From: Thermoflexus hugenholtzii
GTDB taxonomy: Bacteria > Chloroflexota > Anaerolineae > Thermoflexales > Thermoflexaceae
Length of the DNA stretch: 64,000 bases
Assembly (NCBI RefSeq): GCF_018771565.1
Contig: NZ_CP076326.1
Span: 1,302,001 to 1,366,000, forward strand
Reading direction: 5' to 3'
The translations under genes were made by a program, and so were the position numbers. Below the pieces are notes generated by a model that was not told where the DNA came from, searched no databases, and saw only the letters and a list, made by a program, of their open reading frames with translations. This document shows, one piece after another, positions 1 through 64,000 of the stretch. The stretch's first letter is position 1. Each line of letters begins with the position of its first letter.

Positions 1-276
1 CCGCCCGATGCAGCGCTCCGGATGCACGAAGCATTCCCCCACCGCCCCCCATATCGAAACCGGGGTCGCCCCGGATGCCGGCCCGATGCAGGCCGAAACA
101 TCCGTCAGACACCGGAACATCCGTGCGATGGCCTCCGTCACCGCCTCCCCCACCCCGCTGGACGGGCGGGCCAGGGCCAGCGCCACCGCCCCGATCAGGG
201 CCAGGATCACCAGCCCGATCGCCACCCACTCCAGCGTCTGCAAACCCTTCGACCCCCGGATCCACCTGCGCATCAT
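1..276 (-). CDS. Flp/Tad-type prepilin-like protein, 3' end beyond the window
   Basis: This minus-strand frame runs off the left edge, so the C-terminus is missing. The start ATG at 276 (a second ATG follows directly) lies behind a strong GGAGGAGGTG ribosome site at 281-290. The N-terminus has a short basic leader, then KG|LQTLEWVA and a hydrophobic stretch of about 20 residues, which fits the type IV prepilin rule of cleavage after Gly with Glu at +5. The same block is found in the proteins at 1543-1737 and 2392-2652. The distal part carries Cys residues and no recognised domain. It is probably a structural or minor pilin of the Tad pilus, matured by the prepilin peptidase at 2834-3271. The family is supported by motif and context; its role in the fibre is inferred. 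Confidence 0.6.
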   Translation of the reverse strand, partial: MMRRWIRGSKGLQTLEWVAIGLVILALIGAVALALARPSSGVGEAVTEAIARMFRCLTDVSACIGPASGATPVSIWGAVGECFVHPERCIGR

Positions 277-365
277 CGCTCACCTCCTCCGCCCCAACTG
301 AACCTCAAAACCCTTCATTCCTCCACCTCGCCAGCCGGAAGGCCGTGCCATCCCGAAAATCCCTT

Positions 366-664
366 CTATGGCCGCAACCTCCAATCCCATAGATCCTCCC
401 ACGACCGGATCGGACGCCCGGTCACCACCCCGTGCGCATCGGAGCGATGGACCCAGGCGATGAGCGCATCCGCGCCGATAAGGATCCGCTCGTTCCGGAT
501 CAAAACGCCGTTCGAGAACGGATCCGGGGCTCCGATCCGTGCCATCGAGTTCGCATCGGTCAGAGCAGCCAGGGCCCCATCGATCACCCGAAAGCCCATC
601 CGAACCGGAAGGATCGTAAGCGCGCGCTGCCAGAGCGGCCTCCCCGGACCCGAGGGCGAGGTCC
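366..664. repeat. 299-base direct repeat, copy 1
   Basis: This block matches 1798-2096 at a constant offset of 1432 bases, with about 13 mismatches counted by eye (roughly 96% identity). It covers the C-terminal part of the unknown protein at 366-749. The repeat starts at the stop codon and ends inside the coding frame, where the two genes abruptly diverge. Confidence 0.9.
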
Positions 665-749
665 CCAGAGGTCCGGGTTGCGGATAGAGCCCCCTGAAGT
701 AGAACCCGCTCCACAAGGCCATCGCCTCCATCCCAGGGTGCTTCTTCAT
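366..749 (-). CDS. Unknown protein of the prepilin array, duplicated C-terminal half
   Basis: No family is recognised. The ATG at 749 follows a GGGGAGG with very short spacing; an alternative ATG is at 731. About 100 C-terminal residues, from TSPSGPGRP to the tail RSWEDLWDWRLRP, are nearly identical to the protein at 1798-2238, and the underlying DNA is a 299-base direct repeat. The last 20 residues also resemble the end of the membrane protein at 788-1543. There is no clear signal peptide or membrane span. It sits between two prepilin genes, so a role as pilus-associated or pilin-partner protein is plausible but only inferred from position. Confidence 0.5.
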   Translation of the reverse strand: MKKHPGMEAMALWSGFYFRGLYPQPGPLGTSPSGPGRPLWQRALTILPVRMGFRVIDGALAALTDANSMARIGAPDPFSNGVLIRNERILIGADALIAWVHRSDAHGVVTGRPIRSWEDLWDWRLRP

Positions 750-787
750 CCCTCCCCTTCGATCCCCATCCCTGAACCTCCACTCCT

Positions 788-1543
788 TCACGGCCGCAGC
801 GACCAGTCTGTCAGATCCTCTACGCTTCGTATCCACCTCCCCGTAATCGCCCAATGAGCAAGCTGCAAGTGCACAAAAACCAGGAATAGGTCGCACATGA
901 TGAGACCAATCTCTGTAGATAGAGACAGGATCCTGGATGCAGGGTCAGGGAAGGTCAACAAGAAAACCGTGTTGCTTAATGTGAGAAGGAACAATGAGAC
1001 ATCAACAAGCAAAAGAAATGGCACCAATACAGCAACAGCAAACGCCCGTTTCGGGAAGGGGATTCCGGAACCATTCCCCTCCCCTGGATCTCCGGAAAGC
1101 CTTCGATCAGCCAGAAATCCAGCTCCGAGAAGCATGAATATACCCACCATCGAAGCCAGGACGTTGTTCCAAACCTTCCCCCACACGCCCTCCACGGTGG
1201 CCTTCAAGCCCTCCCACACCCGCCCGACCCCCTGCGTCGCATTTTCCCATCGATCCGCCACCCCCTTTCCCACATTCGAGACCCACCGCACCAGAGGCAC
1301 GCGCGGGGGTGGGAGGGTGAGGCGGGGCCACGCCCACCGCCGCCGCCTCGCCCAGGGCGGCAGAAGGGCGAACACCACCCCGCCCACGGGGATCCCCACC
1401 ACCGCCAGCCACGGCAGCAGGCCCAGCAGATCCTTCGGATCCGCCCCCTCGCAGGCCCCTCGAAGCAGACAATCCCCCCACCGGGCCAGACACTCAACCG
1501 GCTGGGTCCAGCAAGGGCCGGCCTTCTCGATGCGCACGGCCAT
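788..1543 (-). CDS. Multi-span membrane protein of the prepilin array
   Basis: The ATG at 1543 overlaps the TGA of the prepilin gene (TGATG), so the two are probably translationally coupled; the longer open frame upstream only shadows that prepilin. The 251-residue product has a Cys-rich N-terminus and about four to five hydrophobic segments: one near residues 40-60, one near 125-145, two close together near 165-200 and one near 215-235. Its C-terminal tail (ITGRWIRSVEDLTDWSLRP) is a diverged version of the tail on the flanking unknown proteins. The family is not recognised. It could be an assembly or anchoring factor for the adjacent pilin, by position only. Confidence 0.6.
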   Translation of the reverse strand: MAVRIEKAGPCWTQPVECLARWGDCLLRGACEGADPKDLLGLLPWLAVVGIPVGGVVFALLPPWARRRRWAWPRLTLPPPRVPLVRWVSNVGKGVADRWENATQGVGRVWEGLKATVEGVWGKVWNNVLASMVGIFMLLGAGFLADRRLSGDPGEGNGSGIPFPKRAFAVAVLVPFLLLVDVSLFLLTLSNTVFLLTFPDPASRILSLSTEIGLIMCDLFLVFVHLQLAHWAITGRWIRSVEDLTDWSLRP

Positions 1544-1737
1544 CAAAGGACACCCCCCTGCCCAATGAGGCAGCGGAACCAAGCGCTCACGGCGGCGGAG
1601 AGGGCCTCCCCCGGCCCGGCCTCGGTTCGCTTCAGCCCAAAGGCCAGGGCCGCCAGGAGGGCCAGCGCCACCAGCCCAATCGCCACCCACTCCAGCGCCT
1701 GCAAACCCTTCGACCCCCGGACCCACCTCCAGAGCAT
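1543..1737 (-). CDS. Small Flp-like prepilin
   Basis: This 64-residue protein starts at an ATG preceded by GAGAGGAGGCGAAGG. It has a basic leader, the motif KG|LQALEWVA (Gly at the cut site, Glu at +5) and one hydrophobic helix, as in Flp prepilins of Tad pili, although Flp usually has Glu-Tyr rather than Glu-Trp. The short C-terminus holds one Cys. It overlaps the next gene by TGATG. It is very likely processed by the CpaA-type peptidase encoded just upstream in the same operon and would form or cap the pilus fibre. Confidence 0.7.
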   Translation of the reverse strand: MLWRWVRGSKGLQALEWVAIGLVALALLAALAFGLKRTEAGPGEALSAAVSAWFRCLIGQGGVL

Positions 1738-1797
1738 CCTTCGCCTCCTCTCTTACGCCAAAGGATCCCGGTTCAGCGCCGCCCCCCTCACCCGCCT

Positions 1798-2096
1798 CTA
1801 TGACCGCAGCCTCCAATCCCATAGATCCTCCCACGACCGGATCAGACGCCCGGTCACCACCCCGTGCGCATCGGAGCGATGGGCCCAGGCAGTGAGCGCA
1901 TCCGCGCCGATAAGGATCCGCTCGTTCCGGATCAAAACGCCGTTCGAGAACGGATCCAGGGCTCCGATCCGCGCCATCGAGTTCGCATCGGTCAGAGCGG
2001 CCAGGGCCCCATCGATCACCCGAAAGCCCATCCGAACCGGAAGGATCGTGAGCGCGCGCCGCCCCAGCGGCCTCCCCGGACCCGAGGGCGAGGTCT
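1798..2096. repeat. 299-base direct repeat, copy 2
   Basis: Partner of the block at 366-664, with the same orientation and boundaries. The intervening DNA holds a prepilin gene and a membrane-protein gene, so recombination between the copies would delete or amplify a 1.4 kb pilin cassette. Confidence 0.9.
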
Positions 2097-2238
2097 CTGA
2101 GGACCCGGATCGCCGAGAGATCCCGCCGAGGAAGAACAACCGGCAGGCCACCGTCTCACCTCCCCGTTTATCGATCCGGTCCCCTATCCGCTTCCACCTA
2201 AGGCCTGCCCGAAGGGGGTCAACCACCCCGGCAACCAC
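1798..2238 (-). CDS. Unknown protein of the prepilin array, paralogue of 366-749
   Basis: The GTG at 2238 follows GGGAAGGTGGG; an internal start cannot be excluded, because similarity to the paralogue only begins some 45 residues in. The C-terminal ~100 residues are nearly identical to the product at 366-749, while the N-terminal ~40 residues differ completely. There is no recognisable domain, signal peptide or transmembrane helix. The gene lies between two prepilin genes. The pattern of a conserved 3' part with a variable 5' part suggests duplication followed by recombination. Confidence 0.45.
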   Translation of the reverse strand: MVAGVVDPLRAGLRWKRIGDRIDKRGGETVACRLFFLGGISRRSGSSETSPSGPGRPLGRRALTILPVRMGFRVIDGALAALTDANSMARIGALDPFSNGVLIRNERILIGADALTAWAHRSDAHGVVTGRLIRSWEDLWDWRLRS

Positions 2239-2391
2239 CCCACCTTCCCGATCCGGTCCGCCCCACCCGGTCGCTGATGCCGGGCCCGGAGCTCCCGGGC
2301 GTCGCTTCGATGACTGAAAATCCTCAAATTGGAGCGGGGGGGACGATTCCCCTTCGTCCCCCCCACCCTTCCGACCCTCACTGGGTCTGGG

Positions 2392-2652
2392 TCACTTGCC
2401 CAGAGTGCTTTCAGCTTGCTGCGTAGCTTTCCCAAAGAAGTAGCTGATCGCGTCCGCGATGGCCTTGCCGACCGTGCCCTCGCCGGAGTTCTTCAGATAA
2501 GCAGCCGCTGCGCCCAACAGGGCGAGGATGACGATGGCCAGGGCCACCCACTCCAGGGTCTGCAGCCCCCGGGCGTCCTCGAGGAGCCCCACGAGGCCCA
2601 CCCGCAGGCGCACATACAGGGACAACGCCCGATCCGAAAGCCGCGTCCACAT
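2392..2652 (-). CDS. Flp-like prepilin, probable major pilin candidate
   Basis: This 86-residue protein begins at an ATG with the ribosome site CAGGAGGGTTGCC. It has a longer leader of about 29 residues than the other two prepilins, then the same block, ARG|LQTLEWVALAIV, with Gly before the cut and Glu at +5, a single hydrophobic helix, and a polar C-terminus rich in Gly, Ala and Lys. It is the first prepilin after the prepilin peptidase gene. The motif and size fit the Flp family; that it is the major subunit is a guess from its position and clean architecture. Confidence 0.7.
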   Translation of the reverse strand: MWTRLSDRALSLYVRLRVGLVGLLEDARGLQTLEWVALAIVILALLGAAAAYLKNSGEGTVGKAIADAISYFFGKATQQAESTLGK

Positions 2653-2833
2653 GGCAACCCTCCTGTAGGTTTAGGATTCCGGCGATGCAGGCCCCCGAGA
2701 AGCCTCCACCCGCCGGTCTATCTCCATGTTAGCCGATACCCCCCGGATTTTCCGTTAACACAACGTTACAGTTTTGATAACCGAGATACAACCTTATAAA
2801 TTAATCAAGGTTGAAAATCCGGGGCTGGCCTTC

Positions 2834-3271
2834 TCAACCCGGCCCCCACAGGCCCCAGAGGGCCCCCAGGGCCAGCCCGGGCCCCATCGGCAGGGTGCGA
2901 TCGGGCGGGAGCCGGCCCAGGGCCCACAGCGCCCCTCCCCCCAGGGCCGTGACGCCGAAGGCGATGAGCAACGCCTCCATCACCCGCGGGAAGCCCAGGG
3001 CCAGCCCCAGCACCACCCCCAGCTTGAGGTCCCCCGCCCCCGCCCGCTCCGGGCCCACCAGGAAAACCGGCAGGAGGAAGACCCCCGCCGCCAGGGCGGC
3101 CCCGGCCAGGGCGCTCCCCCCCTGGCCCCGCAGCGCCTGCAGAAGGACCAGCCCGCCCATCGCCGGCAACGTCAACGCATTGGGGATCCGCCGATCCCGC
3201 AGATCGGTCCACGCCGCCCCCAGGGCGATCCCGGTCACACCCACCCGCACCGCCAGCTCCACCCCGTCCAT
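2834..3271 (-). CDS. cpaA: Prepilin peptidase, CpaA/TadV type
   Basis: This membrane aspartyl protease cleaves prepilin leaders on the cytoplasmic side. The 145-residue length suits the short CpaA/TadV branch, which lacks the methyltransferase domain of PilD. Both catalytic regions are visible: WTDLRDRRIPN near residue 22 and GAGDLKL near residue 80, each with its conserved Asp, between hydrophobic helices. The ATG at 3271 overlaps the stop of the sensor kinase (TGATG), so a longer upstream extension is rejected. Its substrates are probably the three prepilins encoded just downstream. Confidence 0.9.
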   Translation of the reverse strand: MDGVELAVRVGVTGIALGAAWTDLRDRRIPNALTLPAMGGLVLLQALRGQGGSALAGAALAAGVFLLPVFLVGPERAGAGDLKLGVVLGLALGFPRVMEALLIAFGVTALGGGALWALGRLPPDRTLPMGPGLALGALWGLWGPG

Positions 3272-4506
3272 CACCCCTCCTCCCCCAACGATTCGGATGC
3301 CCCCGGGTCCAGAGGCAACAGCAGGCGGACGGTCCACGCGCCGCCCGGCCCCTCCAGGAACTCCATGGATCCGCCGTGGGCGGCGACCAGGGCGCGGGCG
3401 ATCTCCAGGCCCAGCCCCATCCCCCCGCGCCCCTCCCCGCTCGCCCCGCCCCGGATCTCCACCATGGCCTGCTCCCCAGCCCCCGCCGTCACCCGGATCT
3501 CCTCCCCCGGCCGGCTGTAGCGTCGGGCGTTCTCCAGGAGGTTCTCCAGAACCTGTCGCAACCGCGCCGGATCCGCCCGGACCGGCAGGGGGACCCGTTC
3601 CAGCGCCACCACCAGCCGGCGTCCGGAGGCCTCGATGCGGGGGAGCATCCCCTCCACCGTCCCCAGCAGGAGCTCCGCCAGATCCGCCGGCTCCGGGCGG
3701 ATCGGGAAGACGGCTCGATCCTCCCGGGCCATCACCAGCATGTCTTCGATCAGCCGGGCCAGATGGCGGGCGTGAAAGGCCGCCCGGCGGACGCGAAGGC
3801 GGGCCTCGGAGCCCTCCGGGGCCTCCGCAACGGCCTCCAGCTCGCCGAGGAGCAGGCTGATAGGGGTCAGCAGCTCATGGGAGGCGACCAGGAGGAACCG
3901 CCGTCGGATCTCCCGGAATCGCTGGAGGGAGCGGGCGATCTCCTGAAGGGCGTCGGCGATCTGACCCAGCTCGTCCGACGAAGAAGGAGGGAGGGGCGGG
4001 GCCGGATCCCCGGCCGCGATGGCCCGGGCCGCCGCCCGGATGCGCCGCAGCCAGAACGAAAAACGGGCCCAGAGGAACACGTGAACGGCCAGCACGGCGA
4101 TCCAGACCAGCAGCGACATCCTGAACAGGCGGAAGTAGAACCCCGGGGCGCCGCAGCTCGGGCAGAGGGCCGACCCCGGGCCCATGGCCAGCTGCCGGCC
4201 ATCCGAGAGGGAGATCCCCAGGGGAACGACCTGCGGGAAGCGCGGGAGCTCCGCCGGGGGCAGCGCATACAGGGTGTAAGGGGCCAGCGCCTGACCGACT
4301 TCCTGCAGGGCGACCTCCGGAGCGACCCCTGCGGTCGCCCGCGCCCGGACGTAGGCGGTCAGGAGGGCGCCGGCCGCCTCCCGGTATCCCTGCTCCTGGG
4401 CCGTTAGCAGCGCCGCCACCTCCTGAGGGATGGAGAGGAACAGGACCAGGTAGGTGGTGACGGCGCCCAGGACGGTGATGATCAGGTATTGCGCCCTCCA
4501 GCCCAT
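3271..4506 (-). CDS. Membrane sensor histidine kinase
   Basis: This is a two-component sensor with an N-terminal membrane helix (residues about 7-27), an extracytoplasmic loop that contains a CPSC pair, a second helix (about 128-150), a HAMP-like linker, a HisKA domain with the phospho-acceptor His in ASHELLTP, and an ATP-binding domain with an N box (ENLLENARR) and a GMGLGLEIA lid motif. The G1 box, where the family usually has Asp-x-Gly-x-Gly, reads IRGGASGEG, so the Asp is not evident. It lies 10 bases after the response-regulator gene and overlaps the prepilin peptidase start. It probably pairs with the regulator at 4517-5236 and may tune pilus expression. Confidence 0.88.
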   Translation of the reverse strand: MGWRAQYLIITVLGAVTTYLVLFLSIPQEVAALLTAQEQGYREAAGALLTAYVRARATAGVAPEVALQEVGQALAPYTLYALPPAELPRFPQVVPLGISLSDGRQLAMGPGSALCPSCGAPGFYFRLFRMSLLVWIAVLAVHVFLWARFSFWLRRIRAAARAIAAGDPAPPLPPSSSDELGQIADALQEIARSLQRFREIRRRFLLVASHELLTPISLLLGELEAVAEAPEGSEARLRVRRAAFHARHLARLIEDMLVMAREDRAVFPIRPEPADLAELLLGTVEGMLPRIEASGRRLVVALERVPLPVRADPARLRQVLENLLENARRYSRPGEEIRVTAGAGEQAMVEIRGGASGEGRGGMGLGLEIARALVAAHGGSMEFLEGPGGAWTVRLLLPLDPGASESLGEEG

Positions 4507-4516
4507 CCGCCTCCTC

Positions 4517-5236
4517 TCATCCGCTTCGGAGGATCAGACGATAGCCCGCGCCGCGCGCGCTTTCGATCTGCACCCGATCCCCGAAGGCCTCCCGGAGCCG
4601 ATGACGAAGGCGGTGGATCAGCACGCGGACGGCTCCCTCGCTGAGGAAGACGGGATCCTCCGGGCCGGCCTCCGCCAGCTCCTTGATCGGGATCCAGATC
4701 CCGGGCCGCGCCGCCAGCCGCCAGAGAATGATCCATTCCGAAAACGAAAGCATCGTGCAACGATCCCCCCAGCGCACCGTCCGGAGGCGCGGATCCAGCT
4801 CCAGAGGGCCCACGGATCGGGGCATCCGGATCCGCCCGATGCGTCTCCGGAGAAGGGCGCGCAAACGGGCCACCAGCTCCTCGCTCTGGAAGGGCTTGGT
4901 CATGAAATCATCGGCCCCTCCCTCCAGGGCCTCCACCCGCAGCTTCGGATCCCGATAAACGGTGAGGACGAGGATGGAGGGCGGATCTCCCGGCAGCGGC
5001 AGCGCCCGAAGCACGCGCAACGCCTCCAGGCCATCCGCATCCGGAAGGGAGAGGTCCAGCACGATCAGCTCCGGCATCGGCTCCCGGCCCAGCCGTCGCA
5101 GGGCCGCCTCCAGGGTCGATGCCAGCTCCACCGCGAAGCCGGACCGAACCAGCCCGTCCCGGATCAGGGGGCCGAGATCCGGGTCATCTTCGATCAGCAG
5201 AACGACCGGCAGGCCCAGCTCCCCGGCTTCCCCCAT
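4517..5236 (-). CDS. OmpR/PhoB-type response regulator
   Basis: The product has a receiver domain in the first ~120 residues, with the acidic pocket IEDD, the phospho-acceptor Asp in LIVLDLSLPD and the Lys in MTKPF. A winged-helix DNA-binding domain follows, ending in the usual VRVLIHRLRHRL...GAGYRL pattern. The start ATG at 5236 lies one base after the WD40 gene's stop region, so an upstream extension overlapping that gene is rejected. With the kinase encoded next, it forms a two-component system inside the pilus operon. Its target promoter is not visible here. Confidence 0.9.
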   Translation of the reverse strand: MGEAGELGLPVVLLIEDDPDLGPLIRDGLVRSGFAVELASTLEAALRRLGREPMPELIVLDLSLPDADGLEALRVLRALPLPGDPPSILVLTVYRDPKLRVEALEGGADDFMTKPFQSEELVARLRALLRRRIGRIRMPRSVGPLELDPRLRTVRWGDRCTMLSFSEWIILWRLAARPGIWIPIKELAEAGPEDPVFLSEGAVRVLIHRLRHRLREAFGDRVQIESARGAGYRLILRSG

Positions 5237-5237
5237 C

Positions 5238-7733
5238 TCACCGCGCTCCCCACAGGAAGATGGTCCCATCCTCCGCCCCCGAGGCCAGCAACCGTCCGTC
5301 CGGCGAGAACGCCAGGGCGACCACCGCCCCCGCCCCCTCATGTCCCCGCAACGTCCTCAGCGACGTCCCATCGGAGGCGCGGATCAGATGGATCTCGCTC
5401 GCGAAGCTGCCCGCTGCGAGAAGCGCCCCATCCAAAGAGAGCGCCAGGCTCCAAACCGGCCTTTCGGAAATCAGCTTCCGCGGCGGCCCGTCCTCCCGGA
5501 GCGGAAGCTGCCACAACCCGAACTCGGTTCCGACGAACAGCCATCGGCCGTCCGGGCTGAAGGCCATCGTCGCCCGGATCCCCCCTTCCAGCGGAATCCG
5601 GCGGGGGGAAGCGCCGAAGACCGCCAGGGGTTCCAGATGGACCTCCCCGGTGGGCAGCCAGACCGCCAGCCATCGGCCGTCCGGACTGAGGGCGAGATGA
5701 GAGCCCAACCCCGGAACGCGAAAGACGTTCAACGGGCGGCCGGCCTCGTCCCCCACCTTCAGGAAACCGAAGCCCCTTCCCACCGGCGTCCTGCTCCCTG
5801 CGGGGACCGAAAACCGATAAGGTCGAAAGTCGTTGCCCCCGGCGATCACCGATTCCCCATCGGGGGACACCGTCAGATCCGAGCGCCACCATGGATCGCC
5901 TTCAAAGGTGGCGATCCGACGCCCATCCGGGAGGGTCCAGAGGTGGATCTTCCCATCCGCCCCGGCGGAGACCAGCCACTCCCCCTGCGGGTGAAACGCG
6001 ATGGCGGTCACCCAGAGGCGATGGGCGCCCCATGCGGCGATCGGCTGCGTGGAGGAGATCGGCCAGATGCGGAGGGTGCCGTCGCCGAAGCCCGCGGCCA
6101 GCCAGCGCCCCATGGGGTCGAAGGCCAGGGCCTCCGGATGCATCCCGATCGGGAAGCGCGCCTCCTGCCGCAACCGCATCTCCGGCCACGTCCAGAGCCG
6201 CAGGGCGCCGTCCGAAAACGCGGCCAGGAGCCCCTCCGGCGTCCCCTCCACGCTGTCTACCCAGGCGATCGGATCCGCATACAGGACCTGTCCCGCTCCG
6301 TCCGGGAGCGACCATGAGCGGACGGTTCGATCCGTGCCGCCGGAGAGGAGAACACGGCCATCCGGGGAGAAGGCGAGGGCGGTCACCGGGCCCTCGTGGC
6401 CGGCCAGCGAGACCGCCTGCGCCGCCGGCCCCCGCCACAGGAAGATGCGGCCATCGGATCCGCCGGCCGCCACGAAGGAGCCGTCCGGGCTCCAGGCTAC
6501 CGGGACGATCCACTCGCTGCCCGGCTCCAGCCGGCGACGCTCCTCCCCCGTGCGGGGATCCAGAAGGTGGACAGCCCCCGCGCTGGTCCCGGCGGCGAGC
6601 TGCGCCCCATCCGGCGAGAACTGCACGCTGAAGACCCGAATGTTCAAACCAAAGGTCCACTCAGTCGTCGCCTTCTCCCGCTCGATGCGCATCGTGGCCT
6701 TGCGATCCTGGAGAGGAAAGGTCCAGCGGGGCGTGAGCGCCGGGATCTCCCACAGGCCGATCCCCCCGAGCCATCCCGCCGCCAGATGCCGGGAGTCGGG
6801 GGAGAAGGCCAGGCTTTCCACGAAGGGGCCGGGAGCCTGCACGGAACGGACGATGGCCGGCCCGGAGGGCGATCCCAGATAGATCCGCCCCCCCTCGGTC
6901 CCCAGGGCGAACCACCGGCCATCGGGGGAGAAGGCCGCCTCCAGGATCGGATCTCCCCCCGGGATCGCCAGCTCGTGAATCGGCTGAAGGGTCTCCGTAT
7001 CCAGCCATTTCGCCTTATTCCCGAGAGAAAACAGGATCCAGCGCCCATCAGGGGAAAGGGTCGCTCCCGCCGGCACGCCCTCCGCCCCCCAGCGGGCGAG
7101 GGCCTCGATCCGATCCGGGGCGGCCCCCAGGGGCTCCTTCGGGAGGGCGAAGGTCGCGCCCTCCGCAACGGCCTCCGGGGAAGGCGAGGGCGTGGGGAGG
7201 GAAGGCCTCTCCGGGGAAGGCGTGGCGGTTTCGCCGGGGGCAGGCGAACGGATCGGGGCGGGGAGCCGCCCGGCGAACTCCCGCAGGTAGGAGACCGCGA
7301 TGGCCATCCCGGCGCCGAAACCGAGGGCCGGGACGGCCAACAGGATCGTGAGCAGGAAGGCCCATCGGCGTCGTTGCCGCGCCCTTCGGGCCTGTTCCAG
7401 CTCCTCCAGCCAGCGACGCGCCGTGCGATCCCCCCGCTGGAAGTCGGGGCGGCGCGCCACGATGCGGCGCAGCGCCGCATATGCGGCCTCGCGATCGCCG
7501 GATTGAGCGGCGGCCTCCGCCGCGGCCCAGTCCGCCTCCAGGGCCTGCATCTCCTCACAGCGATGGCAGGCCTCGGCCCAGCGGTCGCGGTCCGGGTGCG
7601 CGGGGAAGCGGTCCATCAACCAGGCGTAGAGCTCCCTCGCCTCCGCCCAGAACCCTTCCGCCTCCCAGCGCCGGGCCCGCTCCAGGCTGCGGGCGATCAG
7701 CGCCTCGGCATCCTGCTCCCCATCCTCCGGCAT
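5238..7733 (-). CDS. Membrane-anchored WD40 repeat protein with cytoplasmic helical N-terminus
   Basis: The 831-residue product starts with a helical, TPR-like region (residues 1-115), a basic stop-transfer and a transmembrane helix at about 124-147. A Pro/Ser/Thr-rich linker (160-190) leads into a long series of WD40-type blades marked by repeated FSPDGRWL-like motifs, about a dozen, which would make one or two beta-propellers on the cell surface. Orientation (helical part inside, propeller outside) is inferred from the basic residues before the helix. It lies directly between tadC and the response regulator and shares their operon. A sensory or adhesive scaffold role for the Tad machine is possible; no catalytic motif is seen. 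Confidence 0.8.
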   Translation of the reverse strand: MPEDGEQDAEALIARSLERARRWEAEGFWAEARELYAWLMDRFPAHPDRDRWAEACHRCEEMQALEADWAAAEAAAQSGDREAAYAALRRIVARRPDFQRGDRTARRWLEELEQARRARQRRRWAFLLTILLAVPALGFGAGMAIAVSYLREFAGRLPAPIRSPAPGETATPSPERPSLPTPSPSPEAVAEGATFALPKEPLGAAPDRIEALARWGAEGVPAGATLSPDGRWILFSLGNKAKWLDTETLQPIHELAIPGGDPILEAAFSPDGRWFALGTEGGRIYLGSPSGPAIVRSVQAPGPFVESLAFSPDSRHLAAGWLGGIGLWEIPALTPRWTFPLQDRKATMRIEREKATTEWTFGLNIRVFSVQFSPDGAQLAAGTSAGAVHLLDPRTGEERRRLEPGSEWIVPVAWSPDGSFVAAGGSDGRIFLWRGPAAQAVSLAGHEGPVTALAFSPDGRVLLSGGTDRTVRSWSLPDGAGQVLYADPIAWVDSVEGTPEGLLAAFSDGALRLWTWPEMRLRQEARFPIGMHPEALAFDPMGRWLAAGFGDGTLRIWPISSTQPIAAWGAHRLWVTAIAFHPQGEWLVSAGADGKIHLWTLPDGRRIATFEGDPWWRSDLTVSPDGESVIAGGNDFRPYRFSVPAGSRTPVGRGFGFLKVGDEAGRPLNVFRVPGLGSHLALSPDGRWLAVWLPTGEVHLEPLAVFGASPRRIPLEGGIRATMAFSPDGRWLFVGTEFGLWQLPLREDGPPRKLISERPVWSLALSLDGALLAAGSFASEIHLIRASDGTSLRTLRGHEGAGAVVALAFSPDGRLLASGAEDGTIFLWGAR

Positions 7734-7794
7734 CCGTCCTCCTCCGGAAACTCTCCCGGACCTGCGGTCGCAAGGGAGCGCCCTCGCCGTCCCC

Positions 7795-8697
7795 TCAGCG
7801 CGGGAAGAGGCCCTGACCGAGCAGCTGAAGCACCATGCCGCCGGCCAGCATGCACATCACCGCCGGGCCGATGATCAGGGCGACCAGCATCGAGGCCACC
7901 GGGCCGACCCGGCCCACCCACTCCCGGGCCTTCTGGATGCGGCGGGCGCGCATATCCGCCGCGATGCGGGTGACCGTGGGGGTGAGCGGCTGGCCGAGGC
8001 GCTCCGCCTGCTGCATGGCCTCCACCCAGATCCGCAAGGCCGGGGCATTGTTGCGCGCGAGCAACCCCCGATACGCCTCCATGCGGGGGAGGCCCATCTC
8101 CAGCTCATGCAGGAAGCGGCGCAGCTCCTCGCCCAGCGGGTTCTGCAGGCGCTCCGTTAGATGGCGCAGGGCGGCCTCGAAGGCCAACCCGGCCTCCAGC
8201 AACACCGCCAGGGTGTCCAGGAAATCCGGAACGGCCCGGTCGATCTGTTGCTGGCGTCGCTCCGCCAGGCGGTTCATCCAGAACGTCGGGGCCAGGAAGC
8301 CTCCGGCTGCGGCCAGGACGGCCACGATCAGCATGCAACCACCGAAGCCCAGCAGGATGTCCATCAAATAGAGGAAAACCCCGAAGGCGGCCCCGGCGAG
8401 GCCTCCCAGCACATGCATCCCGTAGAAAGCCTCCACCGTCAGGCCGTAAGGATAGCCGGCCTGGGCCAGGGTCCGGGCCAGACGCTCCCGCCCCAGCAAG
8501 CCCCAGAAGGCCGGGATCTCCCGAGCCAGCCGGAGCGACCAGCGGTGGATCCGCTCGGAGAGCGAGGAGCGGCTGACGGCCGCCGGATAGGTCTGCTCCA
8601 GGCGCAACCGGGTCTCGGAGGGGAGCGCCCAGTGCCAGACCGCCGCCGCCGTCAGGAACACTGCCACCAGGCCCATACAACTGAAAAGCTCGACCAT
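7795..8697 (-). CDS. tadC: Tad pilus inner-membrane platform protein TadC
   Basis: The 300-residue protein has a type II secretion F (T2SSF) domain: hydrophobic helices near the N-terminus, a pair around residues 95-145, a cytoplasmic helical block beginning DRAVPDFLDTLAVLLEAG, and a final helix near the C-terminus. The ATG at 8697 follows the tadB stop by a few bases with GAAGGGG just upstream. TadB and TadC together form the membrane platform on which the CpaF ATPase acts during pilin polymerisation. Order tadB-tadC is as in other Tad loci. Confidence 0.9.
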   Translation of the reverse strand: MVELFSCMGLVAVFLTAAAVWHWALPSETRLRLEQTYPAAVSRSSLSERIHRWSLRLAREIPAFWGLLGRERLARTLAQAGYPYGLTVEAFYGMHVLGGLAGAAFGVFLYLMDILLGFGGCMLIVAVLAAAGGFLAPTFWMNRLAERRQQQIDRAVPDFLDTLAVLLEAGLAFEAALRHLTERLQNPLGEELRRFLHELEMGLPRMEAYRGLLARNNAPALRIWVEAMQQAERLGQPLTPTVTRIAADMRARRIQKAREWVGRVGPVASMLVALIIGPAVMCMLAGGMVLQLLGQGLFPR

Positions 8698-8702
8698 CCC
8701 CT

Positions 8703-9653
8703 TCACACCTCCACGTGGGTGATGCGGCGGATCAGCAGGAAGCCGCCGATTTGCAAGGCGAGGCTGAAGCCCAGGATGACCCACCCGAGGGGCTGGGTGA
8801 TCAGGGCGTCGATCATGCCGGGCATGAGGGCCCGGAAGAGGATCAGGAAGGCCATGGGGAGGGCGATCACCAGGATGGCGCTGAAACGGGGCTCCTCGGT
8901 GAGGGCCCGGATCTCCCGTTGCATGCTGCGCCGCTCCGCCATGGTGATGGCCAGACGCTGCAGAACCCGGGTCAGGTTCCCCCCGGCCCGCTGCTGGGCC
9001 AGGATCACCGTGATCATCAGCTCCAGGTCCGCGGAAGGATAGAGCCGGTAAAGATGCTCGAGGGCCTCGTGAAGGGGATAACCCAGCAGCAGCTGCTGGT
9101 AGACCTTCCGCAGGCCCCCGGAGGCCGGCGGAGGGAGGCGATCGGCCGCCTCGCCGATGGCCTGGACGATGGTTTGCCCGGCCCCCAGGCCCCGGGCCAG
9201 GGCGTCTGCCACGTCCGGCAGCTGCTCAGCGAAGCGGATGGCCCGTTGCCGCGCCCGGTGGGCGAGATAGCGCCCCGTGGCGAAACGCACCGCGAACAGC
9301 GCCAGGGAGAGGACCAGGAAGAACGACAAATTCAGGAAGAGGGCGTTCAAATAAAGGACCACGAACACCGCGAAGGCCTGCAAGGCCAGGACCTCGTGCG
9401 GGCGCAAGGACAGATCCGCCGCCTCCAGGCGCTGGGCGAGCCGTTGACCGGATGCGCTCGCGTCGAACCGGGCCCCCAGCTCCAGCAGGAAGCTCCGGGC
9501 TTCCGCGGAGCGGATCACCAGCGACCGCGCTCGCTGGCCGATCTCCCGGCGCTCCAGATAGTGGACCAGATGGGCTCCCACCGCCAGCCCGGCCAGGACC
9601 CCGGTGAGGATCAACCCGATCAGGTAGCCGATCCCTTGCATCGCCGACGTCAT
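8703..9653 (-). CDS. tadB: Tad pilus inner-membrane platform protein TadB
   Basis: The 316-residue protein contains a T2SSF domain with the signature FAEQLPDVADALARGLGAGQ and four hydrophobic segments in the arrangement usual for TadB (one N-terminal, two central, one or two C-terminal). The ATG at 9653 overlaps the TGA of the preceding VWA-like gene (ATGA), which fixes the start and suggests coupled translation. It works with TadC as the platform for pilin assembly driven by the double CpaF encoded upstream. Confidence 0.9.
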   Translation of the reverse strand: MTSAMQGIGYLIGLILTGVLAGLAVGAHLVHYLERREIGQRARSLVIRSAEARSFLLELGARFDASASGQRLAQRLEAADLSLRPHEVLALQAFAVFVVLYLNALFLNLSFFLVLSLALFAVRFATGRYLAHRARQRAIRFAEQLPDVADALARGLGAGQTIVQAIGEAADRLPPPASGGLRKVYQQLLLGYPLHEALEHLYRLYPSADLELMITVILAQQRAGGNLTRVLQRLAITMAERRSMQREIRALTEEPRFSAILVIALPMAFLILFRALMPGMIDALITQPLGWVILGFSLALQIGGFLLIRRITHVEV

Positions 9654-11623
9654 GGCCACTGCTCCCGGGAACGTCGAAGGAGAACGCGGATGAGGACGAA
9701 GCCTCCGGCTCCCGCCGCCGCGATCAGGCAGAGCCAGATCGGCGAGAAGCCTCCATCCCCGCCGGCGGCGACGGTCAGGCGCCACTCCCCTCCTTCCACC
9801 GGCGCCCCCTTCTCCTCCCGGGCTCGGATCCGGATCTCCCGGGGCTGGCGGATCCCTTCCCCGGACACCCGGATCTTGCGGCGGACAATCTCCCGGGCGG
9901 GGATGGACAGGGTGGAAGGCGCAACCTGAACCCCGGCCCCCTCCTCAACGATCTCCAGACGCAGCTGGGCCGGCCGATCGAGGGTGGAGGTGATGATCAG
10001 GGTGAGCTCGCCGGGCAGGTTCAGCGCCCGAGGGGAGCGCTCCAGGGCGACGAAGAGGCGGCCCTCCGTCGAAGCGCCCACCTGCAGATCCGCCACCACG
10101 GCTTGAGGATACACCCGGGGTCCCGCCGGCCCGAGGGCCCGCACCTCTCCCAGAGCCAGGAAACGCACCGGCCCGCCTGCGGGCGGACGGAACACCCACT
10201 CCCATCGATCCGCCAGGGCCTCCATCCGCTCCGGGGGCTGATAGCGGGCGTTGCCCACCCGCCATCCCACCCAGCGCCAGCGGACCTCCTCCACGCCCGG
10301 CGGACGGGGGACGGTGACGGTGATGGGCATCCCCGGCGCCGGGGAGGCCGGGGCCTGCGCTTCCAGCGCCGGCAGATCCGCCATCCGGTCCAGCCATACC
10401 GGCTGCTCCCAGACCCCGCCCGCCCAGCTCAGGCGGAAGGCGCCCTCCACCCGCCCGGAGAGGGCTTCGGCGGGGATCAGGCCGCCGGCCCGGCCGTCCC
10501 CTCCCTCGCGATCCGCATCGCCCCCATCGTCGCGCAACGGCGCCCGGATCTCCCCCGCCTGCCATTCCAGGGCCGCGCCGGAGAGCCGCTGGGGGAGCGT
10601 CGTCTCCAGATAGATCGGCGCGCCGGAAGGGGCGAGCAGCCGGCGGGAGGGGCCCGGCTCCGTCAGGAGCAACGGCTCCCTCAGGCTCACCACCACCCCC
10701 AGCCGGGCCTCTTGATCCCCCTCCATCCGGACCCGCCACTCTCCTTCATAGGACCCGAAGGACAGGAGGGTGACGATCTCCAGGCGCTCGGTGCGGACGA
10801 CATCGATGCGCGCCTGGGCGGCCGGGCCGAGCCAGTCCGTGTCTTCGTGAACCAGGGTCACCAGGCGGGCGGAGGGGGTGGGGCGAACCAGGACGAAGGC
10901 CGCCCAGGCGGCGCCGGGGGGCAGGACCAGGCGCTGCTCCAGCCCCGGCGGGAGAGAGATCCAGGTGGTCCAGCGATGGGGAGAGAGGGCGCCCCAGAGG
11001 CGCAGCGCGGCCTCATAGCGCTCCGGGTCCGACAGGCGCGTCGTCGCGGCGCCTCCGGAGGCCTGACCGAGGGTTTGATCCAGGAGGGAAAGGCTCTGCT
11101 CCAGCCCCAGAGCGAAGAGCGGGCGGGCCGGCGGGCCGGCCAGCCGGGCGGCGGCCCCGGCGAGGGCCTCCGCGGCCTTCGGATCCGCCCGGGCCAGGGC
11201 GAGCAGGCCGACGAAAGGGGCGGGCTCCGGAAGCTGGCTCAGGCTTCGCACGCTCAGATCCACCATCCGGGGCCAGTTGGCCTCCCCGCCGTCGAACCCG
11301 CTCAGACGACGGAGGAGGGCGCGGAAGGCCGCCCGATCTTCCGGATCCCTCATCCGCAGCGCGCCGCCCACCATCCGCGGGGAAGGCCCTCCGCGGAGCA
11401 GGAGCAATCGGTCCGTCGGCGCGGCGGTGGCCGCCCACAGCAGGAGCACGTCCGTCATCGCCTGGCCGATGCCGGGGCCCGGCGCGCGGCCGGAGCGGTC
11501 GGCGATCAGCACCAGGTCGATCGCATCGCCCCGGCCCTGGGCCGTCGCCGGGATAGAGGGGACGCCGAGCCAGCCGGAAACGGCGAGAAGGAGAAGCAGT
11601 CGGGAAACCCACGAGCGCGGCAA
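9650..11623 (-). CDS. Surface protein with degenerate von Willebrand A-like region
   Basis: A TTG start at 11623 is preferred because GGAGG lies five bases upstream and the product then opens with a clean signal peptide (PRSWVSRLLLLLAVSGWLG); a GTG at 11641 has no ribosome site. The N-terminal ~200 residues look VWA-like, starting DLVLIADRSGR, but the metal site DxSxS is incomplete. Beta-rich regions of unknown type follow, and the C-terminus ends in one transmembrane helix and a short basic tail. The gene lies between the CpaF fusion and tadB, and overlaps tadB. It may be a pilus-linked adhesin or assembly factor; that is inference. Confidence 0.7.
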   Translation of the reverse strand: MPRSWVSRLLLLLAVSGWLGVPSIPATAQGRGDAIDLVLIADRSGRAPGPGIGQAMTDVLLLWAATAAPTDRLLLLRGGPSPRMVGGALRMRDPEDRAAFRALLRRLSGFDGGEANWPRMVDLSVRSLSQLPEPAPFVGLLALARADPKAAEALAGAAARLAGPPARPLFALGLEQSLSLLDQTLGQASGGAATTRLSDPERYEAALRLWGALSPHRWTTWISLPPGLEQRLVLPPGAAWAAFVLVRPTPSARLVTLVHEDTDWLGPAAQARIDVVRTERLEIVTLLSFGSYEGEWRVRMEGDQEARLGVVVSLREPLLLTEPGPSRRLLAPSGAPIYLETTLPQRLSGAALEWQAGEIRAPLRDDGGDADREGGDGRAGGLIPAEALSGRVEGAFRLSWAGGVWEQPVWLDRMADLPALEAQAPASPAPGMPITVTVPRPPGVEEVRWRWVGWRVGNARYQPPERMEALADRWEWVFRPPAGGPVRFLALGEVRALGPAGPRVYPQAVVADLQVGASTEGRLFVALERSPRALNLPGELTLIITSTLDRPAQLRLEIVEEGAGVQVAPSTLSIPAREIVRRKIRVSGEGIRQPREIRIRAREEKGAPVEGGEWRLTVAAGGDGGFSPIWLCLIAAAGAGGFVLIRVLLRRSREQWP

Positions 11624-11713
11624 GTCTTCCTCCAGGTTCACAGCGAGCTCAAGGGCTTGCGACGGGGATCATCCGGCGCGCCATCCGCAGGGCGATGGGG
11701 AGCAACCACAGGG

Positions 11714-14230
11714 TCACGCGGTCATCTCCTCATCGACCTCCGGCGCCTGGATCCATCGCTCCCCCTCCACCCAGATCTTCGGGTTCGGGTCGAAGAGATC
11801 CGGGGACCAGGAGACCCCGTGCTCCTCAAAGCGCCGCAGGCAGAGGGCCGGCTGATATCCGGTGGCCGCAAAGTAGCCCCGCACCTTCTCCTCATCCTCC
11901 GTCGTCCCCACCGGGCGGAACACATAGATCGGCTCGGTCCGGATCAGCTCCTCCCGCACCCCCACCACCTCGTCGATCCGAATCACCTTGCGGGTGCCGT
12001 CGATCAGGCGGGCGACCTGGACCACCAGGTTGAAGGCGCAGATCAGGCGACGGAGGGCGGCCTCGGGGAGATCCGCCCCCTCCCGGGCCATCCGCAGCAT
12101 GGTCTCCAGCCGGGCGAAGGCGTCCTCCGGGGAATTGGCATGCAGGGTGGTCATCGAGCCCTGGTGGCCGGTGTTGATGGCCTGGATCATGTCCAGGGCC
12201 TCCCCGCCCCGCACCTCCCCGACGATAATCCGATCCGGCCGCATCCGCAGGGCGTTGATCACCAGATCCCGAATGGTGATCTCCCCCTCCCCGAACTCAT
12301 CCGCCGTGCGGGTCTCCAGGCGGACCCAGTGGGGCCGGTTCAGGCGCAGCTCCGCGGTGTCCTCAATGGTGATGAGCCGCTCCTCCTCCGGGATGTAAGA
12401 GGCCAGCAGGTTGAGCAGGGTGGTCTTCCCGCTGCCGGTGCCGCCGATGACCAAGATGTTCAGTCGGGCCTGCACCGCCCGCCGCAGGAAGATGGCCATG
12501 CGGCGCTCCAGGGAGGCCCGCCGGATGAGGTCCTCGGGGTGGATCAGCTCTTTGCGGAAGCGCCGGATGGTGATCACCGGCCCGTTCAGGGAGAGGGGCG
12601 GCAGCACGATGTTGACCCGGCTCCCATCCGGCAGCCGGGCGTCCACCAGAGGGCGCTTCTCGTCGAGGCGCCGGCCGGCGTGGGCGGCCATCACCGCCGC
12701 CATCTCCAGCAGCTGCAGCTCATCCCGGATGTTCAGGCGGTCCGGCGGGACCGGCTGGAGCTGGCCGCGGCGCTCGACGAACACCTGACGCGGGCCGTTG
12801 ATCATGATCTCGGTGACGGCGGGATCCCGCAGCACGTCCGGAGGCAGGCGGCCCTCCAGGGGATCCACGCGCAGGGCCGCTTCGATCCGATCCACCTCCG
12901 CAGGGTCCACCCAGCGGCGCATGCGGGCCAGGCTGCGGGGGCGCACCCCGGTGGGGGTGAAATACCCGTAGGCCCGCCCCATCTCGTCCACCCCCAGCTG
13001 GTAGTAGAGGAAGAGGTCCTTCAAGATCAGCTGGTCTCCCTTGAGGCCCTGCACCTCGGTGATCGCCACCACCTTGCGCTCGCCGCCGGGGAGGCGGGCC
13101 ATCTGAACCACCAGATCGATGGTGGCCAGCTGCTCCCGGATGGCCCGCAGGGAGAGCTGCTGGGCCGCCTCGGCCCACATGACCATGGTCTCCAGCCGGG
13201 AGAAGGCCTCCTGGGGGGAGTTCGCGTGCACGGTGGTCATGGAGCCCTCGTGGCCGGTGTTCATCGCCTGCAGCATGTCCAGGGCCTCCCCGCCCCGCAC
13301 CTCCCCCACCACGATCCGATCCGGACGCATTCGCAGGGAGAGGCGGACCAGATCCCGGATGGTGATCTCCCCTTTGCCTTCGACGTTCGGGGGCCGGGCT
13401 TCCAGGCGCACCACATGGGGGTGCTGTTCGTAAAAGCGCAGCTCGGCGATGTCCTCGATGGTGATCACCCGCTGTTCAGGCGGGATGAAGCCGGCCAGCA
13501 CGTTGAGCAGCGTGGTCTTGCCCGAGCCCGTGCCCCCGGAGACCAGGATGTTGAGGCGGGCTCGCACCGCCGCCTTCAGGAAGGCGGCCATGGTCTCGGT
13601 GAGGGTGCCGTTGGCGATGAGATCCTCCATGGTGAAGGCCCGCTCCCGGAAGCGGCGGATGCTCAGGACGGGGCCGTCGACGGCGATGGGGGGGATGGCG
13701 GCCGCCACCCGGCTGCCGTCCGCCAGCCGGGCGTCCACCCGGGGGTTGCTCTCGTCCAGCCGCCGCCCCAGGGGGGAGAGGATCCGGTCGATGATGTGGA
13801 GCAGGTGCTCGCGGTTCTCGAACTCCACGTCCTCCCGGCGCTCCAGGCGGCCGAAGCGCTCCACGAACACCTCGGCCTGTCCCTCCTCGCCCGGCCGGGC
13901 CCTCCAGTTCACCATGATCTCCGTGATCTGGGGGTCCCGGAGCAGCGGCTCCAGGGGCCCCAGCCCCACCGTTTCGTCCAGGATGAGGTTGACAATCTCG
14001 GACTGCAGGGTGGGGGAGAGGACCTCCCCTTCCTCCCGGATCATCTGGGCGAGCATCGCCTCCAGGCGCGCCCGGAGGATGGGGCGGGGCAGCTGGAGCA
14101 GGGCCCCCAGGTCTCCCTCCTCCATCAGGCGGCGGCGGTAATGCTTCGCCAGCGCCCGCAGGGAGCTGCGCTCCTCCGTCCGCGCCCCATCCCCGCGCCG
14201 GGACGCCTCCAGTCGCTCCAGGATCGCCAT
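11714..14230 (-). CDS. cpaF: Double CpaF/TadA secretion ATPase, two complete modules in one chain
   Basis: The family usually has about 400-500 residues; this one has 838. Module 1 (about 1-430) includes the N-terminal helical domain, Walker [10 protein letters not shown] at 232-240, the acidic box [22 protein letters not shown] near 305-316 and the His-box [14 protein letters not shown]. Module 2 (about 440-838) repeats [10 protein letters not shown], Walker A at 596-604, [22 protein letters not shown] near 667-678 and [14 protein letters not shown]. All ATPase motifs look intact in both halves; only module 1 keeps the full N-terminal helical domain. The frame is open throughout, with GAGGAGG before the ATG. 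It should power pilin polymerisation with TadB/TadC, probably as a ring of fewer, double-sized subunits (inference). Confidence 0.93.
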
Positions 14231-14359
14231 CGTATTCCTCCTCTTCGGAACAGATCACGCGATGAAGCTTTCGAGAGGCCAGCAGGCTTCTTCCCCCGCG
14301 CCAAAAGGACCCCGGAAAAGGAGCCCACACCATCCGTGAAGGGACGCCAGCCTCCCATT

Positions 14360-16414
14360 TCAGCGCGTGACCGTCAAAGAATAAGGGGACGCGCTGAGCC
14401 CACTGTATCGATAGACCAGCACGTAGAACCGGCCGAGATGGGCGGCATCGACCGGATAAACGATCTGCTCATTGACCCCCGCGCCCGTTCGATTGGACCA
14501 GGCCGTCCATCGCACGCCCACATCCGACTCATGCTGAAGATACAGATCCAGATCCACTCCAGATGGCACCTGGAGCGTTAAGGTGATAGGCCCCGTCGTA
14601 TCTATATAAAACTGGAAGAAATCATACTGATCGGCCGGATCATTGGCATACCCCTGAACCGTGGACGGAACCTGGATGCAATTGGCCTGGCTGCGCGTAT
14701 TATTGGGCTCGATTTCGATAGTGACCGGCGGGCAGTAATTCCGCAGGACCAGGGGGAGGGCGATCACGGCGGGGCGAACGCGAACAGTTCCCGTGGCTGC
14801 GCCGATATTCCCCACCGCATCCTCCACCCGGGCGGTGAAGGTGTAGACCAGGGTCTGGGTGAAATAGAAAACCGGCGCGGAGAAGATTCGCGAAACCGCG
14901 ATGGATCCCAGCGGGGATGTGGTGCCGGTCAGAAAATCGGTCCAGCCGGCACATCCATCACATGTGTAGGCAACCGTGTAAGAGACGATCCCGCTGTGGT
15001 TATCGCTGGCCGTCATCGTAACCGGAAACGTGCGATACGCCGTGGACGGAAGATCCAGAGAGACCGAGGGTGGCGTGTTATCCACTTTGAACGGCCCGAT
15101 TTGGGAGGTCGCCGACCGGCGGTTCCCCCATCCATCTTGGGTTCCCAGGGTGACCGTGTAGATCCCGGATCCCACTGGGAAGGTCACAGCCGTGGTGCGG
15201 GTCAGCTGGCTGTCGGAGGCATCTCCGGAAAGCTGCACCTCATACCACACGCCCGCATTGTCGGAGACAGCGGTCCATGTGATGGGGAGACCATCCGGGA
15301 GCCGCGTCCAGGTATCGGTAGGGACACGACTGAACAGCAGGGGGACCTCCGGGGCCCGGGTGTCCACGCCGACGGCCCGGGTCACGGTGGAGGAGTTGCC
15401 CACCCCATCTGTAGCCGTCACCCGCAAGGTGTAGGTGACCCAGTCCCGGTCTGGAGGGAGGCTCCACAAGGCCTGCCAGGTCGAACCATCCCAGATTGCC
15501 AGGGATTCGGTGTCGGTCAGCACGCGGATCTCCTGAACCCCGGAGGCATCCGAAGCGGTTCCCGAGATCACCACCGGGGTCGGGAGCTGAGCCTGGGTGA
15601 AGATCGCCCCGGCGATCGGCGAGATCCATGTGATCGCCGGCCCCCGCCGCTCGATCACCGCTTCGCGGGTGATCCAGGAGGCATTCCCCAGAAAATCCGT
15701 GGCGGTGATCCGCAGCGTTTGGGTGACCCGATCGCTGGCAGGCAGCGGCCAGCTGGCGGCCCAGACCCCGGCAACCGGATCGAAAGCGGCTTCAGTCTCG
15801 GTGGCCGTCAGGACGCGCACGGACCGGACGCCGGAGCCGGGGATGCGGCTGTCCCCCACCTGGGCGGTATCCGTGACGGTTCCGGTCAGCGTCAGCGGCG
15901 AGGGATGGATGGTTGTAATCAGATGGGGAAGGGAGGATTCCAGGGTCACCGTAGGAGGGCTCACATCCGGCAGAACATCCAGCGCGACCTGAGCCAGCCC
16001 CAGCGCGCTGCTTTCCGCGGTGAAGACAACTGTGTAAAGCGCGAGGGGATCCGTCGGTTGGACCGTGTAGGTGAAGGCGAAAACGGCCGGCGACGTTGAG
16101 GCCGTAAAGGAGCGGGGAACGGTCCATTCAAAGGCGGGGCCTGCGGTCAGGGTGAGCATCGGAGTTCCCGAGAGTTCCACAGTGAATGTAAGCAGGCCAG
16201 CCTCGGCGAACCAGATCGCCCGGGTGATCGCGCCGCCGGGCATGGTGTCGGAGATGCGCAACGGCGACGCGGCAGTGGCCGTGATCGCTTCAAACGAGGG
16301 ATCTGCCGGCTGACCGTGGACGGACGCCGAGCCCAGGGCCATCCATCCCAGAAACAGAAGGACCCCCAGGGCCACCAGCCCCAGCAATCGATTCCAACGC
16401 CGAGAGTCGGACAT
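14360..16414 (-). CDS. Secreted Ig-like repeat protein with C-terminal PPC-like domain
   Basis: The 684-residue product has a signal peptide (about residues 10-35), then several beta-sandwich repeats marked by recurring phrases such as LRITATDFLGN, LRVTATDGVGN and DNTPPSVSL, as in bacterial Ig-like surface proteins. A stretch near ALPLVLRNYCPP precedes a final domain with EPNN and DLDLYL, typical of pre-peptidase C-terminal (PPC-like) domains common in Chloroflexota exoproteins. A GAGGAGGTGAGGG ribosome site precedes the ATG. It lies inside the pilus locus between the CpaF fusion and the PP2C gene, so it may be a surface adhesin or pilus-associated factor. Confidence 0.75.
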   Translation of the reverse strand: MSDSRRWNRLLGLVALGVLLFLGWMALGSASVHGQPADPSFEAITATAASPLRISDTMPGGAITRAIWFAEAGLLTFTVELSGTPMLTLTAGPAFEWTVPRSFTASTSPAVFAFTYTVQPTDPLALYTVVFTAESSALGLAQVALDVLPDVSPPTVTLESSLPHLITTIHPSPLTLTGTVTDTAQVGDSRIPGSGVRSVRVLTATETEAAFDPVAGVWAASWPLPASDRVTQTLRITATDFLGNASWITREAVIERRGPAITWISPIAGAIFTQAQLPTPVVISGTASDASGVQEIRVLTDTESLAIWDGSTWQALWSLPPDRDWVTYTLRVTATDGVGNSSTVTRAVGVDTRAPEVPLLFSRVPTDTWTRLPDGLPITWTAVSDNAGVWYEVQLSGDASDSQLTRTTAVTFPVGSGIYTVTLGTQDGWGNRRSATSQIGPFKVDNTPPSVSLDLPSTAYRTFPVTMTASDNHSGIVSYTVAYTCDGCAGWTDFLTGTTSPLGSIAVSRIFSAPVFYFTQTLVYTFTARVEDAVGNIGAATGTVRVRPAVIALPLVLRNYCPPVTIEIEPNNTRSQANCIQVPSTVQGYANDPADQYDFFQFYIDTTGPITLTLQVPSGVDLDLYLQHESDVGVRWTAWSNRTGAGVNEQIVYPVDAAHLGRFYVLVYRYSGLSASPYSLTVTR

Positions 16415-16452
16415 CCCTCACCTCCTCTAACCTGGTCTCGGAATTTCCAACG

Positions 16453-17706
16453 TCAAGGGTTTGGTGGCGGAGGAGGATTCGTTGGTGGCGGAGAGCCACC
16501 CGACTCCGGCCCCGGGGATGGGGGCGCCGGGGTGAATGTGGGGGTGGGAGTCGCGGTGGGCGTGGGGGTGGGGCTCGGGCGCGGCGTGGACGTGGGCGTA
16601 TACGTGGAGGTGGGAACCGGGGTGGAGGTCGCCTCTATCTCCCCGGACGCCCGCTCAGGGGTCACCGTTGTGGACTGCCCCGGCAGCAGGATCGGCGTAG
16701 CGGTGCCGCGGGGACGAACGCTCCCACCTTCCTGCTCCGATCCCCCCCGCATCAGCACAGCCCACGCCAGAACCAGCCCCGCCACCACCGCGAGGATGCC
16801 CAGCCCCGCCGGGATGGCCCAGGGCGGCAGCCGGATCCGAAGGGGTGGAGCGACGATCCGCCGCCCCGGCATCTCCATGATCGCCACGGAGATGTTGTCC
16901 GGACCTCCGGCCGCGTTCGCCGCCGCCACCAGGGCTTTCGCCGCCTGCTCGGCGGAGTGGGTCCGCACGATCTCCAGGATCTGCTCGTCAGAGACCACAT
17001 CGTGGAGGCCATCGGTGCACAACAGAACCACATCGCCGGGCTGAAGGCTGATGGGCTGGTAGCGAGGATCGGGGGGGCCTGCTCCGTCTAATGAGGCCAC
17101 CCGCAGATCCACGCTCACCTCGGGCTGGATGCCCACGTAACGCTTGAGGACGTTGCGGTTGGGATGGGTTCGGGCCTCCTCCGGGGTCAGTCGGCCCGCC
17201 TCGATGGCCTCCTGGGCCCAGGTGTGGTCCACGGTGAGCTGGACGATGCGATCGCCCCGGATGAGATAGGCCCGGGAGTCCCCCACGTGGGCCAGGTAGA
17301 GGCGGCCGTCCTCGATCACCGCCAGGGTGACGGTAGTGCCCATGCCTTTCCAGATAGCCTTCTTCTGGCTTTCGGCGAAGACCTCCCGGTTGGCATGAGC
17401 GATGGCTTGCTCCATGGCCTGAGGGAGGGGCGCCGTGGGGTTCTGCTCCAGGAAATGGAGGATGTGCTGGACCGCGAGATTGCTGGCCACCTCCCCGGAG
17501 GCGTGACCGCCGATGCCATCCGCCACCACCGCCACATGACGGGGACGTCCGCCGGGCCCCTGAAGCTCCGCCACCCTCACAGCGTCCTCGTTGTTCTTTC
17601 CGCTCATGCCCGGATGGGTCGCATGAACCAGACGGGGCTCCAGGCGGTTATCCGGGGTCGCGGATCCCCGCGCTTTCGCAGCATCAGCACGAACTCGAAG
17701 GGCCAT
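16453..17706 (-). CDS. Membrane PP2C-type Ser/Thr phosphatase with extracellular Pro/Thr tail
   Basis: Residues 25-280 form a PP2C domain with the metal ligands in NNED (38-41), ADGIGGH (62-68), GDSRAY, TDGLHD (231-236) and GGPDNIS (267-273). A transmembrane helix follows at about 296-318, then a ~95-residue tail of Pro, Thr and Ser that is probably outside the cell. The start has GGAGGTGGGTA in front. The gene directly follows the Ser/Thr kinase gene, and the two proteins share the same layout (catalytic domain inside, helix, PT-rich tail). It should remove phosphates placed by that kinase. Confidence 0.92.
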   Translation of the reverse strand: MALRVRADAAKARGSATPDNRLEPRLVHATHPGMSGKNNEDAVRVAELQGPGGRPRHVAVVADGIGGHASGEVASNLAVQHILHFLEQNPTAPLPQAMEQAIAHANREVFAESQKKAIWKGMGTTVTLAVIEDGRLYLAHVGDSRAYLIRGDRIVQLTVDHTWAQEAIEAGRLTPEEARTHPNRNVLKRYVGIQPEVSVDLRVASLDGAGPPDPRYQPISLQPGDVVLLCTDGLHDVVSDEQILEIVRTHSAEQAAKALVAAANAAGGPDNISVAIMEMPGRRIVAPPLRIRLPPWAIPAGLGILAVVAGLVLAWAVLMRGGSEQEGGSVRPRGTATPILLPGQSTTVTPERASGEIEATSTPVPTSTYTPTSTPRPSPTPTPTATPTPTFTPAPPSPGPESGGSPPPTNPPPPPNP

Positions 17707-17757
17707 TACCCACCTCCTTGCTTCGCTCCCTGTCGGATTTCAACAAGCCCACCCATC

Positions 17758-19011
17758 TCACGATGTGGGGGTTGGGGACGAAGGCGGCGGCATCGGGGTA
17801 GGCGTCGGAGTGCGAGTAGGGACCGGCGTGGAGGTTGGCTCGACGCGCGTCGTTGGGGTCGGGGAGGGCATCGAACCGCCCTGGGGCAAGACTATGGGAG
17901 TGGGGGTGATCCGCACCACCGGCGTTGGGGTAGCTTCCGTCGTGGGAACACCCCGCCCGGTGGAGAGATAGAGCCCCCAGCCTGTTGCTGCCAGGGCCAA
18001 CAGGAAGAACATGAGCAGATTCCGCCCCAAGGAGCGACCGGTTGGAGCCGGAGGCGGTGGGGAGGTCCGTTCCGGCTTGCCGTCCTCTTCCAGAAAGCGC
18101 CGATGCCAGGGCACCGCCTCGTTCAGCCGGCGGGCGACCAGGGAGGCCGTCGGCCGCCGCTCCGGATCCTTCGCCAGCATCTCGAAGATCAGATCGTCCA
18201 GGGGCGCCGGGGTTTCCCGGCGCAGCAGGGAAGGACGGGTGGGCATGCTCTTGCGGATGGCGCTGGTCAGCTGCTCGCGGCTCCGCCCCTCGAAGGGCAA
18301 ACGCCCGGTGACCATGCGATACAGCACCACCCCCAGGGCATAGATATCGGCCGGCCGAGGATCGGGACGGGCGGTGCCGCCCTTCTCCTGTTCGATCTGC
18401 TCCGGGGCCATGTAAAGCAGGGTTCCCGCCTCCAGCCCCCGCGCCCGCTGGCGCTGGGCCAGCCCGAAATCCACCAGCACCGCCTCGATGCCCTCCTGAA
18501 CCGGCCGTCGGAACAGGATGTTGTTGGGCTTGATGTCCCGGTGGGCGATGCCCCGGGCGTGAAGGTATTCCAGGGCCATGGCGACCTGGTAGCCGATCTC
18601 CACCGCCACCTCGATGGGCAGAGGCGAGCGCCGCTTGAGCAGTTCCTCCAGGCTTCCCCCCTCCAGCAGCTCCATCGCGAAATACCACTGTCCCGTCTCG
18701 GGGATGCGTTTGCTGTAAACCGCTCGCGGTCCCTCCTCCAGCGGATACAGCCGGACGATGTGAGGATGGTGAAGCTCGCGGAGGATCTCCACCTCTCCTT
18801 GCAGGGCCTCCTCATAGAAGGCCTGCTCGGCCGCTGTGCGCTCCGTATCCCCTCTTCCCCCCCGAGCCGCCTTTACAGGTCGAGAGACCTTCAGCACTAC
18901 CCGGGCCCCTCGTCGGGTGTCACGGGCGAGATACAGCACTCCCATCCCGCCTTCATGAAGCGGCCGCTCGATCTTAAAAACATCGATCCGTTCGGGAACC
19001 TCGATCGGCAT
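17758..19011 (-). CDS. Membrane Ser/Thr protein kinase (PknB-like)
   Basis: The N-terminal kinase domain shows the Gly-rich loop HEGGMG, the ATP-binding Lys in VVLKVS (K41), catalytic HRDIKPNN (157-164), DFGLAQ (181-186) and MAPEQ (201-205), so it looks active. A linker with PPPPAP leads to a transmembrane helix at about 331-350 and a Pro/Thr-rich exterior tail of about 65 residues; no PASTA repeats are visible. It is encoded between the VWA-FHA protein and the PP2C gene. The FHA proteins next door are the natural candidates for its phosphothreonine readers. Confidence 0.93.
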   Translation of the reverse strand: MPIEVPERIDVFKIERPLHEGGMGVLYLARDTRRGARVVLKVSRPVKAARGGRGDTERTAAEQAFYEEALQGEVEILRELHHPHIVRLYPLEEGPRAVYSKRIPETGQWYFAMELLEGGSLEELLKRRSPLPIEVAVEIGYQVAMALEYLHARGIAHRDIKPNNILFRRPVQEGIEAVLVDFGLAQRQRARGLEAGTLLYMAPEQIEQEKGGTARPDPRPADIYALGVVLYRMVTGRLPFEGRSREQLTSAIRKSMPTRPSLLRRETPAPLDDLIFEMLAKDPERRPTASLVARRLNEAVPWHRRFLEEDGKPERTSPPPPAPTGRSLGRNLLMFFLLALAATGWGLYLSTGRGVPTTEATPTPVVRITPTPIVLPQGGSMPSPTPTTRVEPTSTPVPTRTPTPTPMPPPSSPTPTS

Positions 19012-19051
19012 CTTACGCCTCCGTTAGGGAAAGTGCCGGCTTTTGAAGCCC

Positions 19052-21055
19052 TCACTGATCCGGCTCCTGGAACACTCGGGTCCGATCATCCGCCTCGGAG
19101 AAAGGTCGGGTTTCATCGCTGACTTCTCCCGGCGGAGGCGGGGGCGGCTGGACCGGCTTCTTGGTGGACTGGCCGATCTCCTCCTGATCCAGGCGCAGCC
19201 GGAAGTGCAGCTGCACGCGGCCCAGGTTGATGAGATCCCCATCCTGGAGGCGGGTGCCGTTGATGGGGACCTGCTCGTAGTTCACATAGGTGCCGCTGGT
19301 GCTTCCCTCGTCGTAAATGTAGAAGACCCCTTCCTCCATCTCCTCAATGCGGCAGTGCAGCCGGGAGACGGAGCGATCGTTGAAGACGATGTTGACCAGC
19401 GTCTCGTCCCGGCCCAGGCGAACATGGGTGCTGCGGATGGGGATGGTCCGCCGCTCCGCATCGCCTTCCACCACCACGAGCCAGGCGCGCGCCGGCTCGC
19501 CTCGGGCGGCCCCGGAGGGGAAGAAAGGCTCCGTGACCTCCTTGATGCGCTGCACGATGGGCTGGGTCATGGAGACAGCGGCCTCGCGCAACCGGGGGAC
19601 CCGTGTGAAGGCGATGATGGCGATCAACAGGGAGATCAGAGCCACCATGCACGAGACCAGCGGCAAGAGGTCCAGGATCCCCCGGCCGGCCGGGGTGGGC
19701 GCCACCTGCCGACGGATCAATGGTCCCTCCCCTGTGCTGAACAGACCCTGGCTGTCTTCCACGTCAACCCGCAGCGGATTATCGCCGCCGGGAGCCTGAG
19801 CCAGACTCACAACACCCTCGATCAGGATCTCCGAATCAGTGCGCTGATATGATGTCCTCTCGAAATGCACTGGGCTATCGCCGATCCGGACCTGTCGAAC
19901 GAGGAGATCGCAATTCTTGCATTGGTCGACCCGTCGGATACGTATGGTGATAGGCAAAGAAGGAACTTCGCTGGCCAAGATCGGGGAATCTATCCCTCCG
20001 CGTCCCTCCTCCTGGCCTTCCCACTGAATTTCCACCGCGGGAGGAGCCAGATGAATGGCATAGGACTCCCTCACCTCCATCAACTGCCCCCCGGCGTTCA
20101 GGCGCACACGGATCTCATGAGTGCCTCCCTGGCGAACCCGAGAGCGATAGCGCAAAGCCCAGACTCGTCCCCAGGAGGGAAGAGAACTATAAAACGAAGC
20201 TAGGGCTTCTTGATCCATCCCGTAGAGAAGCACCTGTCCTCCGGTCTGACCCGCAATGCGGCGAAGGTTCTGCATGGCCTGCTCGCTGCCCTTGCCTTGC
20301 GCCGGCCCGATCTGAATCGCATGGACCACAATGCGATGGCCAAACGCTCGATTTGTTACATCCGCCACCTGCTGATCGCTCAGGAAATCGATTCCATCGG
20401 AAAGCACGATCACAAATCCTGGCCGGCCTAAGGCATCTGGACGTTGAGCCAGGATGTCGATGGCCTTGCCCAGCAGATCGAAAAGAGGCGTCGCTTCCTT
20501 CCCCTTAGGCCGTTCCGGAAACTCAAACATCTGCAATCGATTCGAAACCTCGCCGCCATTTTTGGTCAATTCTTTCGGGCCAATGAAATCAATATTGTCT
20601 CCGATTGGGGCGATCAATGCAATCCGAGAGCTCTGATCCTTGGATTTTGCAATCTGACTAACGAACTCCCTGGCCTCCTCAAGCCGGGATTTGCCGGTAT
20701 AGCCGCGGGATCGGGGGCTGAGGATGCTCTGACTGGCATCCAGCAGGATGACGATGTCCGCGCCCTGGGAAACAGACTCCAGGATCTGATCCCCGCTGGG
20801 GATCTCCTGGCTATCCTCCAGCAGAGAATCAACCTTAATGGGTTGATTCGAGGGAAGCCCGGTGGAGAGATCCACCAGCTGGAAGAAAACCGTCACGGTG
20901 GGGAATTGCGTGACATCCACCCCGTATCCACGGACGGCGAGGATCCCTCTTTGGGCGGAGACGGGAGGAGCGAGGAGGATCAGGAACAGCCCCAGGCCGG
21001 CCAGGGCTCCGAGCGAAAGCGCCAGCGCCATCCGCATCCCATGCTTGCCCTTCAT
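19052..21055 (-). CDS. Transmembrane protein with outer VWA domain and inner FHA domain
   Basis: The ATG at 21055 overlaps the preceding stop (ATGA). The 667-residue product has a signal peptide (to about residue 34), a VWA domain with the metal site DASQS at 106-110 and LSDGID near 219, a beta-rich region, a transmembrane helix at about 459-484 and a cytoplasmic FHA domain at about 540-615 with RLGRDE, SRLHCRI and TSGTYVN. The acidic C-terminal tail has two TRPF/TRVF sites (Thr 649 and 659), typical of self- or partner-phosphorylated FHA substrates. It could couple events at the surface to the phosphothreonine circuit of the adjacent kinase and phosphatase. Confidence 0.88.
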   Translation of the reverse strand: MKGKHGMRMALALSLGALAGLGLFLILLAPPVSAQRGILAVRGYGVDVTQFPTVTVFFQLVDLSTGLPSNQPIKVDSLLEDSQEIPSGDQILESVSQGADIVILLDASQSILSPRSRGYTGKSRLEEAREFVSQIAKSKDQSSRIALIAPIGDNIDFIGPKELTKNGGEVSNRLQMFEFPERPKGKEATPLFDLLGKAIDILAQRPDALGRPGFVIVLSDGIDFLSDQQVADVTNRAFGHRIVVHAIQIGPAQGKGSEQAMQNLRRIAGQTGGQVLLYGMDQEALASFYSSLPSWGRVWALRYRSRVRQGGTHEIRVRLNAGGQLMEVRESYAIHLAPPAVEIQWEGQEEGRGGIDSPILASEVPSLPITIRIRRVDQCKNCDLLVRQVRIGDSPVHFERTSYQRTDSEILIEGVVSLAQAPGGDNPLRVDVEDSQGLFSTGEGPLIRRQVAPTPAGRGILDLLPLVSCMVALISLLIAIIAFTRVPRLREAAVSMTQPIVQRIKEVTEPFFPSGAARGEPARAWLVVVEGDAERRTIPIRSTHVRLGRDETLVNIVFNDRSVSRLHCRIEEMEEGVFYIYDEGSTSGTYVNYEQVPINGTRLQDGDLINLGRVQLHFRLRLDQEEIGQSTKKPVQPPPPPPGEVSDETRPFSEADDRTRVFQEPDQ

Positions 21056-22545
21056 GCGTTCTCCCTCCCCGGATGTTCGAAAGCAACCTGCAGCTCGACG
21101 TTTCCGATCCGCAACCGGGCCCCCTCCGGGAGACGGTAGGATCGATCCCGCTCCAGGGGGGCCCCGTCCATCCACGTCGTGTTCACCGTCTCGGGAAAGA
21201 CCCGGATCCACCATGCGCCATCCTCCAGCCACAGCCGGGCGTGTCGACGGGAAACGTAGCGCCCGGGATCCTCGGCGCTCAGGTCCACCTCCGGAGGGTT
21301 TCCCTCCCGGCCGGAGCGACCCAGGATCCCCTCGCGCTCCAGCCGGAAGATCCGGCCGGTGGAGGTTCGCAGCACCAGGATGGGGGGCCGGGCCAGGAGG
21401 GCCTCCACATGGGCCAGGAGCGCCTCCGCCTCCGGGTGCTGCGGCGCGCGGGCCAGCACCTCCCGAAGGATCTCCCGGGCCGCCTCAAGTTGCCCCCCTT
21501 CGATCCGCCGGCGGGCCTCCGTCACCTGCCGGGCGATCTCCTCCTGCAAGCGGGTTTTCTCGATCTCCTCCTTCAGCAGCATCGCCTCGGGATGGCTGGG
21601 CCGGAGACGCAGGATGCGGTCGACGTACTCCGCGGCCAGGTCCAGGGCCCGCAGCTCGTAGAGGGCCTGGGCCTCCGCGCGCCAGAAATCCAGCCAGAAA
21701 TTCATCCCCCATTCCCGCTCCTGAAGGACGGCCGCCAGAGCCTCCAGGGCGGCATCGGGATCCGGGAAACGGGCGCGCGGGTCCTTGTCCAGGGCGCGCA
21801 GGAGCCAGCGCTGGAAGGCCGGCGGCACATCGGAGCGCTGGAGGGGCGGGGGCGCCTGGCTGCGATGGGCCTCCCGCCGGCGGGCCGGATCATCATAGAT
21901 GAAAAGGGGCCGGCCCTCCAGGAGGTGGTAGCCGATGGCCGCCAGGGCATACAGATCCGTGGCGAACCCGGCCTCCTGGCCCTCGATCAGCTCCGGGGCC
22001 AGATAATCCGAAGTCCCCAGGGCGTCCCATGGGCTGACCCCCGGCTGGGTTCGATAGACCGCGCGGGCCAGCCCGGGATCGGTCACATAGAACCGGCCCC
22101 CTTCCCCCCGCACCAGATTGCTCAGCTTCAGGCCGCCATGGGGGGTTTGGACGCGGTGGATCGCCCGCAGGACGAGCAGGACCCGCCAGAGGCACTCGGC
22201 CACCTGGCCGAAGGACAGGCGGCCTCCCTCCTGCTGCAGGATCATATCGAAAGGCGTCGCCCGCTCGATCCACGGGTAAACGACGTAAAGGGCATCCTCA
22301 TCAGGATCATGCCCGACGGAGAGGGGAGCGACCAGATACGGATGGGAGAGATCCTTGAGGCGTCCTGTTAGATCCTCCAGGGCTCTCTCCACCCCCGCCC
22401 GATCCTGGATGAGAAAGGCATGGAGCACCTTCAGGGCGCGGAGATTCCCTCCCGCGTCCCGGGCCCGATACAGGATCCCCAGCTTCCCCTGGTGGACTTC
22501 TCGTTCGATCCGATAGGGGCCGATGCGCCGCCGCCGCATGTCCAT
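21052..22545 (-). CDS. Pseudokinase-TPR-FHA adaptor protein
   Basis: Residues 10-275 form a protein-kinase fold: the ATP-binding Lys (ALKV, K39) is kept, and the activation-segment APE (183-185) is present. The catalytic loop reads HGGLKLSN (136-143) in place of HRDxKxxN, so the catalytic Asp is missing, and DFG has become DPG (156-158). TPR-like helices follow (about 285-385), then an FHA domain (about 400-490) with LGRSG, YVSRRHARL and a modified NTTWMDG. There is no membrane helix. It lies between cpaE and the VWA-FHA gene, overlapping the latter. It most likely binds phosphothreonine partners as a scaffold rather than acting as an enzyme. Confidence 0.87.
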   Translation of the reverse strand: MDMRRRRIGPYRIEREVHQGKLGILYRARDAGGNLRALKVLHAFLIQDRAGVERALEDLTGRLKDLSHPYLVAPLSVGHDPDEDALYVVYPWIERATPFDMILQQEGGRLSFGQVAECLWRVLLVLRAIHRVQTPHGGLKLSNLVRGEGGRFYVTDPGLARAVYRTQPGVSPWDALGTSDYLAPELIEGQEAGFATDLYALAAIGYHLLEGRPLFIYDDPARRREAHRSQAPPPLQRSDVPPAFQRWLLRALDKDPRARFPDPDAALEALAAVLQEREWGMNFWLDFWRAEAQALYELRALDLAAEYVDRILRLRPSHPEAMLLKEEIEKTRLQEEIARQVTEARRRIEGGQLEAAREILREVLARAPQHPEAEALLAHVEALLARPPILVLRTSTGRIFRLEREGILGRSGREGNPPEVDLSAEDPGRYVSRRHARLWLEDGAWWIRVFPETVNTTWMDGAPLERDRSYRLPEGARLRIGNVELQVAFEHPGRENA

Positions 22546-22548
22546 CCC

Positions 22549-23910
22549 TCAACCCTGGCGAGACTTCGCGGAGCTGGCAGGGCGCCCCTGCGCCCCCCCT
22601 CCTTCCAGCGGGAACATCTGATTGGCCACCCGGCGGATGGCCTCCAGCAGCCCGGGGCGCCGCAGGACATCCGATGGCGCGCGGTCGTTGGCCATCCACG
22701 GATCCTCCGGGATCCCGGCCACCCAGCTGACCCCCTTCAACAGGCGCTGGATCGTATCCGGTCGGATCTCGCTGCGCCGCACGGCCCGATTCAGCACCAC
22801 CCCGATCTCCCCCGGCACGTGGTGACGGTGAAGCAGATCGATGGCCAGATGGGTCGCGCGCAAGGCCGCCAGGTCCGGCGTAAGCACCAGGACGATCCGA
22901 TCGGCCCGCTGGAGGGCCAGCAGGGTCAGGAAGTCCGCCGCCGGCGGGAGATCCAGGACCACATATCGGTAATACGTGCGCAGGTTGATGAGGAGATGGT
23001 GGAGGGCGGTGGCCAGGGCGTGCTCCACCCGCACGTGCTGGATGCAGCGCCGATTCACGTCCAGCAGGATCTCATCCTCCAGCGGCCGTCCATCCGAGAG
23101 CGCGCGGGCCAGCCGCTCCAAATCCGGGGCATCCTCCGGAGGCAGCCGGCTGAGCAGGAAGAGATCCCGCAGCATGCCCTGATGATCCTCCTCCCGGGGA
23201 GCGGCGAGGATGTCGAAGGAAAGCGATTCCCGGGCGCGGGTGATCAACGCGTCCACGATGGCGGGAGACCAGTGCTGAAAGTCCAGGCTCTCCAGCCAGG
23301 ACCGGGAGGTCGGGTGGCCGGTCAGGGTTTCGGTCATCCCGGCGTGCCAGTTGAGGTCCACGTAAACCACGCGCGCGGGCTCCGGGGTGGTCGCCAGGCG
23401 GTCCGCCAGGCCCAGGGCTAGGGTGGTCTTGCCGACTCCCCCTTTCAAGCTGAAAACCCCGACCACCTGGCCGGTCTCCCGCCGGGCCGCCGACACGCGG
23501 GCTCGCAGCAGATCCCGAACCCGCTCCATCGATTCGATCCAGCCCTGAAAGCGCATGGGCCGGGTCATCCGGAGGACATCATCGGCCCCCGAGGCCATGG
23601 CGCTGCGAAGATAGCGCGGATCATCGAAGAGGGCTTCGCTGACGATGAGGATCACGGCCACATGGGGCATCAGCTGGGAGATCTGCCGGCACGTGCTCAG
23701 CTCCGGAACCCCTCCCGCGTTCTCGGTGATCAGGACGATCTCCGGAGCGGGACGGACATGGGGCAGCAGCTGAAGGGCCTGATCGGGGTTCTGGAACGTG
23801 CGAACCAGATGGACCCTTCCGCTGTTTGTCAGGTACTCCCGGATCCCCTTTTCCCAGTCCGGGTCGCTGGTGATCAGAACAACCGGGATCAGATCCGTTC
23901 GCGGCTCCAT
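22549..23910 (-). CDS. cpaE: CpaE/TadZ pilus localisation ATPase
   Basis: The N-terminal ~135 residues resemble a receiver domain, but the usual phospho-acceptor position (in EIVLITENAGG) has no Asp, as in many TadZ proteins. The C-terminal half is a MinD/ParA-like ATPase with the deviant Walker A KGGVGKTT at 156-163, VYVDLNW near 190 and VVLDLPP further on. Family members place the Tad machine at a particular cell site. The gene sits right after cpaB, and GGGGAGGGG precedes its ATG. Confidence 0.9.
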   Translation of the reverse strand: MEPRTDLIPVVLITSDPDWEKGIREYLTNSGRVHLVRTFQNPDQALQLLPHVRPAPEIVLITENAGGVPELSTCRQISQLMPHVAVILIVSEALFDDPRYLRSAMASGADDVLRMTRPMRFQGWIESMERVRDLLRARVSAARRETGQVVGVFSLKGGVGKTTLALGLADRLATTPEPARVVYVDLNWHAGMTETLTGHPTSRSWLESLDFQHWSPAIVDALITRARESLSFDILAAPREEDHQGMLRDLFLLSRLPPEDAPDLERLARALSDGRPLEDEILLDVNRRCIQHVRVEHALATALHHLLINLRTYYRYVVLDLPPAADFLTLLALQRADRIVLVLTPDLAALRATHLAIDLLHRHHVPGEIGVVLNRAVRRSEIRPDTIQRLLKGVSWVAGIPEDPWMANDRAPSDVLRRPGLLEAIRRVANQMFPLEGGGAQGRPASSAKSRQG

Positions 23911-23954
23911 CAGGGCCCCTCCCCCTGGGAGATCTCTCGCTCGGGTCTGTCCGC

Positions 23955-24689
23955 CTATGGTCCGATGGCCCGGCTCCGGTCAATCAGGATGGGCGGCTCC
24001 TCCTTCTCGTCCCCGAACCGACGCAGGACGAACCGGATCTCCTTGGCGAAGTTGCGCATGTAAGTGAGCCGGGCCGCCTCCTCAAGGCTGAGATCCAGGA
24101 TGATCACCATGTCCGGGGCCAGCTGGCCGCTGGGGAGAAGCCGGCCGATGGTGGCGCCGGTCAGCTCTCCCTCCCGCGGGAGCAGGTTGCTCACCGCCAG
24201 TACCCGGATGTTCTGGAGCATCACCACCGTCTGCCCTCCGCCGTCGGCCCCTCCTTCCATGGAGACCAGAACATCCACCCGGTTGCCCGGGCGGATCAGG
24301 CCGGAGAGGCCGGTCTCCGAGTTCACGCTGATGGCCACCGCCCGCCGCCCCGGCTCCAGCCCCAGATTGCGATCCAGCATGCTCCAGGCGAGGACGGAAT
24401 CCTTCGGGATCGGGACCATCACCACCCATCCGTCCAGATCCTCATCCGCCTTCACCAGCCCCTGGAGCCGGTTGAAGTAGTAAACCGGGAGCCGGGTGCG
24501 CCGGAAGTATTCCCCGATGTTGTCCCGACGGAGGACGGTGAACTGAGGGACTTCCTTCTGGGCCACCAGCACCTCCAGCTGCTCCCCCGTCACCTGCGCG
24601 GCCTGCTGCACGATCCCAAAGCCGATCCCCACCGTCACCAGCCCGACCACCAGCGCCGCCCCCGTCAAAATCCAGGCCGTCCGCCGCAT
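23955..24689 (-). CDS. cpaB: CpaB/RcpC pilus assembly protein with SAF domain
   Basis: The 244-residue protein has one N-terminal membrane helix (about residues 6-28) followed by an SAF-type domain (VLVAQKEVPQFTVL) and the RcpC region (RPGNRVDVLVS). A GGGAGGGGAG ribosome site lies before the ATG. In diderms CpaB works with the secretin; here no secretin gene (cpaC/rcpA) is visible, which agrees with a single-membrane cell. It is the first gene of the Tad operon, and a candidate promoter lies about 70 bases upstream. Confidence 0.9.
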   Translation of the reverse strand: MRRTAWILTGAALVVGLVTVGIGFGIVQQAAQVTGEQLEVLVAQKEVPQFTVLRRDNIGEYFRRTRLPVYYFNRLQGLVKADEDLDGWVVMVPIPKDSVLAWSMLDRNLGLEPGRRAVAISVNSETGLSGLIRPGNRVDVLVSMEGGADGGGQTVVMLQNIRVLAVSNLLPREGELTGATIGRLLPSGQLAPDMVIILDLSLEEAARLTYMRNFAKEIRFVLRRFGDEKEEPPILIDRSRAIGP

Positions 24690-25214
24690 TCGAGCTCCCC
24701 TCCCGATTCACAGAGGTGATAAAACACCCGAAAGCCCCTCCGTAGATCACCTTTGTGTGCCTTATCTAAACTCATCAAACCTGCTCATCAACCTTCGCTC
24801 TCATCGCAGCCATATTAATCGATCGCTAGGAACAAACTGTGAACAGATCCCTTTGCTCACCATGATATTCAGCCTGGAGGTGTCAGGCAAGTCAGGTCAA
24901 ACCATGGAGTATGCCCCGATTGGGTTGGGCAGAGCCGTCTATCCTTTCTACCTGGGGAATGAGGACTCTGGGATGGGCGACCACAATACGCTTGCCCGTC
25001 CCCGCTCGAGCGGAAGTAACGGACTCCGGCGCGCCGCTCCGCCCCTGTCCACCACGTTCCCGAAAGGCCGTTGGGAAAGAGCGGACGCTTCCCGCGCATA
25101 CGAGCTTTCTGCTGAGCCGCTTGCGATTCGGCTCCCTCTCAGGCTCTGTCCACAGGCTGCAGGCCGTCCGGTGACATGCCTCCGACAGGACTCCAGGGTG
25201 TTCAGCCGGCGGCC
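24690..25214. other. 525-base intergenic region upstream of the Tad operon
   Basis: No convincing gene is seen on either strand. The first 150 bases (left side) are AT-richer than the surroundings and hold the candidate operon promoter. The right part is GC-rich and can form hairpins, such as the six-base stem GAGCCG/CGGCTC near 25113-25133. It does not show the signature cores of RNase P RNA, tmRNA or SRP RNA that I would recognise. A structured small RNA remains possible but unproven. Confidence 0.4.
24763..24791 (-). promoter_or_regulatory. Candidate promoter of the Tad operon
   Basis: On the minus strand TTGATG is followed after 17 bases by TAGATA, about 75 bases before the cpaB start. 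The spacer contains a near repeat of the -35 neighbourhood (GGTTGATGAG, GGTTTGATGAG), which could be an operator. Matches to the sigma-70 consensus are only moderate. Confidence 0.35.
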
Positions 25215-25502
25215 TTAGCCCTTCACCCGCCGGATGAACTCCTCGATGGGGATGGCCGGCAACGTCATGATCTTCACGCTGCCCCGCGCGGCCAGCTCTA
25301 CCGAGACGCGGGCCACCGTCTCGTTGTCAGGGGCTTCCACGATGTTCACGAAATCATACGGCCCCAGCACCGCATACTGGGCCAGGACCTTCACCCCCAT
25401 CGCCTCCACCTCGCGGTTGACCTCCAGGATCCGCTCGGGGCGCTCCCGGATCGTCTCCGCCCCATCGCCCGTCAACGTGCTGAGCATGATATAGATCGCC
25501 AT
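25215..25502 (-). CDS. GYD-domain protein
   Basis: This 95-residue protein belongs to the small GYD family, named for a Gly-Tyr-Asp motif that appears here as LGPYDFVNIVEAP. Members are ferredoxin-like-fold proteins of unknown function, often about 95-105 residues. The ATG at 25502 has GAAAGGAGGGAGGCC before it, so the longer open frame upstream, which overlaps the next gene, is rejected. No partner gene suggests a function. Confidence 0.85.
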   Translation of the reverse strand: MAIYIMLSTLTGDGAETIRERPERILEVNREVEAMGVKVLAQYAVLGPYDFVNIVEAPDNETVARVSVELAARGSVKIMTLPAIPIEEFIRRVKG

Positions 25503-25567
25503 GGCCTCCCTCCTTTCTGGACCAGAGGGGGATCTTCCACCACACCAGCCCTCCGAACGACCAACCG

Positions 25568-26896
25568 CTACCGGATCTGGAAGCGAGCGGCGCCGATCCG
25601 CAACATCACGGCCTCTCGATTCGCCAGCGCGAAGCGCAGCTCGAACCCCAGGGTCCGACCCGCCGGGATCGTCCACGGCAACGCCGGGGAGGCGTCCAGA
25701 AGGGGGATGGGTTGACCCTCCGTCCCCACCAGCTCCACCTCCTCCGGGGCCACGGCCACCGGCTGATCCCCGGTGTTCCCCACCCCGCCCCGGATCACCA
25801 GCGTCCCCTCCTCCGCGGACCATTGGGCGCTCTGGATCTGGATCTGCAACCGGGCCTCCGGGGGCGGCGTCGGGGTGGGACGCGGGAGCTCGAATTCGAC
25901 CTCCACCGGCATCAGACGTCCGGGGATCGGATTGAACCGCCAGGTCAGGATCCCCGTCGCCCGATCCCGGGGGAGGAGGAACGCCGCCACGCCGCTGAAA
26001 GTGCCCCCGGGCCGGACCTGCCCGGCGGGCCGGGGAACCTCCCCCAGGGGAACCGGCTGATAGCGCCGGCCGGAGGCATCGATCAGAAGGATCTCCGCTC
26101 CCTCCAGGGAGAGCGGCGTCTCTCCTGAATGGTCCAGCTCAAAGCGCACCAGGACCCCCACCGACTCCGCCGGGATGTCCGGCCCTTCCGCCCGCGCCTC
26201 CACGCCGGAGACCGTCAGACGAACCGGGCCGACCTGAACCGGCACGCCGATGGGCACGCGCCCGGCGGCCTCCCCGAAGGCGGGGGGTTGGGCCAGCGGC
26301 GCGGCGATCACCGCCCAGCGAGGCTCCCCGCCGGTGAGCAGGAGCGTCAGCCCGGGACGATGCTGAGCCAGGATGTCCACATCGGTCGGCTGCACCGGTT
26401 GCTTCCCGACCACCTCGAACCGCAGGACCGGTCCGGCGCTCATCTCCACCTCGATGGGATCTCCCTCTTGCAAATCCTCCACCAGACGTCGGGTCTCCGG
26501 GCGGCCCGGCAGCCCGAACACCTGATTCACCATGGTGCCTTCCATCCAGTAGGCCACATCCCCTCCTCCGGCCGGCACCGGCCAGCGCCCACCCTGAATC
26601 GGGAGCGGGCGGACCGAGAAAGCGGCCTCCTTCACCCGGATGCGAACGGGCACCGGGCCTCCCGGCGGCCCAGCCGTCGCCGGAGGCCGGGCCGGGGCCG
26701 TCGAGGACGGGCCGCGGAGCAGGAGGATCAGGCCGGCGAGGAACAGGACCAGACCCAGCCCTCCGATCCCCACGCTGATCCCCACCAGCGGACGGAGGGA
26801 CGGAGGGATCTCCTCCCAGCGCCGGCGGATCCGTTCGAAAACCCGTTCCAGATCGATCTTTCCCTTCGGTTGCCCCAACGGCTCCTGGAGATCCAT
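25568..26896 (-). CDS. Membrane protein with degenerate sortase-like domain and DUF4352-like beta domains
   Basis: A cytoplasmic N-terminus is followed by a membrane helix at about 38-62 and a Pro-rich linker. Residues about 100-200 resemble class-E-like sortases of Chloroflexota (GGGDVAYWMEG, RPGLTLLLTG), but the catalytic His position reads EGT rather than AGH, and the Cys of TLxTC is replaced by Gly in LLLTGGEPRW. The Arg seems kept. Two beta-rich regions like DUF4352 follow, with the recurring phrases LTVSGVEARAEG and IQSAQW. The gene has a GGGAGGCGGGG ribosome site. It is most likely a non-catalytic surface or ligand-binding protein; the sortase relation is by eye and needs a profile search. 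Confidence 0.65.
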   Translation of the reverse strand: MDLQEPLGQPKGKIDLERVFERIRRRWEEIPPSLRPLVGISVGIGGLGLVLFLAGLILLLRGPSSTAPARPPATAGPPGGPVPVRIRVKEAAFSVRPLPIQGGRWPVPAGGGDVAYWMEGTMVNQVFGLPGRPETRRLVEDLQEGDPIEVEMSAGPVLRFEVVGKQPVQPTDVDILAQHRPGLTLLLTGGEPRWAVIAAPLAQPPAFGEAAGRVPIGVPVQVGPVRLTVSGVEARAEGPDIPAESVGVLVRFELDHSGETPLSLEGAEILLIDASGRRYQPVPLGEVPRPAGQVRPGGTFSGVAAFLLPRDRATGILTWRFNPIPGRLMPVEVEFELPRPTPTPPPEARLQIQIQSAQWSAEEGTLVIRGGVGNTGDQPVAVAPEEVELVGTEGQPIPLLDASPALPWTIPAGRTLGFELRFALANREAVMLRIGAARFQIR

Positions 26897-26926
26897 CCCC
26901 GCCTCCCGAATGAGGGGTCCCGCCCT

Positions 26927-28345
26927 TCAGGGCAGCCGGTCCGGCAGGGGAACCGGGTTCAGGCGGATGAGGACGGTCTCGCCGCTCTCGACCGGCCGCA
27001 CGATCCCCAGATAGGGCACGACCAGCCGGACCGTCCCCTCGGCGAAGCCCACGAGGGAGGCCTGACCTTCCTCATCTGTGGCCGCCTGCGCGATCCAGCG
27101 CCCACCGCGGAGGGCGATCAGACCCACGGGCATCCCGATCACCCCCTCCCCCGCATCGGGGGCGCCGTTCCCGTTGGCATCGTAATAGATCCGCACCGTC
27201 ACCTCGATGCGGCGTCCGGCGGGGGTGGGTGTGGCCGCGAGGGGCTGCACCTGCAGACGGAGCGGCGTCGGGGTCGCCGGCGGGGTGGGAGGGAGGGTGG
27301 GGAACGGCGTGGCGGTGGGCGGCGGCGGGACCTCGGTGATCGGCCGCGGGGTGCGGGTGGGAGTAGGGGTGGGCGTCGGCGGCAGGCCCACGTTGCACTG
27401 CAGGCTGTAACCGGAGCCGTAGACAATCCCCCGCCCCCCCTGTCCGACCAGCACATACATCCAGCCCTCCCAGGTCACCCCGACCGTCACCCGGCTGCGG
27501 AGCTCCCCGGCCCGCGGATCCACATCATCGTTGCCCGCGATCCCGTTCCGGTTCGCGTCGTAGATGATCATGTTCGTGTCCGTCCCCGGGGTGAGGTCCA
27601 GCGTCTCGCAGGTCACCACCATCCCCGGCTTCACCCAGAGCTTGAAGAAATCGTTGTCCTCAGTCCCGGGGACCACCGGCACGAAGTTCAGGCCGGTATA
27701 TTTGGCGCCCAGGCCGATCAGCGCGGCACGGTCGAAATCGTAGTTCGGCTCGAACGCATCGGGAGTCCCCGCCGGAGTCGCCGTGGGCAAAGGAGTAGGA
27801 GTAGGGGTAGGAGTAGGAGTTAATGTCGGTGTCGGCGTAGCAGCTCCAATCGTCTGCACGGTCAAAGTGTAGGCATCTGTGACCAAAGATGTGTTCTCTA
27901 CACGAAGATATACAACAGTGCTGGAAGTTTGAAACCACCGAAGATGAACCCGCGAACCGACATCCAAGCATGGCAAATTCCGAATCCCAGATTCCTCGCA
28001 AACAAGTAGCTGGGTGTCATTAAAATCTCTCAGAGAAACACTGATCCTCAACGGAGACCCATCCGGACCGGAAACAGTAACGGAATAGACATCTCCGCCC
28101 GAATAAACGATTTTAAAGTAATCGCGATCGGAAGGGGTTAGAGTGAGACCTGTATAGATCGCTGGACTGGAGGGGCCTCCCACATCAATATGAACCCATC
28201 CAGTAATCCAGTTGTTGCCCGGCTCCGGATCATAGGGACTCTGAGCCAACGGTCGTGCATACGCGGGAAGATCCCCGAATTTAAGAAGGATAACCCCGTA
28301 TAGGAAGCCCAGGCCTGCAAGGATCAAGGGAATTCTGGTTTTCAT
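26927..28345 (-). CDS. Secreted protein with two PPC-like domains, PT linkers and a carboxypeptidase-regulatory-like domain
   Basis: The 472-residue product has a signal peptide (about residues 5-33), a first beta domain (about 40-165), a Thr/Pro linker built of TPTP units, a second domain with the EPNYDFDRA start typical of PPC-like modules (about 195-315), a second PT-rich linker and a C-terminal domain with the calcium-loop-like [13 protein letters not shown], as in SdrD B-like repeats. It is probably exported and either shed or wall-associated. DNA composition changes at the 5' end (28-27.8 kb is AT-richer), perhaps from recombination of the N-terminal module. Confidence 0.75.
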
Positions 28346-28399
28346 CCCGGCCCCCTTGTCGATCAGGGCGGAGATCCGCGCTGTAAACAGATATGCTCA

Positions 28400-28765
28400 T
28401 TATCGGCTCGGGAGCAGCTCCCGGATCGCTTCCAGCAGCTCTTCGATCGCGAAGGGCTTGAGCAGGAAGCGATCGGCGCCGGCGGCGCGGGCGGCCGCCT
28501 CCTGGTCGTCCCCCGAGACGATGATCACCCGGGCCGTGCGGAGCTCCGGGTCGGCCCGCAGGGCCTGGAGGAGGCCCGGGGCCCGTGTCCTCCCCAGATG
28601 GAAATCCATCACCACTACATCGGGTCTCGTCTCCCGAACGCAATCCAGCGCCCGCTCGGGGGCCGGGCACAGCACCGCGCGGTAGCCCTCGAACTCCACC
28701 AGGGCGCCCAGCATGCGGGCCATCTGCGGATCGTCCTCGATGATCAGCACCGTGGCCATCGGCAT
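28400..28765 (-). CDS. Single-domain response regulator
   Basis: This 121-residue protein is only a receiver domain: acidic pocket IIEDD, phospho-acceptor Asp 54 in VVMDFHLG, and Lys 103 in LLKPFA. Two start codons (28765 and 28759) share GGCGGGCGGG. Such stand-alone receivers pass signals to partners by protein contact, as CheY does. It follows the Lon gene by 20 bases on the same strand; no kinase gene is adjacent. Confidence 0.88.
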
Positions 28766-28785
28766 CCCGCCCGCCGCTTTCCCGC

Positions 28786-31392
28786 TCAGCGTGAGGCCCG
28801 GCCGCTCCGGGCCTTCGCCGGCGCCCGGGAGCGCCGGGTGCCGTCTTTGGAGACCGCCCGGGCGCCCTCCCGGCGATCCTGCAACGCCACCTGCAGGGCC
28901 TCGTCGATGGTCTCCACCAGCACGAACTGCAGGGCCTGTCGCACGTCCTCCGGGATGTCCTCCAGGTCCTTCTCGTTCCGCTTCGGGAGGATCACGGTGC
29001 GCAGGCCCACCCGGTGGGCCGCCAGGGCCTTCTCCTTGATGCCCCCCACGGGCAACACCTTCCCCCGCAGGGTGATCTCCCCCGTCATCCCCACGTCCGG
29101 CCGGACCGGCCGGTCGGTGAGCAAGGAGACCAGGGCCGTGACGATGGTGATGCCCGCCGAGGGACCATCCTTGGGCACCGCCCCCGCGGGCACGTGGATG
29201 TGGATGTCGCTCTGATCGAAGAAGCGCTCCGGGATCCCGTAGTCCTTCGCGTGGGCCCGCACATAGCTCAAGGCCGCCTGGGCCGACTCCCGCATCACCT
29301 CCCCCAGGGAGCCGGTGAGGACGAACCCCTTGCTCCCCGGCATCCGGGTGGCTTCGATGAACAGCACATCGCCTCCCGTCGGCGTCCACGCCAGCCCGAT
29401 GGCCACCCCGGGGACCTCCACCCGGTGCGTGATCTCCTCCTCCGTGAACATCGGCTTGCCCAGGTAGCGGGGGACGTCCTCGGCGTCCACCATCGCCGCC
29501 TCCGTGGCCCCCTCAGCGATGCGGGTGGCCACCTTGCGGCACACCCGCCCGATGGCCCGTTCCAGGTTCCGGACCCCCGCCTCGCGGGTGTATTCCCGGA
29601 TGATGCGGCGCACCGCCGCCTCGGTGAAGGTGATCTCCCCGGGCAGGAGGCCGTTCTCCCGCAATTGCCGCGGGATCAGGTAGCCCATGGCGATATGGAA
29701 CTTCTCCGTCTCCGTGTAGCCGGGGATGAAGATGATCTCCATCCGATCCCGCAGCGGCGCAGGGATCGTGTCCAGCTGGTTGGCGGTGCAGATGAAGAGC
29801 ACCTGGGAGAGATCGAAGGGCACATCGAGGTAATGATCCCGGAACTCCCGGTTCTGCTCGGGGTCCAGCACCTCCAGGAGCGCCGAGGCCGGGTCGCCCC
29901 GCCAGTCCGCCCCGATCTTGTCCACCTCGTCCAGCATGAAGACGGGGTTGCGGGATTCCACCCGACGCAACGCCTGGATGATGCGCCCGGGCATGGCCCC
30001 GACGTAGGTCCGGCGGAAGCCGCGGATCTCCGCCTCGTCGCGGATGCCGCCCAGGGCGATGCGGGTGAACTTGCGCCCCATCGCCCGGGCGATGGATTGG
30101 CCCAGGGAGGTCTTGCCCACGCCCGGCGGCCCCACGAAGCAGAGGATGGCGCCCTCCCGGGCCCGACGGATGTAGTCCCGCGTCTCCAGCTCCTCCAGCT
30201 GCGCCGCCCGCTCCTGCTTCAGCTTGCGCACCGCCAGATACTCCAGGATGCGCTCCTTGACGTCCTGCAGGCCATAATGATCCTCATCCAGGACCTTACG
30301 GGCGTGGGCTACGTCCAGGTTGTCGGGGGTGGTCTTGTTCCAGGGGAGGCTGACCATCCAGTCCAGGTAGGTGCGGATCACGCCGTATTCGGCGGAGGCG
30401 GGGGGCAGCTTGGCCATGCGCTCCAGCTCCCGCAGGGCCTCCCGCCGGGCCTCCGGCGGCATCCCGGCCTCCTCGATCTTCCGCCGGAACTCCTCGATCT
30501 CCATCTGGTGTTCGTCGGCCTCGCCTAGCTCGCGGCGGATGGCCTCCAGCTGCTGGCGGAGGAAGAACTCCCGCTGCATCTTCTCCACCTGGGCCTGGGC
30601 CTCCGACTGGATCTTGCGGCCCAGCTCCAGGACCTCGATCTCCCGCGTGAGGATGGCGATGAGCCGATGCAGCTTGGCGGCCACGTCGTCCAGCTCCAGG
30701 ATCTCCTGGGCCTCCTGGAGGGACATCCGGAGATACGTGGCCACCGCGTAGGCCAGCTGCCGGGGATCCTCCACCGCCATGGCCATGGCCCCCAGCTGGT
30801 CCGGGAGGCCGGGGACCAGCTCGACCATGCGGGCGAAGAGCTCGGCGGTCTTGCGCCGGAGGGCTTCCAGCTCCGGCCCAGGGGTCATGGTCTCGGGGTG
30901 GCGCTCCACCCGGGCCTTGAGATAAGGCTGGGTGGCCGTGTATTCCAGGATGCGGATCCGCTCCAGCCCCAGCACCAGGATGCGCATGGTGCCGTCGGGC
31001 ATCCGGAGCAGGCGCTGGATGAGCGCCAGCGTCCCGACCGTATAGCAGTCCTCGGGCATCGGCTCCTCCAGCTCCGGCCGCTTGCTGGCCACCAGCCCGA
31101 CCAGCTTCTTGCCCAGGACGGCGTCATCGACCAGCCGGATGGAGCGGGGCTGCCCGATGGCCAGGGGGACTACCGTCAGGGGGTAGACCACCACGCCCCG
31201 CAGGGGGAGGATGGGGAGCTCTTCCGGGATCTCCACCGTGGGCTCCTCCCCGCCCCGCTCGGGCTCCGGCCTCACCCCCATGGGTGGGATCTCCTCTCCC
31301 TCATCGCCCAGAAGATAGCCTTCCCACTCGAACCCCAACGGCCGCGCCCACATCATCGGATGCACGACCTCCATCCGGGAGGATGAAATCAC
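28786..31392 (-). CDS. lon: ATP-dependent protease Lon
   Basis: The protein degrades misfolded and regulatory proteins in the cytoplasm. It contains the N-terminal LON substrate domain (from about residue 57, [13 protein letters not shown]), an AAA+ module with Walker [10 protein letters not shown] and Walker [12 protein letters not shown], and the protease domain with the Ser-Lys dyad: Ser 745 in KDGPSAG and Lys 788 in GGIKEK, 43 residues apart as in E. coli Lon. A GTG at 31392 overlaps the Hsp20 stop (GTGA) and has CGGAGG upstream. The ~50 residues before the LON domain and the basic tail ([13 protein letters not shown]) are extensions of unknown role. Pairing with hsp20 suggests a heat-stress operon. 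Confidence 0.96.
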
Positions 31393-31841
31393 GGATTCGC
31401 CTCCGTTTTCGTGACCGGAAGCCGCCGGGGCGTCCGCACCGTGATGGTCAGCGGCGGCTTCTTGGGCAGAGTCACGATGAGGAAACCGTCCCGATACACG
31501 GCCTGGGCCGCGTCGGCGTCCAGCGCCCAGGGCAGGTAGATCTCCACGTGGAACTCCCCATAATGGATCTCCAGCTGATGATAAGCGACCTTGGGGGTGG
31601 GATCGTGCCGGTAACCGCTGATCACCAGCCAGCGATCGTGCAGCGCCACCATCACATCCTCGGGCCGCAGCCCGGCGATCTCCACCCGCACCACCACCGC
31701 CTCATCGGTTTCGTAAACATCCGTGGGCGGACGCCAGGCGTTCCCGTGGCGCAACAGCCAGCGCTGACGGGTCAGGATGTCCTGGAGGAGCCGCTCCATC
31801 TGGGACTCAAAGCGCTCAAAGGCCCGCTCGAACTCATCCAT
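31389..31841 (-). CDS. hsp20: Small heat-shock protein, Hsp20/alpha-crystallin family
   Basis: This ATP-independent holdase has an N-terminal helical arm, an alpha-crystallin domain starting at [20 protein letters not shown], and the usual ending [12 protein letters not shown]. The ATG at 31841 is chosen because GGCGGAG lies eight bases upstream and the 150-residue length fits the family; an ATG at 31910 lacks a ribosome site. It overlaps the Lon start, so the two chaperone/protease genes are likely co-translated. A TGCTAAAAT box at 31901-31909 could be their promoter. Confidence 0.9.
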
Positions 31842-31900
31842 GGGCCACGCTCCGCCGGGTTCTCCGGAAGGATAGGGGCCGCCGTTCCGGTTCTCCTCCG

Positions 31901-31909
31901 ATTTTAGCA
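31901..31909 (-). promoter_or_regulatory. Candidate extended -10 box for hsp20-lon
   Basis: On the minus strand TGCTAAAAT matches an extended -10 element (TGn before TAAAAT). It lies about 60 bases before the preferred hsp20 start; no good -35 box is seen at 17 bases. Confidence 0.3.
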
Positions 31910-31948
31910 TAACCCAGGGCGGATCACCCCAGCCGCCCTCCTCCGAGG

Positions 31949-32000
31949 AGGTGTCCCGAAATCGCAGGACAACCGCGAGCCGTTGTCCGACGGCTCATGA
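31949..32000 (-). repeat. Palindromic repeat, diverged reverse-oriented copy
   Basis: The block GGTGTCCCGAAATCG-CAGGACAACCGCGAGCCGTTGTCC is the reverse-oriented, diverged form of the palindromes at 32407-32485 and 63612-63682. The inner arms AGGACAACcGC and GCcGTTGTCC still pair. Confidence 0.7.
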
Positions 32001-32111
32001 CCCTGCAATGATGGGAGCGGGGCAGCGGCCACCTTGCCCCTCCCATCGCGCCCTGGGGTCCAGGCCGGGCAACCGCGGGCCGTTGCCCTCCACCCGATCT
32101 CCGATCATCGG

Positions 32112-32236
32112 AGAGGCTTTCGCCCCGAACCTCCGCCTTCAATGACGCAGGGGTCGCGGTGAAGGCTGCTCCGGCAACCCCGAGCTCCTGGTTCTCGATG
32201 ACGCAGGGGTCGCGGCTGAAGCCGCTCCTACAATGC
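32112..32236. repeat. REP-like repeat units, cluster 1
   Basis: Two units with the core TCGCGG(c)TGAAGsCkGCTCC appear at about 32153-32175 and 32208-32234, each after GATGACGCAGGG. The second ends in AAGCCGCTCCTACAA. The stretch before them (GAGGCTTTCGCCCCGAACCTC) recurs in cluster 2 near 50431 and 50590. The core forms an imperfect GCGGCTgaAGCCGC hairpin. The rest of the 31911-32565 interval holds no gene that I can support. Confidence 0.8.
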
Positions 32237-32406
32237 GGCCGAGCCGGACAAAATTGATGATGCACCCTTCTCCGGGCGTGGCGCTCGGGTTTTTCCAGCC
32301 CCGTTCTTCCGTCGATGGACGCTCGATCCATCAGCCGCAGGATCCTCTCCCTCCGATCCCGAGGCGGAAGCGGTCGCCTCGCCCGGGAAACGGGAGCGCT
32401 CCCACT

Positions 32407-32485
32407 GGGTGTGTCCCAATTTTGTCGAGCTGGCCGCTTTGTAGGACAACTGCTCGCAGTTGTCCTACGATTTTGGGACACACCC
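32407..32485. repeat. 79-base nested palindrome, intact copy
   Basis: The outer arms GGGTGTGTCCCAA and TTGGGACACACCC flank an inner near-perfect hairpin GTAGGACAACTGC-TC-GCAGTTGTCCTAC. The two together give a cruciform-like or hairpin structure. The copy at 63612-63682 shares both the inner hairpin and the left outer arm. It lies between the divergent hsp20 and csaA genes. Confidence 0.9.
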
Positions 32486-32565
32486 CTCCCGCTTCCGGAT
32501 CCTGCTGAAAAATCATCGGTGTTAAAGTCATGGGATTGTATCCATCTTTCCGAGGAGGTTGGCGC

Positions 32566-32904
32566 ATGGCGCCGATCACCTATGAGGACTTCCTTCGGGT
32601 CGACATGCGGGTCGGGCGGGTGGTCCGCGCGGAGCCCCATCCCCGAGCCCGCAAGCCGTCCATCCGTCTCTGGATCGACTTTGGGCCCGAGCTGGGGGTG
32701 CGGACCAGCAGCGCGGCCCTGGCCGCCCGCTACCGGCCGGAGGAACTGGTGGGGCGGCTGGTCATCGCCGTGGTCAACTTCCCGCCGAAGAACGTCGCTG
32801 GCTTCGTCTCCGAGGTCCTGGTCCTGGGCGTCCCCGACGAGGTCGGGGAGGTGGTCCTCCTGCGGCCCGATGCGGAGGTTCCTCTGGGCGGACGGGTGTT
32901 CTGA
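32566..32904 (+). CDS. csaA: CsaA-like tRNA-binding domain chaperone
   Basis: The 112-residue product matches the CsaA family in length and in the motifs FLRVDMRVGRVV and FPPKNVAGFVSEVLVLG, which form a homodimeric OB fold related to tRNA-binding domains. Family members have secretion-related chaperone activity. The ATG at 32566 is chosen because GAGGAGG lies eight bases upstream; an upstream ATG at 32530 lacks a ribosome site. The aminotransferase gene follows 88 bases later. Confidence 0.9.
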   Translation: MAPITYEDFLRVDMRVGRVVRAEPHPRARKPSIRLWIDFGPELGVRTSSAALAARYRPEELVGRLVIAVVNFPPKNVAGFVSEVLVLGVPDEVGEVVLLRPDAEVPLGGRVF

Positions 32905-32992
32905 GGAGGCCTGGGCCCGGCAAGCCCTGCCCGACCGGGTTAGAATGGAGGGGGACGTCCCCCATCGATTCCCGTCGAACAGGAGGCCGGAG

Positions 32993-34261
32993 ATGACGAC
33001 CCGCGCGCATCTTTCCCCCGTCTGGTTGCGCATCTTCGACCTGGAGGTCAGCCACGGCGAGGGCGTCTACCTCTACGGGGCGGACGGACGGCGCTATCTG
33101 GATTTCACCAGCGGGATCGGGGTGACCAACACCGGTCACTGCCATCCCAAAGTCGTGGCGGCGATCCAGGAGCAGGCGGCTCGTCTCCTCCACGGCCAGA
33201 TCAACATCGTCATCCACCGCCCCGTGCTGGAGCTGGTGGAGGAGCTGCTCACCGTCGTTCCCGCTCCCCTGGACACGTTCTTCTTCGCCAACAGCGGGGC
33301 GGAGGCGGTGGAGGCAGCGGTCAAGCTGGCCCGCTACGTCACCGGCCGGCCCAACCTCATCGTCTTCCAGGGGAGCTTCCACGGGCGGACCCACATGGCC
33401 ATGGCCCTCACGACCAGCAAGACGATCTACCGGGCTGGCTACCAGCCGCTGCCCGCCGGGATCTACGTCGCGCCCTACCCCTACCCTTATCGCTACGGAT
33501 GGGATGAGGAGACCACCCTGCGCTTCTGTCTGCGGGAGCTGGATCTTCTCCTCAAATCCCAGACGGCCCCGGAGGAGACGGCGGCCATCCTGGTGGAGCC
33601 CATCCTGGGCGAGGGCGGCTACGTGGTGCCCCCACAGGGGTTCCTCGCCGCCCTGCGGGAGCGGTGCGATCACTACGGCATCCTGCTGATCGCCGACGAG
33701 GTGCAGACGGGCTTCGGGCGGACCGGCCGCTTCTTCGCTGTGGAGCATGAAGGGGTCGTGCCGGACATCCTGATCATGGCGAAGGGGATCGCCTCAGGGC
33801 TGCCTCTCTCCGCCATCGCCGCGCGCGCGGAACTCATGGCCCGCTGGAAGCCGGGAGCCCATGGGGGGACCTTCGGGGCCAACGCGGTCTCCTGCGCGGC
33901 GGCCACGGCCACCATCCGGGTGATGAAGGAGGAGCGGCTTCCCGAGAACGCGGCCGCCCGGGGCGCTGAGCTGCTGGAAGGCCTGCGCCGGCTCGCCGCC
34001 CGCTTCCCCGCCATCGGGGAGGTCCGCGGGCGGGGCCTGATGGTGGGGGTGGAGTTCACCCGGGACGGCCAGCCGGACACCGGGATGGCCAAGGCAGTTC
34101 AGGCCGCCTGCTTCCGCCGGGGCCTGCTCCTGCTCACCTGTGGCACTTACGACAACGTCATCCGCTGGATCCCACCCCTCATCGTCACCTCGGAACAGAT
34201 CCAGGAAGGGCTCCGCATCTTCGAGGAGGCGCTGGGGGAAGCCATGGAAGCGGCCACATAA
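32993..34261 (+). CDS. Class III PLP aminotransferase, 4-aminobutyrate aminotransferase-like
   Basis: The 422-residue enzyme transfers an amino group from an omega-amino acid to a keto acid using PLP. Visible features are the substrate/cofactor loop FANSGAEAVEAAVKLAR (near 98), GSFHGRTH (127), the PLP-ring Asp in LIADEVQTGFGRTG (Asp 235) and the Schiff-base Lys 264 in MAKGIASGLPLSA. The ATG at 32993 has AGGAGG eight bases before it; upstream in-frame codons overlap csaA and are rejected. GabT-like is the best guess; acetylornithine or other omega-amino acid substrates cannot be excluded. Confidence 0.9.
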   Translation: MTTRAHLSPVWLRIFDLEVSHGEGVYLYGADGRRYLDFTSGIGVTNTGHCHPKVVAAIQEQAARLLHGQINIVIHRPVLELVEELLTVVPAPLDTFFFANSGAEAVEAAVKLARYVTGRPNLIVFQGSFHGRTHMAMALTTSKTIYRAGYQPLPAGIYVAPYPYPYRYGWDEETTLRFCLRELDLLLKSQTAPEETAAILVEPILGEGGYVVPPQGFLAALRERCDHYGILLIADEVQTGFGRTGRFFAVEHEGVVPDILIMAKGIASGLPLSAIAARAELMARWKPGAHGGTFGANAVSCAAATATIRVMKEERLPENAAARGAELLEGLRRLAARFPAIGEVRGRGLMVGVEFTRDGQPDTGMAKAVQAACFRRGLLLLTCGTYDNVIRWIPPLIVTSEQIQEGLRIFEEALGEAMEAAT

Positions 34262-34478
34262 GGCAAGCCCTGCTGGGCGACTCGGATGCTTCCGCGCGTA
34301 GCCGGAACAGGAACCGCGCCCAGAGTCGAAGGAAACGACCTGCCCGGCCTGGTCCTTGCGAGCCACCGAAAGAGGCACAGTCATCTCCAGGGACCGCTTC
34401 GACGGCTCCGGTCGCCTCACAGTGAGTATGAGGCAAGCAATCACGGGCGAAGACAAGCTCCAAGCGGAGGCAGACAAT

Positions 34479-34709
34479 ATGAATAACGGGAAGACAATCA
34501 TCTACGAAATTATAGAACAACTCGAACGATTATCAGAACAACAACAGAAACAAATCCTTGAATATGTGAAAGCAATGCTTCAAGAGGCTCCTCAGGGCGC
34601 ACCGGGGCGAGAGCTGCTTCGCTTTGCCGGAGCGATCCCCACGGAAGAGATCGAACAAATTCGTCAAGCAATTGATCAAGATTGCGAAAGGATAAACCAG
34701 AAAGGTTAA
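34479..34709 (+). CDS. Small antitoxin-like protein
   Basis: This 76-residue protein is AT-richer than its neighbours. It starts at an ATG with GGAGG eight bases upstream. The N-terminal half is helical and charged (EIIEQLERLSEQQQKQILEYVKAM). The C-terminal half, RFAGAIPTEEIEQIRQAIDQDCERI, is typical of antitoxins paired with PIN-domain toxins. A short remnant of such a toxin follows at 34712-34771, so the gene is probably an orphan antitoxin. Confidence 0.65.
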   Translation: MNNGKTIIYEIIEQLERLSEQQQKQILEYVKAMLQEAPQGAPGRELLRFAGAIPTEEIEQIRQAIDQDCERINQKG

Positions 34710-34711
34710 CT

Positions 34712-34771
34712 CTGGCTACCCGGGATACACATTTCGCAGAGATACCGGATCTGAACTTTGTGTTCGGGTGA
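34712..34771 (+). pseudogene. C-terminal remnant of a VapC-like PIN toxin
   Basis: Reading from 34712 gives LATRDTHFAEIPDLNFVFG then a stop. The pattern T-R-D-x-H-F-x-x-[IV]-P-x-L is the usual end of VapC-type PIN domains. No start codon or catalytic domain precedes it: only two bases separate it from the antitoxin stop, so most of the toxin gene is deleted. Confidence 0.6.
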
Positions 34772-34819
34772 GCAGGTGCCTTCCAAGGAAAACCTGCGCT
34801 TCTCTGAAGAGCGTTTCCC

Positions 34820-36325
34820 TTATCCACGCGCTTCCGATTCCCCGGCCTCGTCGATCAGGCGGCGGGCGAGGGCCAGGGCTTCCTCCCGGGTGGTGACCTC
34901 GCCGGCCGCCTGGGCCTCCCGGATGGCTTCCAGAAGGCGGCCGATCTGGGGGCCCTCCGGCACGCCCATGGCCAGGAGATCCTCCCCCCGGATCAGGGGA
35001 ACCACGCGGACGAACCGCTCCGGGGCCTCGAAGAACGCCTGCCAGAGGGCCTGGGCCACCCGAAGCCGAGGGCCCCAGATGTCCTCCGTCAGCGTGGGCC
35101 CCCACACGGCCAGGGTGTCCGCCAGGGCCAGCAACGCAAGGTCCACCCCTCGCTCCCCCACCTCCCGGAAGAACCGGTAGATCCCCCGCGGGGTGAGCCT
35201 TCGCGCCATCCCGTGGGGCCGCATGTGATGACGAACCAGGGTCTCCACCTCCTCGATCTCATCGCCGCTGAAGCGGAGCGCCTCCAGCCGATCGGCCGCC
35301 CACCTTGCCCCGATGGCCTCGTGGCCGATGAAGCGAATCCGTCCGTCCGGCTCGACGGTGCGGGTTCCGGCCTTCCCGATGTCGTGAAGCAGGGCGGAAA
35401 GAAGCAACAGCGCCCGCCGGGGGCGCCCGACGGCCACTTCCTCCTCCCAGCGGGACTGCAGGCGCTCCCGCCAGGGCGCCATCGCGGCCTCCACCTCCGC
35501 CCATCGGGGCGGCAGATCCTGCAGCTCGGGAGACTCCGCCCACGACCCCAGCAGCCGTTCCATCGCCGCCACGGCCCGCAGGGTGTGCGCATAGGCGTCC
35601 CACACATGGGGAGGGCTCTGCGTCAGGCCCCGCAGGCTCGCCACCTCGGGCAGGACCCGCTCCAGGAGCCCCAGGGCTTCCATCCGGCGAAGGCTCCGGA
35701 CGGCCGGGGGGATGAGGAGGATCTTGACCAGCTCATCGCGGATCCGTTCCGCGGCGGCGAGGAAAAGCCGGGGGACGGCTTCCACGAGGGCCGCTTCCGC
35801 CTCCGGCGTCAGCCGGAGCCCGAGCTCCGCTTCGAAGCGGACCGCCCGCAGCGTCCGCACCGGGTCGCGTCGGAAGGCATCGGGGGCGCAGGGGCGCAGC
35901 CACCCCGTCCGCAGATCCTCCAGCCCGCCCAGCGGATCGAAGGGGACGAACCCCTCCGGGCGCAGGAAGGCCTCGATCTCGACCATCATGGCGTTGATCG
36001 TGAAATCCCGGCGCCGGAGATCCTCCTCCCAGGAATCCCCCTCCCGCCGGGCCAGATCCACGTAGAACCGGCGGCCCTGCGGGCTCCGCCAGACCACGCG
36101 CCCGAACTCCCGGCGGGCGTCCAGGATGTAGAAGGCCCCGTCCACGGCGTCCGCCAGGACGCGGGCGAGGGACAGCGCCGGGCCGACCACCACCGCGTCG
36201 AAGTCGTTGGGCTCCCGGCCGATGAGGCGATCCCGCACGGCCCCGCCCACCAGCCGGGCCTCATAGGGACCCTCCTCCAGGAGACGCTTCAGGGCCTCCA
36301 GCAAGACGCGCGCCGCCGCTTCCAT
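34820..36325 (-). CDS. cca: CCA tRNA nucleotidyltransferase with HD domain
   Basis: The 501-residue enzyme adds or repairs the 3' CCA end of tRNAs. It has the class II nucleotidyltransferase head (RLVGGAVRDRLIGREPNDFDAVV with the catalytic Asp pair), the motif RRDFTINAMM, the RNA-binding neck (DPVRTLRAVRFEAELGL), and a C-terminal HD domain with LLHDIGKAGT and VRHHMRPHG, as in the poly(A) polymerase/CCA-HD branch. The ATG at 36325 is the only reasonable start. A 22-base inverted repeat lies 16 bases upstream. Confidence 0.93.
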   Translation of the reverse strand: MEAAARVLLEALKRLLEEGPYEARLVGGAVRDRLIGREPNDFDAVVVGPALSLARVLADAVDGAFYILDARREFGRVVWRSPQGRRFYVDLARREGDSWEEDLRRRDFTINAMMVEIEAFLRPEGFVPFDPLGGLEDLRTGWLRPCAPDAFRRDPVRTLRAVRFEAELGLRLTPEAEAALVEAVPRLFLAAAERIRDELVKILLIPPAVRSLRRMEALGLLERVLPEVASLRGLTQSPPHVWDAYAHTLRAVAAMERLLGSWAESPELQDLPPRWAEVEAAMAPWRERLQSRWEEEVAVGRPRRALLLLSALLHDIGKAGTRTVEPDGRIRFIGHEAIGARWAADRLEALRFSGDEIEEVETLVRHHMRPHGMARRLTPRGIYRFFREVGERGVDLALLALADTLAVWGPTLTEDIWGPRLRVAQALWQAFFEAPERFVRVVPLIRGEDLLAMGVPEGPQIGRLLEAIREAQAAGEVTTREEALALARRLIDEAGESEARG

Positions 36326-36340
36326 CCGGGCGATCCCGAA

Positions 36341-36362
36341 TGAGGGTTGTGGACAACCCTCA
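36341..36362. promoter_or_regulatory. Inverted repeat upstream of cca
   Basis: TGAGGGTTGT and ACAACCCTCA face each other across a two-base centre. The arms are perfect, so it may be an operator for a dimeric regulator of cca. It sits between the end of the GH57 gene and the cca start. Confidence 0.5.
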
Positions 36363-36387
36363 AGTTAGCACATCGGGCGGCGCTTAC

Positions 36388-36424
36388 AAAAAACCGGCGG
36401 AGACCCCCACGCCCCCGTCGGTTT
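36388..36424 (-). terminator. Rho-independent terminator after the GT-GH57 gene
   Basis: On the minus strand AAACCGaCGG pairs with CCGcCGGTTT across a G-rich loop and is followed by a run of T. It lies directly downstream of the stop at 36429. Confidence 0.75.
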
Positions 36425-36428
36425 CGTC

Positions 36429-36983
36429 TCAAGCCCTGCGAGGCTCCAGGGCAGCGATGAAGTTCTTGAACACCTGCTGGACCTCCCACACGATGCGCTC
36501 CGGCCCGAGGGACCACCATTCCGAGGGGGTAAAGTAAGCGGAGACCTCGGCCTCCGGCCCGGAGCGGCCGAACCATTGAAGCATATGCAGGTTATCGGAT
36601 TGGGCGAGGTAGAGCGCCAGCTCGCGGATCTCAGGGTCTCCGGTCAGGCACGCCATGTGATAGGCCTCGATCATCAGCCGGAAGACCGCACGTTGCGCAT
36701 CGTTGCCCAGGAAGAACTCCAGCCCGCCGCTTCCGGCCCACGTGCTGGGAAAGGCCGGCAAGGGGAGCTCGAAGCTCCGCGCGCCGTAACGCTCGAGGAT
36801 CTCCGTGGGCGTGCGGAAGCTCAACCCCCTCCGCATCACCTCTTGGGGCAACGCCTCGAGGAACGCGAAGATCCCCGTGTCCTCCCGATGATGCTCCCCG
36901 AACGTCTCAAAGTCCCACCCCAGGACCACGAAGTCGCCCGGATGCTGAGCCAGCCACTCGGCATACCGGTCCGCCCGCAACGG
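36429..36983 (-). CDS. Downstream GH57 segment, after an in-frame TAG
   Basis: This stretch is in the same frame as the gene at 36984-38966 and is separated from it only by TAG at 36984-36986. It carries GH57 motif 4, GWDFETFGEHH, with the probable catalytic acid/base Asp, and the helical C-terminal domain ending near DNLHMLQWFGRSG. A TTG at 36980 could initiate, but no clear ribosome site precedes it. The coding sequence is clean, with no further stop or frameshift. It therefore belongs to the upstream protein, either read through, made as a separate subunit, or recently broken. Confidence 0.75.
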   Translation of the reverse strand, partial: PLRADRYAEWLAQHPGDFVVLGWDFETFGEHHREDTGIFAFLEALPQEVMRRGLSFRTPTEILERYGARSFELPLPAFPSTWAGSGGLEFFLGNDAQRAVFRLMIEAYHMACLTGDPEIRELALYLAQSDNLHMLQWFGRSGPEAEVSAYFTPSEWWSLGPERIVWEVQQVFKNFIAALEPRRA

Positions 36984-38966
36984 CTAGCCCTCCCAGTTCC
37001 GGTTTGAGAACCGGTAGCCCACATCGTCGCTGAGCTGATAGTGACGGGCCAGCAGCTTCATCCGTCCACCGTTATGGTGATAGAGATAAGTCGGCTGACG
37101 CCACTCCAGGACCCAGGGTCGGCCGTCGAGAAAGGCGGCAGCGAAACCGGCCCCATCCAGCGCGTGATAGATCGAAGGGGACATCAGCATCTCGGTGGTG
37201 TCTGCGACGCGGGGGCGCACTCCGAAGGCCTTCTCCAGGTAATCGGCCGCCCATCCCATCCGCTGGATGAAGGCCGGGAGATCCCAGAGGGGGAGCATGC
37301 TGTGGCGTGGCTCCACGACCACCAGCTCCACGTGGGGATGACGAACCAGCTCGCGGAAGCGGTCCAGCAGCTCCTCATCCCATCGCTCGGCTTGCTCGAG
37401 GAAGGTGAGGGAGAAGCCGATCGCCAGCCGGAACCCAGCGTCCAGCAACGCCTGGAAGCGGGCGACGGCCGGGTGGTAACAGCGCTGCGCGGCGCGCCGG
37501 AAATAGCGCTCGTTGAGCTCCTCATCGAACAGCCTCTGAGCCAGGAGCGCGGCGGAGGATCCGCGCGGAAGGGGCTGGGCGGGCAGACGCAGCCGGCGAG
37601 GCTGATGGACCACCGTGTAGACCACCACATCCTGCACCCGGCCGTTCGGTCGTCGGAAGACCGGCTGCGGCCACGGAAGCGCCCCCTGGGCTCGGGCGAC
37701 GACGCAGATCTTCTCCAGGAAGATCTCCAGGACGCGCGGCCATGTGAAATCCGCCGCTCGCTGACGGGCGGCCCGACGGAGGGCCTCCGCGCGGGCCGGT
37801 TCCGCCCGCAGATCCAGCAACCGGAGGACGATCTCCTCCGGCTGATCGGTATCCAGCACAACGGCCGCCTGACCGTCCAGCGCGTATTCCTCCCCCGTAG
37901 CCCCTGTGAACACGATCCCCCCGGCCGCCATGGCCTCCAGGCCTGCCAGCCCGAAGGGCTCGTGGCCGCTGATGGCCAGCACCGCATCGGCGGCCGCATA
38001 GAAGGGGCGCAGCCAGTCCTGGGGGAGCGGGAACTCCAGGGCATAGAGCTCAGCAGGCGACTGCGCGCGGAGCACCTCCAGCAACTCCTCCCAGCCGGCG
38101 GGCCGCTCCGCCAGATGGGCCGTCCGCAACCCCAGCGCCCCCGCCCGTTCGAACACCTCCCGGCCGTGGGGCTCGATCCCCCCGCGCAGAGGGAAAACCA
38201 CCCGGTAGCCCATGGCCTTCAAGCGAGCGGCGGCCTCTACCGCCAGCAGCCAGCGCTTGGCAGGATCGAAACGGCCGACCTTGAAGAGCATCACGGTGCG
38301 TTCATCCACGCCCAGGGCCTGATGCAGGGCCGAGATCCGCTCGCGCGGGACCGGCTCTAAGAGGGCGCTGGGGATGCCGTTGGGGATCACCAGGGGGTTC
38401 ACCCCGAGCTTCCACATCTGGTGCTTCATATAGCGGCTGACGGTGAGCAGCTGCGCCGCGGCGCTCAACCTCTGCCAGTCGATCCGATGGAAGGACATGG
38501 TGTTGTTGGCGTTCCAGAGGATCACGCAGCGCTCCCGCCAGCCGCGGGCGCGGAGGAGCTCATCCAGATGGATCACCGCCTCCGCCGTGTGCCACTCCTC
38601 GGCCAGGATGACCGGAAGACGCCCGGCCTCCAGGGCCGGACGGATGACCTGCTCGAGCAGATAGAGAGGGGCTGTGGCGGTGAAATCCCTCCGTTTGCCC
38701 TCCTCTCCATCGTAAACCCCGAGGGGGTGATGCCGGCTGATCCATTGGCACCAGCGATGGAGGATCAGCCGCCCATCCAGACGAGCCTCCTGCCCCGGAG
38801 CCTCCGGGTCGCCGATGAAGAAAAGGTGCACGGTGAACCCTCTTTGCGCGAGCGCCTCCGTCAGCTGGGTCACCCGAACCGCCAGACCTCCTGCCTGCGC
38901 ATAGGGATCCGGTCCCTCAAAGGAGAGCACGCCGAAGACCACCTCGTCGGCCTTCAAAAGGGCCAT
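36984..38966 (-). CDS. Glycosyltransferase (GT4/GT5-like) fused to GH57, cut by a premature TAG
   Basis: Residues 1-425 resemble starch/glycogen-synthase-like transferases: YAQAGGLAVRVTQL near 22, FKVGRFDPAKRW near 228, and GHEPFGLAGLEAMAAGG near 334. Residues 445-660 are the first part of a GH57 barrel: HQP at 454-456, GFSLTFLEQ near 517, and DTTEML with the probable nucleophile Glu 592. The frame then stops at NWEG-TAG, where GH57 enzymes usually continue with an aromatic residue and PLTAD. The rest of the enzyme follows in frame (36429-36983). The ATG at 38966 has AGGAGG in front. It would act on glycogen-like alpha-glucans. Confidence 0.85.
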   Translation of the reverse strand: MALLKADEVVFGVLSFEGPDPYAQAGGLAVRVTQLTEALAQRGFTVHLFFIGDPEAPGQEARLDGRLILHRWCQWISRHHPLGVYDGEEGKRRDFTATAPLYLLEQVIRPALEAGRLPVILAEEWHTAEAVIHLDELLRARGWRERCVILWNANNTMSFHRIDWQRLSAAAQLLTVSRYMKHQMWKLGVNPLVIPNGIPSALLEPVPRERISALHQALGVDERTVMLFKVGRFDPAKRWLLAVEAAARLKAMGYRVVFPLRGGIEPHGREVFERAGALGLRTAHLAERPAGWEELLEVLRAQSPAELYALEFPLPQDWLRPFYAAADAVLAISGHEPFGLAGLEAMAAGGIVFTGATGEEYALDGQAAVVLDTDQPEEIVLRLLDLRAEPARAEALRRAARQRAADFTWPRVLEIFLEKICVVARAQGALPWPQPVFRRPNGRVQDVVVYTVVHQPRRLRLPAQPLPRGSSAALLAQRLFDEELNERYFRRAAQRCYHPAVARFQALLDAGFRLAIGFSLTFLEQAERWDEELLDRFRELVRHPHVELVVVEPRHSMLPLWDLPAFIQRMGWAADYLEKAFGVRPRVADTTEMLMSPSIYHALDGAGFAAAFLDGRPWVLEWRQPTYLYHHNGGRMKLLARHYQLSDDVGYRFSNRNWEG

Positions 38967-39021
38967 AGCCACCTCCTTTCCACAAGGAGGCGCGACTGCG
39001 GATCTGGAGATCCGGAAGCGA

Positions 39022-39279
39022 TCAGAACCACACGATGCTGCGAGAGGGACGGATCTGCCCGCGACAGATCTGGCTCAGATAGGGCTGGAGGGATCGCTCC
39101 GGATCCTCCGGGGCCGAGGGAGCCTCCGAAGCGGTGGTCGCCCAGGTGATGACCAGGAACTGGCCCGGGCCCAGGTGCTCCACCCAAATCCGCATGGATG
39201 GCCCCTGGAACTCATAGCACCCGGGCTCCCCATGATCCTCCGCGGCATCCAGGACCACCCATCGCACCCGAATCGCCAT
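39022..39279 (-). CDS. Small hypothetical protein
   Basis: The 85-residue product starts at an ATG with GAGGAGGAGGCT directly upstream. It is mainly beta-rich (IRVRWVVLDAAEDHG, SMRIWVEHLGPGQFLVITW), with no signal peptide or membrane helix. The family is not recognised. It lies 55 bases before the GT-GH57 gene on the same strand, so the two may be co-transcribed. Confidence 0.6.
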   Translation of the reverse strand: MAIRVRWVVLDAAEDHGEPGCYEFQGPSMRIWVEHLGPGQFLVITWATTASEAPSAPEDPERSLQPYLSQICRGQIRPSRSIVWF

Positions 39280-39706
39280 AGCCTCCTCCTCAACCGGGAG
39301 CCCACGGGAAAAAACCCAGCGCGCCCTGGCCACCCCCTTCGGCAGACCCCGCAATCGTCTCCTCCGGGGCATCTAATCGACCACACCGATCGCTTCGGCA
39401 AGAGGCTCAACGGTCTCTGGAGCGAGGCATCCAAGAGGATCCACAGGGGGACACCATTCCCTTCGAGGCCACCCTGGGGGACATGCCGACCACCCATCGA
39501 CCGGCTTTCCTTGCGTTCCTCATCGCCGCCCTGTTCAAACGCCTGAGTTCACTTTTTATTTTTACCAATCTTTGGGAGACGTCAATATAAGATCCTCTAA
39601 CCTCGAGAGGGCTTCCGTTTCGGCCAGGAGCCCGGCGGCCCCTCATTCCCGGGACGGTCCGTGGGCCATCCGATGACAGGCCTGGAAACCGGAGCCAGAA
39701 TGGGAG
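39280..39706. other. Intergenic region between divergent genes
   Basis: I see no gene here. An AT-rich patch at about 39545-39590 stands out in a GC-rich setting and is the likely promoter zone. On the minus strand TTGACG is followed after 15 bases by TAAAAA, a loose promoter match toward the small gene at 39022-39279. Confidence 0.4.
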
Positions 39707-40480
39707 ATGGAACGGATCCTTCCCCCTGAGGCGCACATGCTGGAGCTCTCCCGTCAGGAGCAGGCGCGCCGCCGGTATCAGGCGCAACGGCCGGGATGGC
39801 GGCCGGCGGGGGATGTCCTGAACGCCCTGCTGGAGCCGTTGCTCCTCCCCCACGTCCGCGCTCTGGATGCGGGATGCGGGCGCTGGGGGGTGCTGGGCCG
39901 GTTCCAGGAGCGGGTGGGCCTGGCCGTCGGGGTGGATGCGGATTTCCCTTCCCTTCGGGAGAACCGCATCCTCCCCCTCCGGGCCCAGGCGCGGCTGGAG
40001 GCCCTGCCCTTCCCCGCGCGAACCTTCGATCTGATCCTCTGCACCTGGGTGATCGAGCACCTGCCGGAGCCCCGGGCGGCCTTCCAGGAGATCGCCCGCG
40101 TGCTGAAGCCGGGAGGGCATCTCCTCCTGCTCACACCCAACGCCCGCCATCCCCTCGTCGCCCTGGGGCGCGCCATCCCATCGCGCTGGCGCCGCCCGCT
40201 GGTGCGCCGCCTCTACGGCCGCGCGCCCCAGGACATCTTCCCCACCTTCTATCGCGCCAACACGCCGGGGGCGCTGCGCCGCCTCCTCCGTGCGGCCGGC
40301 CTGCAGGAGATCGCCTGGTTCGAGGTCGAGGATCCCACGTATCTGGCCTTCCATCCCTTCCTCTTCGCCCTCGCCGCCCTTTACGAACGGCTCACCGCGT
40401 GGCACCCCCTGCGCGGGTGGCGCCTTCACCTAATCGGCCTGTTCGCCCGCCCCCTTGCCGATCCGCCTTCACCCGAATAA
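39707..40480 (+). CDS. Class I SAM-dependent methyltransferase
   Basis: The 257-residue protein has the SAM-binding motif I ALDAGCGRWGVLG (near residue 53), GVDADF, and the Methyltransf_11-type ending FDLILCTWVIEHLPEPRAAFQEIARVLKPGGHLLLLTPN. The C-terminal ~100 residues hold conserved Arg/Trp and a hydrophobic stretch near LAFHPFLFALAALYERL. The substrate is unknown. The gene is followed by the GH13 gene after 85 bases; the two may be co-transcribed. Confidence 0.85.
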   Translation: MERILPPEAHMLELSRQEQARRRYQAQRPGWRPAGDVLNALLEPLLLPHVRALDAGCGRWGVLGRFQERVGLAVGVDADFPSLRENRILPLRAQARLEALPFPARTFDLILCTWVIEHLPEPRAAFQEIARVLKPGGHLLLLTPNARHPLVALGRAIPSRWRRPLVRRLYGRAPQDIFPTFYRANTPGALRRLLRAAGLQEIAWFEVEDPTYLAFHPFLFALAALYERLTAWHPLRGWRLHLIGLFARPLADPPSPE

Positions 40481-40565
40481 AATCCCTCACTCGTTACAGG
40501 AGGCCGACCGTTTCGCCCCCCTCCCCGGGGCGCTGGAACCCAGACCGAGGCGCGGAGGTTGCCCG

Positions 40566-42278
40566 ATGACATCCCTGCGCTGGTGGCAGAAGGCCGTGTT
40601 CTATCAGATCTACCCCCGCAGCTTCGCGGACGCGAACGGAGATGGCATCGGAGACCTGGAGGGGATCCGTCGCCATCTGGATTACCTCCAGGACCTGGGG
40701 GTCGAGGCCATCTGGCTGTGCCCCCACTACCCCTCCCCGCTGGTGGATTGGGGTTACGATGTCGCGGACTACATGAACGTGGCCCCGGAATACGGGACCC
40801 TGGAGGATTTCCGCCGCCTCCTCGAAGACGCCCACCGCCGGAACATCCGGGTGATCCTGGACCTGGTGCTCAACCACACCTCCGATCAGCACCCGTGGTT
40901 TCAGGAATCCCGCTCCCGCCGCGATCACCCGAAGCGGGACTGGTATATCTGGCGCGACGGCAAGGACGGCGGGCCTCCTAACAACTGGTATTCGACCTTC
41001 GGCGGCTCCGCGTGGGAATACGATCCCCGGACCGGCCAGTATTACTATCACTTCTTCTTCAAAGAGCAGCCGGATCTCAACTGGCGGAACCCGGCGGTGA
41101 AACAGGCGATGTTCGACGTCGTCCGCTTCTGGCTGGACATGGGGGTGGACGGCTTCCGCCTGGACGCGGTGGGGACGATCTTCGAGGATCCCGCGCTCCC
41201 GGATCAGACGGCGCCGATGAGCTACCCCGAGTGGCTGAAGGCGTGGAACGCGGCCACGGATGAGGCAGAGCGGGAGCGCCTGTGGCGCATCCGTCAGGAG
41301 ATGTTCCGCTATCAGGAGGACCTGCCCGAGGTCCACGACCTGATGCGGGAGCTACGGGCCCTGGTCAACGCCTATGGGGACGTGGTGCTGGTGGGGGAGA
41401 CGGAGGACCTGGCGTATTACGGGAACGGGGAGGACGAGCTGCATCTGGTCTTCAACTTCCCGTTGATGAAGGCCCCGCGCCTGACGCCGGCGGTGGTGCG
41501 GGCGAACCAGCGGGAGCGGCTGGCCGGGCTGCCCCCCGGCGCATGGCCCTGCAACACCATGGGCAACCACGACGTCTCCCGCGTCCTCAGCCGCTACGGG
41601 GACGGCCGGCATGACCGGGAGATCGCCCGCATCGCCGCCGCCCTCATGCTCACCCTGTGGGGCACGCCTTTCCTCTACTACGGGGAAGAGATCGGCATGC
41701 GGGATCTGATCCTCACCGACCTCTCTTTGTTCAAGGATCCCCTGGGCCGCTGGTGGTATACGGTGGAGCGGGAGCTGTTCGGAACGCCCCATGAGGAGGC
41801 CGTGATCCGCGGGGCGCGGTTCGGCCGGGACAAATGCCGGACGCCGATGCAGTGGTCCCGGGCGTCGAACGCCGGCTTCTGCCCGCCGGGGGTGGCGCCG
41901 TGGCTCCCGGTGCATCCGAACTACCAGGAGGGGGTGAACGTGGTGGATCAGCTGGAGGAGCCGGATTCGCTGCTTGCTTTTTATCGGCGTCTGATCCGCC
42001 TGCGGCAGCGCACGCCGGCTTTGCTCGCGGGCGAATACGTCCCTCTGGCGGAGGATTCCGAGGAGGCCCTGGTCTTCCTGCGCCGGCTGCGGGAGGACGG
42101 CTCGGCCTGCCTGGTGGCGATGAACATGAGCGAAGGCCCGGCCCACGTGCGCCTCGATCTCCCGACCTGGGGCCGGTGCCTCTTCTCCACCCACCGGAAG
42201 GAGGGCGCCGAGGAAGCCCTCCGGGAGCTGCGGCTGGCGCCCTTCGAGATCACGCTGATGGAGCTCCTCCGGCGATGA
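40566..42278 (+). CDS. GH13 alpha-glucosidase / oligo-1,6-glucosidase-like
   Basis: The 570-residue enzyme hydrolyses alpha-glucosidic bonds of short malto- or isomalto-oligosaccharides in the cytoplasm. The (beta/alpha)8 barrel shows region I DLVLNHTS (near 99), nucleophile Asp 200 in GFRLDAV, acid/base Glu 278 in LVGETED and Asp 336 in MGNHDVSR. The opening WWQKAVFYQIYPRSFADANGDGIGDL is the usual subfamily 17/23/31 start; the exact substrate is uncertain. The ATG at 40566 has GCGGAGG seven bases upstream; a longer upstream frame is rejected. Together with the GT-GH57 gene it suggests local alpha-glucan metabolism. Confidence 0.93.
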   Translation: MTSLRWWQKAVFYQIYPRSFADANGDGIGDLEGIRRHLDYLQDLGVEAIWLCPHYPSPLVDWGYDVADYMNVAPEYGTLEDFRRLLEDAHRRNIRVILDLVLNHTSDQHPWFQESRSRRDHPKRDWYIWRDGKDGGPPNNWYSTFGGSAWEYDPRTGQYYYHFFFKEQPDLNWRNPAVKQAMFDVVRFWLDMGVDGFRLDAVGTIFEDPALPDQTAPMSYPEWLKAWNAATDEAERERLWRIRQEMFRYQEDLPEVHDLMRELRALVNAYGDVVLVGETEDLAYYGNGEDELHLVFNFPLMKAPRLTPAVVRANQRERLAGLPPGAWPCNTMGNHDVSRVLSRYGDGRHDREIARIAAALMLTLWGTPFLYYGEEIGMRDLILTDLSLFKDPLGRWWYTVERELFGTPHEEAVIRGARFGRDKCRTPMQWSRASNAGFCPPGVAPWLPVHPNYQEGVNVVDQLEEPDSLLAFYRRLIRLRQRTPALLAGEYVPLAEDSEEALVFLRRLREDGSACLVAMNMSEGPAHVRLDLPTWGRCLFSTHRKEGAEEALRELRLAPFEITLMELLRR

Positions 42279-42285
42279 GGAAAAG

Positions 42286-42322
42286 GCGCGGTGGGGTTGA
42301 CCGGCCGGTCGCCCACCGCGCC
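42286..42322. terminator. Hairpin between convergent genes
   Basis: GGCGCGGTGGG pairs with CCCACCGCGCC, with an inner GACCGGCCGGTC palindrome in the loop. There is no T-run, so it is a plausible but not classical bidirectional terminator. Confidence 0.5.
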
Positions 42323-42338
42323 CGATCGCCTCACTCCC

Positions 42339-42759
42339 TCACGGCGTGTAGAGCAAATCCAAATAGCGGTGGAGCAGATCCCGGACCACTCCGCGGAAGG
42401 GCAAGGTGGCGGCCATGCCGTAGACCGGGGCCAGGGCGCCCCGCTCCTCCGGGTGTGCCCGCACCCAGGCCACGCTTTCCCGCAGATCCTCCAGGAACCG
42501 CTCGGCCACCCCGGGCTGAGTGTGGCGCAGGGTGACCGCGAGGTGCACCGCCGGCGGGTGCTGCAGCGCGTTTAAACTCCAGCCCCTCTGCCCCATCCGC
42601 TCCAGCACCCGGTAAATATCGAACTCCTTCGATGTGAAAGCGATGACCCAGAGGGGATCCCCCATGACCTCCAGCCCGGGGATCCGTCGGATCCCTTCCC
42701 GGATCCGGGCTGCCGTCTCCGGGATGGCGCGTGTGGCCTCCAGATACCGTTCTACAGCG
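42339..42759 (-). pseudogene. 3' part of a split group II decarboxylase (sphingosine-1-phosphate-lyase-like)
   Basis: In frame with no stop, the segment reads [18 protein letters not shown]...[22 protein letters not shown], which is the C-terminal domain of sphingosine-1-phosphate-lyase-like PLP enzymes. Its N-terminal and catalytic parts are at 45584-46682, on the other side of a nested insertion. The break falls between GEQG and the [10 protein letters not shown] helix. An ATG at 42665 could allow independent translation, but the fragment alone has no PLP site. Confidence 0.88.
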
Positions 42760-42900
42760 CATCGTCATTTATTTCACCCGTCTGGGGTGAAACAAATGAC
42801 CGGCTGCTTCCTGCTTCATCGACCCATGGCTCGTAGACCAGCCCCCGGAGGGGCCGTTCCGCCGCCAGAGGGATCTCCACAGGCGTCACTTCCCGGGGAA
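42760..42900 (-). ncRNA. Predicted omega (guide) RNA region of TnpB
   Basis: TnpB nucleases use an RNA from the 3' end of tnpB through the end of the element, with the guide supplied by flanking DNA. Here the 3' end of tnpB and the hairpin at 42764-42800 are in the right place, and the guide would start near 42759 with GCGCTGTAGAACGG from the decarboxylase gene. No transcript evidence exists; boundaries are approximate. Confidence 0.35.
42764..42800. repeat. End hairpin of the IS607-type element
   Basis: GTCATTT-a-TTTCACCC pairs with GGGTGAAA-c-AAATGAC around a five-base loop, giving 15 base pairs with one internal mismatch. It lies just inside the element end, downstream of tnpB. Confidence 0.85.
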
Positions 42901-44096
42901 CTCCCGGTAGGGCCTTTCAGGGCGGCCAACCCGTAGTTTCTCAGATTGAGGGCCGCGTTGAGATCCCGATCCACCTCCAGCCCGCACGCCCCACAGTGAA
43001 ACACCCGCTGGGAAAGGGGGAGCGCAGGACCGACCCAGCCGCAGCGCGAGCACCGCTTCGTGGACGGGAAGTCCCGCGGCGCAATGAGGAGCACGGCCCC
43101 ATACCAGGCGCACTTATACTCCAGCATCCGCCGGAAGGCCCCCCACCCCACATCCTGAATGGTCCGGGAAAGGCTCCCGTTCCGCGCCAGACCCCGCACG
43201 TTCAGATCTTCCACCACCAGAACCGGCTTGGCTTTCGCCAGCTCCGTGGCGACCTTGTGCAGGAAGTCCCGGCGGATGTTCCGAGCCCGGCGGTGTAGCC
43301 GGGCCAGACGCAGGGCCGCCTTCTCATAGTTGCGAGAGAAAACCGTCCGCCTCCGCTCCTCCCCCGTCTCCGGGTCTTGTTCCACCACCGTCCGCTTCTG
43401 CTTGCGGGAGAGCTGCCTCGAACGCCGCTTCAAAAGCCGCAAGGCCCTCTCCAGAGGCTTCGGGGCCTCCATCCGCGCTCCATCCGACAGCACGGCAAAA
43501 GCCTCCAGCCCCACGTCGATGCCCACCACATCCTCCGGTCCCCGGACCTCCCGGGGCTCGGGATCCGGGCGCTCCACCTCACAGGTCAGGCTCACAAACC
43601 AGCGATCCGCCTCTCGGGAGATGGTCGCCGAGAGGATGCGGGCCTTCCCGGACTGAAGGAGCTCCAGGAGCTGGTCCGTCCGCTCCTTGGTGCGGACCTT
43701 GCCGATGCGAGGGAGCTGCACGTGCCGGGGAGTGACCCGGATGGAGCCGGTCAGCCGGGCCTTGTTGTCCGCCAGAGCCTTCTTGCGTTTGAAGCGGGGG
43801 AAGCCGGCCCGGCCCTCCCGCCAGTTGCGGACAGCCCGCTCCAGATCCCGGAAGGCCTCCTGGGGGGCGCATTTGGACACCTCCACCCACCAGGGGGCGT
43901 GCTTCCGCTTCCACTCGTTCCAGTCCTTGTGGAGGTCCACCGCCGAGGGGATCTGCTCGCCGCGCGCTTGGGCTTCCAAACAGCGGGTCAGGCCCCAGTT
44001 GTAGGCGAAGCGGGCGGCGCCCACGTGCTTCGCCAGGGCGATCCGGGCCTCCCGGTTGGGGTCCAGCTCGAAGCGGAACGCCTGTCTCACCCGCAT
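42816..44096 (-). CDS. tnpB: TnpB, RNA-guided nuclease of the IS607-type element
   Basis: The 426-residue protein has the N-terminal helical region (FRFELDPNREARIALAKHVGAARFAYNWGL), the RuvC-like catalytic residues Asp in VGIDVGLEAFA, Glu in LVVEDLNVRG and Asp in EVDRDLNAALN, and a zinc-ribbon CSRCG...CGACG. All look intact. It overlaps tnpA by about ten bases, as in IS607 elements. Known TnpBs cut DNA next to a short motif using a guide RNA from the element end, which promotes retention of the element. It is not needed for transposition itself. Confidence 0.92.
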   Translation of the reverse strand: MRVRQAFRFELDPNREARIALAKHVGAARFAYNWGLTRCLEAQARGEQIPSAVDLHKDWNEWKRKHAPWWVEVSKCAPQEAFRDLERAVRNWREGRAGFPRFKRKKALADNKARLTGSIRVTPRHVQLPRIGKVRTKERTDQLLELLQSGKARILSATISREADRWFVSLTCEVERPDPEPREVRGPEDVVGIDVGLEAFAVLSDGARMEAPKPLERALRLLKRRSRQLSRKQKRTVVEQDPETGEERRRTVFSRNYEKAALRLARLHRRARNIRRDFLHKVATELAKAKPVLVVEDLNVRGLARNGSLSRTIQDVGWGAFRRMLEYKCAWYGAVLLIAPRDFPSTKRCSRCGWVGPALPLSQRVFHCGACGLEVDRDLNAALNLRNYGLAALKGPTGSSPGSDACGDPSGGGTAPPGAGLRAMGR

Positions 44097-44649
44097 CCCA
44101 TCGCCTCCAGCGCCTGCCTCGCCCGGCGCCGGGCCGACCGACGCCCGTGCAATCGCCCGCAGGCCGAGGTGAGGATTTCCAGGACGTCTTGCGCCAGGTC
44201 GTCTGCCACTTTCCCATCCTCTATGACAACAACATGTCGCCCCGAAGCGGCCATAGCCGCTTCCAGCAAGTCAAATCCGAACCGGGCCAGCCGATCGCGA
44301 TGCTCCACGACAATCCGAACCACCCGGGGATCCCGCAGGATCCGTAGAAGTTTCTTTCGTTTTCCGTTCAGCCCGGAGCCGATTTCGGTCACCGCTTTAA
44401 CCTCTGTCCAACCTTGTTCTTGGGCAAAGGCCTGAAGGCGTTGAACTTGCCGTTCCAGATCCTCTTTCTGGTCAGCGGAGGACACTCGGGCATAGCGCAC
44501 AGGGATACCTTCTGGGTGAGGCGCTTCTACCCAGATTGTCCCAGCAGGCAATGGGCGGGCAGGGACAGGAAGCTTGCCTGCCCGAAATCACCGCCAGGCG
44601 GTGATATCGCTTATCCCCTGCTGACGAGCCCAATCCGAGAGTTTCATGG
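44087..44649 (-). pseudogene. tnpA: IS607-type serine recombinase tnpA with two N-terminal lesions
   Basis: From 44587 the frame reads FRAGKLPVPARPLPAGTIWVEA and then an intact small serine recombinase with the catalytic YARVSSADQKEDLERQ and VVEHRDRLARFGF. The DNA-binding N-terminus is broken twice: TGA at 44588-44590 replaces a Trp codon (AWR-stop-FRAGKL), and an extra GA in GAGAGAG at about 44639-44645 shifts the start ATGAAACTCTC out of frame. Removing both restores MKLSDWARQQGIS...AWRWFRAGKL, the usual IS607 MerR-like start. An internal ATG at 44551 may still allow a shorter recombinase without the helix-turn-helix. Confidence 0.85.
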
Positions 44650-44665
44650 CCGAAATAAATGATGA

Positions 44666-45557
44666 ACTCATCTCAAAACCCGGCGTCCGGTTGTAGTATA
44701 CTCGGTCTCTGGACAACCTGCCTGGGAGGGGAAGACCGATGGGGTTTCAGGAGTTGACGGATGAGCAGTGGGCTTTCATTGCGCCCTTGCTGCCACCCAG
44801 GGCCAAAACCGGAAGACCTCGGGTGGATGACCGCAAGGTCCTCAACGGGATCCTGTATGTGCGGGTTACCGGCTGCCGGTGGTGCGATATGCCCCGCCAA
44901 TATGGCGCCTATCAGACTGCCTGGCGGCGGTTTCGGGAACTTCAGGAGAAGGGGGTCTGGCACCAGATCCTGCAAGCCCTTCTGGACTGGAGGTATACGC
45001 TGGGGAAGGTGAAGGTGGAAGCGGTGGCGGTTGATTCCACGCTGGTGGAGGCGAAAAAAGGGGGGAAGGTGTAGGAGTAGATAGGCATAAGAAGCGAAAA
45101 GGGACGAAAGTGCACGTTTTGGTGAATGAAGATGGGCTTCCCTTGCGTGTAGTGGTGGGGCCTGGGGATGAGCACGATTGTCGTCGGTTTGAGGAGGTGC
45201 TGGGGGGCCTGCGAGTGAAGAAGAGCGGGAGGGGGCGGGCGCGAACGCGGCCGAAGGTGGTATATGCAGATGCGGCGTATGATGCCAAGGCAATTCGGGA
45301 GGGGTTGCGACGGCGGGGGATTCGGGCGGGCATTCCGAAGAATCCGCGGCGGGGGAAGGGAACCCGAGGGGGAAAGCGGGCGTTCCGGCGTCGGAAGGCC
45401 GATCGGAAGGCTCGAAGCAGCGTGGAGCGGTTCTTCGGATGGCTGAAAGGGGGGTTCCGAAGGTGGACGGTTCGGCACGAAAGGCGGCTTGCCACCTTCC
45501 TGGCCTTCGTCCTCCTCGCCTGCTTCCTCATCGCCTGGAGAATTTTGAGATGAGTTC
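44666..45557 (+). mobile_element. IS5-family insertion sequence, about 0.9 kb
   Basis: Perfect 15-base terminal inverted repeats, GAACTCATCTCAAAA at 44666-44680 and its complement at 45543-45557, flank the transposase. A possible 3-base target duplication GAT is at 44663-44665 and 45558-45560. It inserted just upstream of tnpA of the IS607-type element. Confidence 0.9.
44739..45553 (+). CDS. IS5-family transposase made by predicted -1 frameshift
   Basis: Frame A (44739-45074) starts [20 protein letters not shown] and holds the first DDE Asp in [10 protein letters not shown]. Frame B (through 45553) continues as [17 protein letters not shown], with the second Asp in YADAAYDA and the Glu in [11 protein letters not shown]. 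They meet at the slippery run A6G6 (45054-45065), and a -1 shift joins them into one protein of about 270 residues. This layout is known in several IS5 subgroups. The stop codon lies inside the right inverted repeat. All three catalytic residues are present, so the element may be active. Confidence 0.9.
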
Positions 45558-45583
45558 GATAATAAAATTGCCAACAGTTGTCC

Positions 45584-46682
45584 ACCCTTGCTCCCCCAGC
45601 GCGATCATCGCCGCCCAGGCCGCGGCGATCAGGCCGCCCGGGCGGCTCCCCAGCAGCGTGGGGGTGGCGTAGAGGCCCCCCGGCCAGTCCGTGGCCGCGA
45701 AATACTGATAACGGCGCAGCGCCCTTCCCCGATACAGAATCACCGAGACGCCCTTCGGCGCGTATCCGTATTTGTGCGGATCGACGGAGATCGAGGTCAC
45801 GCCGGGCAGCCGGAAATCGAAGGGAGGGACGGGATAGCCCAGCCGTTCCGCCCACGGCAGGATGAACCCGCCCAGGCATGCATCCACGTGGCAACCGATC
45901 CCGCGCGCCCGGGCCAGGGCCGCGATCTCCGGGACAGGGTCGATGACGCCGTGGGGGAAGGAGGGCGCGGAGGCCACCAGGGCGATGGTGCGACGGGTGA
46001 TCGCCCGGGCCACGGCCGTCCCATCGGCCCGATAACCTGCATCCACCGGGACGTAGATCAAGCGCAGCCCGAGGAGCTGAGCGGCCTTCTCGAAAGCCGC
46101 GTGGGCGGTGACCGGGAGCACCACCTCCGGCCGGACGATCCCCCGCGTCTCCCGGGCCCAGTCCCGATAGGCCTTCATCGCCAGCAGGATGCTCTCCGTC
46201 CCGCATGAGGTCACCGTCCCCACGATCTCCTCGCCCGCGGCGTCCGCGCCCAGCATGTGCGCGGTCATGGAGACGATCTCCGCCTCCATCCGCGCCACGC
46301 TGGGCCAGAGATCCGGGTGGAGGGGGTTGGCTTGGGAGAAAAGGGCGTAGACGCGGTTCAGGAAGGCCACATGGGGTTCCCCGCCGTGATACACCGCCCC
46401 CGAGGCATAGCCCTTCCGCCATCGCGGCTCCTCCCGGGCCGCCAGCGCTTCCAGGTGCCGAAACACCCACTCCGGGGAACGCCCCTCCAGGGGCAACCGG
46501 TGGAAGGCGGGAAGATCCCGGTAAGGCTTGAGGAGCGGCTCCAGCCCTCGCAACACCTCCGCGTATTCCTCCTCCAGGCGACGCTCCACCCCGGGCATCG
46601 CCCGCACCGGTCGCTCCAGCCGGGCAAGCCATGAACGAAGCCCTCGCCGGAGGAATTCCCACAACCCGCCTTCGCGCAGCAT
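45584..46682 (-). pseudogene. 5' part of a split group II decarboxylase (sphingosine-1-phosphate-lyase-like)
   Basis: An ATG at 46682 with AGGAG eight bases upstream starts [15 protein letters not shown]; a GTG at 46706 is an alternative. The product has the typical family motifs [37 protein letters not shown] and the PLP-binding Lys in [15 protein letters not shown], then reaches IALGEQG, where the element begins. Beyond that, the frame runs into element sequence and stops. The C-terminal domain continues at 42339-42759. Without the insertion, the enzyme would be about 500 residues and would cleave a phosphorylated amino-alcohol or decarboxylate an amino acid; the substrate is unknown. Confidence 0.88.
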
Positions 46683-46710
46683 CCCCATCGCTCCTGAGGG
46701 ATCCACCCTC

Positions 46711-48284
46711 TCAGACGAAGAGCGAGCGGCGGCGGTGAAGACGGCGATAAATGCCGCGGGTCGCCCGATAAAAGGCCAGGAACTCCCGGAACAGCGCGTC
46801 GTAGCGCGCGCGGTTGGCGGGATCCGGGCGGAAGGTGGCGGCGATGGGCACCCGCTCCGGGATCTCCGCCCATGTCAGCTCGCCGAGGGCCACCGCGGCC
46901 AGCAGGGCGACCCCGCGCAGGGCGGCCAGCTGCGGCTCCTGCACCGTATGGATCGTCCGGTTCAGGACATCCGCCATGATCTGGCCCCAGATGGCGGAGC
47001 GCGCCCCGCCCCCGATGAAGCGGATGTGATCCACGCGATGCCGGAGGAAACCCTCCACCGCCTCTAACAGCCAGCGGGTGTTATAAGCGACGCCTTCGAA
47101 AACCGCGCGCACCAGATGTTCCCGTCGGGTCTCCAGGGAGAGGTTGAAAAACCCCCCGCGCAGGGCGCTGTCCTCCACCGGCGTTCGCTCCCCATACAGC
47201 CATGGCGCAAACAACAGGCCCCCGCTCCCCGGCGGAGCCTGGGCCGCGAGGGCGTCCAGGAGCGGCTCGGGGAGAGGGGCCGTTGCGGTGGGATCCTGGA
47301 GCAGCCGGCCCAGGACCTGCAGGCAGGCTCCTGCCGTCTCCTGCTCGTTGGCGATGAAATAACGGCCGGGGATCGCGGAGGGGAGCGTGGTCATGTTCCG
47401 AAGGAGATCCACCCGGCGGAACGGCACGTGACAGGTGAGCCAGGAGGAAGTGCCCAGATAGAGGTGGGGAGCCTCATCCGCCACCGCCCCGGAGCCGACC
47501 GCTCCGGCCTGCACATCCGGCGTCCCCACGATCACCGGGATCCCCGGGCGGAGGTCCAGGTCCCAAGCCGCTTCCGGCCGGAGCGGGCCCAGGATCTCCA
47601 CCGCCTTCCGGAGGTCGGGGAGCTTCTCCCGATCCACGCCCGCCGCCCGGAGCAACGCGGGATGATAGTCGATCCGATGGATGTCCCGGTTGTCCGTGAG
47701 CCAGAAGAGGGCGATGGAATCGTAGGAAGCGGCGGCGCACCCGGTCAGGCGGAGGTTCAGGTAGTCCTTCGCCTCCAGGAACTTCCAGGTCTCCCGATAG
47801 ACCTCAGGGCGACGGCGACGCAGATAGAGGAGATGCGCGAACGAATCCTTCCCCGAATGACCCGGGATCCCTCCTGTCAGCCGGATCCAGAGGATCAGGC
47901 GATCGAGCCGGTAGCCCGCCACGGAGGGGAAGCCGCCGAACATCTCCTCCACCTCCGGCGCGCCCCGCGCGTCCATCCAGAGGATCGCAGGGGTTAACGG
48001 AGCCCCTTCGCGATCCACCGGACGAGGGTGGACCACATGCCGGTGCAGCCGATGGCGACGATGCGATCCCGGGCTTCCGGGATCCCTTCCAGCAAGCGAT
48101 GGGTGGCCCGCCGGATGGCCTCCCACCATTCATGGGGATCCTGTTCCGCCCCGCCGTCCGGCAGGAGGGACAGCCGGGTGGGCTCCTTCTCCCAGGCCAG
48201 GAGCTCTCCCTGCGTCGAGACCAGACCCACCTTGGGGCCCGTCGTCCCCAGGTCCACCGTCAGGATCCAGCGCTCGCCCGGCAT
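46711..48284 (-). pseudogene. FGGY-family carbohydrate kinase with a one-base frameshift
   Basis: The N-terminal 91 residues (MPGERWILTVDLGTTGPKVG to GCTGMWSTLV) are in one frame from 48284, and the rest (PVDREGAPLTPAILWMD to the end) is in another, ending at 46711. The frames switch near 48018-48021 in CCGG; one extra C would restore STLVPVDREG. The remainder shows the FGGY signatures GTSSWLT, LLFAPWLYGERTP and RFIGGGARSAIWGQIMADV. Intact, it would be a ~520-residue xylulokinase-like enzyme. It lies between the aldehyde dehydrogenase and the split decarboxylase on the same strand. A sequencing error must be considered. Confidence 0.85.
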
Positions 48285-48320
48285 CGCGACCCCCTCCCGG
48301 TGCGGAGGAGGGCCTGCCGC

Positions 48321-49775
48321 TTAGAACCAGCGGGTGATCACCACTTTGCGATCCGTGAAGAAGTATAAGGTGTCCATCCCCTGGCCGTGGAGGTCGCCGA
48401 AGAAGGACTGTTTCTGCCCGGCGAAGGGGTAAGGGGCGATGGGGGCGGCCACGCCGATGTTGATCCCCACGTTGCCCGCGCGCACCCGCAGCCGGAACTC
48501 CCGGGCCGCCCGTCCATCCCGGGTGAACAGGGAGGCGGCGTTCCCATAGGGGAGGCCGTTGATGATCTCCAGCGCCTCCTCCAGATCGCGCACCCGGATC
48601 ACCCCCAGCACCGGGCCGAAGATCTCCTCACAGGCGATGGTCATCTTCGGCTGCACTCCATCGAAGATGGTCGGCCCGATGAAGTAACCGTTGGGATAGC
48701 CCGGCACCCGGATCCCCCGTCCGTCCAGGAGCAGCTCGGCTTCTTCCCGCAGGCCGAGCTCGATATAGCGGTGGATCCGCTCCAGGGCTTTGCGGGAGAC
48801 CACCGGACCCATCTGCACGCCCTCGTCAAGCCCGTAACCCACCCGGATGCGGGACGCCCCTTCCACCAGGGCCCGCCGCAACGGCTCGTGGATCTCGCCC
48901 ACGGCCATCACCAGGGAACCGGCCAGGCAGCGCTGGCCCGCCGACCCAAAGGCGGAGGAGAGGATGGCCGGGACCGTGCGCTCCAGGTCCGCGTCGGGCA
49001 TCACCACCAGGGCGTTCTTGGCCCCGCCGTGGCACTGGGCCCGCTTGCCGTGGGCGGCCGCCGTGGCGTAGACATACTTCGCCACCGGCGTGGAGCCCAC
49101 GAAGGAGACCCCCGCGACGTCGGGGTGGGTCAGCAGCGCGTCCACCACCTCTTTCCCCCCGTGGACCATGTTGATCACCCCGGGAGGGAAGCCAACCTCG
49201 TGGATCAGTTCGAAGAGACGGGTTTGCGTGATGGGGCAGATCTCGGAGGGCTTGACGATGTAGGTGTTCCCGGCGACGAGGGCGTAGGGGAAGAACCACG
49301 AGGGGATCATGGCGGGGAAGTTGAAGGGCGCGATGCAGCAGAAGACGCCCACCGGCTCCAGGATGCATTCCTCATCGATCCCATCGGCGACCTGGGGCGT
49401 GTGGTAGCCCATGAGGGCGGTGAACATCCCGGCGGCCGCCTCGATGTTCTCCAGGGTCCGCTGCATCTCCCCCCGGGCTTCCTCCAGGGTTTTCCCGTGC
49501 TCCTGCACGATGGTGCGAGCCAGGTCCTCAAAACGCCGCTCCACCTGATCCCGCAGGCGCAGGAGATAGCGAGCGCGGACCGGGATGGGGAGGCGACGCC
49601 ATGATTCGAAGGCTTCCCGGGCCGCCGCCACCGCCCGGTTCACTTCCTCCACCGTGGAGAGGGGGACCCGGGCGATCACCGCATCCAGGGCCGGGTTGCG
49701 CACCTCCAGGTAAGTGTCCGTCGCCGAGGCCACCCACTGGCCACCGATGTAGTTCCGCAACACCTCGCTCCCCAT
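48321..49775 (-). CDS. mmsA: CoA-acylating methylmalonate-semialdehyde dehydrogenase-like enzyme
   Basis: The 484-residue product (start ATG at 49775 behind GGGAGGGACCT) has NAD-binding FCCIAPFNFPAMIPSWFFPYALVAGNTYIVKPSE, GVSFVGSTPVAKYVY, CHGGAKN and the catalytic Cys in FGSAGQRCLAGS. This is the MMSDH subgroup pattern, which lacks the usual general-base Glu and uses CoA. Such enzymes act in valine and inositol breakdown. The neighbours (a sugar kinase and PLP decarboxylase, both broken) suggest a former catabolic operon. The ending YFFTDRKVVITRWF is typical. Confidence 0.92.
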   Translation of the reverse strand: MGSEVLRNYIGGQWVASATDTYLEVRNPALDAVIARVPLSTVEEVNRAVAAAREAFESWRRLPIPVRARYLLRLRDQVERRFEDLARTIVQEHGKTLEEARGEMQRTLENIEAAAGMFTALMGYHTPQVADGIDEECILEPVGVFCCIAPFNFPAMIPSWFFPYALVAGNTYIVKPSEICPITQTRLFELIHEVGFPPGVINMVHGGKEVVDALLTHPDVAGVSFVGSTPVAKYVYATAAAHGKRAQCHGGAKNALVVMPDADLERTVPAILSSAFGSAGQRCLAGSLVMAVGEIHEPLRRALVEGASRIRVGYGLDEGVQMGPVVSRKALERIHRYIELGLREEAELLLDGRGIRVPGYPNGYFIGPTIFDGVQPKMTIACEEIFGPVLGVIRVRDLEEALEIINGLPYGNAASLFTRDGRAAREFRLRVRAGNVGINIGVAAPIAPYPFAGQKQSFFGDLHGQGMDTLYFFTDRKVVITRWF

Positions 49776-49873
49776 AGGTCCCTCCCGCAAGAGGATCTCG
49801 CTTGCGCCGAACCTCGTTCCAAACCCATGCCGGAAGGCCCGGCGGTCAAGCCTGTAGAGGACAGCGAATCCTT

Positions 49874-50269
49874 CTAACGATTTGCTTGCATTCGTCTCCG
49901 AGGCTCATCAAAAGGCAGCTTTCGAATGCGTATAATTTGATCCTCTACAATAACGATCAAGCCTATCCGAAGATATTCCTCTACTTGAGGAAGTATATCG
50001 ATTAACTTCTGAAATGTCTGGTCAGGTTGAGAACGACGGATGCGGAAAATGATAATAGATGGGGAAGACTGGCGCGTAAAAGCCAGCAGACGTCCATAAT
50101 CCAGATCGTGGGTGAGGATGATCTCCCCTTGACGTCGAGCCTCCTCAATGATTTCCCAATCCTCTGCGTAACTCAGGCCGATATCCCCTGCATGACGAAA
50201 CAAGTATCCTTTATCCTGTAAGCGCTTGGCTAAAGAGCGAGGCATATTCATGTTTAAAAGAAACTTCAT
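49874..50269 (-). CDS. DUF5615 PIN-like toxin candidate
   Basis: The 131-residue protein begins MKFLLNMNMPRSLAKRLQ and contains HAGDIGLSYAEDWEIIEEARRQGEIILTHDLDYGRLLAF, the core of the DUF5615 PIN-like family, with the acidic residues in DIG, ED and THDLDYG. These proteins usually pair with DUF433 antitoxins, and a truncated DUF433 gene lies directly upstream. GAGGAG lies 11 bases before the ATG. Composition is AT-richer than the surroundings, consistent with transfer. The toxin role is based on family context. Confidence 0.8.
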   Translation of the reverse strand: MKFLLNMNMPRSLAKRLQDKGYLFRHAGDIGLSYAEDWEIIEEARRQGEIILTHDLDYGRLLAFTRQSSPSIIIFRIRRSQPDQTFQKLIDILPQVEEYLRIGLIVIVEDQIIRIRKLPFDEPRRRMQANR

Positions 50270-50285
50270 TACGTATGGAACTCCT

Positions 50286-50402
50286 CTACAGGTAATTTAG
50301 AATCGAAGATACTGGAATTCGCAAACCACAAATGCATGGCTTCCCCATGCATTTGTTAGGATCCATCGTAATACGCCGAAAACGGTAATGTCGGAGCTCC
50401 AT
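50286..50402 (-). pseudogene. Truncated DUF433 antitoxin
   Basis: The ATG at 50402 gives [22 protein letters not shown] and then [14 protein letters not shown], the first half of DUF433 proteins, and a TAG at residue 39. The family usually has about 75 residues with a C-terminal helix-turn-helix part. In the next frame, LPVEEFHT resembles a DUF433 end, so an internal deletion may have joined the two ends out of frame. The toxin gene starts 17 bases later. Confidence 0.7.
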
Positions 50403-50424
50403 CGTTATTCTTCTTTCGATTAGC

Positions 50425-50730
50425 ATTAAGGATAGAGGCTTTCGCCCTAAACCTCGGGTCTCCGATGACACAGGGTCGCCCTTGAAGCCATCCCTACAGT
50501 CCCAAACTCCCGTCTTCTCAATCCCGAAAGGTCGCGGCGAAAGCCGCTCCTACAAAAGCCGCTCCTACAGGATAGATTTCTTCGGAAGGGGCTTTCGCCC
50601 CACACCTCTATCTTCGAGCTGGCAGATCGCGGCTGAAGCCCCTCCTCCAGCGTGGATGCCGAAATGAATTTCGGCCTACAAGGGCGATCGGTCGCGGCGG
50701 AAGCCGCTCCCACGGAGAGGATGCATCCTC
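50425..50730. repeat. REP-like repeat units, cluster 2
   Basis: Several units with GGTCGCGGCgAAAGCCGCTCCTACA-like cores occur at about 50490-50500 (degenerate), 50528-50567, 50628-50650 and 50689-50722. GAGGCTTTCGCCCT..ACCTC precedes the first and GGGGCTTTCGCCCCACACCTC the third. GCCGAAATGAATTTCGGCCTAC at about 50659-50681 is a second palindrome type that recurs near 63843. No gene is seen from 50403 to 50767. Confidence 0.8.
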
Positions 50731-50767
50731 CAAACGGTCAATCCATGAGGGATCCTGCCCCAAACCG

Positions 50768-53062
50768 TTAATCCCCCCACTCGTGTCGGAGACGGGTCTC
50801 GGCGATCATCCGGGCGGTCATGGCCGTCCACAGGCGTTCCGGAGTGATGGGCAGCTCGGTCACCCGGACGCCGACCGCATCCCGGATCGCATTGGCCACG
50901 GCGGCCGCCCCGGGCACCACCGGCGGCTCCCCAACGCCCCGGGCCCCAAAGGGGCCGTGCGGGCTGGGAACCTCGACGATGCGGGTTTCGATGGGCGGGA
51001 CCTCCGGGGCGATGGGAAGGGCGTAATCCAGGAAGGAGGCGGTCAGCGCCACCCCGTTCTCATCGTAACGCAGGGCCTCCCAAAGACCCCAGCCCAGACC
51101 CTGAGCCGCCCCGCCGTGCATCTGCCCTTCGATCAGCAACGGGTTCAGGGCCCGGCCGACATCCTGAGCCACCACCGCCTCCTGCACCGTCACCCGGCCG
51201 GTCTCCGGATCCACCCGCACCCGGACGAGCATGGCGGCGAAACCCGGCGCCTGCTCCCGCTGGGCGGAGGTCCCCCGACCGAACACCGGCTCGAACTTCC
51301 CCCCGAACCGCTGGGCCAGGGCGGCCACCTCGCCGACGCGCATCCGGGGCTCCGGAACCCCCCGGACGTAGATCTGGCCATCGCGGATCTCCAGGTCCTC
51401 CGGGGCGACCTCCAGATGCTCCGCCGCGATGCGCAGGATCTGCTGGCGGGCCTCCTCCGCCGCCCGCTGCACCGCCAAGCCCACCGTGTAAATGGTCTTG
51501 CTGCCCCCGCTGGCTCCGGCATAGGGGCTGGTGTCGGTATCCCCCTGGAGGATCCGCACCTGCTCCAGAGGCACCCCCAGGATCGAGGCGGCCAGCTGAG
51601 CCATCGCCGTGTGCGTGCCCTGCAGGTCCACCGCCCCCACGTAGATCCGGACGCTGCCGTCGCGATCCACATGGCACATCGCGGCGGCCGGCTCGAGCCC
51701 TCCGTGCCAGCCGCCCACCGCCAGCCCGATGCCCTCCCCGGGCTCCCGACGTCCCTCCCGCCACATCGGATGCTCCCGCAGGGCCTCCAGGCAGGCCCTC
51801 AGGCCGATGGGGCCATAACGCTTCCCGCTGGGCAGCTCGTCCCCTTCCTCCATTACATTCCGCAACCGGAACTCCAGAGGGTCCAGACCCAGCTGGCGAG
51901 CCATCTCGTCCATCTGGGACTCCAGGGCGAAGAGCGCCTGAGGAGCCCCCGGCGCCCGATAGGCGCCGACCCCCGGCTTGTGGGTCAGCACCTCGAAGGC
52001 CTCGATCTCATAGTGGGGGAAGCGATAGAAGCTCCCCAGCAGGTTCGCCGCGATGCGCGCCGGGGAGCCCGGGAAAGCCCCCGCGTCGAAGATCACGCGG
52101 GCCTGGAGGGCGGTGAGGGTTCCATCCCGCTTCACCCCGGTCTTCAGGGTGATGATGGAGGCGTGGGCCGGCGTCCCGATGAGGAACTCTTCCTGTCGGG
52201 TGAGGGTGAGCCGGACGGGCCGGCGGGTATGAATGGCCAGGGCGGCCACCAGAGGCTCCAGCAGGGTGAACTTGCCGCCGAAGCCGCCCCCCACCGGCAT
52301 CGGCACCACCCGAATCCGGTTCTCCGGCCAGCCCAGGAAATCCGCCACCTCCTCCCGCACCCCGAAGGGATCCTGCGTGCTGGTCCAGATGGTCAGCGTC
52401 TCGGTGGCCGGATCCAGGGCCGCCGTCGTCGTGTGCGGTTCGATATACGCCTGATGCACCGGAGCGGTGCGATAGGTGAGCTCCAGGATGAGGTCCGCCT
52501 CTTCAAAGCCCCGGGCGATCTCCCCGCGGGTGTAGCGGACGTGGTCGGAGACGTTGGGAGGCAGGACGGCGGATCCTTCCGGGGCGCTCCCGACGTCCGC
52601 CGCGTGAGCCCCGGCGTCCGCCCGCACCCCGGGGCGTCCGCCCGGCCAGATCCGCGGCGCGTCCGGCGCCATCGCCTTCAGGGGATCCACCACGGCGGGC
52701 AATGGTTCGATATCCACCTCGACCCGAGCGGCGCCGTCCGCCGCCGCAGCCTCGGTCTCCGCCAGGACCACGGCGACCGGCTGGCCGTAATACACCACGC
52801 GCTCCCAGGCCAGCAGCGCCCGCGCGTGGCTCTCCGGCTCCCGCTGGAACCATGGGAGATCCGCCGCGGTCAGCACGGCAACGACGCCGGGGACGGCGCG
52901 GGCGGGGGCGGTTTCGATCCGCCGGAGGCGGCCGTGGGCATAAGGGCTGAGGACCATGCGGGCATACAGGAGATCGGGCAATCGAAGGTCAGCGCCGAAC
53001 TTCAAGCGCCCCGTCGCCTTCAGATGGCCATCCCGCATGGGAATCCGCTGACCGATGGTCAT
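50768..53062 (-). CDS. Molybdopterin-binding subunit of a xanthine dehydrogenase/CO dehydrogenase-family hydroxylase
   Basis: The 764-residue protein has the a/b hammerhead domain (KATGRLKFGADLRLPDLLYARMVLSPYAHGRL) and the Mo-cofactor domains with VGGGFGGKF, GAYRAPGAPQA, the GGSKTIYT loop and the ending GPFGARGVGEPPVVPGAAAVANAI, in which Glu of GARGVGE is the usual catalytic residue. The ATG at 53062 has GGAGG five to six bases upstream. Partner FAD and 2Fe-2S subunits are not next to it. The substrate could be a purine, nicotinate or another heterocycle; purine use would fit the hut genes nearby only loosely. Confidence 0.88.
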   Translation of the reverse strand: MTIGQRIPMRDGHLKATGRLKFGADLRLPDLLYARMVLSPYAHGRLRRIETAPARAVPGVVAVLTAADLPWFQREPESHARALLAWERVVYYGQPVAVVLAETEAAAADGAARVEVDIEPLPAVVDPLKAMAPDAPRIWPGGRPGVRADAGAHAADVGSAPEGSAVLPPNVSDHVRYTRGEIARGFEEADLILELTYRTAPVHQAYIEPHTTTAALDPATETLTIWTSTQDPFGVREEVADFLGWPENRIRVVPMPVGGGFGGKFTLLEPLVAALAIHTRRPVRLTLTRQEEFLIGTPAHASIITLKTGVKRDGTLTALQARVIFDAGAFPGSPARIAANLLGSFYRFPHYEIEAFEVLTHKPGVGAYRAPGAPQALFALESQMDEMARQLGLDPLEFRLRNVMEEGDELPSGKRYGPIGLRACLEALREHPMWREGRREPGEGIGLAVGGWHGGLEPAAAMCHVDRDGSVRIYVGAVDLQGTHTAMAQLAASILGVPLEQVRILQGDTDTSPYAGASGGSKTIYTVGLAVQRAAEEARQQILRIAAEHLEVAPEDLEIRDGQIYVRGVPEPRMRVGEVAALAQRFGGKFEPVFGRGTSAQREQAPGFAAMLVRVRVDPETGRVTVQEAVVAQDVGRALNPLLIEGQMHGGAAQGLGWGLWEALRYDENGVALTASFLDYALPIAPEVPPIETRIVEVPSPHGPFGARGVGEPPVVPGAAAVANAIRDAVGVRVTELPITPERLWTAMTARMIAETRLRHEWGD

Positions 53063-53246
53063 CGCGTCCTCCACCTCCCTCACCGGGGTCCGGGCATCCG
53101 TGATACGGATGTCTCTTCAAAGATAGGCTGGATCGCGAAGGCTGTCCAGAATCGCCGGAAGCGAGCGCCTTGCCGTGTCGGGCCAGAGGTGTTACGCTGA
53201 AAGGAGAAGACCCTGGCCGGGCGTTTCGGGGCGAAGGAGGAAAGCG

Positions 53247-53807
53247 ATGGGCGTTCAGGTCCAGCGGCGCCTGTTCACCGTGGAGGAATATCACCGCATG
53301 GCCGAGGCCGGCATCCTCTCCGAAGACGACCGCGTGGAGCTCATCGAAGGAGAACTCGTCACCATGAGCCCCATCGGAAGCCGACACGCCGCCTGCGTGA
53401 AGCGCCTCGTCCGGCTCCTGGATCGAGCCGTGGGAGATCGCGCGATCGTCGGCGCCCAGGATCCCATCCGCCTGGGGGCTCGTTCCGAGCCGCAGCCGGA
53501 CGTGGCGCTGCTTCGCTATCGCCCCGATTTCTACGCCTCCGCCCACCCCGGACCCGAGGACGTCCTCCTGGTCGTAGAGGTGGCCGAAACCTCCGCCGAC
53601 TCCGACCGCTCCCTCAAAATCCCCCTCTACGCCCGCTACGGCATCCCCGAAGCCTGGCTGGTGGACCTGTTGGAAGAACGCATCGAGATCTACCGCCACC
53701 CCACCCCCCAGGGCTACCGATCCCTCCACATCGCCCACCGGGGTGAAACCGTAAGCCCCATCGCCCTGCCCGACCTGGAGCTCAGCGTGGATGAAATCCT
53801 GGGATAG
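53247..53807 (+). CDS. Uma2-family protein, copy 1
   Basis: The 186-residue product belongs to the Uma2 (DUF820) restriction-endonuclease-like family common in Chloroflexota and cyanobacteria. It shows FTVEEYHRMAEAGILSEDDRVELIEGELV, the catalytic-type core SEPQPDVALLRYRPDFY..DVLLVVEVAETS, and GIPEAWLVDLLEERIEIYR. GAAGGAGGAAAGCG precedes the ATG. It is nearly identical to copies 2 and 3 except for residues about 48-75. Function in the cell is unknown. Confidence 0.85.
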   Translation: MGVQVQRRLFTVEEYHRMAEAGILSEDDRVELIEGELVTMSPIGSRHAACVKRLVRLLDRAVGDRAIVGAQDPIRLGARSEPQPDVALLRYRPDFYASAHPGPEDVLLVVEVAETSADSDRSLKIPLYARYGIPEAWLVDLLEERIEIYRHPTPQGYRSLHIAHRGETVSPIALPDLELSVDEILG

Positions 53808-53823
53808 CCCGCGGAGGAAAGCG

Positions 53824-54381
53824 ATGGGCGTTCAGGTCCAGCGACGCCTGTTCACCGTGGAGGAATACCACCGCATGGCCGAGGCCGGCATCCTCTCCGA
53901 AGACGACCGCGTGGAGCTCATCGAAGGAGAACTCGTCACCATGAGCCCCATCGGAAGCCGACACGCCGCCTGCGTGGCGCGACTCACCGCCCTGCTTTTC
54001 CCGGTTGAAGGCCGGGGGATCCTCTGGGTCCAAAATCCCATTCGCCTGGGGGCTCGTTCCGAGCCGCAGCCGGACGTGGCGCTGCTTCGCTATCGCCCCG
54101 ATTTCTACGCCTCCGCCCACCCCGGACCCGAGGACGTCCTCCTGGTCGTAGAGGTGGCCGAAACCTCCGCCGACTCCGACCGCTCCCTCAAAATCCCCCT
54201 CTACGCCCGCTACGGCATCCCCGAAGCCTGGCTGGTGGACCTGTTGGAAGAACGCATCGAGATCTACCGCCACCCCACCCCCCAGGGCTACCGATCCCTC
54301 CACATCGCCCACCGGGGTGAAACCGTGAGCCCCACCGCCCTGCCCGACCTGGAGCTCAGCGTGGATGAAATCCTGGGATAG
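53824..54381 (+). CDS. Uma2-family protein, copy 2
   Basis: This copy starts 16 bases after copy 1 with the same ribosome site (GGAGGAAAGCG). The first ~47 and last ~100 residues match copy 1 almost exactly, also in the DNA, but the middle reads VARLTALLFPVEGRGILWVQN, unlike either neighbour. The endonuclease-like acidic and Lys/Glu positions (PDVALL, VVEVAE) are kept. Confidence 0.85.
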   Translation: MGVQVQRRLFTVEEYHRMAEAGILSEDDRVELIEGELVTMSPIGSRHAACVARLTALLFPVEGRGILWVQNPIRLGARSEPQPDVALLRYRPDFYASAHPGPEDVLLVVEVAETSADSDRSLKIPLYARYGIPEAWLVDLLEERIEIYRHPTPQGYRSLHIAHRGETVSPTALPDLELSVDEILG

Positions 54382-54397
54382 CCCGAGGAGGAAAGCG

Positions 54398-54958
54398 ATG
54401 GGCGTTCAGGTCCAGCGACGCCTGTTCACCGTGGAGGAATATCACCGCATGGCCGAGGCCGGCATCCTCTCCGAAGACGACCGCGTGGAGCTCATCGAAG
54501 GAGAACTCGTCACCATGAGCCCCATCGGAAGCCGACACGCCGGTGTGGTGGATCGGCTGAATCGCCTCTTCTCCCGGCGCGCCGGGGAGGAGATCATCGT
54601 GCGGGTCCAGAACCCGCTCCGACTCAGTGCGCACTCCGAGCCGCAGCCGGACGTGGCGCTGCTTCGCTATCGCCCCGATTTCTACGCCTCCGCCCACCCC
54701 GGACCCGAGGACGTCCTCCTGGTCGTGGAGGTGGCCGAAACCTCCGCCGACTCCGACCGCTCCCTCAAAATCCCCCTCTACGCCCGCTACGGCATCCCCG
54801 AAGCCTGGCTGGTGGATCTGCTGGAAGAACGCATCGAGATCTATCGCCACCCCACCCCCCAGGGCTACCGGTCCCTCCACATCGCCCACCGGGGTGAAAC
54901 CGTAAGCCCTGCGCTCATCCCCTCGCTCACGGTGGCGGTGGATGAGGTGCTGGGGTAG
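54398..54958 (+). CDS. Uma2-family protein, copy 3
   Basis: The third tandem copy again shares the start region and the catalytic core. Its middle segment reads VDRLNRLFSRRAGEEIIVRVQN, and the C-terminus changes to ALIPSLTVAVDEVLG. The three genes form one short operon with 16-base gaps. Their near-identity points to recent duplication or gene conversion with a variable central cassette. Confidence 0.85.
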   Translation: MGVQVQRRLFTVEEYHRMAEAGILSEDDRVELIEGELVTMSPIGSRHAGVVDRLNRLFSRRAGEEIIVRVQNPLRLSAHSEPQPDVALLRYRPDFYASAHPGPEDVLLVVEVAETSADSDRSLKIPLYARYGIPEAWLVDLLEERIEIYRHPTPQGYRSLHIAHRGETVSPALIPSLTVAVDEVLG

Positions 54959-55105
54959 GGAAATCCCGCTCGGGGAGACGCCCACGCTGCCTTAAATCCT
55001 TTCTTTCTGTCCCATCCGGGGAGAGCGCGATCCCCGGGCGCTGGAGGATCCCTGCGACAGGCCAGTTGTCGCTTGTGAAGGACACCTCCTTCGCGCATCG
55101 TGCGC

Positions 55106-56443
55106 TTATTCGTGGACGGTTTGCCTCCCCGGGATGCGGAGGACGCCGTCTTCGACCACCACGCGCCCGCGCTTGATCACCGTGTGGACCAGGCTGACGC
55201 CATACCGGTAGGCCAGATGCCGGTAATCCGGCGCTTCCAGGATCACAAGGTCTGCCGCCTTGCCCGGCTCCAGGCTCCCGATCTCATGGCCCAGCCCGAC
55301 GGCACAGGCCGCGTTGAGGGTGACGGCGGTCAGGGCCTCCGCCGGGCTGAGGCCCATATAACGGGTCGCCAGGGCCATCATCATCGGCAGCGATTCGCAC
55401 CAGGAGGTTCCGGGATTGAGGTCCGTGCCCAGGGCCAGGGCGCCCCCGGCGTCGATCAGCCGACGGGCCGGGGCATATCGCGTGCTCCCCAGCCCGAAGG
55501 AAGTCCCTGGGAGCATCACCCCGATGGTCTCCGAACGGGCCAGCTGCTCCAGGTGCTCCGGCGGCGTGCTCACCAGGTGATCGACGCTGACCGCTCTCAG
55601 GGCCACCGCCAGGGGCACCGCCCCCAGCGGGGGCTCAAACTCATCCACGTGCACCTTGAGGCCGAACCCCAGGGCCTTCGCGGCCTCCAGGATGCGCCGG
55701 GTCTGCTCCGGATCGAAGGCCCCTCGCTCGCAGAACACGTCGCAGAACCAGGCCGCCCGCCCATCCTCCCAGGGCGGACACCAGGGTCCGTGGTGGACCA
55801 GCTGCCAGGCCGCGACGGCGGGGAGCATCTCCTCAATCAGCACGGCCACGTAGGCGGAGGGATCCTCCTGGTATTCCGCCGGTATGGCATGGGCCCCCAT
55901 GAACGTGGGCACCAGATCCAGAGGGTGCTCCGCATTCAATCGATGAAGGAGGTCCAGCAGACGACGCTCGGTTTCCCACTCCAGGCCGTATCCGGTCTTC
56001 GCCTCCGCGGTGGTCGTGCCGTGAAGCAGCATCCGGTCCATCCGGGCGCGGGTCTCCGCCATCAGCTGCTCGGGGGAGGCGGCACGGGTGGCCCGCACGG
56101 TGGCGAGGATCCCTCCTCCCGCCTGCAGGATCTCCAGGTAGGTGGCTCCCTTCAGGCGCTGCTCGAACTCCGCGGCCCGATCCCCCGCCCAGATGAGGTG
56201 GGTGTGGGGATCGACGAGGCCCGGGACCACCGCCCGGCCCCGGGCCTCCAAGATCTCCGCGGCCTCGGTGATCTGCGCCTCGATCTCCCGGGTGGGCCCC
56301 ACCGCCACGATGCGGCCCTCCCGGACGGCCACGGCACCGTCGGGGATCACGGTGAGGAGCCCCATGGCCGCCCCGCGCAGGGGCCCGCGCCCCCGCGGGG
56401 TGACCACCTGGGCGGCGTGACGGATCAACAGATCGACATGCAC
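55106..56443 (-). CDS. hutI: Imidazolonepropionase
   Basis: The enzyme hydrolyses imidazolone-5-propanoate in histidine breakdown. A GTG start at 56443 with GAGGAGG upstream gives 445 residues. Visible metal and active-site motifs are PGLVDPHTHLIWAGDRAAEFEQR, TTTAEAKTGYGL, LKVHVDEF, VDHL and ALGTDLNPGTS, in the amidohydrolase order. It follows hutU on the same strand after a 35-base gap, so both are likely one operon. hutH and hutG are not in the window. Confidence 0.92.
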   Translation of the reverse strand: MHVDLLIRHAAQVVTPRGRGPLRGAAMGLLTVIPDGAVAVREGRIVAVGPTREIEAQITEAAEILEARGRAVVPGLVDPHTHLIWAGDRAAEFEQRLKGATYLEILQAGGGILATVRATRAASPEQLMAETRARMDRMLLHGTTTAEAKTGYGLEWETERRLLDLLHRLNAEHPLDLVPTFMGAHAIPAEYQEDPSAYVAVLIEEMLPAVAAWQLVHHGPWCPPWEDGRAAWFCDVFCERGAFDPEQTRRILEAAKALGFGLKVHVDEFEPPLGAVPLAVALRAVSVDHLVSTPPEHLEQLARSETIGVMLPGTSFGLGSTRYAPARRLIDAGGALALGTDLNPGTSWCESLPMMMALATRYMGLSPAEALTAVTLNAACAVGLGHEIGSLEPGKAADLVILEAPDYRHLAYRYGVSLVHTVIKRGRVVVEDGVLRIPGRQTVHE

Positions 56444-56478
56444 GGGATCCCTCCTCGACGAAGTCCGGTCGCGCCGAC

Positions 56479-58140
56479 TCATTTCAGCATCGGCATCTTG
56501 ATCCCATGCCGGCGGGCGACTTCGATGGCTTTCTCGTAGCCGGCGTCGGCATGGCGCACCACCCCCAGGCCCGGATCCGTCCGCAGCACCCGCTCCAGGC
56601 GCCACTCTGCCTCCTTTGTGCCGTCGGCTACCACCACCATTCCCGCGTGCTGGCTGTAGCCGATGCCGACGCCCCCGCCATGGTGGAAGGCCACCCACGT
56701 GGCGCCGGCCACGGCGTTGAGCAGGGCGTTGAGGATCGGCCAGTCGCTGATGGCGTCCGAGCCATCCTTCATCCCCTCGGTCTCCCGGTTGGGGCTGGCC
56801 ACCGAGCCCGCGTCCAGATGATCCCGCCCGATGACGATGGGCGCGCTCAGCTCCCCTTTGCGCACCAGCTCGTTGAAGTAGAGCCCGGCCCGGTCGCGCT
56901 CCCCATAGCCCAGCCAGCAGATCCGGGCAGGCAACCCCTGGAACCGCACCCGCTTCTGAGCCATGGTGATCCAGCGGCGCAGGCTCTCGTTCTCGGGGAA
57001 CAGCTCCAGGATCGCCTGATCCGTCCGATAGATGTCCTCGGCGTCCCCGGAGAGGGCGACCCAGCGGAAGGGACCCTTGCCCTCGCAGAACAGCGGCCGG
57101 ATGTAAGCCTGCACGAACCCCGGATAGGCGAAGGCGTCCTTCACGCCCATCTCGTAAGCCTGCTGGCGCAGGTTGTTGCCGTAATCGAACACCACTGCCC
57201 CCGCCCGATGGAAGGCCAGCATGGCCTCCACGTGGATCGCCATGCTCTCCCTGGCCCGCCGGATGTACGTTTGGGGATCTTTCGCCCGCAGCTCCTCTGC
57301 CTCCCACACCGAGAGCCCGCGAGGGACATACATCAATGGGTCGTGGGCAGGAGTCTGATCGGTCACCACGTCCGGGATGATGCCCCGGCGGGCGAGCTCG
57401 GGGAAGACCTCGGCGGCGTTGCCCAGCAACCCGATGGAACGGGCCTGCCCCGCCTTCCGGTAGCGTTCCACCCGCCGCAGGGCCTCCTCCAGATCCTCCA
57501 CGATCTCATCGAGGAACCCGTGCTCCAGGCGTCGCCGCGCCCGGCGCGGGTCCACCTCCACGACCAGGCCCACCCCCTCGTTCATCGTGATGGCCAGGGG
57601 CTGGGCGCCGCCCATCTCCCCCAGGCCCGCCGTCAGCACCCACTTCCCCTTGAGACTGCCCCCGAAATGAGTCCGGGCACAGGCCGCCAGCGTCTCGTAG
57701 GTTCCCTGGAGGATGCCCTGCGTGCCGATATAGATCCAGGCCCCGGCCGTCATCTGGCCGAACATGATCAGGCCCTTGCGCTCCAGCTCGTCGAAGACCT
57801 CCCAGGTGGCCCAGTGGGGGACCAGGTTGCTGTTGGCGATCAGGACGCGGGGGGCCAGCTCGTGGGTGCGGAAGATGGCGACCGGCTTGCCGGACTGCAC
57901 CAGAAGGGTTTCGTCGGGCTCCAGGTTGCGGAGGGCTTCCAGGATCGCGTAGAAGCATTCCCAGTTGCGGGCCGCCTTGCCGCGGCCGCCGTAGACGATC
58001 AGGTTCGCCGGATCGGCGGCCACCTCCGGATCCAGGTTGTTCTGGATCATCCGGTAGGCCGCTTCGATCTGCCAGTTCTTGCAGGTTAACGTGCTTCCCC
58101 GGGGCGCACGGATCACCGGGGCCGTCCCGCTCGCAGACAT
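56479..58140 (-). CDS. hutU: Urocanate hydratase
   Basis: The 553-residue enzyme converts urocanate to imidazolone propionate with a tightly bound NAD+. It is full length and shows the family start [18 protein letters not shown] with NNLDPEVA, the motif [14 protein letters not shown], the NAD region [23 protein letters not shown] with its Cys-region neighbour, and the strongly conserved [10 protein letters not shown]-like segment [15 protein letters not shown] and [19 protein letters not shown]. It precedes hutI. Confidence 0.96.
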
Positions 58141-58343
58141 GGGGACCTCCCTGACTCAGGCTGGCGCCTCCTGGTGTAGCGCAGATGCGTGGATCCGGCA
58201 ACCGGGCCCCGACTGCAGGCGGCCCTGGGGTTAAGAGGTGTTAACAGGCCCATAATCGCCGGATAACGGCGGGCCGGTAGGATCGCCATGGACAGCAGGG
58301 CCCCACCGGGGCCCTGACCCTGAGCAAGAGGAGGTGCGCACCC

Positions 58344-58916
58344 ATGCGCAAGCGCTGGCTGTTCATCCCGCTTTTCCTGCTGGCCCTGCTGGTCGGAGCG
58401 CTGGGGTTCGGGATCGTCGGACAGGCGCAGGCGGCCCGCGCCGCCGCTCCCCTGAGCGGATTCGTCGGCCACCCCGGCGGCTGGTTCGGCCGGGGCCTCT
58501 GCGGGCAGGCCGGGCTGGAGGCCGCCGCCAAGGCCCTGAATATGACCCCCGAGGAGCTCTCCACCCAGCTCTGGGGCGGCCGCACCCTGGCCGAGCTCGC
58601 GGATAAAGCCGGCGTGGACCTCCAGAAGGTCCGCGATGCGGTGAACCAGGCGTGCGTGCAGGCCCTGCGCGACGCCATCGAGCAGGCCGTGCGCGACGGC
58701 CGCCTGACCCGGGAGCAGGCGGACTGGCTGCTACAGGGGCTGGATCGCGGCTACTGGGGCCCGGGCGCTGGATGGTGGGGCTTCCGGGGCTTCTGGGGCT
58801 TCCGGGGCCGCGGCGGGTGGTGGTGGGCTCCGAAGGGCCCGGCCACGCCCACTCCTGCGCCGGGCGGCACCGGCTTCTCCCGACCGCGCTTCGGGATCCC
58901 GGGCCGCTCCGCCTGA
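58344..58916 (+). CDS. Secreted Gly/Trp-rich protein
   Basis: The 190-residue product has a signal peptide (to about residue 30, ending AQA), then a helical region with NMTPEELSTQLWGGRTLAELADKAGVDLQKV, a pattern common in DUF2680-like secreted proteins, and REQADWLLQGLDRG. The C-terminal third is rich in Gly, Trp, Phe and Arg (GFRGFWGFRGRGG). AAGAGGAGGTGCG lies in front of the ATG. It is divergent from the hut operon and ends in a strong terminator. Function unknown. Confidence 0.75.
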   Translation: MRKRWLFIPLFLLALLVGALGFGIVGQAQAARAAAPLSGFVGHPGGWFGRGLCGQAGLEAAAKALNMTPEELSTQLWGGRTLAELADKAGVDLQKVRDAVNQACVQALRDAIEQAVRDGRLTREQADWLLQGLDRGYWGPGAGWWGFRGFWGFRGRGGWWWAPKGPATPTPAPGGTGFSRPRFGIPGRSA

Positions 58917-58941
58917 AGGGCCCGCGCGTCGATCCCACCCC

Positions 58942-58980
58942 GGAGGGGATGCGCTCGGCGCATCCCCTCCACGCTTTTTT
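58942..58980 (+). terminator. Rho-independent terminator
   Basis: GGAGGGGATGCGC pairs perfectly with GCGCATCCCCTCC around a TCG loop and is followed by ACGC and six T. It ends the gene at 58344-58916. Confidence 0.92.
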
Positions 58981-59032
58981 CAAGATCCCTCCTGAAAACA
59001 TCCGCGTGATCCCCATCGGACAGGAGGACAGG

Positions 59033-60199
59033 ATGAGGTTTCCGAAATGGCTTCGATGGATCGGCCTCGGCCTTGTGAGCCTGCTGGTCGCCTGTCAGGG
59101 GATGCGATCTGCCGCTCCAGCGCCCGGTCCCGCCCGTTCGACTCCCATCCCTTCCACCCGGAGGATCGCCTCGCCGCTGCCTGTGGCCCTGGCCGCCGGA
59201 GCCGGGGAGGCCGTCGCCGCCCTGGAGCAACAGCTGGAGGCCATCTACGAGCAGGCGAACCCCTCGGTGGTCCACATCCGCGTTCGAAGCGGCCAGGGCG
59301 CCCTCCGGGAGGAAAGCACCGGTTCGGGCTTCGTATACGATCGGGATGGACACATCGTCACCAACCATCACGTGGTGGAAGGCGGGGAGACCGTCATCGT
59401 CACCTTCGCGGATGGGATGGAGACCCTCGCTCGGGTGATCGGCACAGACCCGGACAGCGACCTGGCGGTGCTTCAGGTGGAAGTGCCTCCAGAGCGGCTT
59501 CATCCCGTGACCCTGGGGGATTCGGGGGCTGTGCGCCCGGGGCAGCTGGCCATCACCATCGGCAACCCCTTCGGGCTGGAGGGGACGATGACGGTGGGGA
59601 TCGTCAGCGCCATCGGCCGGGTCATTCGGCCGGGATCCCGCGTGTTCAGCATCCCGAACATGATCCAGACCGACGCGCCGATCAACCCGGGGAACTCCGG
59701 CGGCCCGCTGCTGGACAGTCAGGGCCGGGTGATCGGTGTGAACACGATGATCCTCTCCCAGACCGGGGTCTCCTCAGGGGTCGGCTTCGCCATCCCGGTG
59801 AACACGGTGCGGCGCATCGTCCCCGAGCTGATCGCCCGGGGCCGTTATGAGCATCCCTGGCTGGGGATCTCCGGCTATTCGGTGACGCCGCTGGTGGCGA
59901 AGGCGCTGGGGCTGCCGGCCGAGCGCGGGGCCCTCATCCTGGAGGTGGACCCTCGCGGCCCTGCGGCCCAGGCCGGCCTGCGCGGGGGGAGCCGCCCGGT
60001 CTCCGTCCTCGGGGAATCCATCCCGAGCGGGGGCGATCTCATCGTCGCCATCGACGGCCGCCCCATCTCCAGCATGGAGGATCTCATCGCCGAGCTGGAG
60101 GAACATCACCGGCCCGGGGATGAGATCACCCTCTCCATCCTGCGGGACGGCCAGACGCGCGAGGTTCGGGTCCGCCTTGCCCCGCGGCCTTCCTCGTGA
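59033..60199 (+). CDS. HtrA/DegP-type serine protease lipoprotein with PDZ domain
   Basis: The 388-residue protein is exported and lipid-anchored: a signal peptide ends in the lipobox LVAC near residue 21, then a Pro/Ser linker. The trypsin-like domain carries His in TNHHVVEGG, Asp in DPDSDLAVLQ and Ser in INPGNSGGPLLDSQG. One PDZ domain follows (HPWLGISGY to the end). It should degrade damaged exported proteins at the cell surface. The ATG has AGGAGGACAGG upstream. Confidence 0.93.
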   Translation: MRFPKWLRWIGLGLVSLLVACQGMRSAAPAPGPARSTPIPSTRRIASPLPVALAAGAGEAVAALEQQLEAIYEQANPSVVHIRVRSGQGALREESTGSGFVYDRDGHIVTNHHVVEGGETVIVTFADGMETLARVIGTDPDSDLAVLQVEVPPERLHPVTLGDSGAVRPGQLAITIGNPFGLEGTMTVGIVSAIGRVIRPGSRVFSIPNMIQTDAPINPGNSGGPLLDSQGRVIGVNTMILSQTGVSSGVGFAIPVNTVRRIVPELIARGRYEHPWLGISGYSVTPLVAKALGLPAERGALILEVDPRGPAAQAGLRGGSRPVSVLGESIPSGGDLIVAIDGRPISSMEDLIAELEEHHRPGDEITLSILRDGQTREVRVRLAPRPSS

Positions 60200-60216
60200 C
60201 CCTTCCGGAAGACACA

Positions 60217-60247
60217 GGCGGGGAGGGCATCATCGGCCCTCCCCGCC
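60217..60247. terminator. Bidirectional hairpin terminator candidate
   Basis: GGCGGGGAGGGC pairs with GCCCTCCCCGCC around a seven-base loop, between convergent genes. There is no clear T-run on either side. Confidence 0.55.
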
Positions 60248-60261
60248 GGCCCGACGATCGC

Positions 60262-60582
60262 TTACGCCCCGGTTTGCCGCTGGCGCTCCAGCAGCTCCTT
60301 GATGTCCGTCAGGGTCTCGCTGATCCGGAAGGTCACGATGAGCAGCTCCGCGTAGATTCTGGAGAGCAGGATCCCCAGGAGGACCACCAGAGGACTCAGG
60401 CAAAGGGCGCCCAGGATCGCCCCCGCCCCATCCCGACGGCCGGCGATCCCTGCTCCAGTGATCCCGCCGAACAGGATCGCGCAGCCCGCCAGAACGCTGA
60501 GGGCGACACCGATCCAGAACAGCGCCTGGATGAGATAGGGCGTGATCATCCGGCGGAAGGTGAGGAAGTCTTCCCAGTTCAT
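60262..60582 (-). CDS. DUF4282 small membrane protein
   Basis: The 106-residue protein begins MNWEDFLTFRRMITPYLIQALFWIGV, typical of DUF4282, with two hydrophobic helices (about 16-45 and 56-85) and a charged C-terminus (SETLTDIKELLERQR). Function is unknown. It is divergent from the DUF4190 gene and shares its intergenic region. Confidence 0.8.
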   Translation of the reverse strand: MNWEDFLTFRRMITPYLIQALFWIGVALSVLAGCAILFGGITGAGIAGRRDGAGAILGALCLSPLVVLLGILLSRIYAELLIVTFRISETLTDIKELLERQRQTGA

Positions 60583-60610
60583 GAGGACCTCCGACGTCTT
60601 GAGGTTCGGC

Positions 60611-60639
60611 TTGTTCCCGGAACTGCTTCATGTTATACT
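60611..60639 (+). promoter_or_regulatory. Sigma-70-type promoter for the DUF4190 gene
   Basis: TTGTTC and TATACT are separated by exactly 17 bases, and the ATG lies about 20 bases after the expected start site at about 60646. Confidence 0.7.
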
Positions 60640-60666
60640 ACTTCTCAAAAATGGAGAATAGGAATA

Positions 60667-60999
60667 ATGGAAGCGCCTACAACGCCACCTCCGGCGGCCT
60701 CGAGAACCAGCGGGAAGGCGATCGCCAGCCTGATCCTGAGCCTCCTCGGCCTGGTGGGCGTGCTCCCCCTCATTGGCTCTATCCTGGGGATCATCTTCGG
60801 CAACCAGGCGAAAGGGGAGATCGCCCGCAGCGGCGGAGACCTCACCGGTGAAGGGCTGGCCCAGGCCGGCGTGATCATCGGCTGGGTGGGGCTGGCCCTG
60901 AACGTGATCGGGACGATCTGTGTCCTGCTGATCCTGGGCAGCACCATCGGGCTGGGGATCTGCTCCGCCCTTACGAGTGGGAACCTCATTTCCCGCTGA
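60667..60999 (+). CDS. DUF4190 small membrane protein
   Basis: The 110-residue protein has a polar Pro-rich start, then two hydrophobic helices (about 18-45 and 68-100) around FGNQAKGEIARSGGDLTGEGLAQAGVIIGWV, the DUF4190 signature. GGAG lies nine bases before the ATG. Such proteins have no known function; they are common in Gram-positive-like cells. Confidence 0.85.
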   Translation: MEAPTTPPPAASRTSGKAIASLILSLLGLVGVLPLIGSILGIIFGNQAKGEIARSGGDLTGEGLAQAGVIIGWVGLALNVIGTICVLLILGSTIGLGICSALTSGNLISR

Positions 61000-61013
61000 G
61001 ATCCAGGCCTTCT

Positions 61014-62329
61014 TCAAGCAAGCGATCGGATCTGCGGGTAGCGGCGGTGCGCCCAGAGCATGTAGCCCAGGCTGGCCGCGGCCCCCAGGGCCACGGTCGC
61101 CGGGGCGCCCAGGGCGCTGGCCATCAGGCCCGCCTGCAACCCGCCCAGCCGCATCATCATCTGGAAAGCCAGGGTATACACCCCCATCACCCGTCCCCGC
61201 ACCACGTCCTCCACGTTCACCTGGATCAGGGTGTTGGCCAGGGCGTTCTGCCAGACGAAGGCCATCCCGCTCAGGATCAGGAACGCCAGCGCCAGGGGGA
61301 AGGAACGGGAAAGGGAAAACCCCAGCAACGCCAGCGGGAAGCCCAGGTTCCCCCAGGTGAGCATCTGCCCCCGGTGTCCCGCATCCCCATAGGCGGCGGC
61401 GAGCAGCGCCCCGGCCACCGCCCCGATCCCCACCGCGCCCATCATCAGGCCGTAGGCCACCGCCTCCGGCTGTCCGCACGACAGAAGCGCTCCGCCCCAT
61501 CGGCTCCCGGCGACCTGCCCGCAGAGGCGCGCCACCACCGGCGCCGCGCTGCCCCAGAGGGAGGTGCGGGCGAAAACGGGCAGAAGGGTGGTATAGGGCA
61601 TGGAGAGGAAAGCGGACACCCCTACCATGCTCACCAGGCCCCACAACGTGGCATCCGCTCGGATGCGAGCCAGCCCGGCCAGGGGATCCGAAGCGGAGCC
61701 CGCGCGGACACGCCGGGCCGTTGAGCCGGGTAGCCGCATGGCCAGCAGACCGGCGATCACCGCGAGGAACGAAACGCCGTTGAGGAAGAAGGCCATGGCC
61801 TCCCCCAGCGTGGCCACCACCAGCCCGGCCAGGGAAGGGCCGATGATCCGCGCGAAGTTGAACAGGGAGGAGTTCAGGGCGATGGCGTTGCCCAGATCCT
61901 CCTCCCCCACCATCTCCACCACGAAGGCCTGGCGGGCGGGCACGTCCAGCATCTGAAAAGCCGCCAGCAGCATTGCCATCACCCACACGTGCCAGACCTG
62001 GACGTGACCGCTCCAGGTGAGCCAGGCCAGCAGGAAGGCCTGGAACATCATCAGCGACTGAGTGATCACAATGAGCCAGCGCCGCGGGAAGCGATCCGCC
62101 AAGCTGCCACCGAACAATGCCAGAGGGAAGAGCGGCAGGATCGAGAGGCCGTTCATGATGCCCAGCCCGGCCGGCGACCCGGTGAGCCGGTAGACCAGCC
62201 AGTTCTGGGCGATGGTCTGCATCCAGGTCCCGCTGAGCGAGATCAGCTGGCCGATGAAATAGAGCCGGTAGTTCCAGTGACGAAGCGCCCGGAAAGGGTG
62301 GCGGGGCCGATGGGTCGACATCGCCGGCC

Positions 62330-62333
<4 letters not shown>
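61014..62333 (-). CDS. MFS transporter, EntS-like exporter family
   Basis: The 439-residue protein has about 12 hydrophobic segments and the MFS loop motif GGSLADRFPRRWLI. The start FRALRHWNYRLYFIGQLISLSGTWMQTIAQNWLVYRLT is typical of the MFS_3/EntS-like exporters. Its ATG overlaps the galactokinase stop (ATGA), which fixes the start. Substrate is unknown; co-transcription with galK is likely, but a sugar substrate is not implied by the family. Confidence 0.88.
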
Positions 62334-63523
<1,190 letters not shown>

Positions 63524-63611
63524 GGCTTCCGCTCCGGAGGGATCGTGCAAAACCCGCCAACCCCGAATTGTAGCCCCATCCCATCGCTGGGAAGGATCCG
63601 GCAACCGATTG

Positions 63612-63682
63612 GGGTGTGTCCCGGTTTTGTCGGGCCTGGCCGCCTTGTAGGACAACTGCAAGCAGTTGTCCTACGATTTTGG
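63612..63682. repeat. Palindromic repeat, second copy
   Basis: GGGTGTGTCCCGGTTTTGTCG, then GTAGGACAACTGC-AA-GCAGTTGTCCTAC-GATTTTGG, closely matches 32407-32485. The right outer arm is lost (GATTTTGGAAGCC). It lies about 90 bases upstream of galK. Confidence 0.9.
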
Positions 63683-63707
63683 AAGCCTCCCATCTGTCCT
63701 CAAGGCG

Positions 63708-63897
63708 GCGAGATCGCGGCGAAAGCCGCTCCTACTAAAACGAATCTCCCATTCGTGTATTCGTGTTCTGATTCGTGGACGGCCCTCCCCATATGAAGGT
63801 CACGGCGAGGGCCGCTCCTGCAGATGCGGATGAGGAGGATACAGGCCGAAATGAATTCCGGCCTACGTCAAGTCGCGGCGAAAGCCGCTCCGATGAC
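63708..63897. repeat. REP-like repeat units, cluster 3
   Basis: Three units, GATCGCGGCGAAAGCCGCTC at about 63709, GGTCACGGCGAGGGCCGCTC at about 63799 and AGTCGCGGCGAAAGCCGCTC at about 63873, occur with the GGCCGAAATGAATTCCGGCC palindrome at about 63844. The interval 63683-64000 holds no gene I can support. Confidence 0.85.
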
Positions 63898-63977
63898 AAT
63901 AGGTCTCCTGATGGAATGGAGGCCTCCGATCTCCGGCCGGGCGCACCGCACCGCCCGGAGGATCGAACTGGTTGCCC

Positions 63978-63983
63978 TATAAT
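63978..63983 (+). promoter_or_regulatory. Perfect TATAAT box near the right edge
   Basis: TATAAT matches the -10 consensus exactly, but no -35 box is seen at 17 bases. It may serve a gene beyond the window. Confidence 0.35.
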
Positions 63984-64000
63984 GAATCTCGGTGACCATC

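Follow-up and report, generated by a model that had tools for sequence, protein, structure and literature searches.

A Tad-type pilus operon of Thermoflexus hugenholtzii with a double CpaF and an embedded kinase, PP2C phosphatase and FHA module

The window, as the whole stretch of 64,000 nucleotides analysed here is called (G000:C1:1302001-1366000), comes from a genome of 3.32 Mb on one contig. Pfam searches and frame reading located 16 minus-strand genes in it, running from position 24689 to 2392 with intergenic gaps of -4 to +181 bp. In gene order, these are:

23955..24689, minus strand, CpaB/RcpC (PF16976, E 1e-18)
22549..23910, minus strand, CpaE, a MinD/ParA-like P-loop ATPase (PF13614, E 2e-12)
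21052..22545, minus strand, pseudokinase-TPR-FHA protein, 497 aa (PF00069, PF14559, PF00498; motif alignment)
19052..21055, minus strand, VWA-TM-FHA protein, 667 aa (PF00092, PF00498; frame)
17758..19011, minus strand, membrane Ser/Thr kinase (PF00069, E 3e-45; sequence)
16453..17706, minus strand, membrane PP2C phosphatase (PF00481, E 2e-20)
14360..16414, minus strand, secreted Ig-like protein, 684 aa (PF17957, E 1e-7)
11714..14230, minus strand, double CpaF, 838 aa (PF00437 in two stretches, E 4e-112)
9650..11641, minus strand, VWA-like membrane protein, 663 aa (hhalign 98%, E 2.6e-13 against the homologues of G163, G470 and G131)
8703..9653, minus strand, TadB (PF00482, E 9e-19)
7795..8697, minus strand, TadC (PF00482, T2SSF, E 2e-19)
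5238..7733, minus strand, TPR-like-TM-WD40 protein, 831 aa (PF00400, E 2e-66)
4517..5236, minus strand, OmpR-type response regulator (PF00072, PF00486)
3271..4506, minus strand, membrane histidine kinase (HAMP, HisKA, HATPase)
2834..3274, minus strand, prepilin peptidase TadV, A24 family (PF01478, E 6e-14)
2392..2652, minus strand, short Flp-like pilin with an EDAR-GLQTLEWVA leader, cleavage after R (motif scan)

With its CpaF-type ATPase, TadB and TadC, the operon is a Tad-type pilus system. The short pilin gave no Pfam match and was recognised by its motif alone; it is the probable major pilin. The locus continues for approximately 5 kb past the left end of the window with pilin-leader proteins and then TadE/TadG-like genes (G000 1297038-1298125, recognised by sequence only). 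An earlier note on this DNA had described a Tad operon with an embedded kinase/PP2C/FHA module, and Pfam and the frames show that this is real. The families that it had assigned (cpaB, cpaE, pseudokinase-FHA, VWA-TM-FHA, kinase, PP2C, cpaF, tadB and tadC) were all upheld, as were the two-component pair and the A24 prepilin peptidase, which lie on the same minus strand. The secretin that it had reported missing is absent from the entire genome (no match to PF00263 in the profile search), as expected for a cell with a single membrane, the secretin being a part of diderm Tad systems. The position of the module and the type of CpaF had to be corrected. The module does not stand directly before cpaF, since the Ig-like gene lies between PP2C and CpaF; this gene had been omitted from the gene list, together with the VWA-like gene at the CpaF/TadB junction and the TPR-TM-WD40 gene at the TadC/response regulator junction. 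The two complete ATPase domains of CpaF had been overlooked. As to the overlapping codons, the junctions are indeed tight and the pseudokinase-FHA and VWA-FHA genes overlap by ATGA.

In the pseudokinase, the Asp of the HRD motif is replaced by Gly, Ser or Ala in all four orthologues of the genus (motif alignment), and its FHA1 loop is slightly degenerate. The membrane Ser/Thr kinase is active-looking and has the HRDIKPNN and DFG motifs; both this kinase and the membrane PP2C carry a Pro/Thr-rich extracytoplasmic tail. The VWA-TM-FHA protein consists of a signal peptide, a predicted extracytoplasmic VWA domain with DxSxS, one TM segment, a cytosolic FHA domain and an acidic tail. Profile searches of the 3.32-Mb genome gave 5 Pkinase, 2 PP2C_2 and 5 FHA matches. 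The operon holds 2, 1 and 2 of these, respectively, all inside approximately 6 kb, an enrichment far above chance. Another cluster of kinase, PP2C and FHA genes, including a repeat-domain-joined kinase and a J-domain/VWA protein, is located at approximately 0.460-0.466 Mb of G000 (L264 5400-10630). Clustering of these families thus occurs twice in the genome, while embedding in a tad operon is unique there.

Candidate phosphothreonine sites of the T-x-x-F type are present in the cytosolic part of the VWA-FHA protein:

19523..19534, minus strand, juxtamembrane T-E-P-F (EVTEPFFP) between TM and FHA, candidate phosphothreonine
19070..19111, minus strand, tail sites DETRPF and DDRTRVF, candidate phosphothreonines, conserved in the genus orthologues

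The corresponding tail sites are EDKTQPL and DDRTQVF in G122 and EEKTHPL and DERTQIF in G046, and in distant homologues the tail contains as many as four copies of T-E-P-F/Y. In nine such tails, the +3 position after a threonine is aromatic in 19 cases, compared with 0-4 cases at any other offset; serine has no +3 peak in the same tails. Shuffled tails gave a mean of 2.2 at +3, and none of 20,000 shuffles reached 19, but the offset control is the safer of the two as the tails are partly related and their boundaries were cut by hand. A juxtamembrane T-x-x-F/W (mostly T-x-P-F), 20-23 residues past the TM segment, was found in 9 of 11 kinase-adjacent homologues as against none of the 13 others (p 4e-5 by Fisher's test, uncorrected for relatedness; the nine include two close relatives). 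The Tad proteins of the operon were also considered as motif-bearing substrates and rejected, because the motif scan found no T-x-x-aromatic site in them resembling a disordered cytosolic segment. A threonine with a hydrophobic residue at +3 near an FHA domain is the layout of the self-switches GarA, OdhI and DgcB, in which the FHA domain binds a threonine in the protein's own tail that has hydrophobic residues at +2 and +3 (PMC6733907). VWA-FHA differs from these in being a membrane protein with an extracytoplasmic VWA domain and up to several sites, one of which is at a fixed juxtamembrane place.

Both T2SSE domains of CpaF are complete, each with a Walker A motif (GGTGSGKTT) and a His box (TT-x-HANSP). 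Searching 150 genomes of the class and 400 of the phylum revealed double CpaF in the genus and in G079, G131, G151/G163 and G470, to which a T2SSE scan added G563; these genome counts are lower bounds, double CpaF being present in at least these. A tree of the halves (G563 left out), built together with 65 single CpaFs, gathers the N halves into one group (99/89), and a single branch has all C halves on the same side of it (100/93). This separation into two clades argues for one origin with an old split and against a recent duplication. Double CpaF is a rare type with two paralogous ATPases in each chain, and presumably three double subunits form the ring. A VWA-TM protein follows double CpaF in G163, G470 and G131, and the 663-aa VWA-like protein of the window, with a degenerate MIDAS and a C-terminal TM segment, is its divergent counterpart (hhalign, values above). 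The double-CpaF tad locus of G163, which belongs to another class, also encodes a VWA-TM protein, a Flp-like pilin, a TadE-like protein and, at its end, a membrane PP2C; a sortase gene is divergent from this locus (L257 1-12084).

The earlier note had called for a search for conserved adjacency of the module with cpaF, tadB and tadC. In its strict form, such adjacency is rare. Among 117 tad loci of the class (genus orthologues included) and 80 named loci from several phyla, kinase and PP2C occur together only in the genus, and profile searches found the full module in none of approximately 115 other, single-CpaF loci of the class and none of the 80 elsewhere. A kinase alone lies near CpaF in three other tad loci, and FHA occurs in a handful, some in the CpaF frame. 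In the genus, 4 of 9 genomes retain the module, even with VWA-FHA diverged down to 60% identity (range 60-100%); the other five, some of them incomplete, lack this VWA-FHA gene. Searches with VWA-FHA, CpaE and T2SSE refuted the view of the module as peculiar to the genus. Relatives of VWA-FHA were found in 44 of 199 class genomes, mostly adjoining a kinase or PP2C gene. Where CpaF was mapped too, VWA-FHA is usually on a different contig, these genomes being mostly draft assemblies in which contig ends hide linkage; in the single-contig G027, the two are more than 700 kb apart.

In a looser form, the adjacency does recur. CpaE is followed by VWA-FHA in three other families: CpaE, VWA-FHA and kinase stand on the same strand in G039:C14, where an FHA protein immediately precedes VWA-FHA, and in G131:C124, while CpaE, pseudokinase-FHA and VWA-FHA run to the contig end in G079:C40. 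In G563:C196, a double CpaF lies approximately 1.8 kb from VWA-FHA and a kinase, in divergent orientation (the G563 surroundings and the intervals in G039 and G131 were placed by coordinates). Within the class, each genome found to have a double CpaF also has VWA-FHA; in G131, the module and double CpaF are on separate contigs. Retention in the genus, the gene strings in three families, the arrangement in G563 and the co-occurrence with every double CpaF together mean that the link between module and Tad does not look like coincidence. According to the earlier note, coincidence would be indicated by module genes lying away from tad genes, and VWA-FHA/kinase contigs without CpaF do occur in several genomes. 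Six genomes (G064, G108, G128, G039, G132 and G569) carry VWA-FHA and kinase without double CpaF, which means that the module is not restricted to Tad; G108 and G128 have the VWA-FHA module and no T2SSE match over the cut-off. The gene strings and the co-occurrence with double CpaF point to an older unit of the class, which accompanies a CpaE lineage and the double motor, though not exclusively.

Tad systems of Caulobacter and of monoderms have in common with this locus CpaB, CpaE, CpaF, TadB, TadC, TadV, a Flp-like pilin and TadE/TadG-like proteins encoded downstream. The present locus differs from these by its double CpaF, the lack of a secretin, the embedded kinase, PP2C, FHA and VWA proteins and the additional WD40 and Ig-like proteins. 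By FHA content, the closest Tad relative is the Kil system of Myxococcus, in which a Tad machine is likewise combined with several FHA proteins (two here) and several minor pilins with variable C-terminal domains (PMC8460266, PMC12075869). The FHA domains in Tad-like Kil loci have already prompted the idea of control by phosphorylation, and the word "kinase" is missing from the main texts of both papers in a word search (PMC8460266, PMC12075869). Kil has a secretin and an FHA domain fused to CpaF (KilF), whereas FHA is here found in the VWA membrane protein and the pseudokinase; a Kil-like fusion was rejected, as Pfam detects no FHA in double CpaF and the FHA matches are in other genes. FHA and CpaF do share one open frame in Verrucomicrobia-type records and one Pseudomonas record (L188, L198, L207, L226).

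The likeness to type VI secretion proposed in the earlier note is apt as an analogy. In T6SS, Ser/Thr phosphorylation with FHA readers acts as a switch, by way of PpkA, Fha and phospho-TssL, and a kinase, a PP2C (PppA) and an FHA protein are encoded with a cell-envelope machine (PMC3953482). The module here accompanies a Tad pilus, a VWA and an FHA domain share a single membrane protein, and Pfam found no T6SS families among the operon proteins; taken as an analogy, T6SS is the best functional match for the module. The archaellum of Sulfolobus offers another case in which FHA and vWA domains link phosphorylation to the control of a type IV filament, ArnA (FHA) and ArnB (vWA) repressing archaellum genes (PMC6509490). 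These are two separate proteins acting on expression, in contrast to the single membrane protein found here.

The locus is somewhat better explained as a phosphothreonine-controlled double-motor Tad machine, with the sites in VWA-FHA as the switch, than not. The membrane kinase would phosphorylate, and PP2C dephosphorylate, threonines in the T-x-x-F sites of VWA-TM-FHA. The FHA domain of VWA-FHA itself or that of the pseudokinase scaffold could then bind the phosphorylated sites, in cis or in trans, and such binding may cause the transmembrane VWA protein to fold over or cluster. CpaE would relay the state of VWA-FHA to the pilus machine, with control of pilus assembly or retraction as the putative end effect. 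The output to the pilus is deduced from the operon structure and from CpaE standing beside the module in other families; gating of pilus assembly by the module is a plausible outcome.

It is rather unlikely that the module is a free-standing envelope or cell-surface sensor of the class, taken up by the tad operon and merely co-expressed with it, with other targets of its own. The many class genomes with VWA-FHA beside a kinase or PP2C gene and without double CpaF would fit such a sensor, as would G108 and G128, in which no T2SSE match exceeds the cut-off, and the lack of comparable T-x-x-aromatic sites in the Tad proteins. Capture accounts less readily for the CpaE relatives that immediately precede the module in three further families, or for the presence of VWA-FHA in each of the double-CpaF genomes that the class was found to contain and its physical linkage to double CpaF in G563. 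That the module governs the production rather than the activity of the machine, phospho-VWA-FHA regulating expression of the locus, perhaps with the response regulator/histidine kinase pair, seems improbable. There are known FHA-vWA pairs that regulate how a type IV filament machine is expressed (ArnA/ArnB, PMC6509490) and the operon carries its own two-component pair, but in contrast to ArnB the VWA domain is here predicted to be anchored in the membrane and to lie outside the cytoplasm, and Pfam finds no DNA-binding domain among the module proteins.

Returning to the phosphothreonine-controlled machine, its possible cargo is encoded downstream, in an array of pilin-leader genes that occupies positions 1-1737 of the window (minus strand) and G000 1298506-1302279; similar arrays are present in L261 and L038 (G122). 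Two of its genes lie at the left end of the window:

788..1737, minus strand, second pilin-leader gene; the frame stops after 64 aa (1737-1543) and the C-terminal part is in another frame
1..276 and on past the window to G000 1301260, minus strand, third pilin-leader gene, 339 aa in total (motif scan, sequence)

The array proteins share the GLQTLEWVA leader, followed by a long, mostly hydrophobic and partly swapped C-terminal sequence for which Pfam gave no match. Two copies in G122 (356 and 275 aa) have the first half in common and then diverge, and small membrane proteins adjoin several pilin-leader genes. Direct DNA repeats of 299 bp with 96% identity are located at window positions 365-663 and 1797-2095 (G000 1302365-1302663 and 1303797-1304095). 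Such repeats between neighbouring cassettes, combined with the early-ending pilin-leader frame, are signs of recombination between cassettes. The array calls to mind effector/immunity pairs or the variable tips of Kil. That these single-membrane Chloroflexota use a contact-triggered, phosphothreonine-controlled double-motor Tad machine to display or deliver interchangeable pilin-leader proteins is a long shot.

In open PMC papers, no description was found of a Tad locus that encodes a kinase and a phosphatase of its own along with a conserved candidate phospho-acceptor motif; subscription papers may hold parts of it. The T-x-x-F sites bring the idea of phosphothreonine control within reach of a test that needs short peptides and two purified proteins. 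In Caulobacter, a single motor, CpaF, drives pilus extension as well as retraction. As a natural two-in-one version of this motor, double CpaF bears on the question of how a single-motor machine manages both.

Follow-up and report, generated by a model that had tools for sequence, protein, structure and literature searches.

A tandem CpaF ATPase gene in Chloroflexota Tad loci and a proposed alternating motor ring

The Tad locus of Thermoflexus hugenholtzii

We examined a 64,000-nucleotide stretch of the Thermoflexus hugenholtzii genome (NZ_CP076326.1, positions 1,302,001 to 1,366,000), hereafter the window, and identified a Tad cluster on its minus strand that includes a tandem cpaF gene (Table 1). 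The cluster runs in the order CpaB, a CpaE-like protein, a kinase-FHA protein, a vWA-FHA protein, a Ser/Thr kinase, a PP2C phosphatase, an Ig-like surface protein and the tandem cpaF, after which it continues with a large vWA-like protein, TadB, TadC, a WD40 protein and a two-component pair. TadE-like (PF07811, 5.6e-05) and TadG-like (PF13400, 9.2e-07) genes lie just below the window. The large vWA-like protein had no match in Pfam, and weakly matching counterparts of it are present in most tandem loci. A second Tad locus in the same genome carries a single CpaF of the ordinary kind (468 aa). No Rfam match was obtained for positions 1-32000 of the window.

Other genes of the neighbourhood were also recorded. 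The Ser/Thr kinases, the PP2C phosphatase and the FHA and vWA-FHA proteins lie within the Tad cluster at 16453-22545 (-), which suggests phospho-control of the pilus. The WD40 repeat protein downstream of TadC has 831 aa (5238-7733, -). Two paralogous pilin-like ORFs were detected at L135:6507-7673 (-) and 9258-10277 (-), encoding 388 and 339 aa, the second of which overlaps positions 1-276 of the window. Both open with MMRRWIRGSKGLQTLEWVA (G/LQTLE start), a prepilin-type site with Glu at +5, and their C-terminal parts are long, dissimilar and without a Pfam match. Past the TadG-like gene, near the far end of the cluster, a TnpB-like transposon protein was recognised by eye (L135:3042-4502, -). 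On the opposite strand, an open frame of 1492 aa with low-complexity composition (10103-14581, +) overlaps the tandem cpaF and vWA-like genes in antisense; it almost certainly results from the high G+C content.

Table 1 Features of the tandem cpaF gene and its Tad locus (positions in the window; residues of the 838-aa protein)
Feature	Position	Strand	Basis
Tandem cpaF gene, two CpaF modules, 838 aa	11714..14230	-	ORF, ATG start, Pfam, PDB sequence search
Three-helix bundle, single, N-terminal, ahead of module 1 only (residues 16-87)	13970..14185	-	AlphaFold2 helices 16-38, 49-66, 73-87; CpaF homology
Module 1 (residues 88-436): NTD2 and ATPase domain	12923..13969	-	Pfam, genome search, model
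Walker A, module 1 (residues 232-240, GGTGSGKTT)	13511..13537	-	
Pore loop, module 1 (residues 278-290), canonical NVEG	13361..13399	-	Aligned to C. crescentus 325-337
Junction (residues 437-465): module 1 tail to module 2 NTD2, without three-helix bundle	12836..12922	-	Constant 45-50 aa between fixed motifs, all tandem genes
Module 2 (residues 466-838): NTD2, ATPase domain and C-terminal extension	11717..12835	-	Pfam, genome search, model
Walker A, module 2 (residues 596-604, GGTGSGKTT)	12419..12445	-	
Pore loop, module 2 (residues 640-652), altered DEFG	12275..12313	-	N329D and E331F, C. crescentus numbering
Large vWA-like protein between tandem cpaF and tadB	9650..11641	-	Weak matches in relatives L113, L116, L112, L143, L013
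TadB platform protein	8703..9785	-	PF00482; tandem-locus clade 100/100
TadC platform protein	7795..8784	-	PF00482; tandem-locus clade 100/100
CpaE/TadZ-like ParA-type ATPase	22549..23910	-	AAA_31 and ParA-type matches
CpaB/RcpC	23955..24689	-	PF16976 E=1e-18

Two CpaF modules in one polypeptide

The tandem gene is a single frame without internal stop. A sequence-only reading had placed two full sets of CpaF motifs in it, and this was borne out: Walker A lies exactly at residues 232-240 and 596-604, and the Asp box, Walker B, His box and trans Arg finger each occur twice. The T2SSE profile (PF00437) matched two stretches of the protein; in a search of the whole one-contig genome, with a cut-off of 24.9, the modules taken one by one scored 196 and 188 bits. 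The two halves share 54% protein identity, and direct repeats between them are still visible at the DNA level (300, 157 and 62 nt, with 74-81% identity and a spacing of 1086-1092 nt).

An AlphaFold2 model, with 13 tandem sequences as input (mean pLDDT 82.6, pTM 0.65), predicted one N-terminal three-helix bundle followed by two NTD-ATPase units. The later modules of the other tandem genes likewise have no three-helix bundle. The junction of 45-50 residues between fixed motifs is nearly constant across tandem genes, and most of these residues belong to the domains themselves.

The best match in a PDB sequence search was CpaF of Caulobacter (E=4e-103), ahead of other secretion ATPases by 60 orders of magnitude, and Foldseek of the first structural model confirmed CpaF and gave nothing further. 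As in CpaF/TadA, the motor of the Tad (type IVc) pilus (Caulobacter crescentus, PDB 8RJF, 8RKD and 9E24), both stretches and the model combine T2SSE with NTD2 and a RecA-like ATPase domain, both modules carry Walker A, Asp box, Walker B, His box and Arg fingers, and the gene sits with those for CpaB, CpaE, TadB, TadC, TadE and TadG. It differs from the known protein, in which each polypeptide has one module with its own three-helix bundle, in that tandem forms have two or three modules and one bundle per chain, and in the altered predicted platform surface of module 2. Since two modules share one bundle in a single chain, we class the protein as a CpaF variant and not as an ordinary CpaF. A survey of 292 CpaFs described three architectural classes, the tandem form not among them (PMC12019362), and our literature search found no published description of a tandem CpaF.

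The top NCBIfam match was TIGR03819, whose 610 bits are the sum over the halves, with either half alone below the cut-off of 373. Identity as VirB11 was rejected, as TIGR02788 exceeds its cut-off only by adding the two halves, the neighbours are Tad genes and the best PDB matches are CpaF.

Occurrence in Chloroflexota

We identified 15 tandem cpaF genes in 14 genomes from eight family-level Chloroflexota groups, together with a frameshifted sixteenth. All of them lie in Tad loci, except where the contig is too short to show the context. One of the 15, the second AL-N1 copy (L010/L114), is truncated at the end of its contig. A single CpaF is encoded in all nine Thermoflexus genomes, three of which carry the tandem gene in addition. 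Tandem genes were detected in 7/396 genomes in the class sample of Thermoflexus, 5/158 in the class of G331 and 2/2 in the class of G002, counts that are lower bounds because scoring in the larger samples was limited to 2-6 candidates per genome. One scan of genome contigs also missed several Chloroflexota members that turned up later. With these lower bounds, the rarity that had been presumed from the sequence is right within Chloroflexota. Full-length tandem genes were not found on viral contigs, and the best plasmid matches were single CpaF genes; neither result excludes their presence there.

The gene at L011:1110-4658 (+) (L011/L112) encodes three complete modules in 1187 aa. At L013:1290-4819 there are apparently three modules as well, broken by frameshifts, and the three-module forms span 1183-1187 aa. 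The L013 contig is labelled Gracilibacteria, yet it has 63% G+C, is Chloroflexota-like and looks misbinned; contamination of metagenome-assembled genomes may put a few contigs under a wrong label. In G427, a separate third cpaF-like gene (L110:5927-7024, -; 365 aa, T2SSE 2e-46) without three-helix bundle and pore loop follows the tandem gene; such an adjacent gene was seen in no other genome.

An assembly chimera or collapse that joined two cpaF genes has a negligible probability. The Thermoflexus genome is one contig, the same fusion recurs in independent assemblies from many genera, its junction is of nearly equal length across them, and the module clades are congruent. As the same architecture appears in independent assemblies, misassembly is therefore excluded.

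Origin of the fusion

A tree was built of 52 modules, comprising 15 first modules, 16 later modules and 21 single CpaFs. First modules (98/92), later modules (99/96) and single CpaFs (100/99) each form their own clade, so that a single old duplication-fusion followed by co-inheritance suffices for all tandem genes. The groupings inside the two module clades mostly correspond (Thermoflexus with G674, G664 with G612, G427 with G430), and the third module of L011 branches within the module 2 clade.

TadB and TadC of tandem loci also fall into clades of their own, separate from their counterparts in single-CpaF loci (100/100 each). The tandem loci are thus a distinct Chloroflexota Tad subsystem and not a recent accident. 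These relationships bear on whether the tandem chain co-assembles into mixed rings with the single CpaF of the second locus, or with the product of the third gene in G427. The occurrence of a single CpaF in every Thermoflexus genome and the adjacency of that third gene would both allow such rings; however, the single CpaF goes with its own TadB and TadC, in a different clade, and the adjacent gene was seen only in G427. We consider mixed rings very unlikely.

Catalytic residues and selection in both halves

In Caulobacter numbering, K287, T288, E312, R347, E357 and R359 are kept in every module, and H382 in all modules except one cut by a contig end. R217, the NTD Arg finger, is retained everywhere except in modules 2 and 3 of the triple, which are 65% identical to each other, and in the cut AL-N1 gene. 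The complete double genes therefore have an intact catalytic set, R217 included, in both halves. Pairwise dN/dS was 0.04-0.11 for both halves, which are under purifying selection. A dead second half was rejected on these two grounds.

A milder form of this idea gives module 2 a structural or regulatory role with little ATP hydrolysis. The faster evolution of the Thermoflexus module 2 (branch of 0.89 vs 0.36 in the module tree) and the losses of R217 listed above agree with it, but all complete double genes keep the catalytic set in module 2 and dN/dS is low, and we regard this reading as distinctly improbable.

Changes at the predicted platform surface of module 2

In the published model, CpaF contacts its platform through alpha5 (189-200), loop 8 (201-212) and the pore loop (325-337) (PMC12019362), segments taken from an AlphaFold3 prediction for Caulobacter. 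Arg198 is present in 43/43 single CpaFs and in 15/15 first modules, and in none of the 16 later modules. In the pore loop, Asn329 is replaced by Asp in 14/16 later modules, and Glu331 by Phe, Tyr or Asp in 14/16. Module 2 of G002 and of G509 retained both pore-loop residues and lost R198 alone.

The platform-contact idea had been set down before positions were counted. Among positions conserved in single CpaFs and invariant in module 1, module 2 was changed at 4/15 inside the contact segments vs 1/85 outside them (p=0.0016, a value that concerns positions and not independent events, since the rows share ancestry). An earlier and looser test on 11 genes, in which module 1 did not have to be conserved, gave no significant enrichment (p=0.45), and a second earlier test of the contact segments on 11 genes gave p=0.04.

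The halves of the complete double genes thus differ at the predicted platform surface and not in their catalytic sites. The sequence-only reading had proposed specialised sites in differing halves; divergence of the halves is supported at the predicted platform contacts, but specialisation of the catalytic sites is not, as these are intact in both. TadB and TadC were compared for a partner of the altered module 2; both diverge alike and no partner was assignable.

A changed surface might also mean that the halves split the work in time, with one module acting mainly in extension and the other in retraction, in place of a single bidirectional CpaF. CpaF drives both movements in Caulobacter (PMC11300603, PMC12019362), and PilT has been modelled to bind its platform differently, which would suit the altered surface of module 2. 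However, the ATPase domain of module 2 is CpaF-like and not PilT-like, and the genome holds no sign of one half working alone, so this division of labour seems unlikely.

A proposed alternating ring

The known CpaF is a hexamer; in a published model, each CpaF is paired with one subunit of a platform built as a C3 trimer of CpaG-CpaH heterodimers (PMC12019362), and an in-situ study docks the same stoichiometry of CpaF and platform (PMC13170226). Within the hexamer, each subunit packs its NTD2 against the ATPase domain of the following subunit (PMC11300603).

Against this background, we put at about even chances that the motor ATPase of the distinct Chloroflexota Tad subsystem is a covalent CpaF dimer, three chains of which form an alternating (A-B)3 ring on a (TadB-TadC)3 platform. 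Three tandem chains would give a ring of six modules that matches the predicted platform, so that, of the two platform proteins, one would always meet module 1 and the other module 2, and the fusion would fix the register of the ring. ATP would be hydrolysed at all six sites in turn, which would power the extraction of pilins and the growth or retraction of the filament. Because opposite seats differ in kind, a C2 rotary step would pair the firing of an A site with that of a B site. In the three-module form (L011), two chains would close the ring; the module numbers 1, 2 and 3 each divide 6. Further points in favour of this reading are the separate clades of modules and of platform proteins, the intact catalytic residues and low dN/dS of both halves, the changes in the platform segments of module 2 and the tight junction of nearly constant length. 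A more specific version, in which a heteromeric ring with A/B (or A/B/C) register set by the fusion is matched seat by seat to alternating TadB and TadC, with catalysis shared and platform contacts divided, is offered tentatively, at somewhat under even chances.

A ring of three polypeptides had already been guessed from the sequence, and it is a reasonable inference: the differing halves and the uncommon, conserved fusion fit it, and the module number of the three-module relative also divides six. C3 rings with alternating open and closed interfaces have a parallel in the 'ocococ' homohexamers of PilT/PilU (PDB 6OJY, 6OK2 and 9N32, by their titles), although there the alternation is one of conformation among identical subunits, whereas in tandem CpaF it would be encoded in the gene.

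The main structural rival is a stack of two tiers, with a hexamer of module 2 on top of a hexamer of module 1. AAA+ proteins with tandem ATPase domains (p97, NSF, ClpB), which are also ring machines with two ATPase domains per chain, commonly stack in this way as D1 and D2 rings, though they belong to another branch of P-loop ATPases. A stack would require three tiers in the triple-module relative and would have to be spanned by the short junction. It would also let the pore loop of one tier only reach the platform, yet the pore loop of module 2 is conserved and altered. We therefore hold stacking to be improbable, and the single ring of alternating modules is the reading we prefer.

Implications

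For type IV pili and the secretion machines related to them, a central open question is how a motor ring of six-fold symmetry drives a platform of three-fold symmetry. With adjacent subunits tied together and diverged, seat-specific mutations become possible: all A or all B sites could be knocked out, and pilus growth and retraction followed. The linked, diverged copies may thus allow a test of the role of each ring seat, and the double and triple forms offer a natural test of ring stoichiometry. Coming from a thermophile, the tandem protein is suited to structural work.
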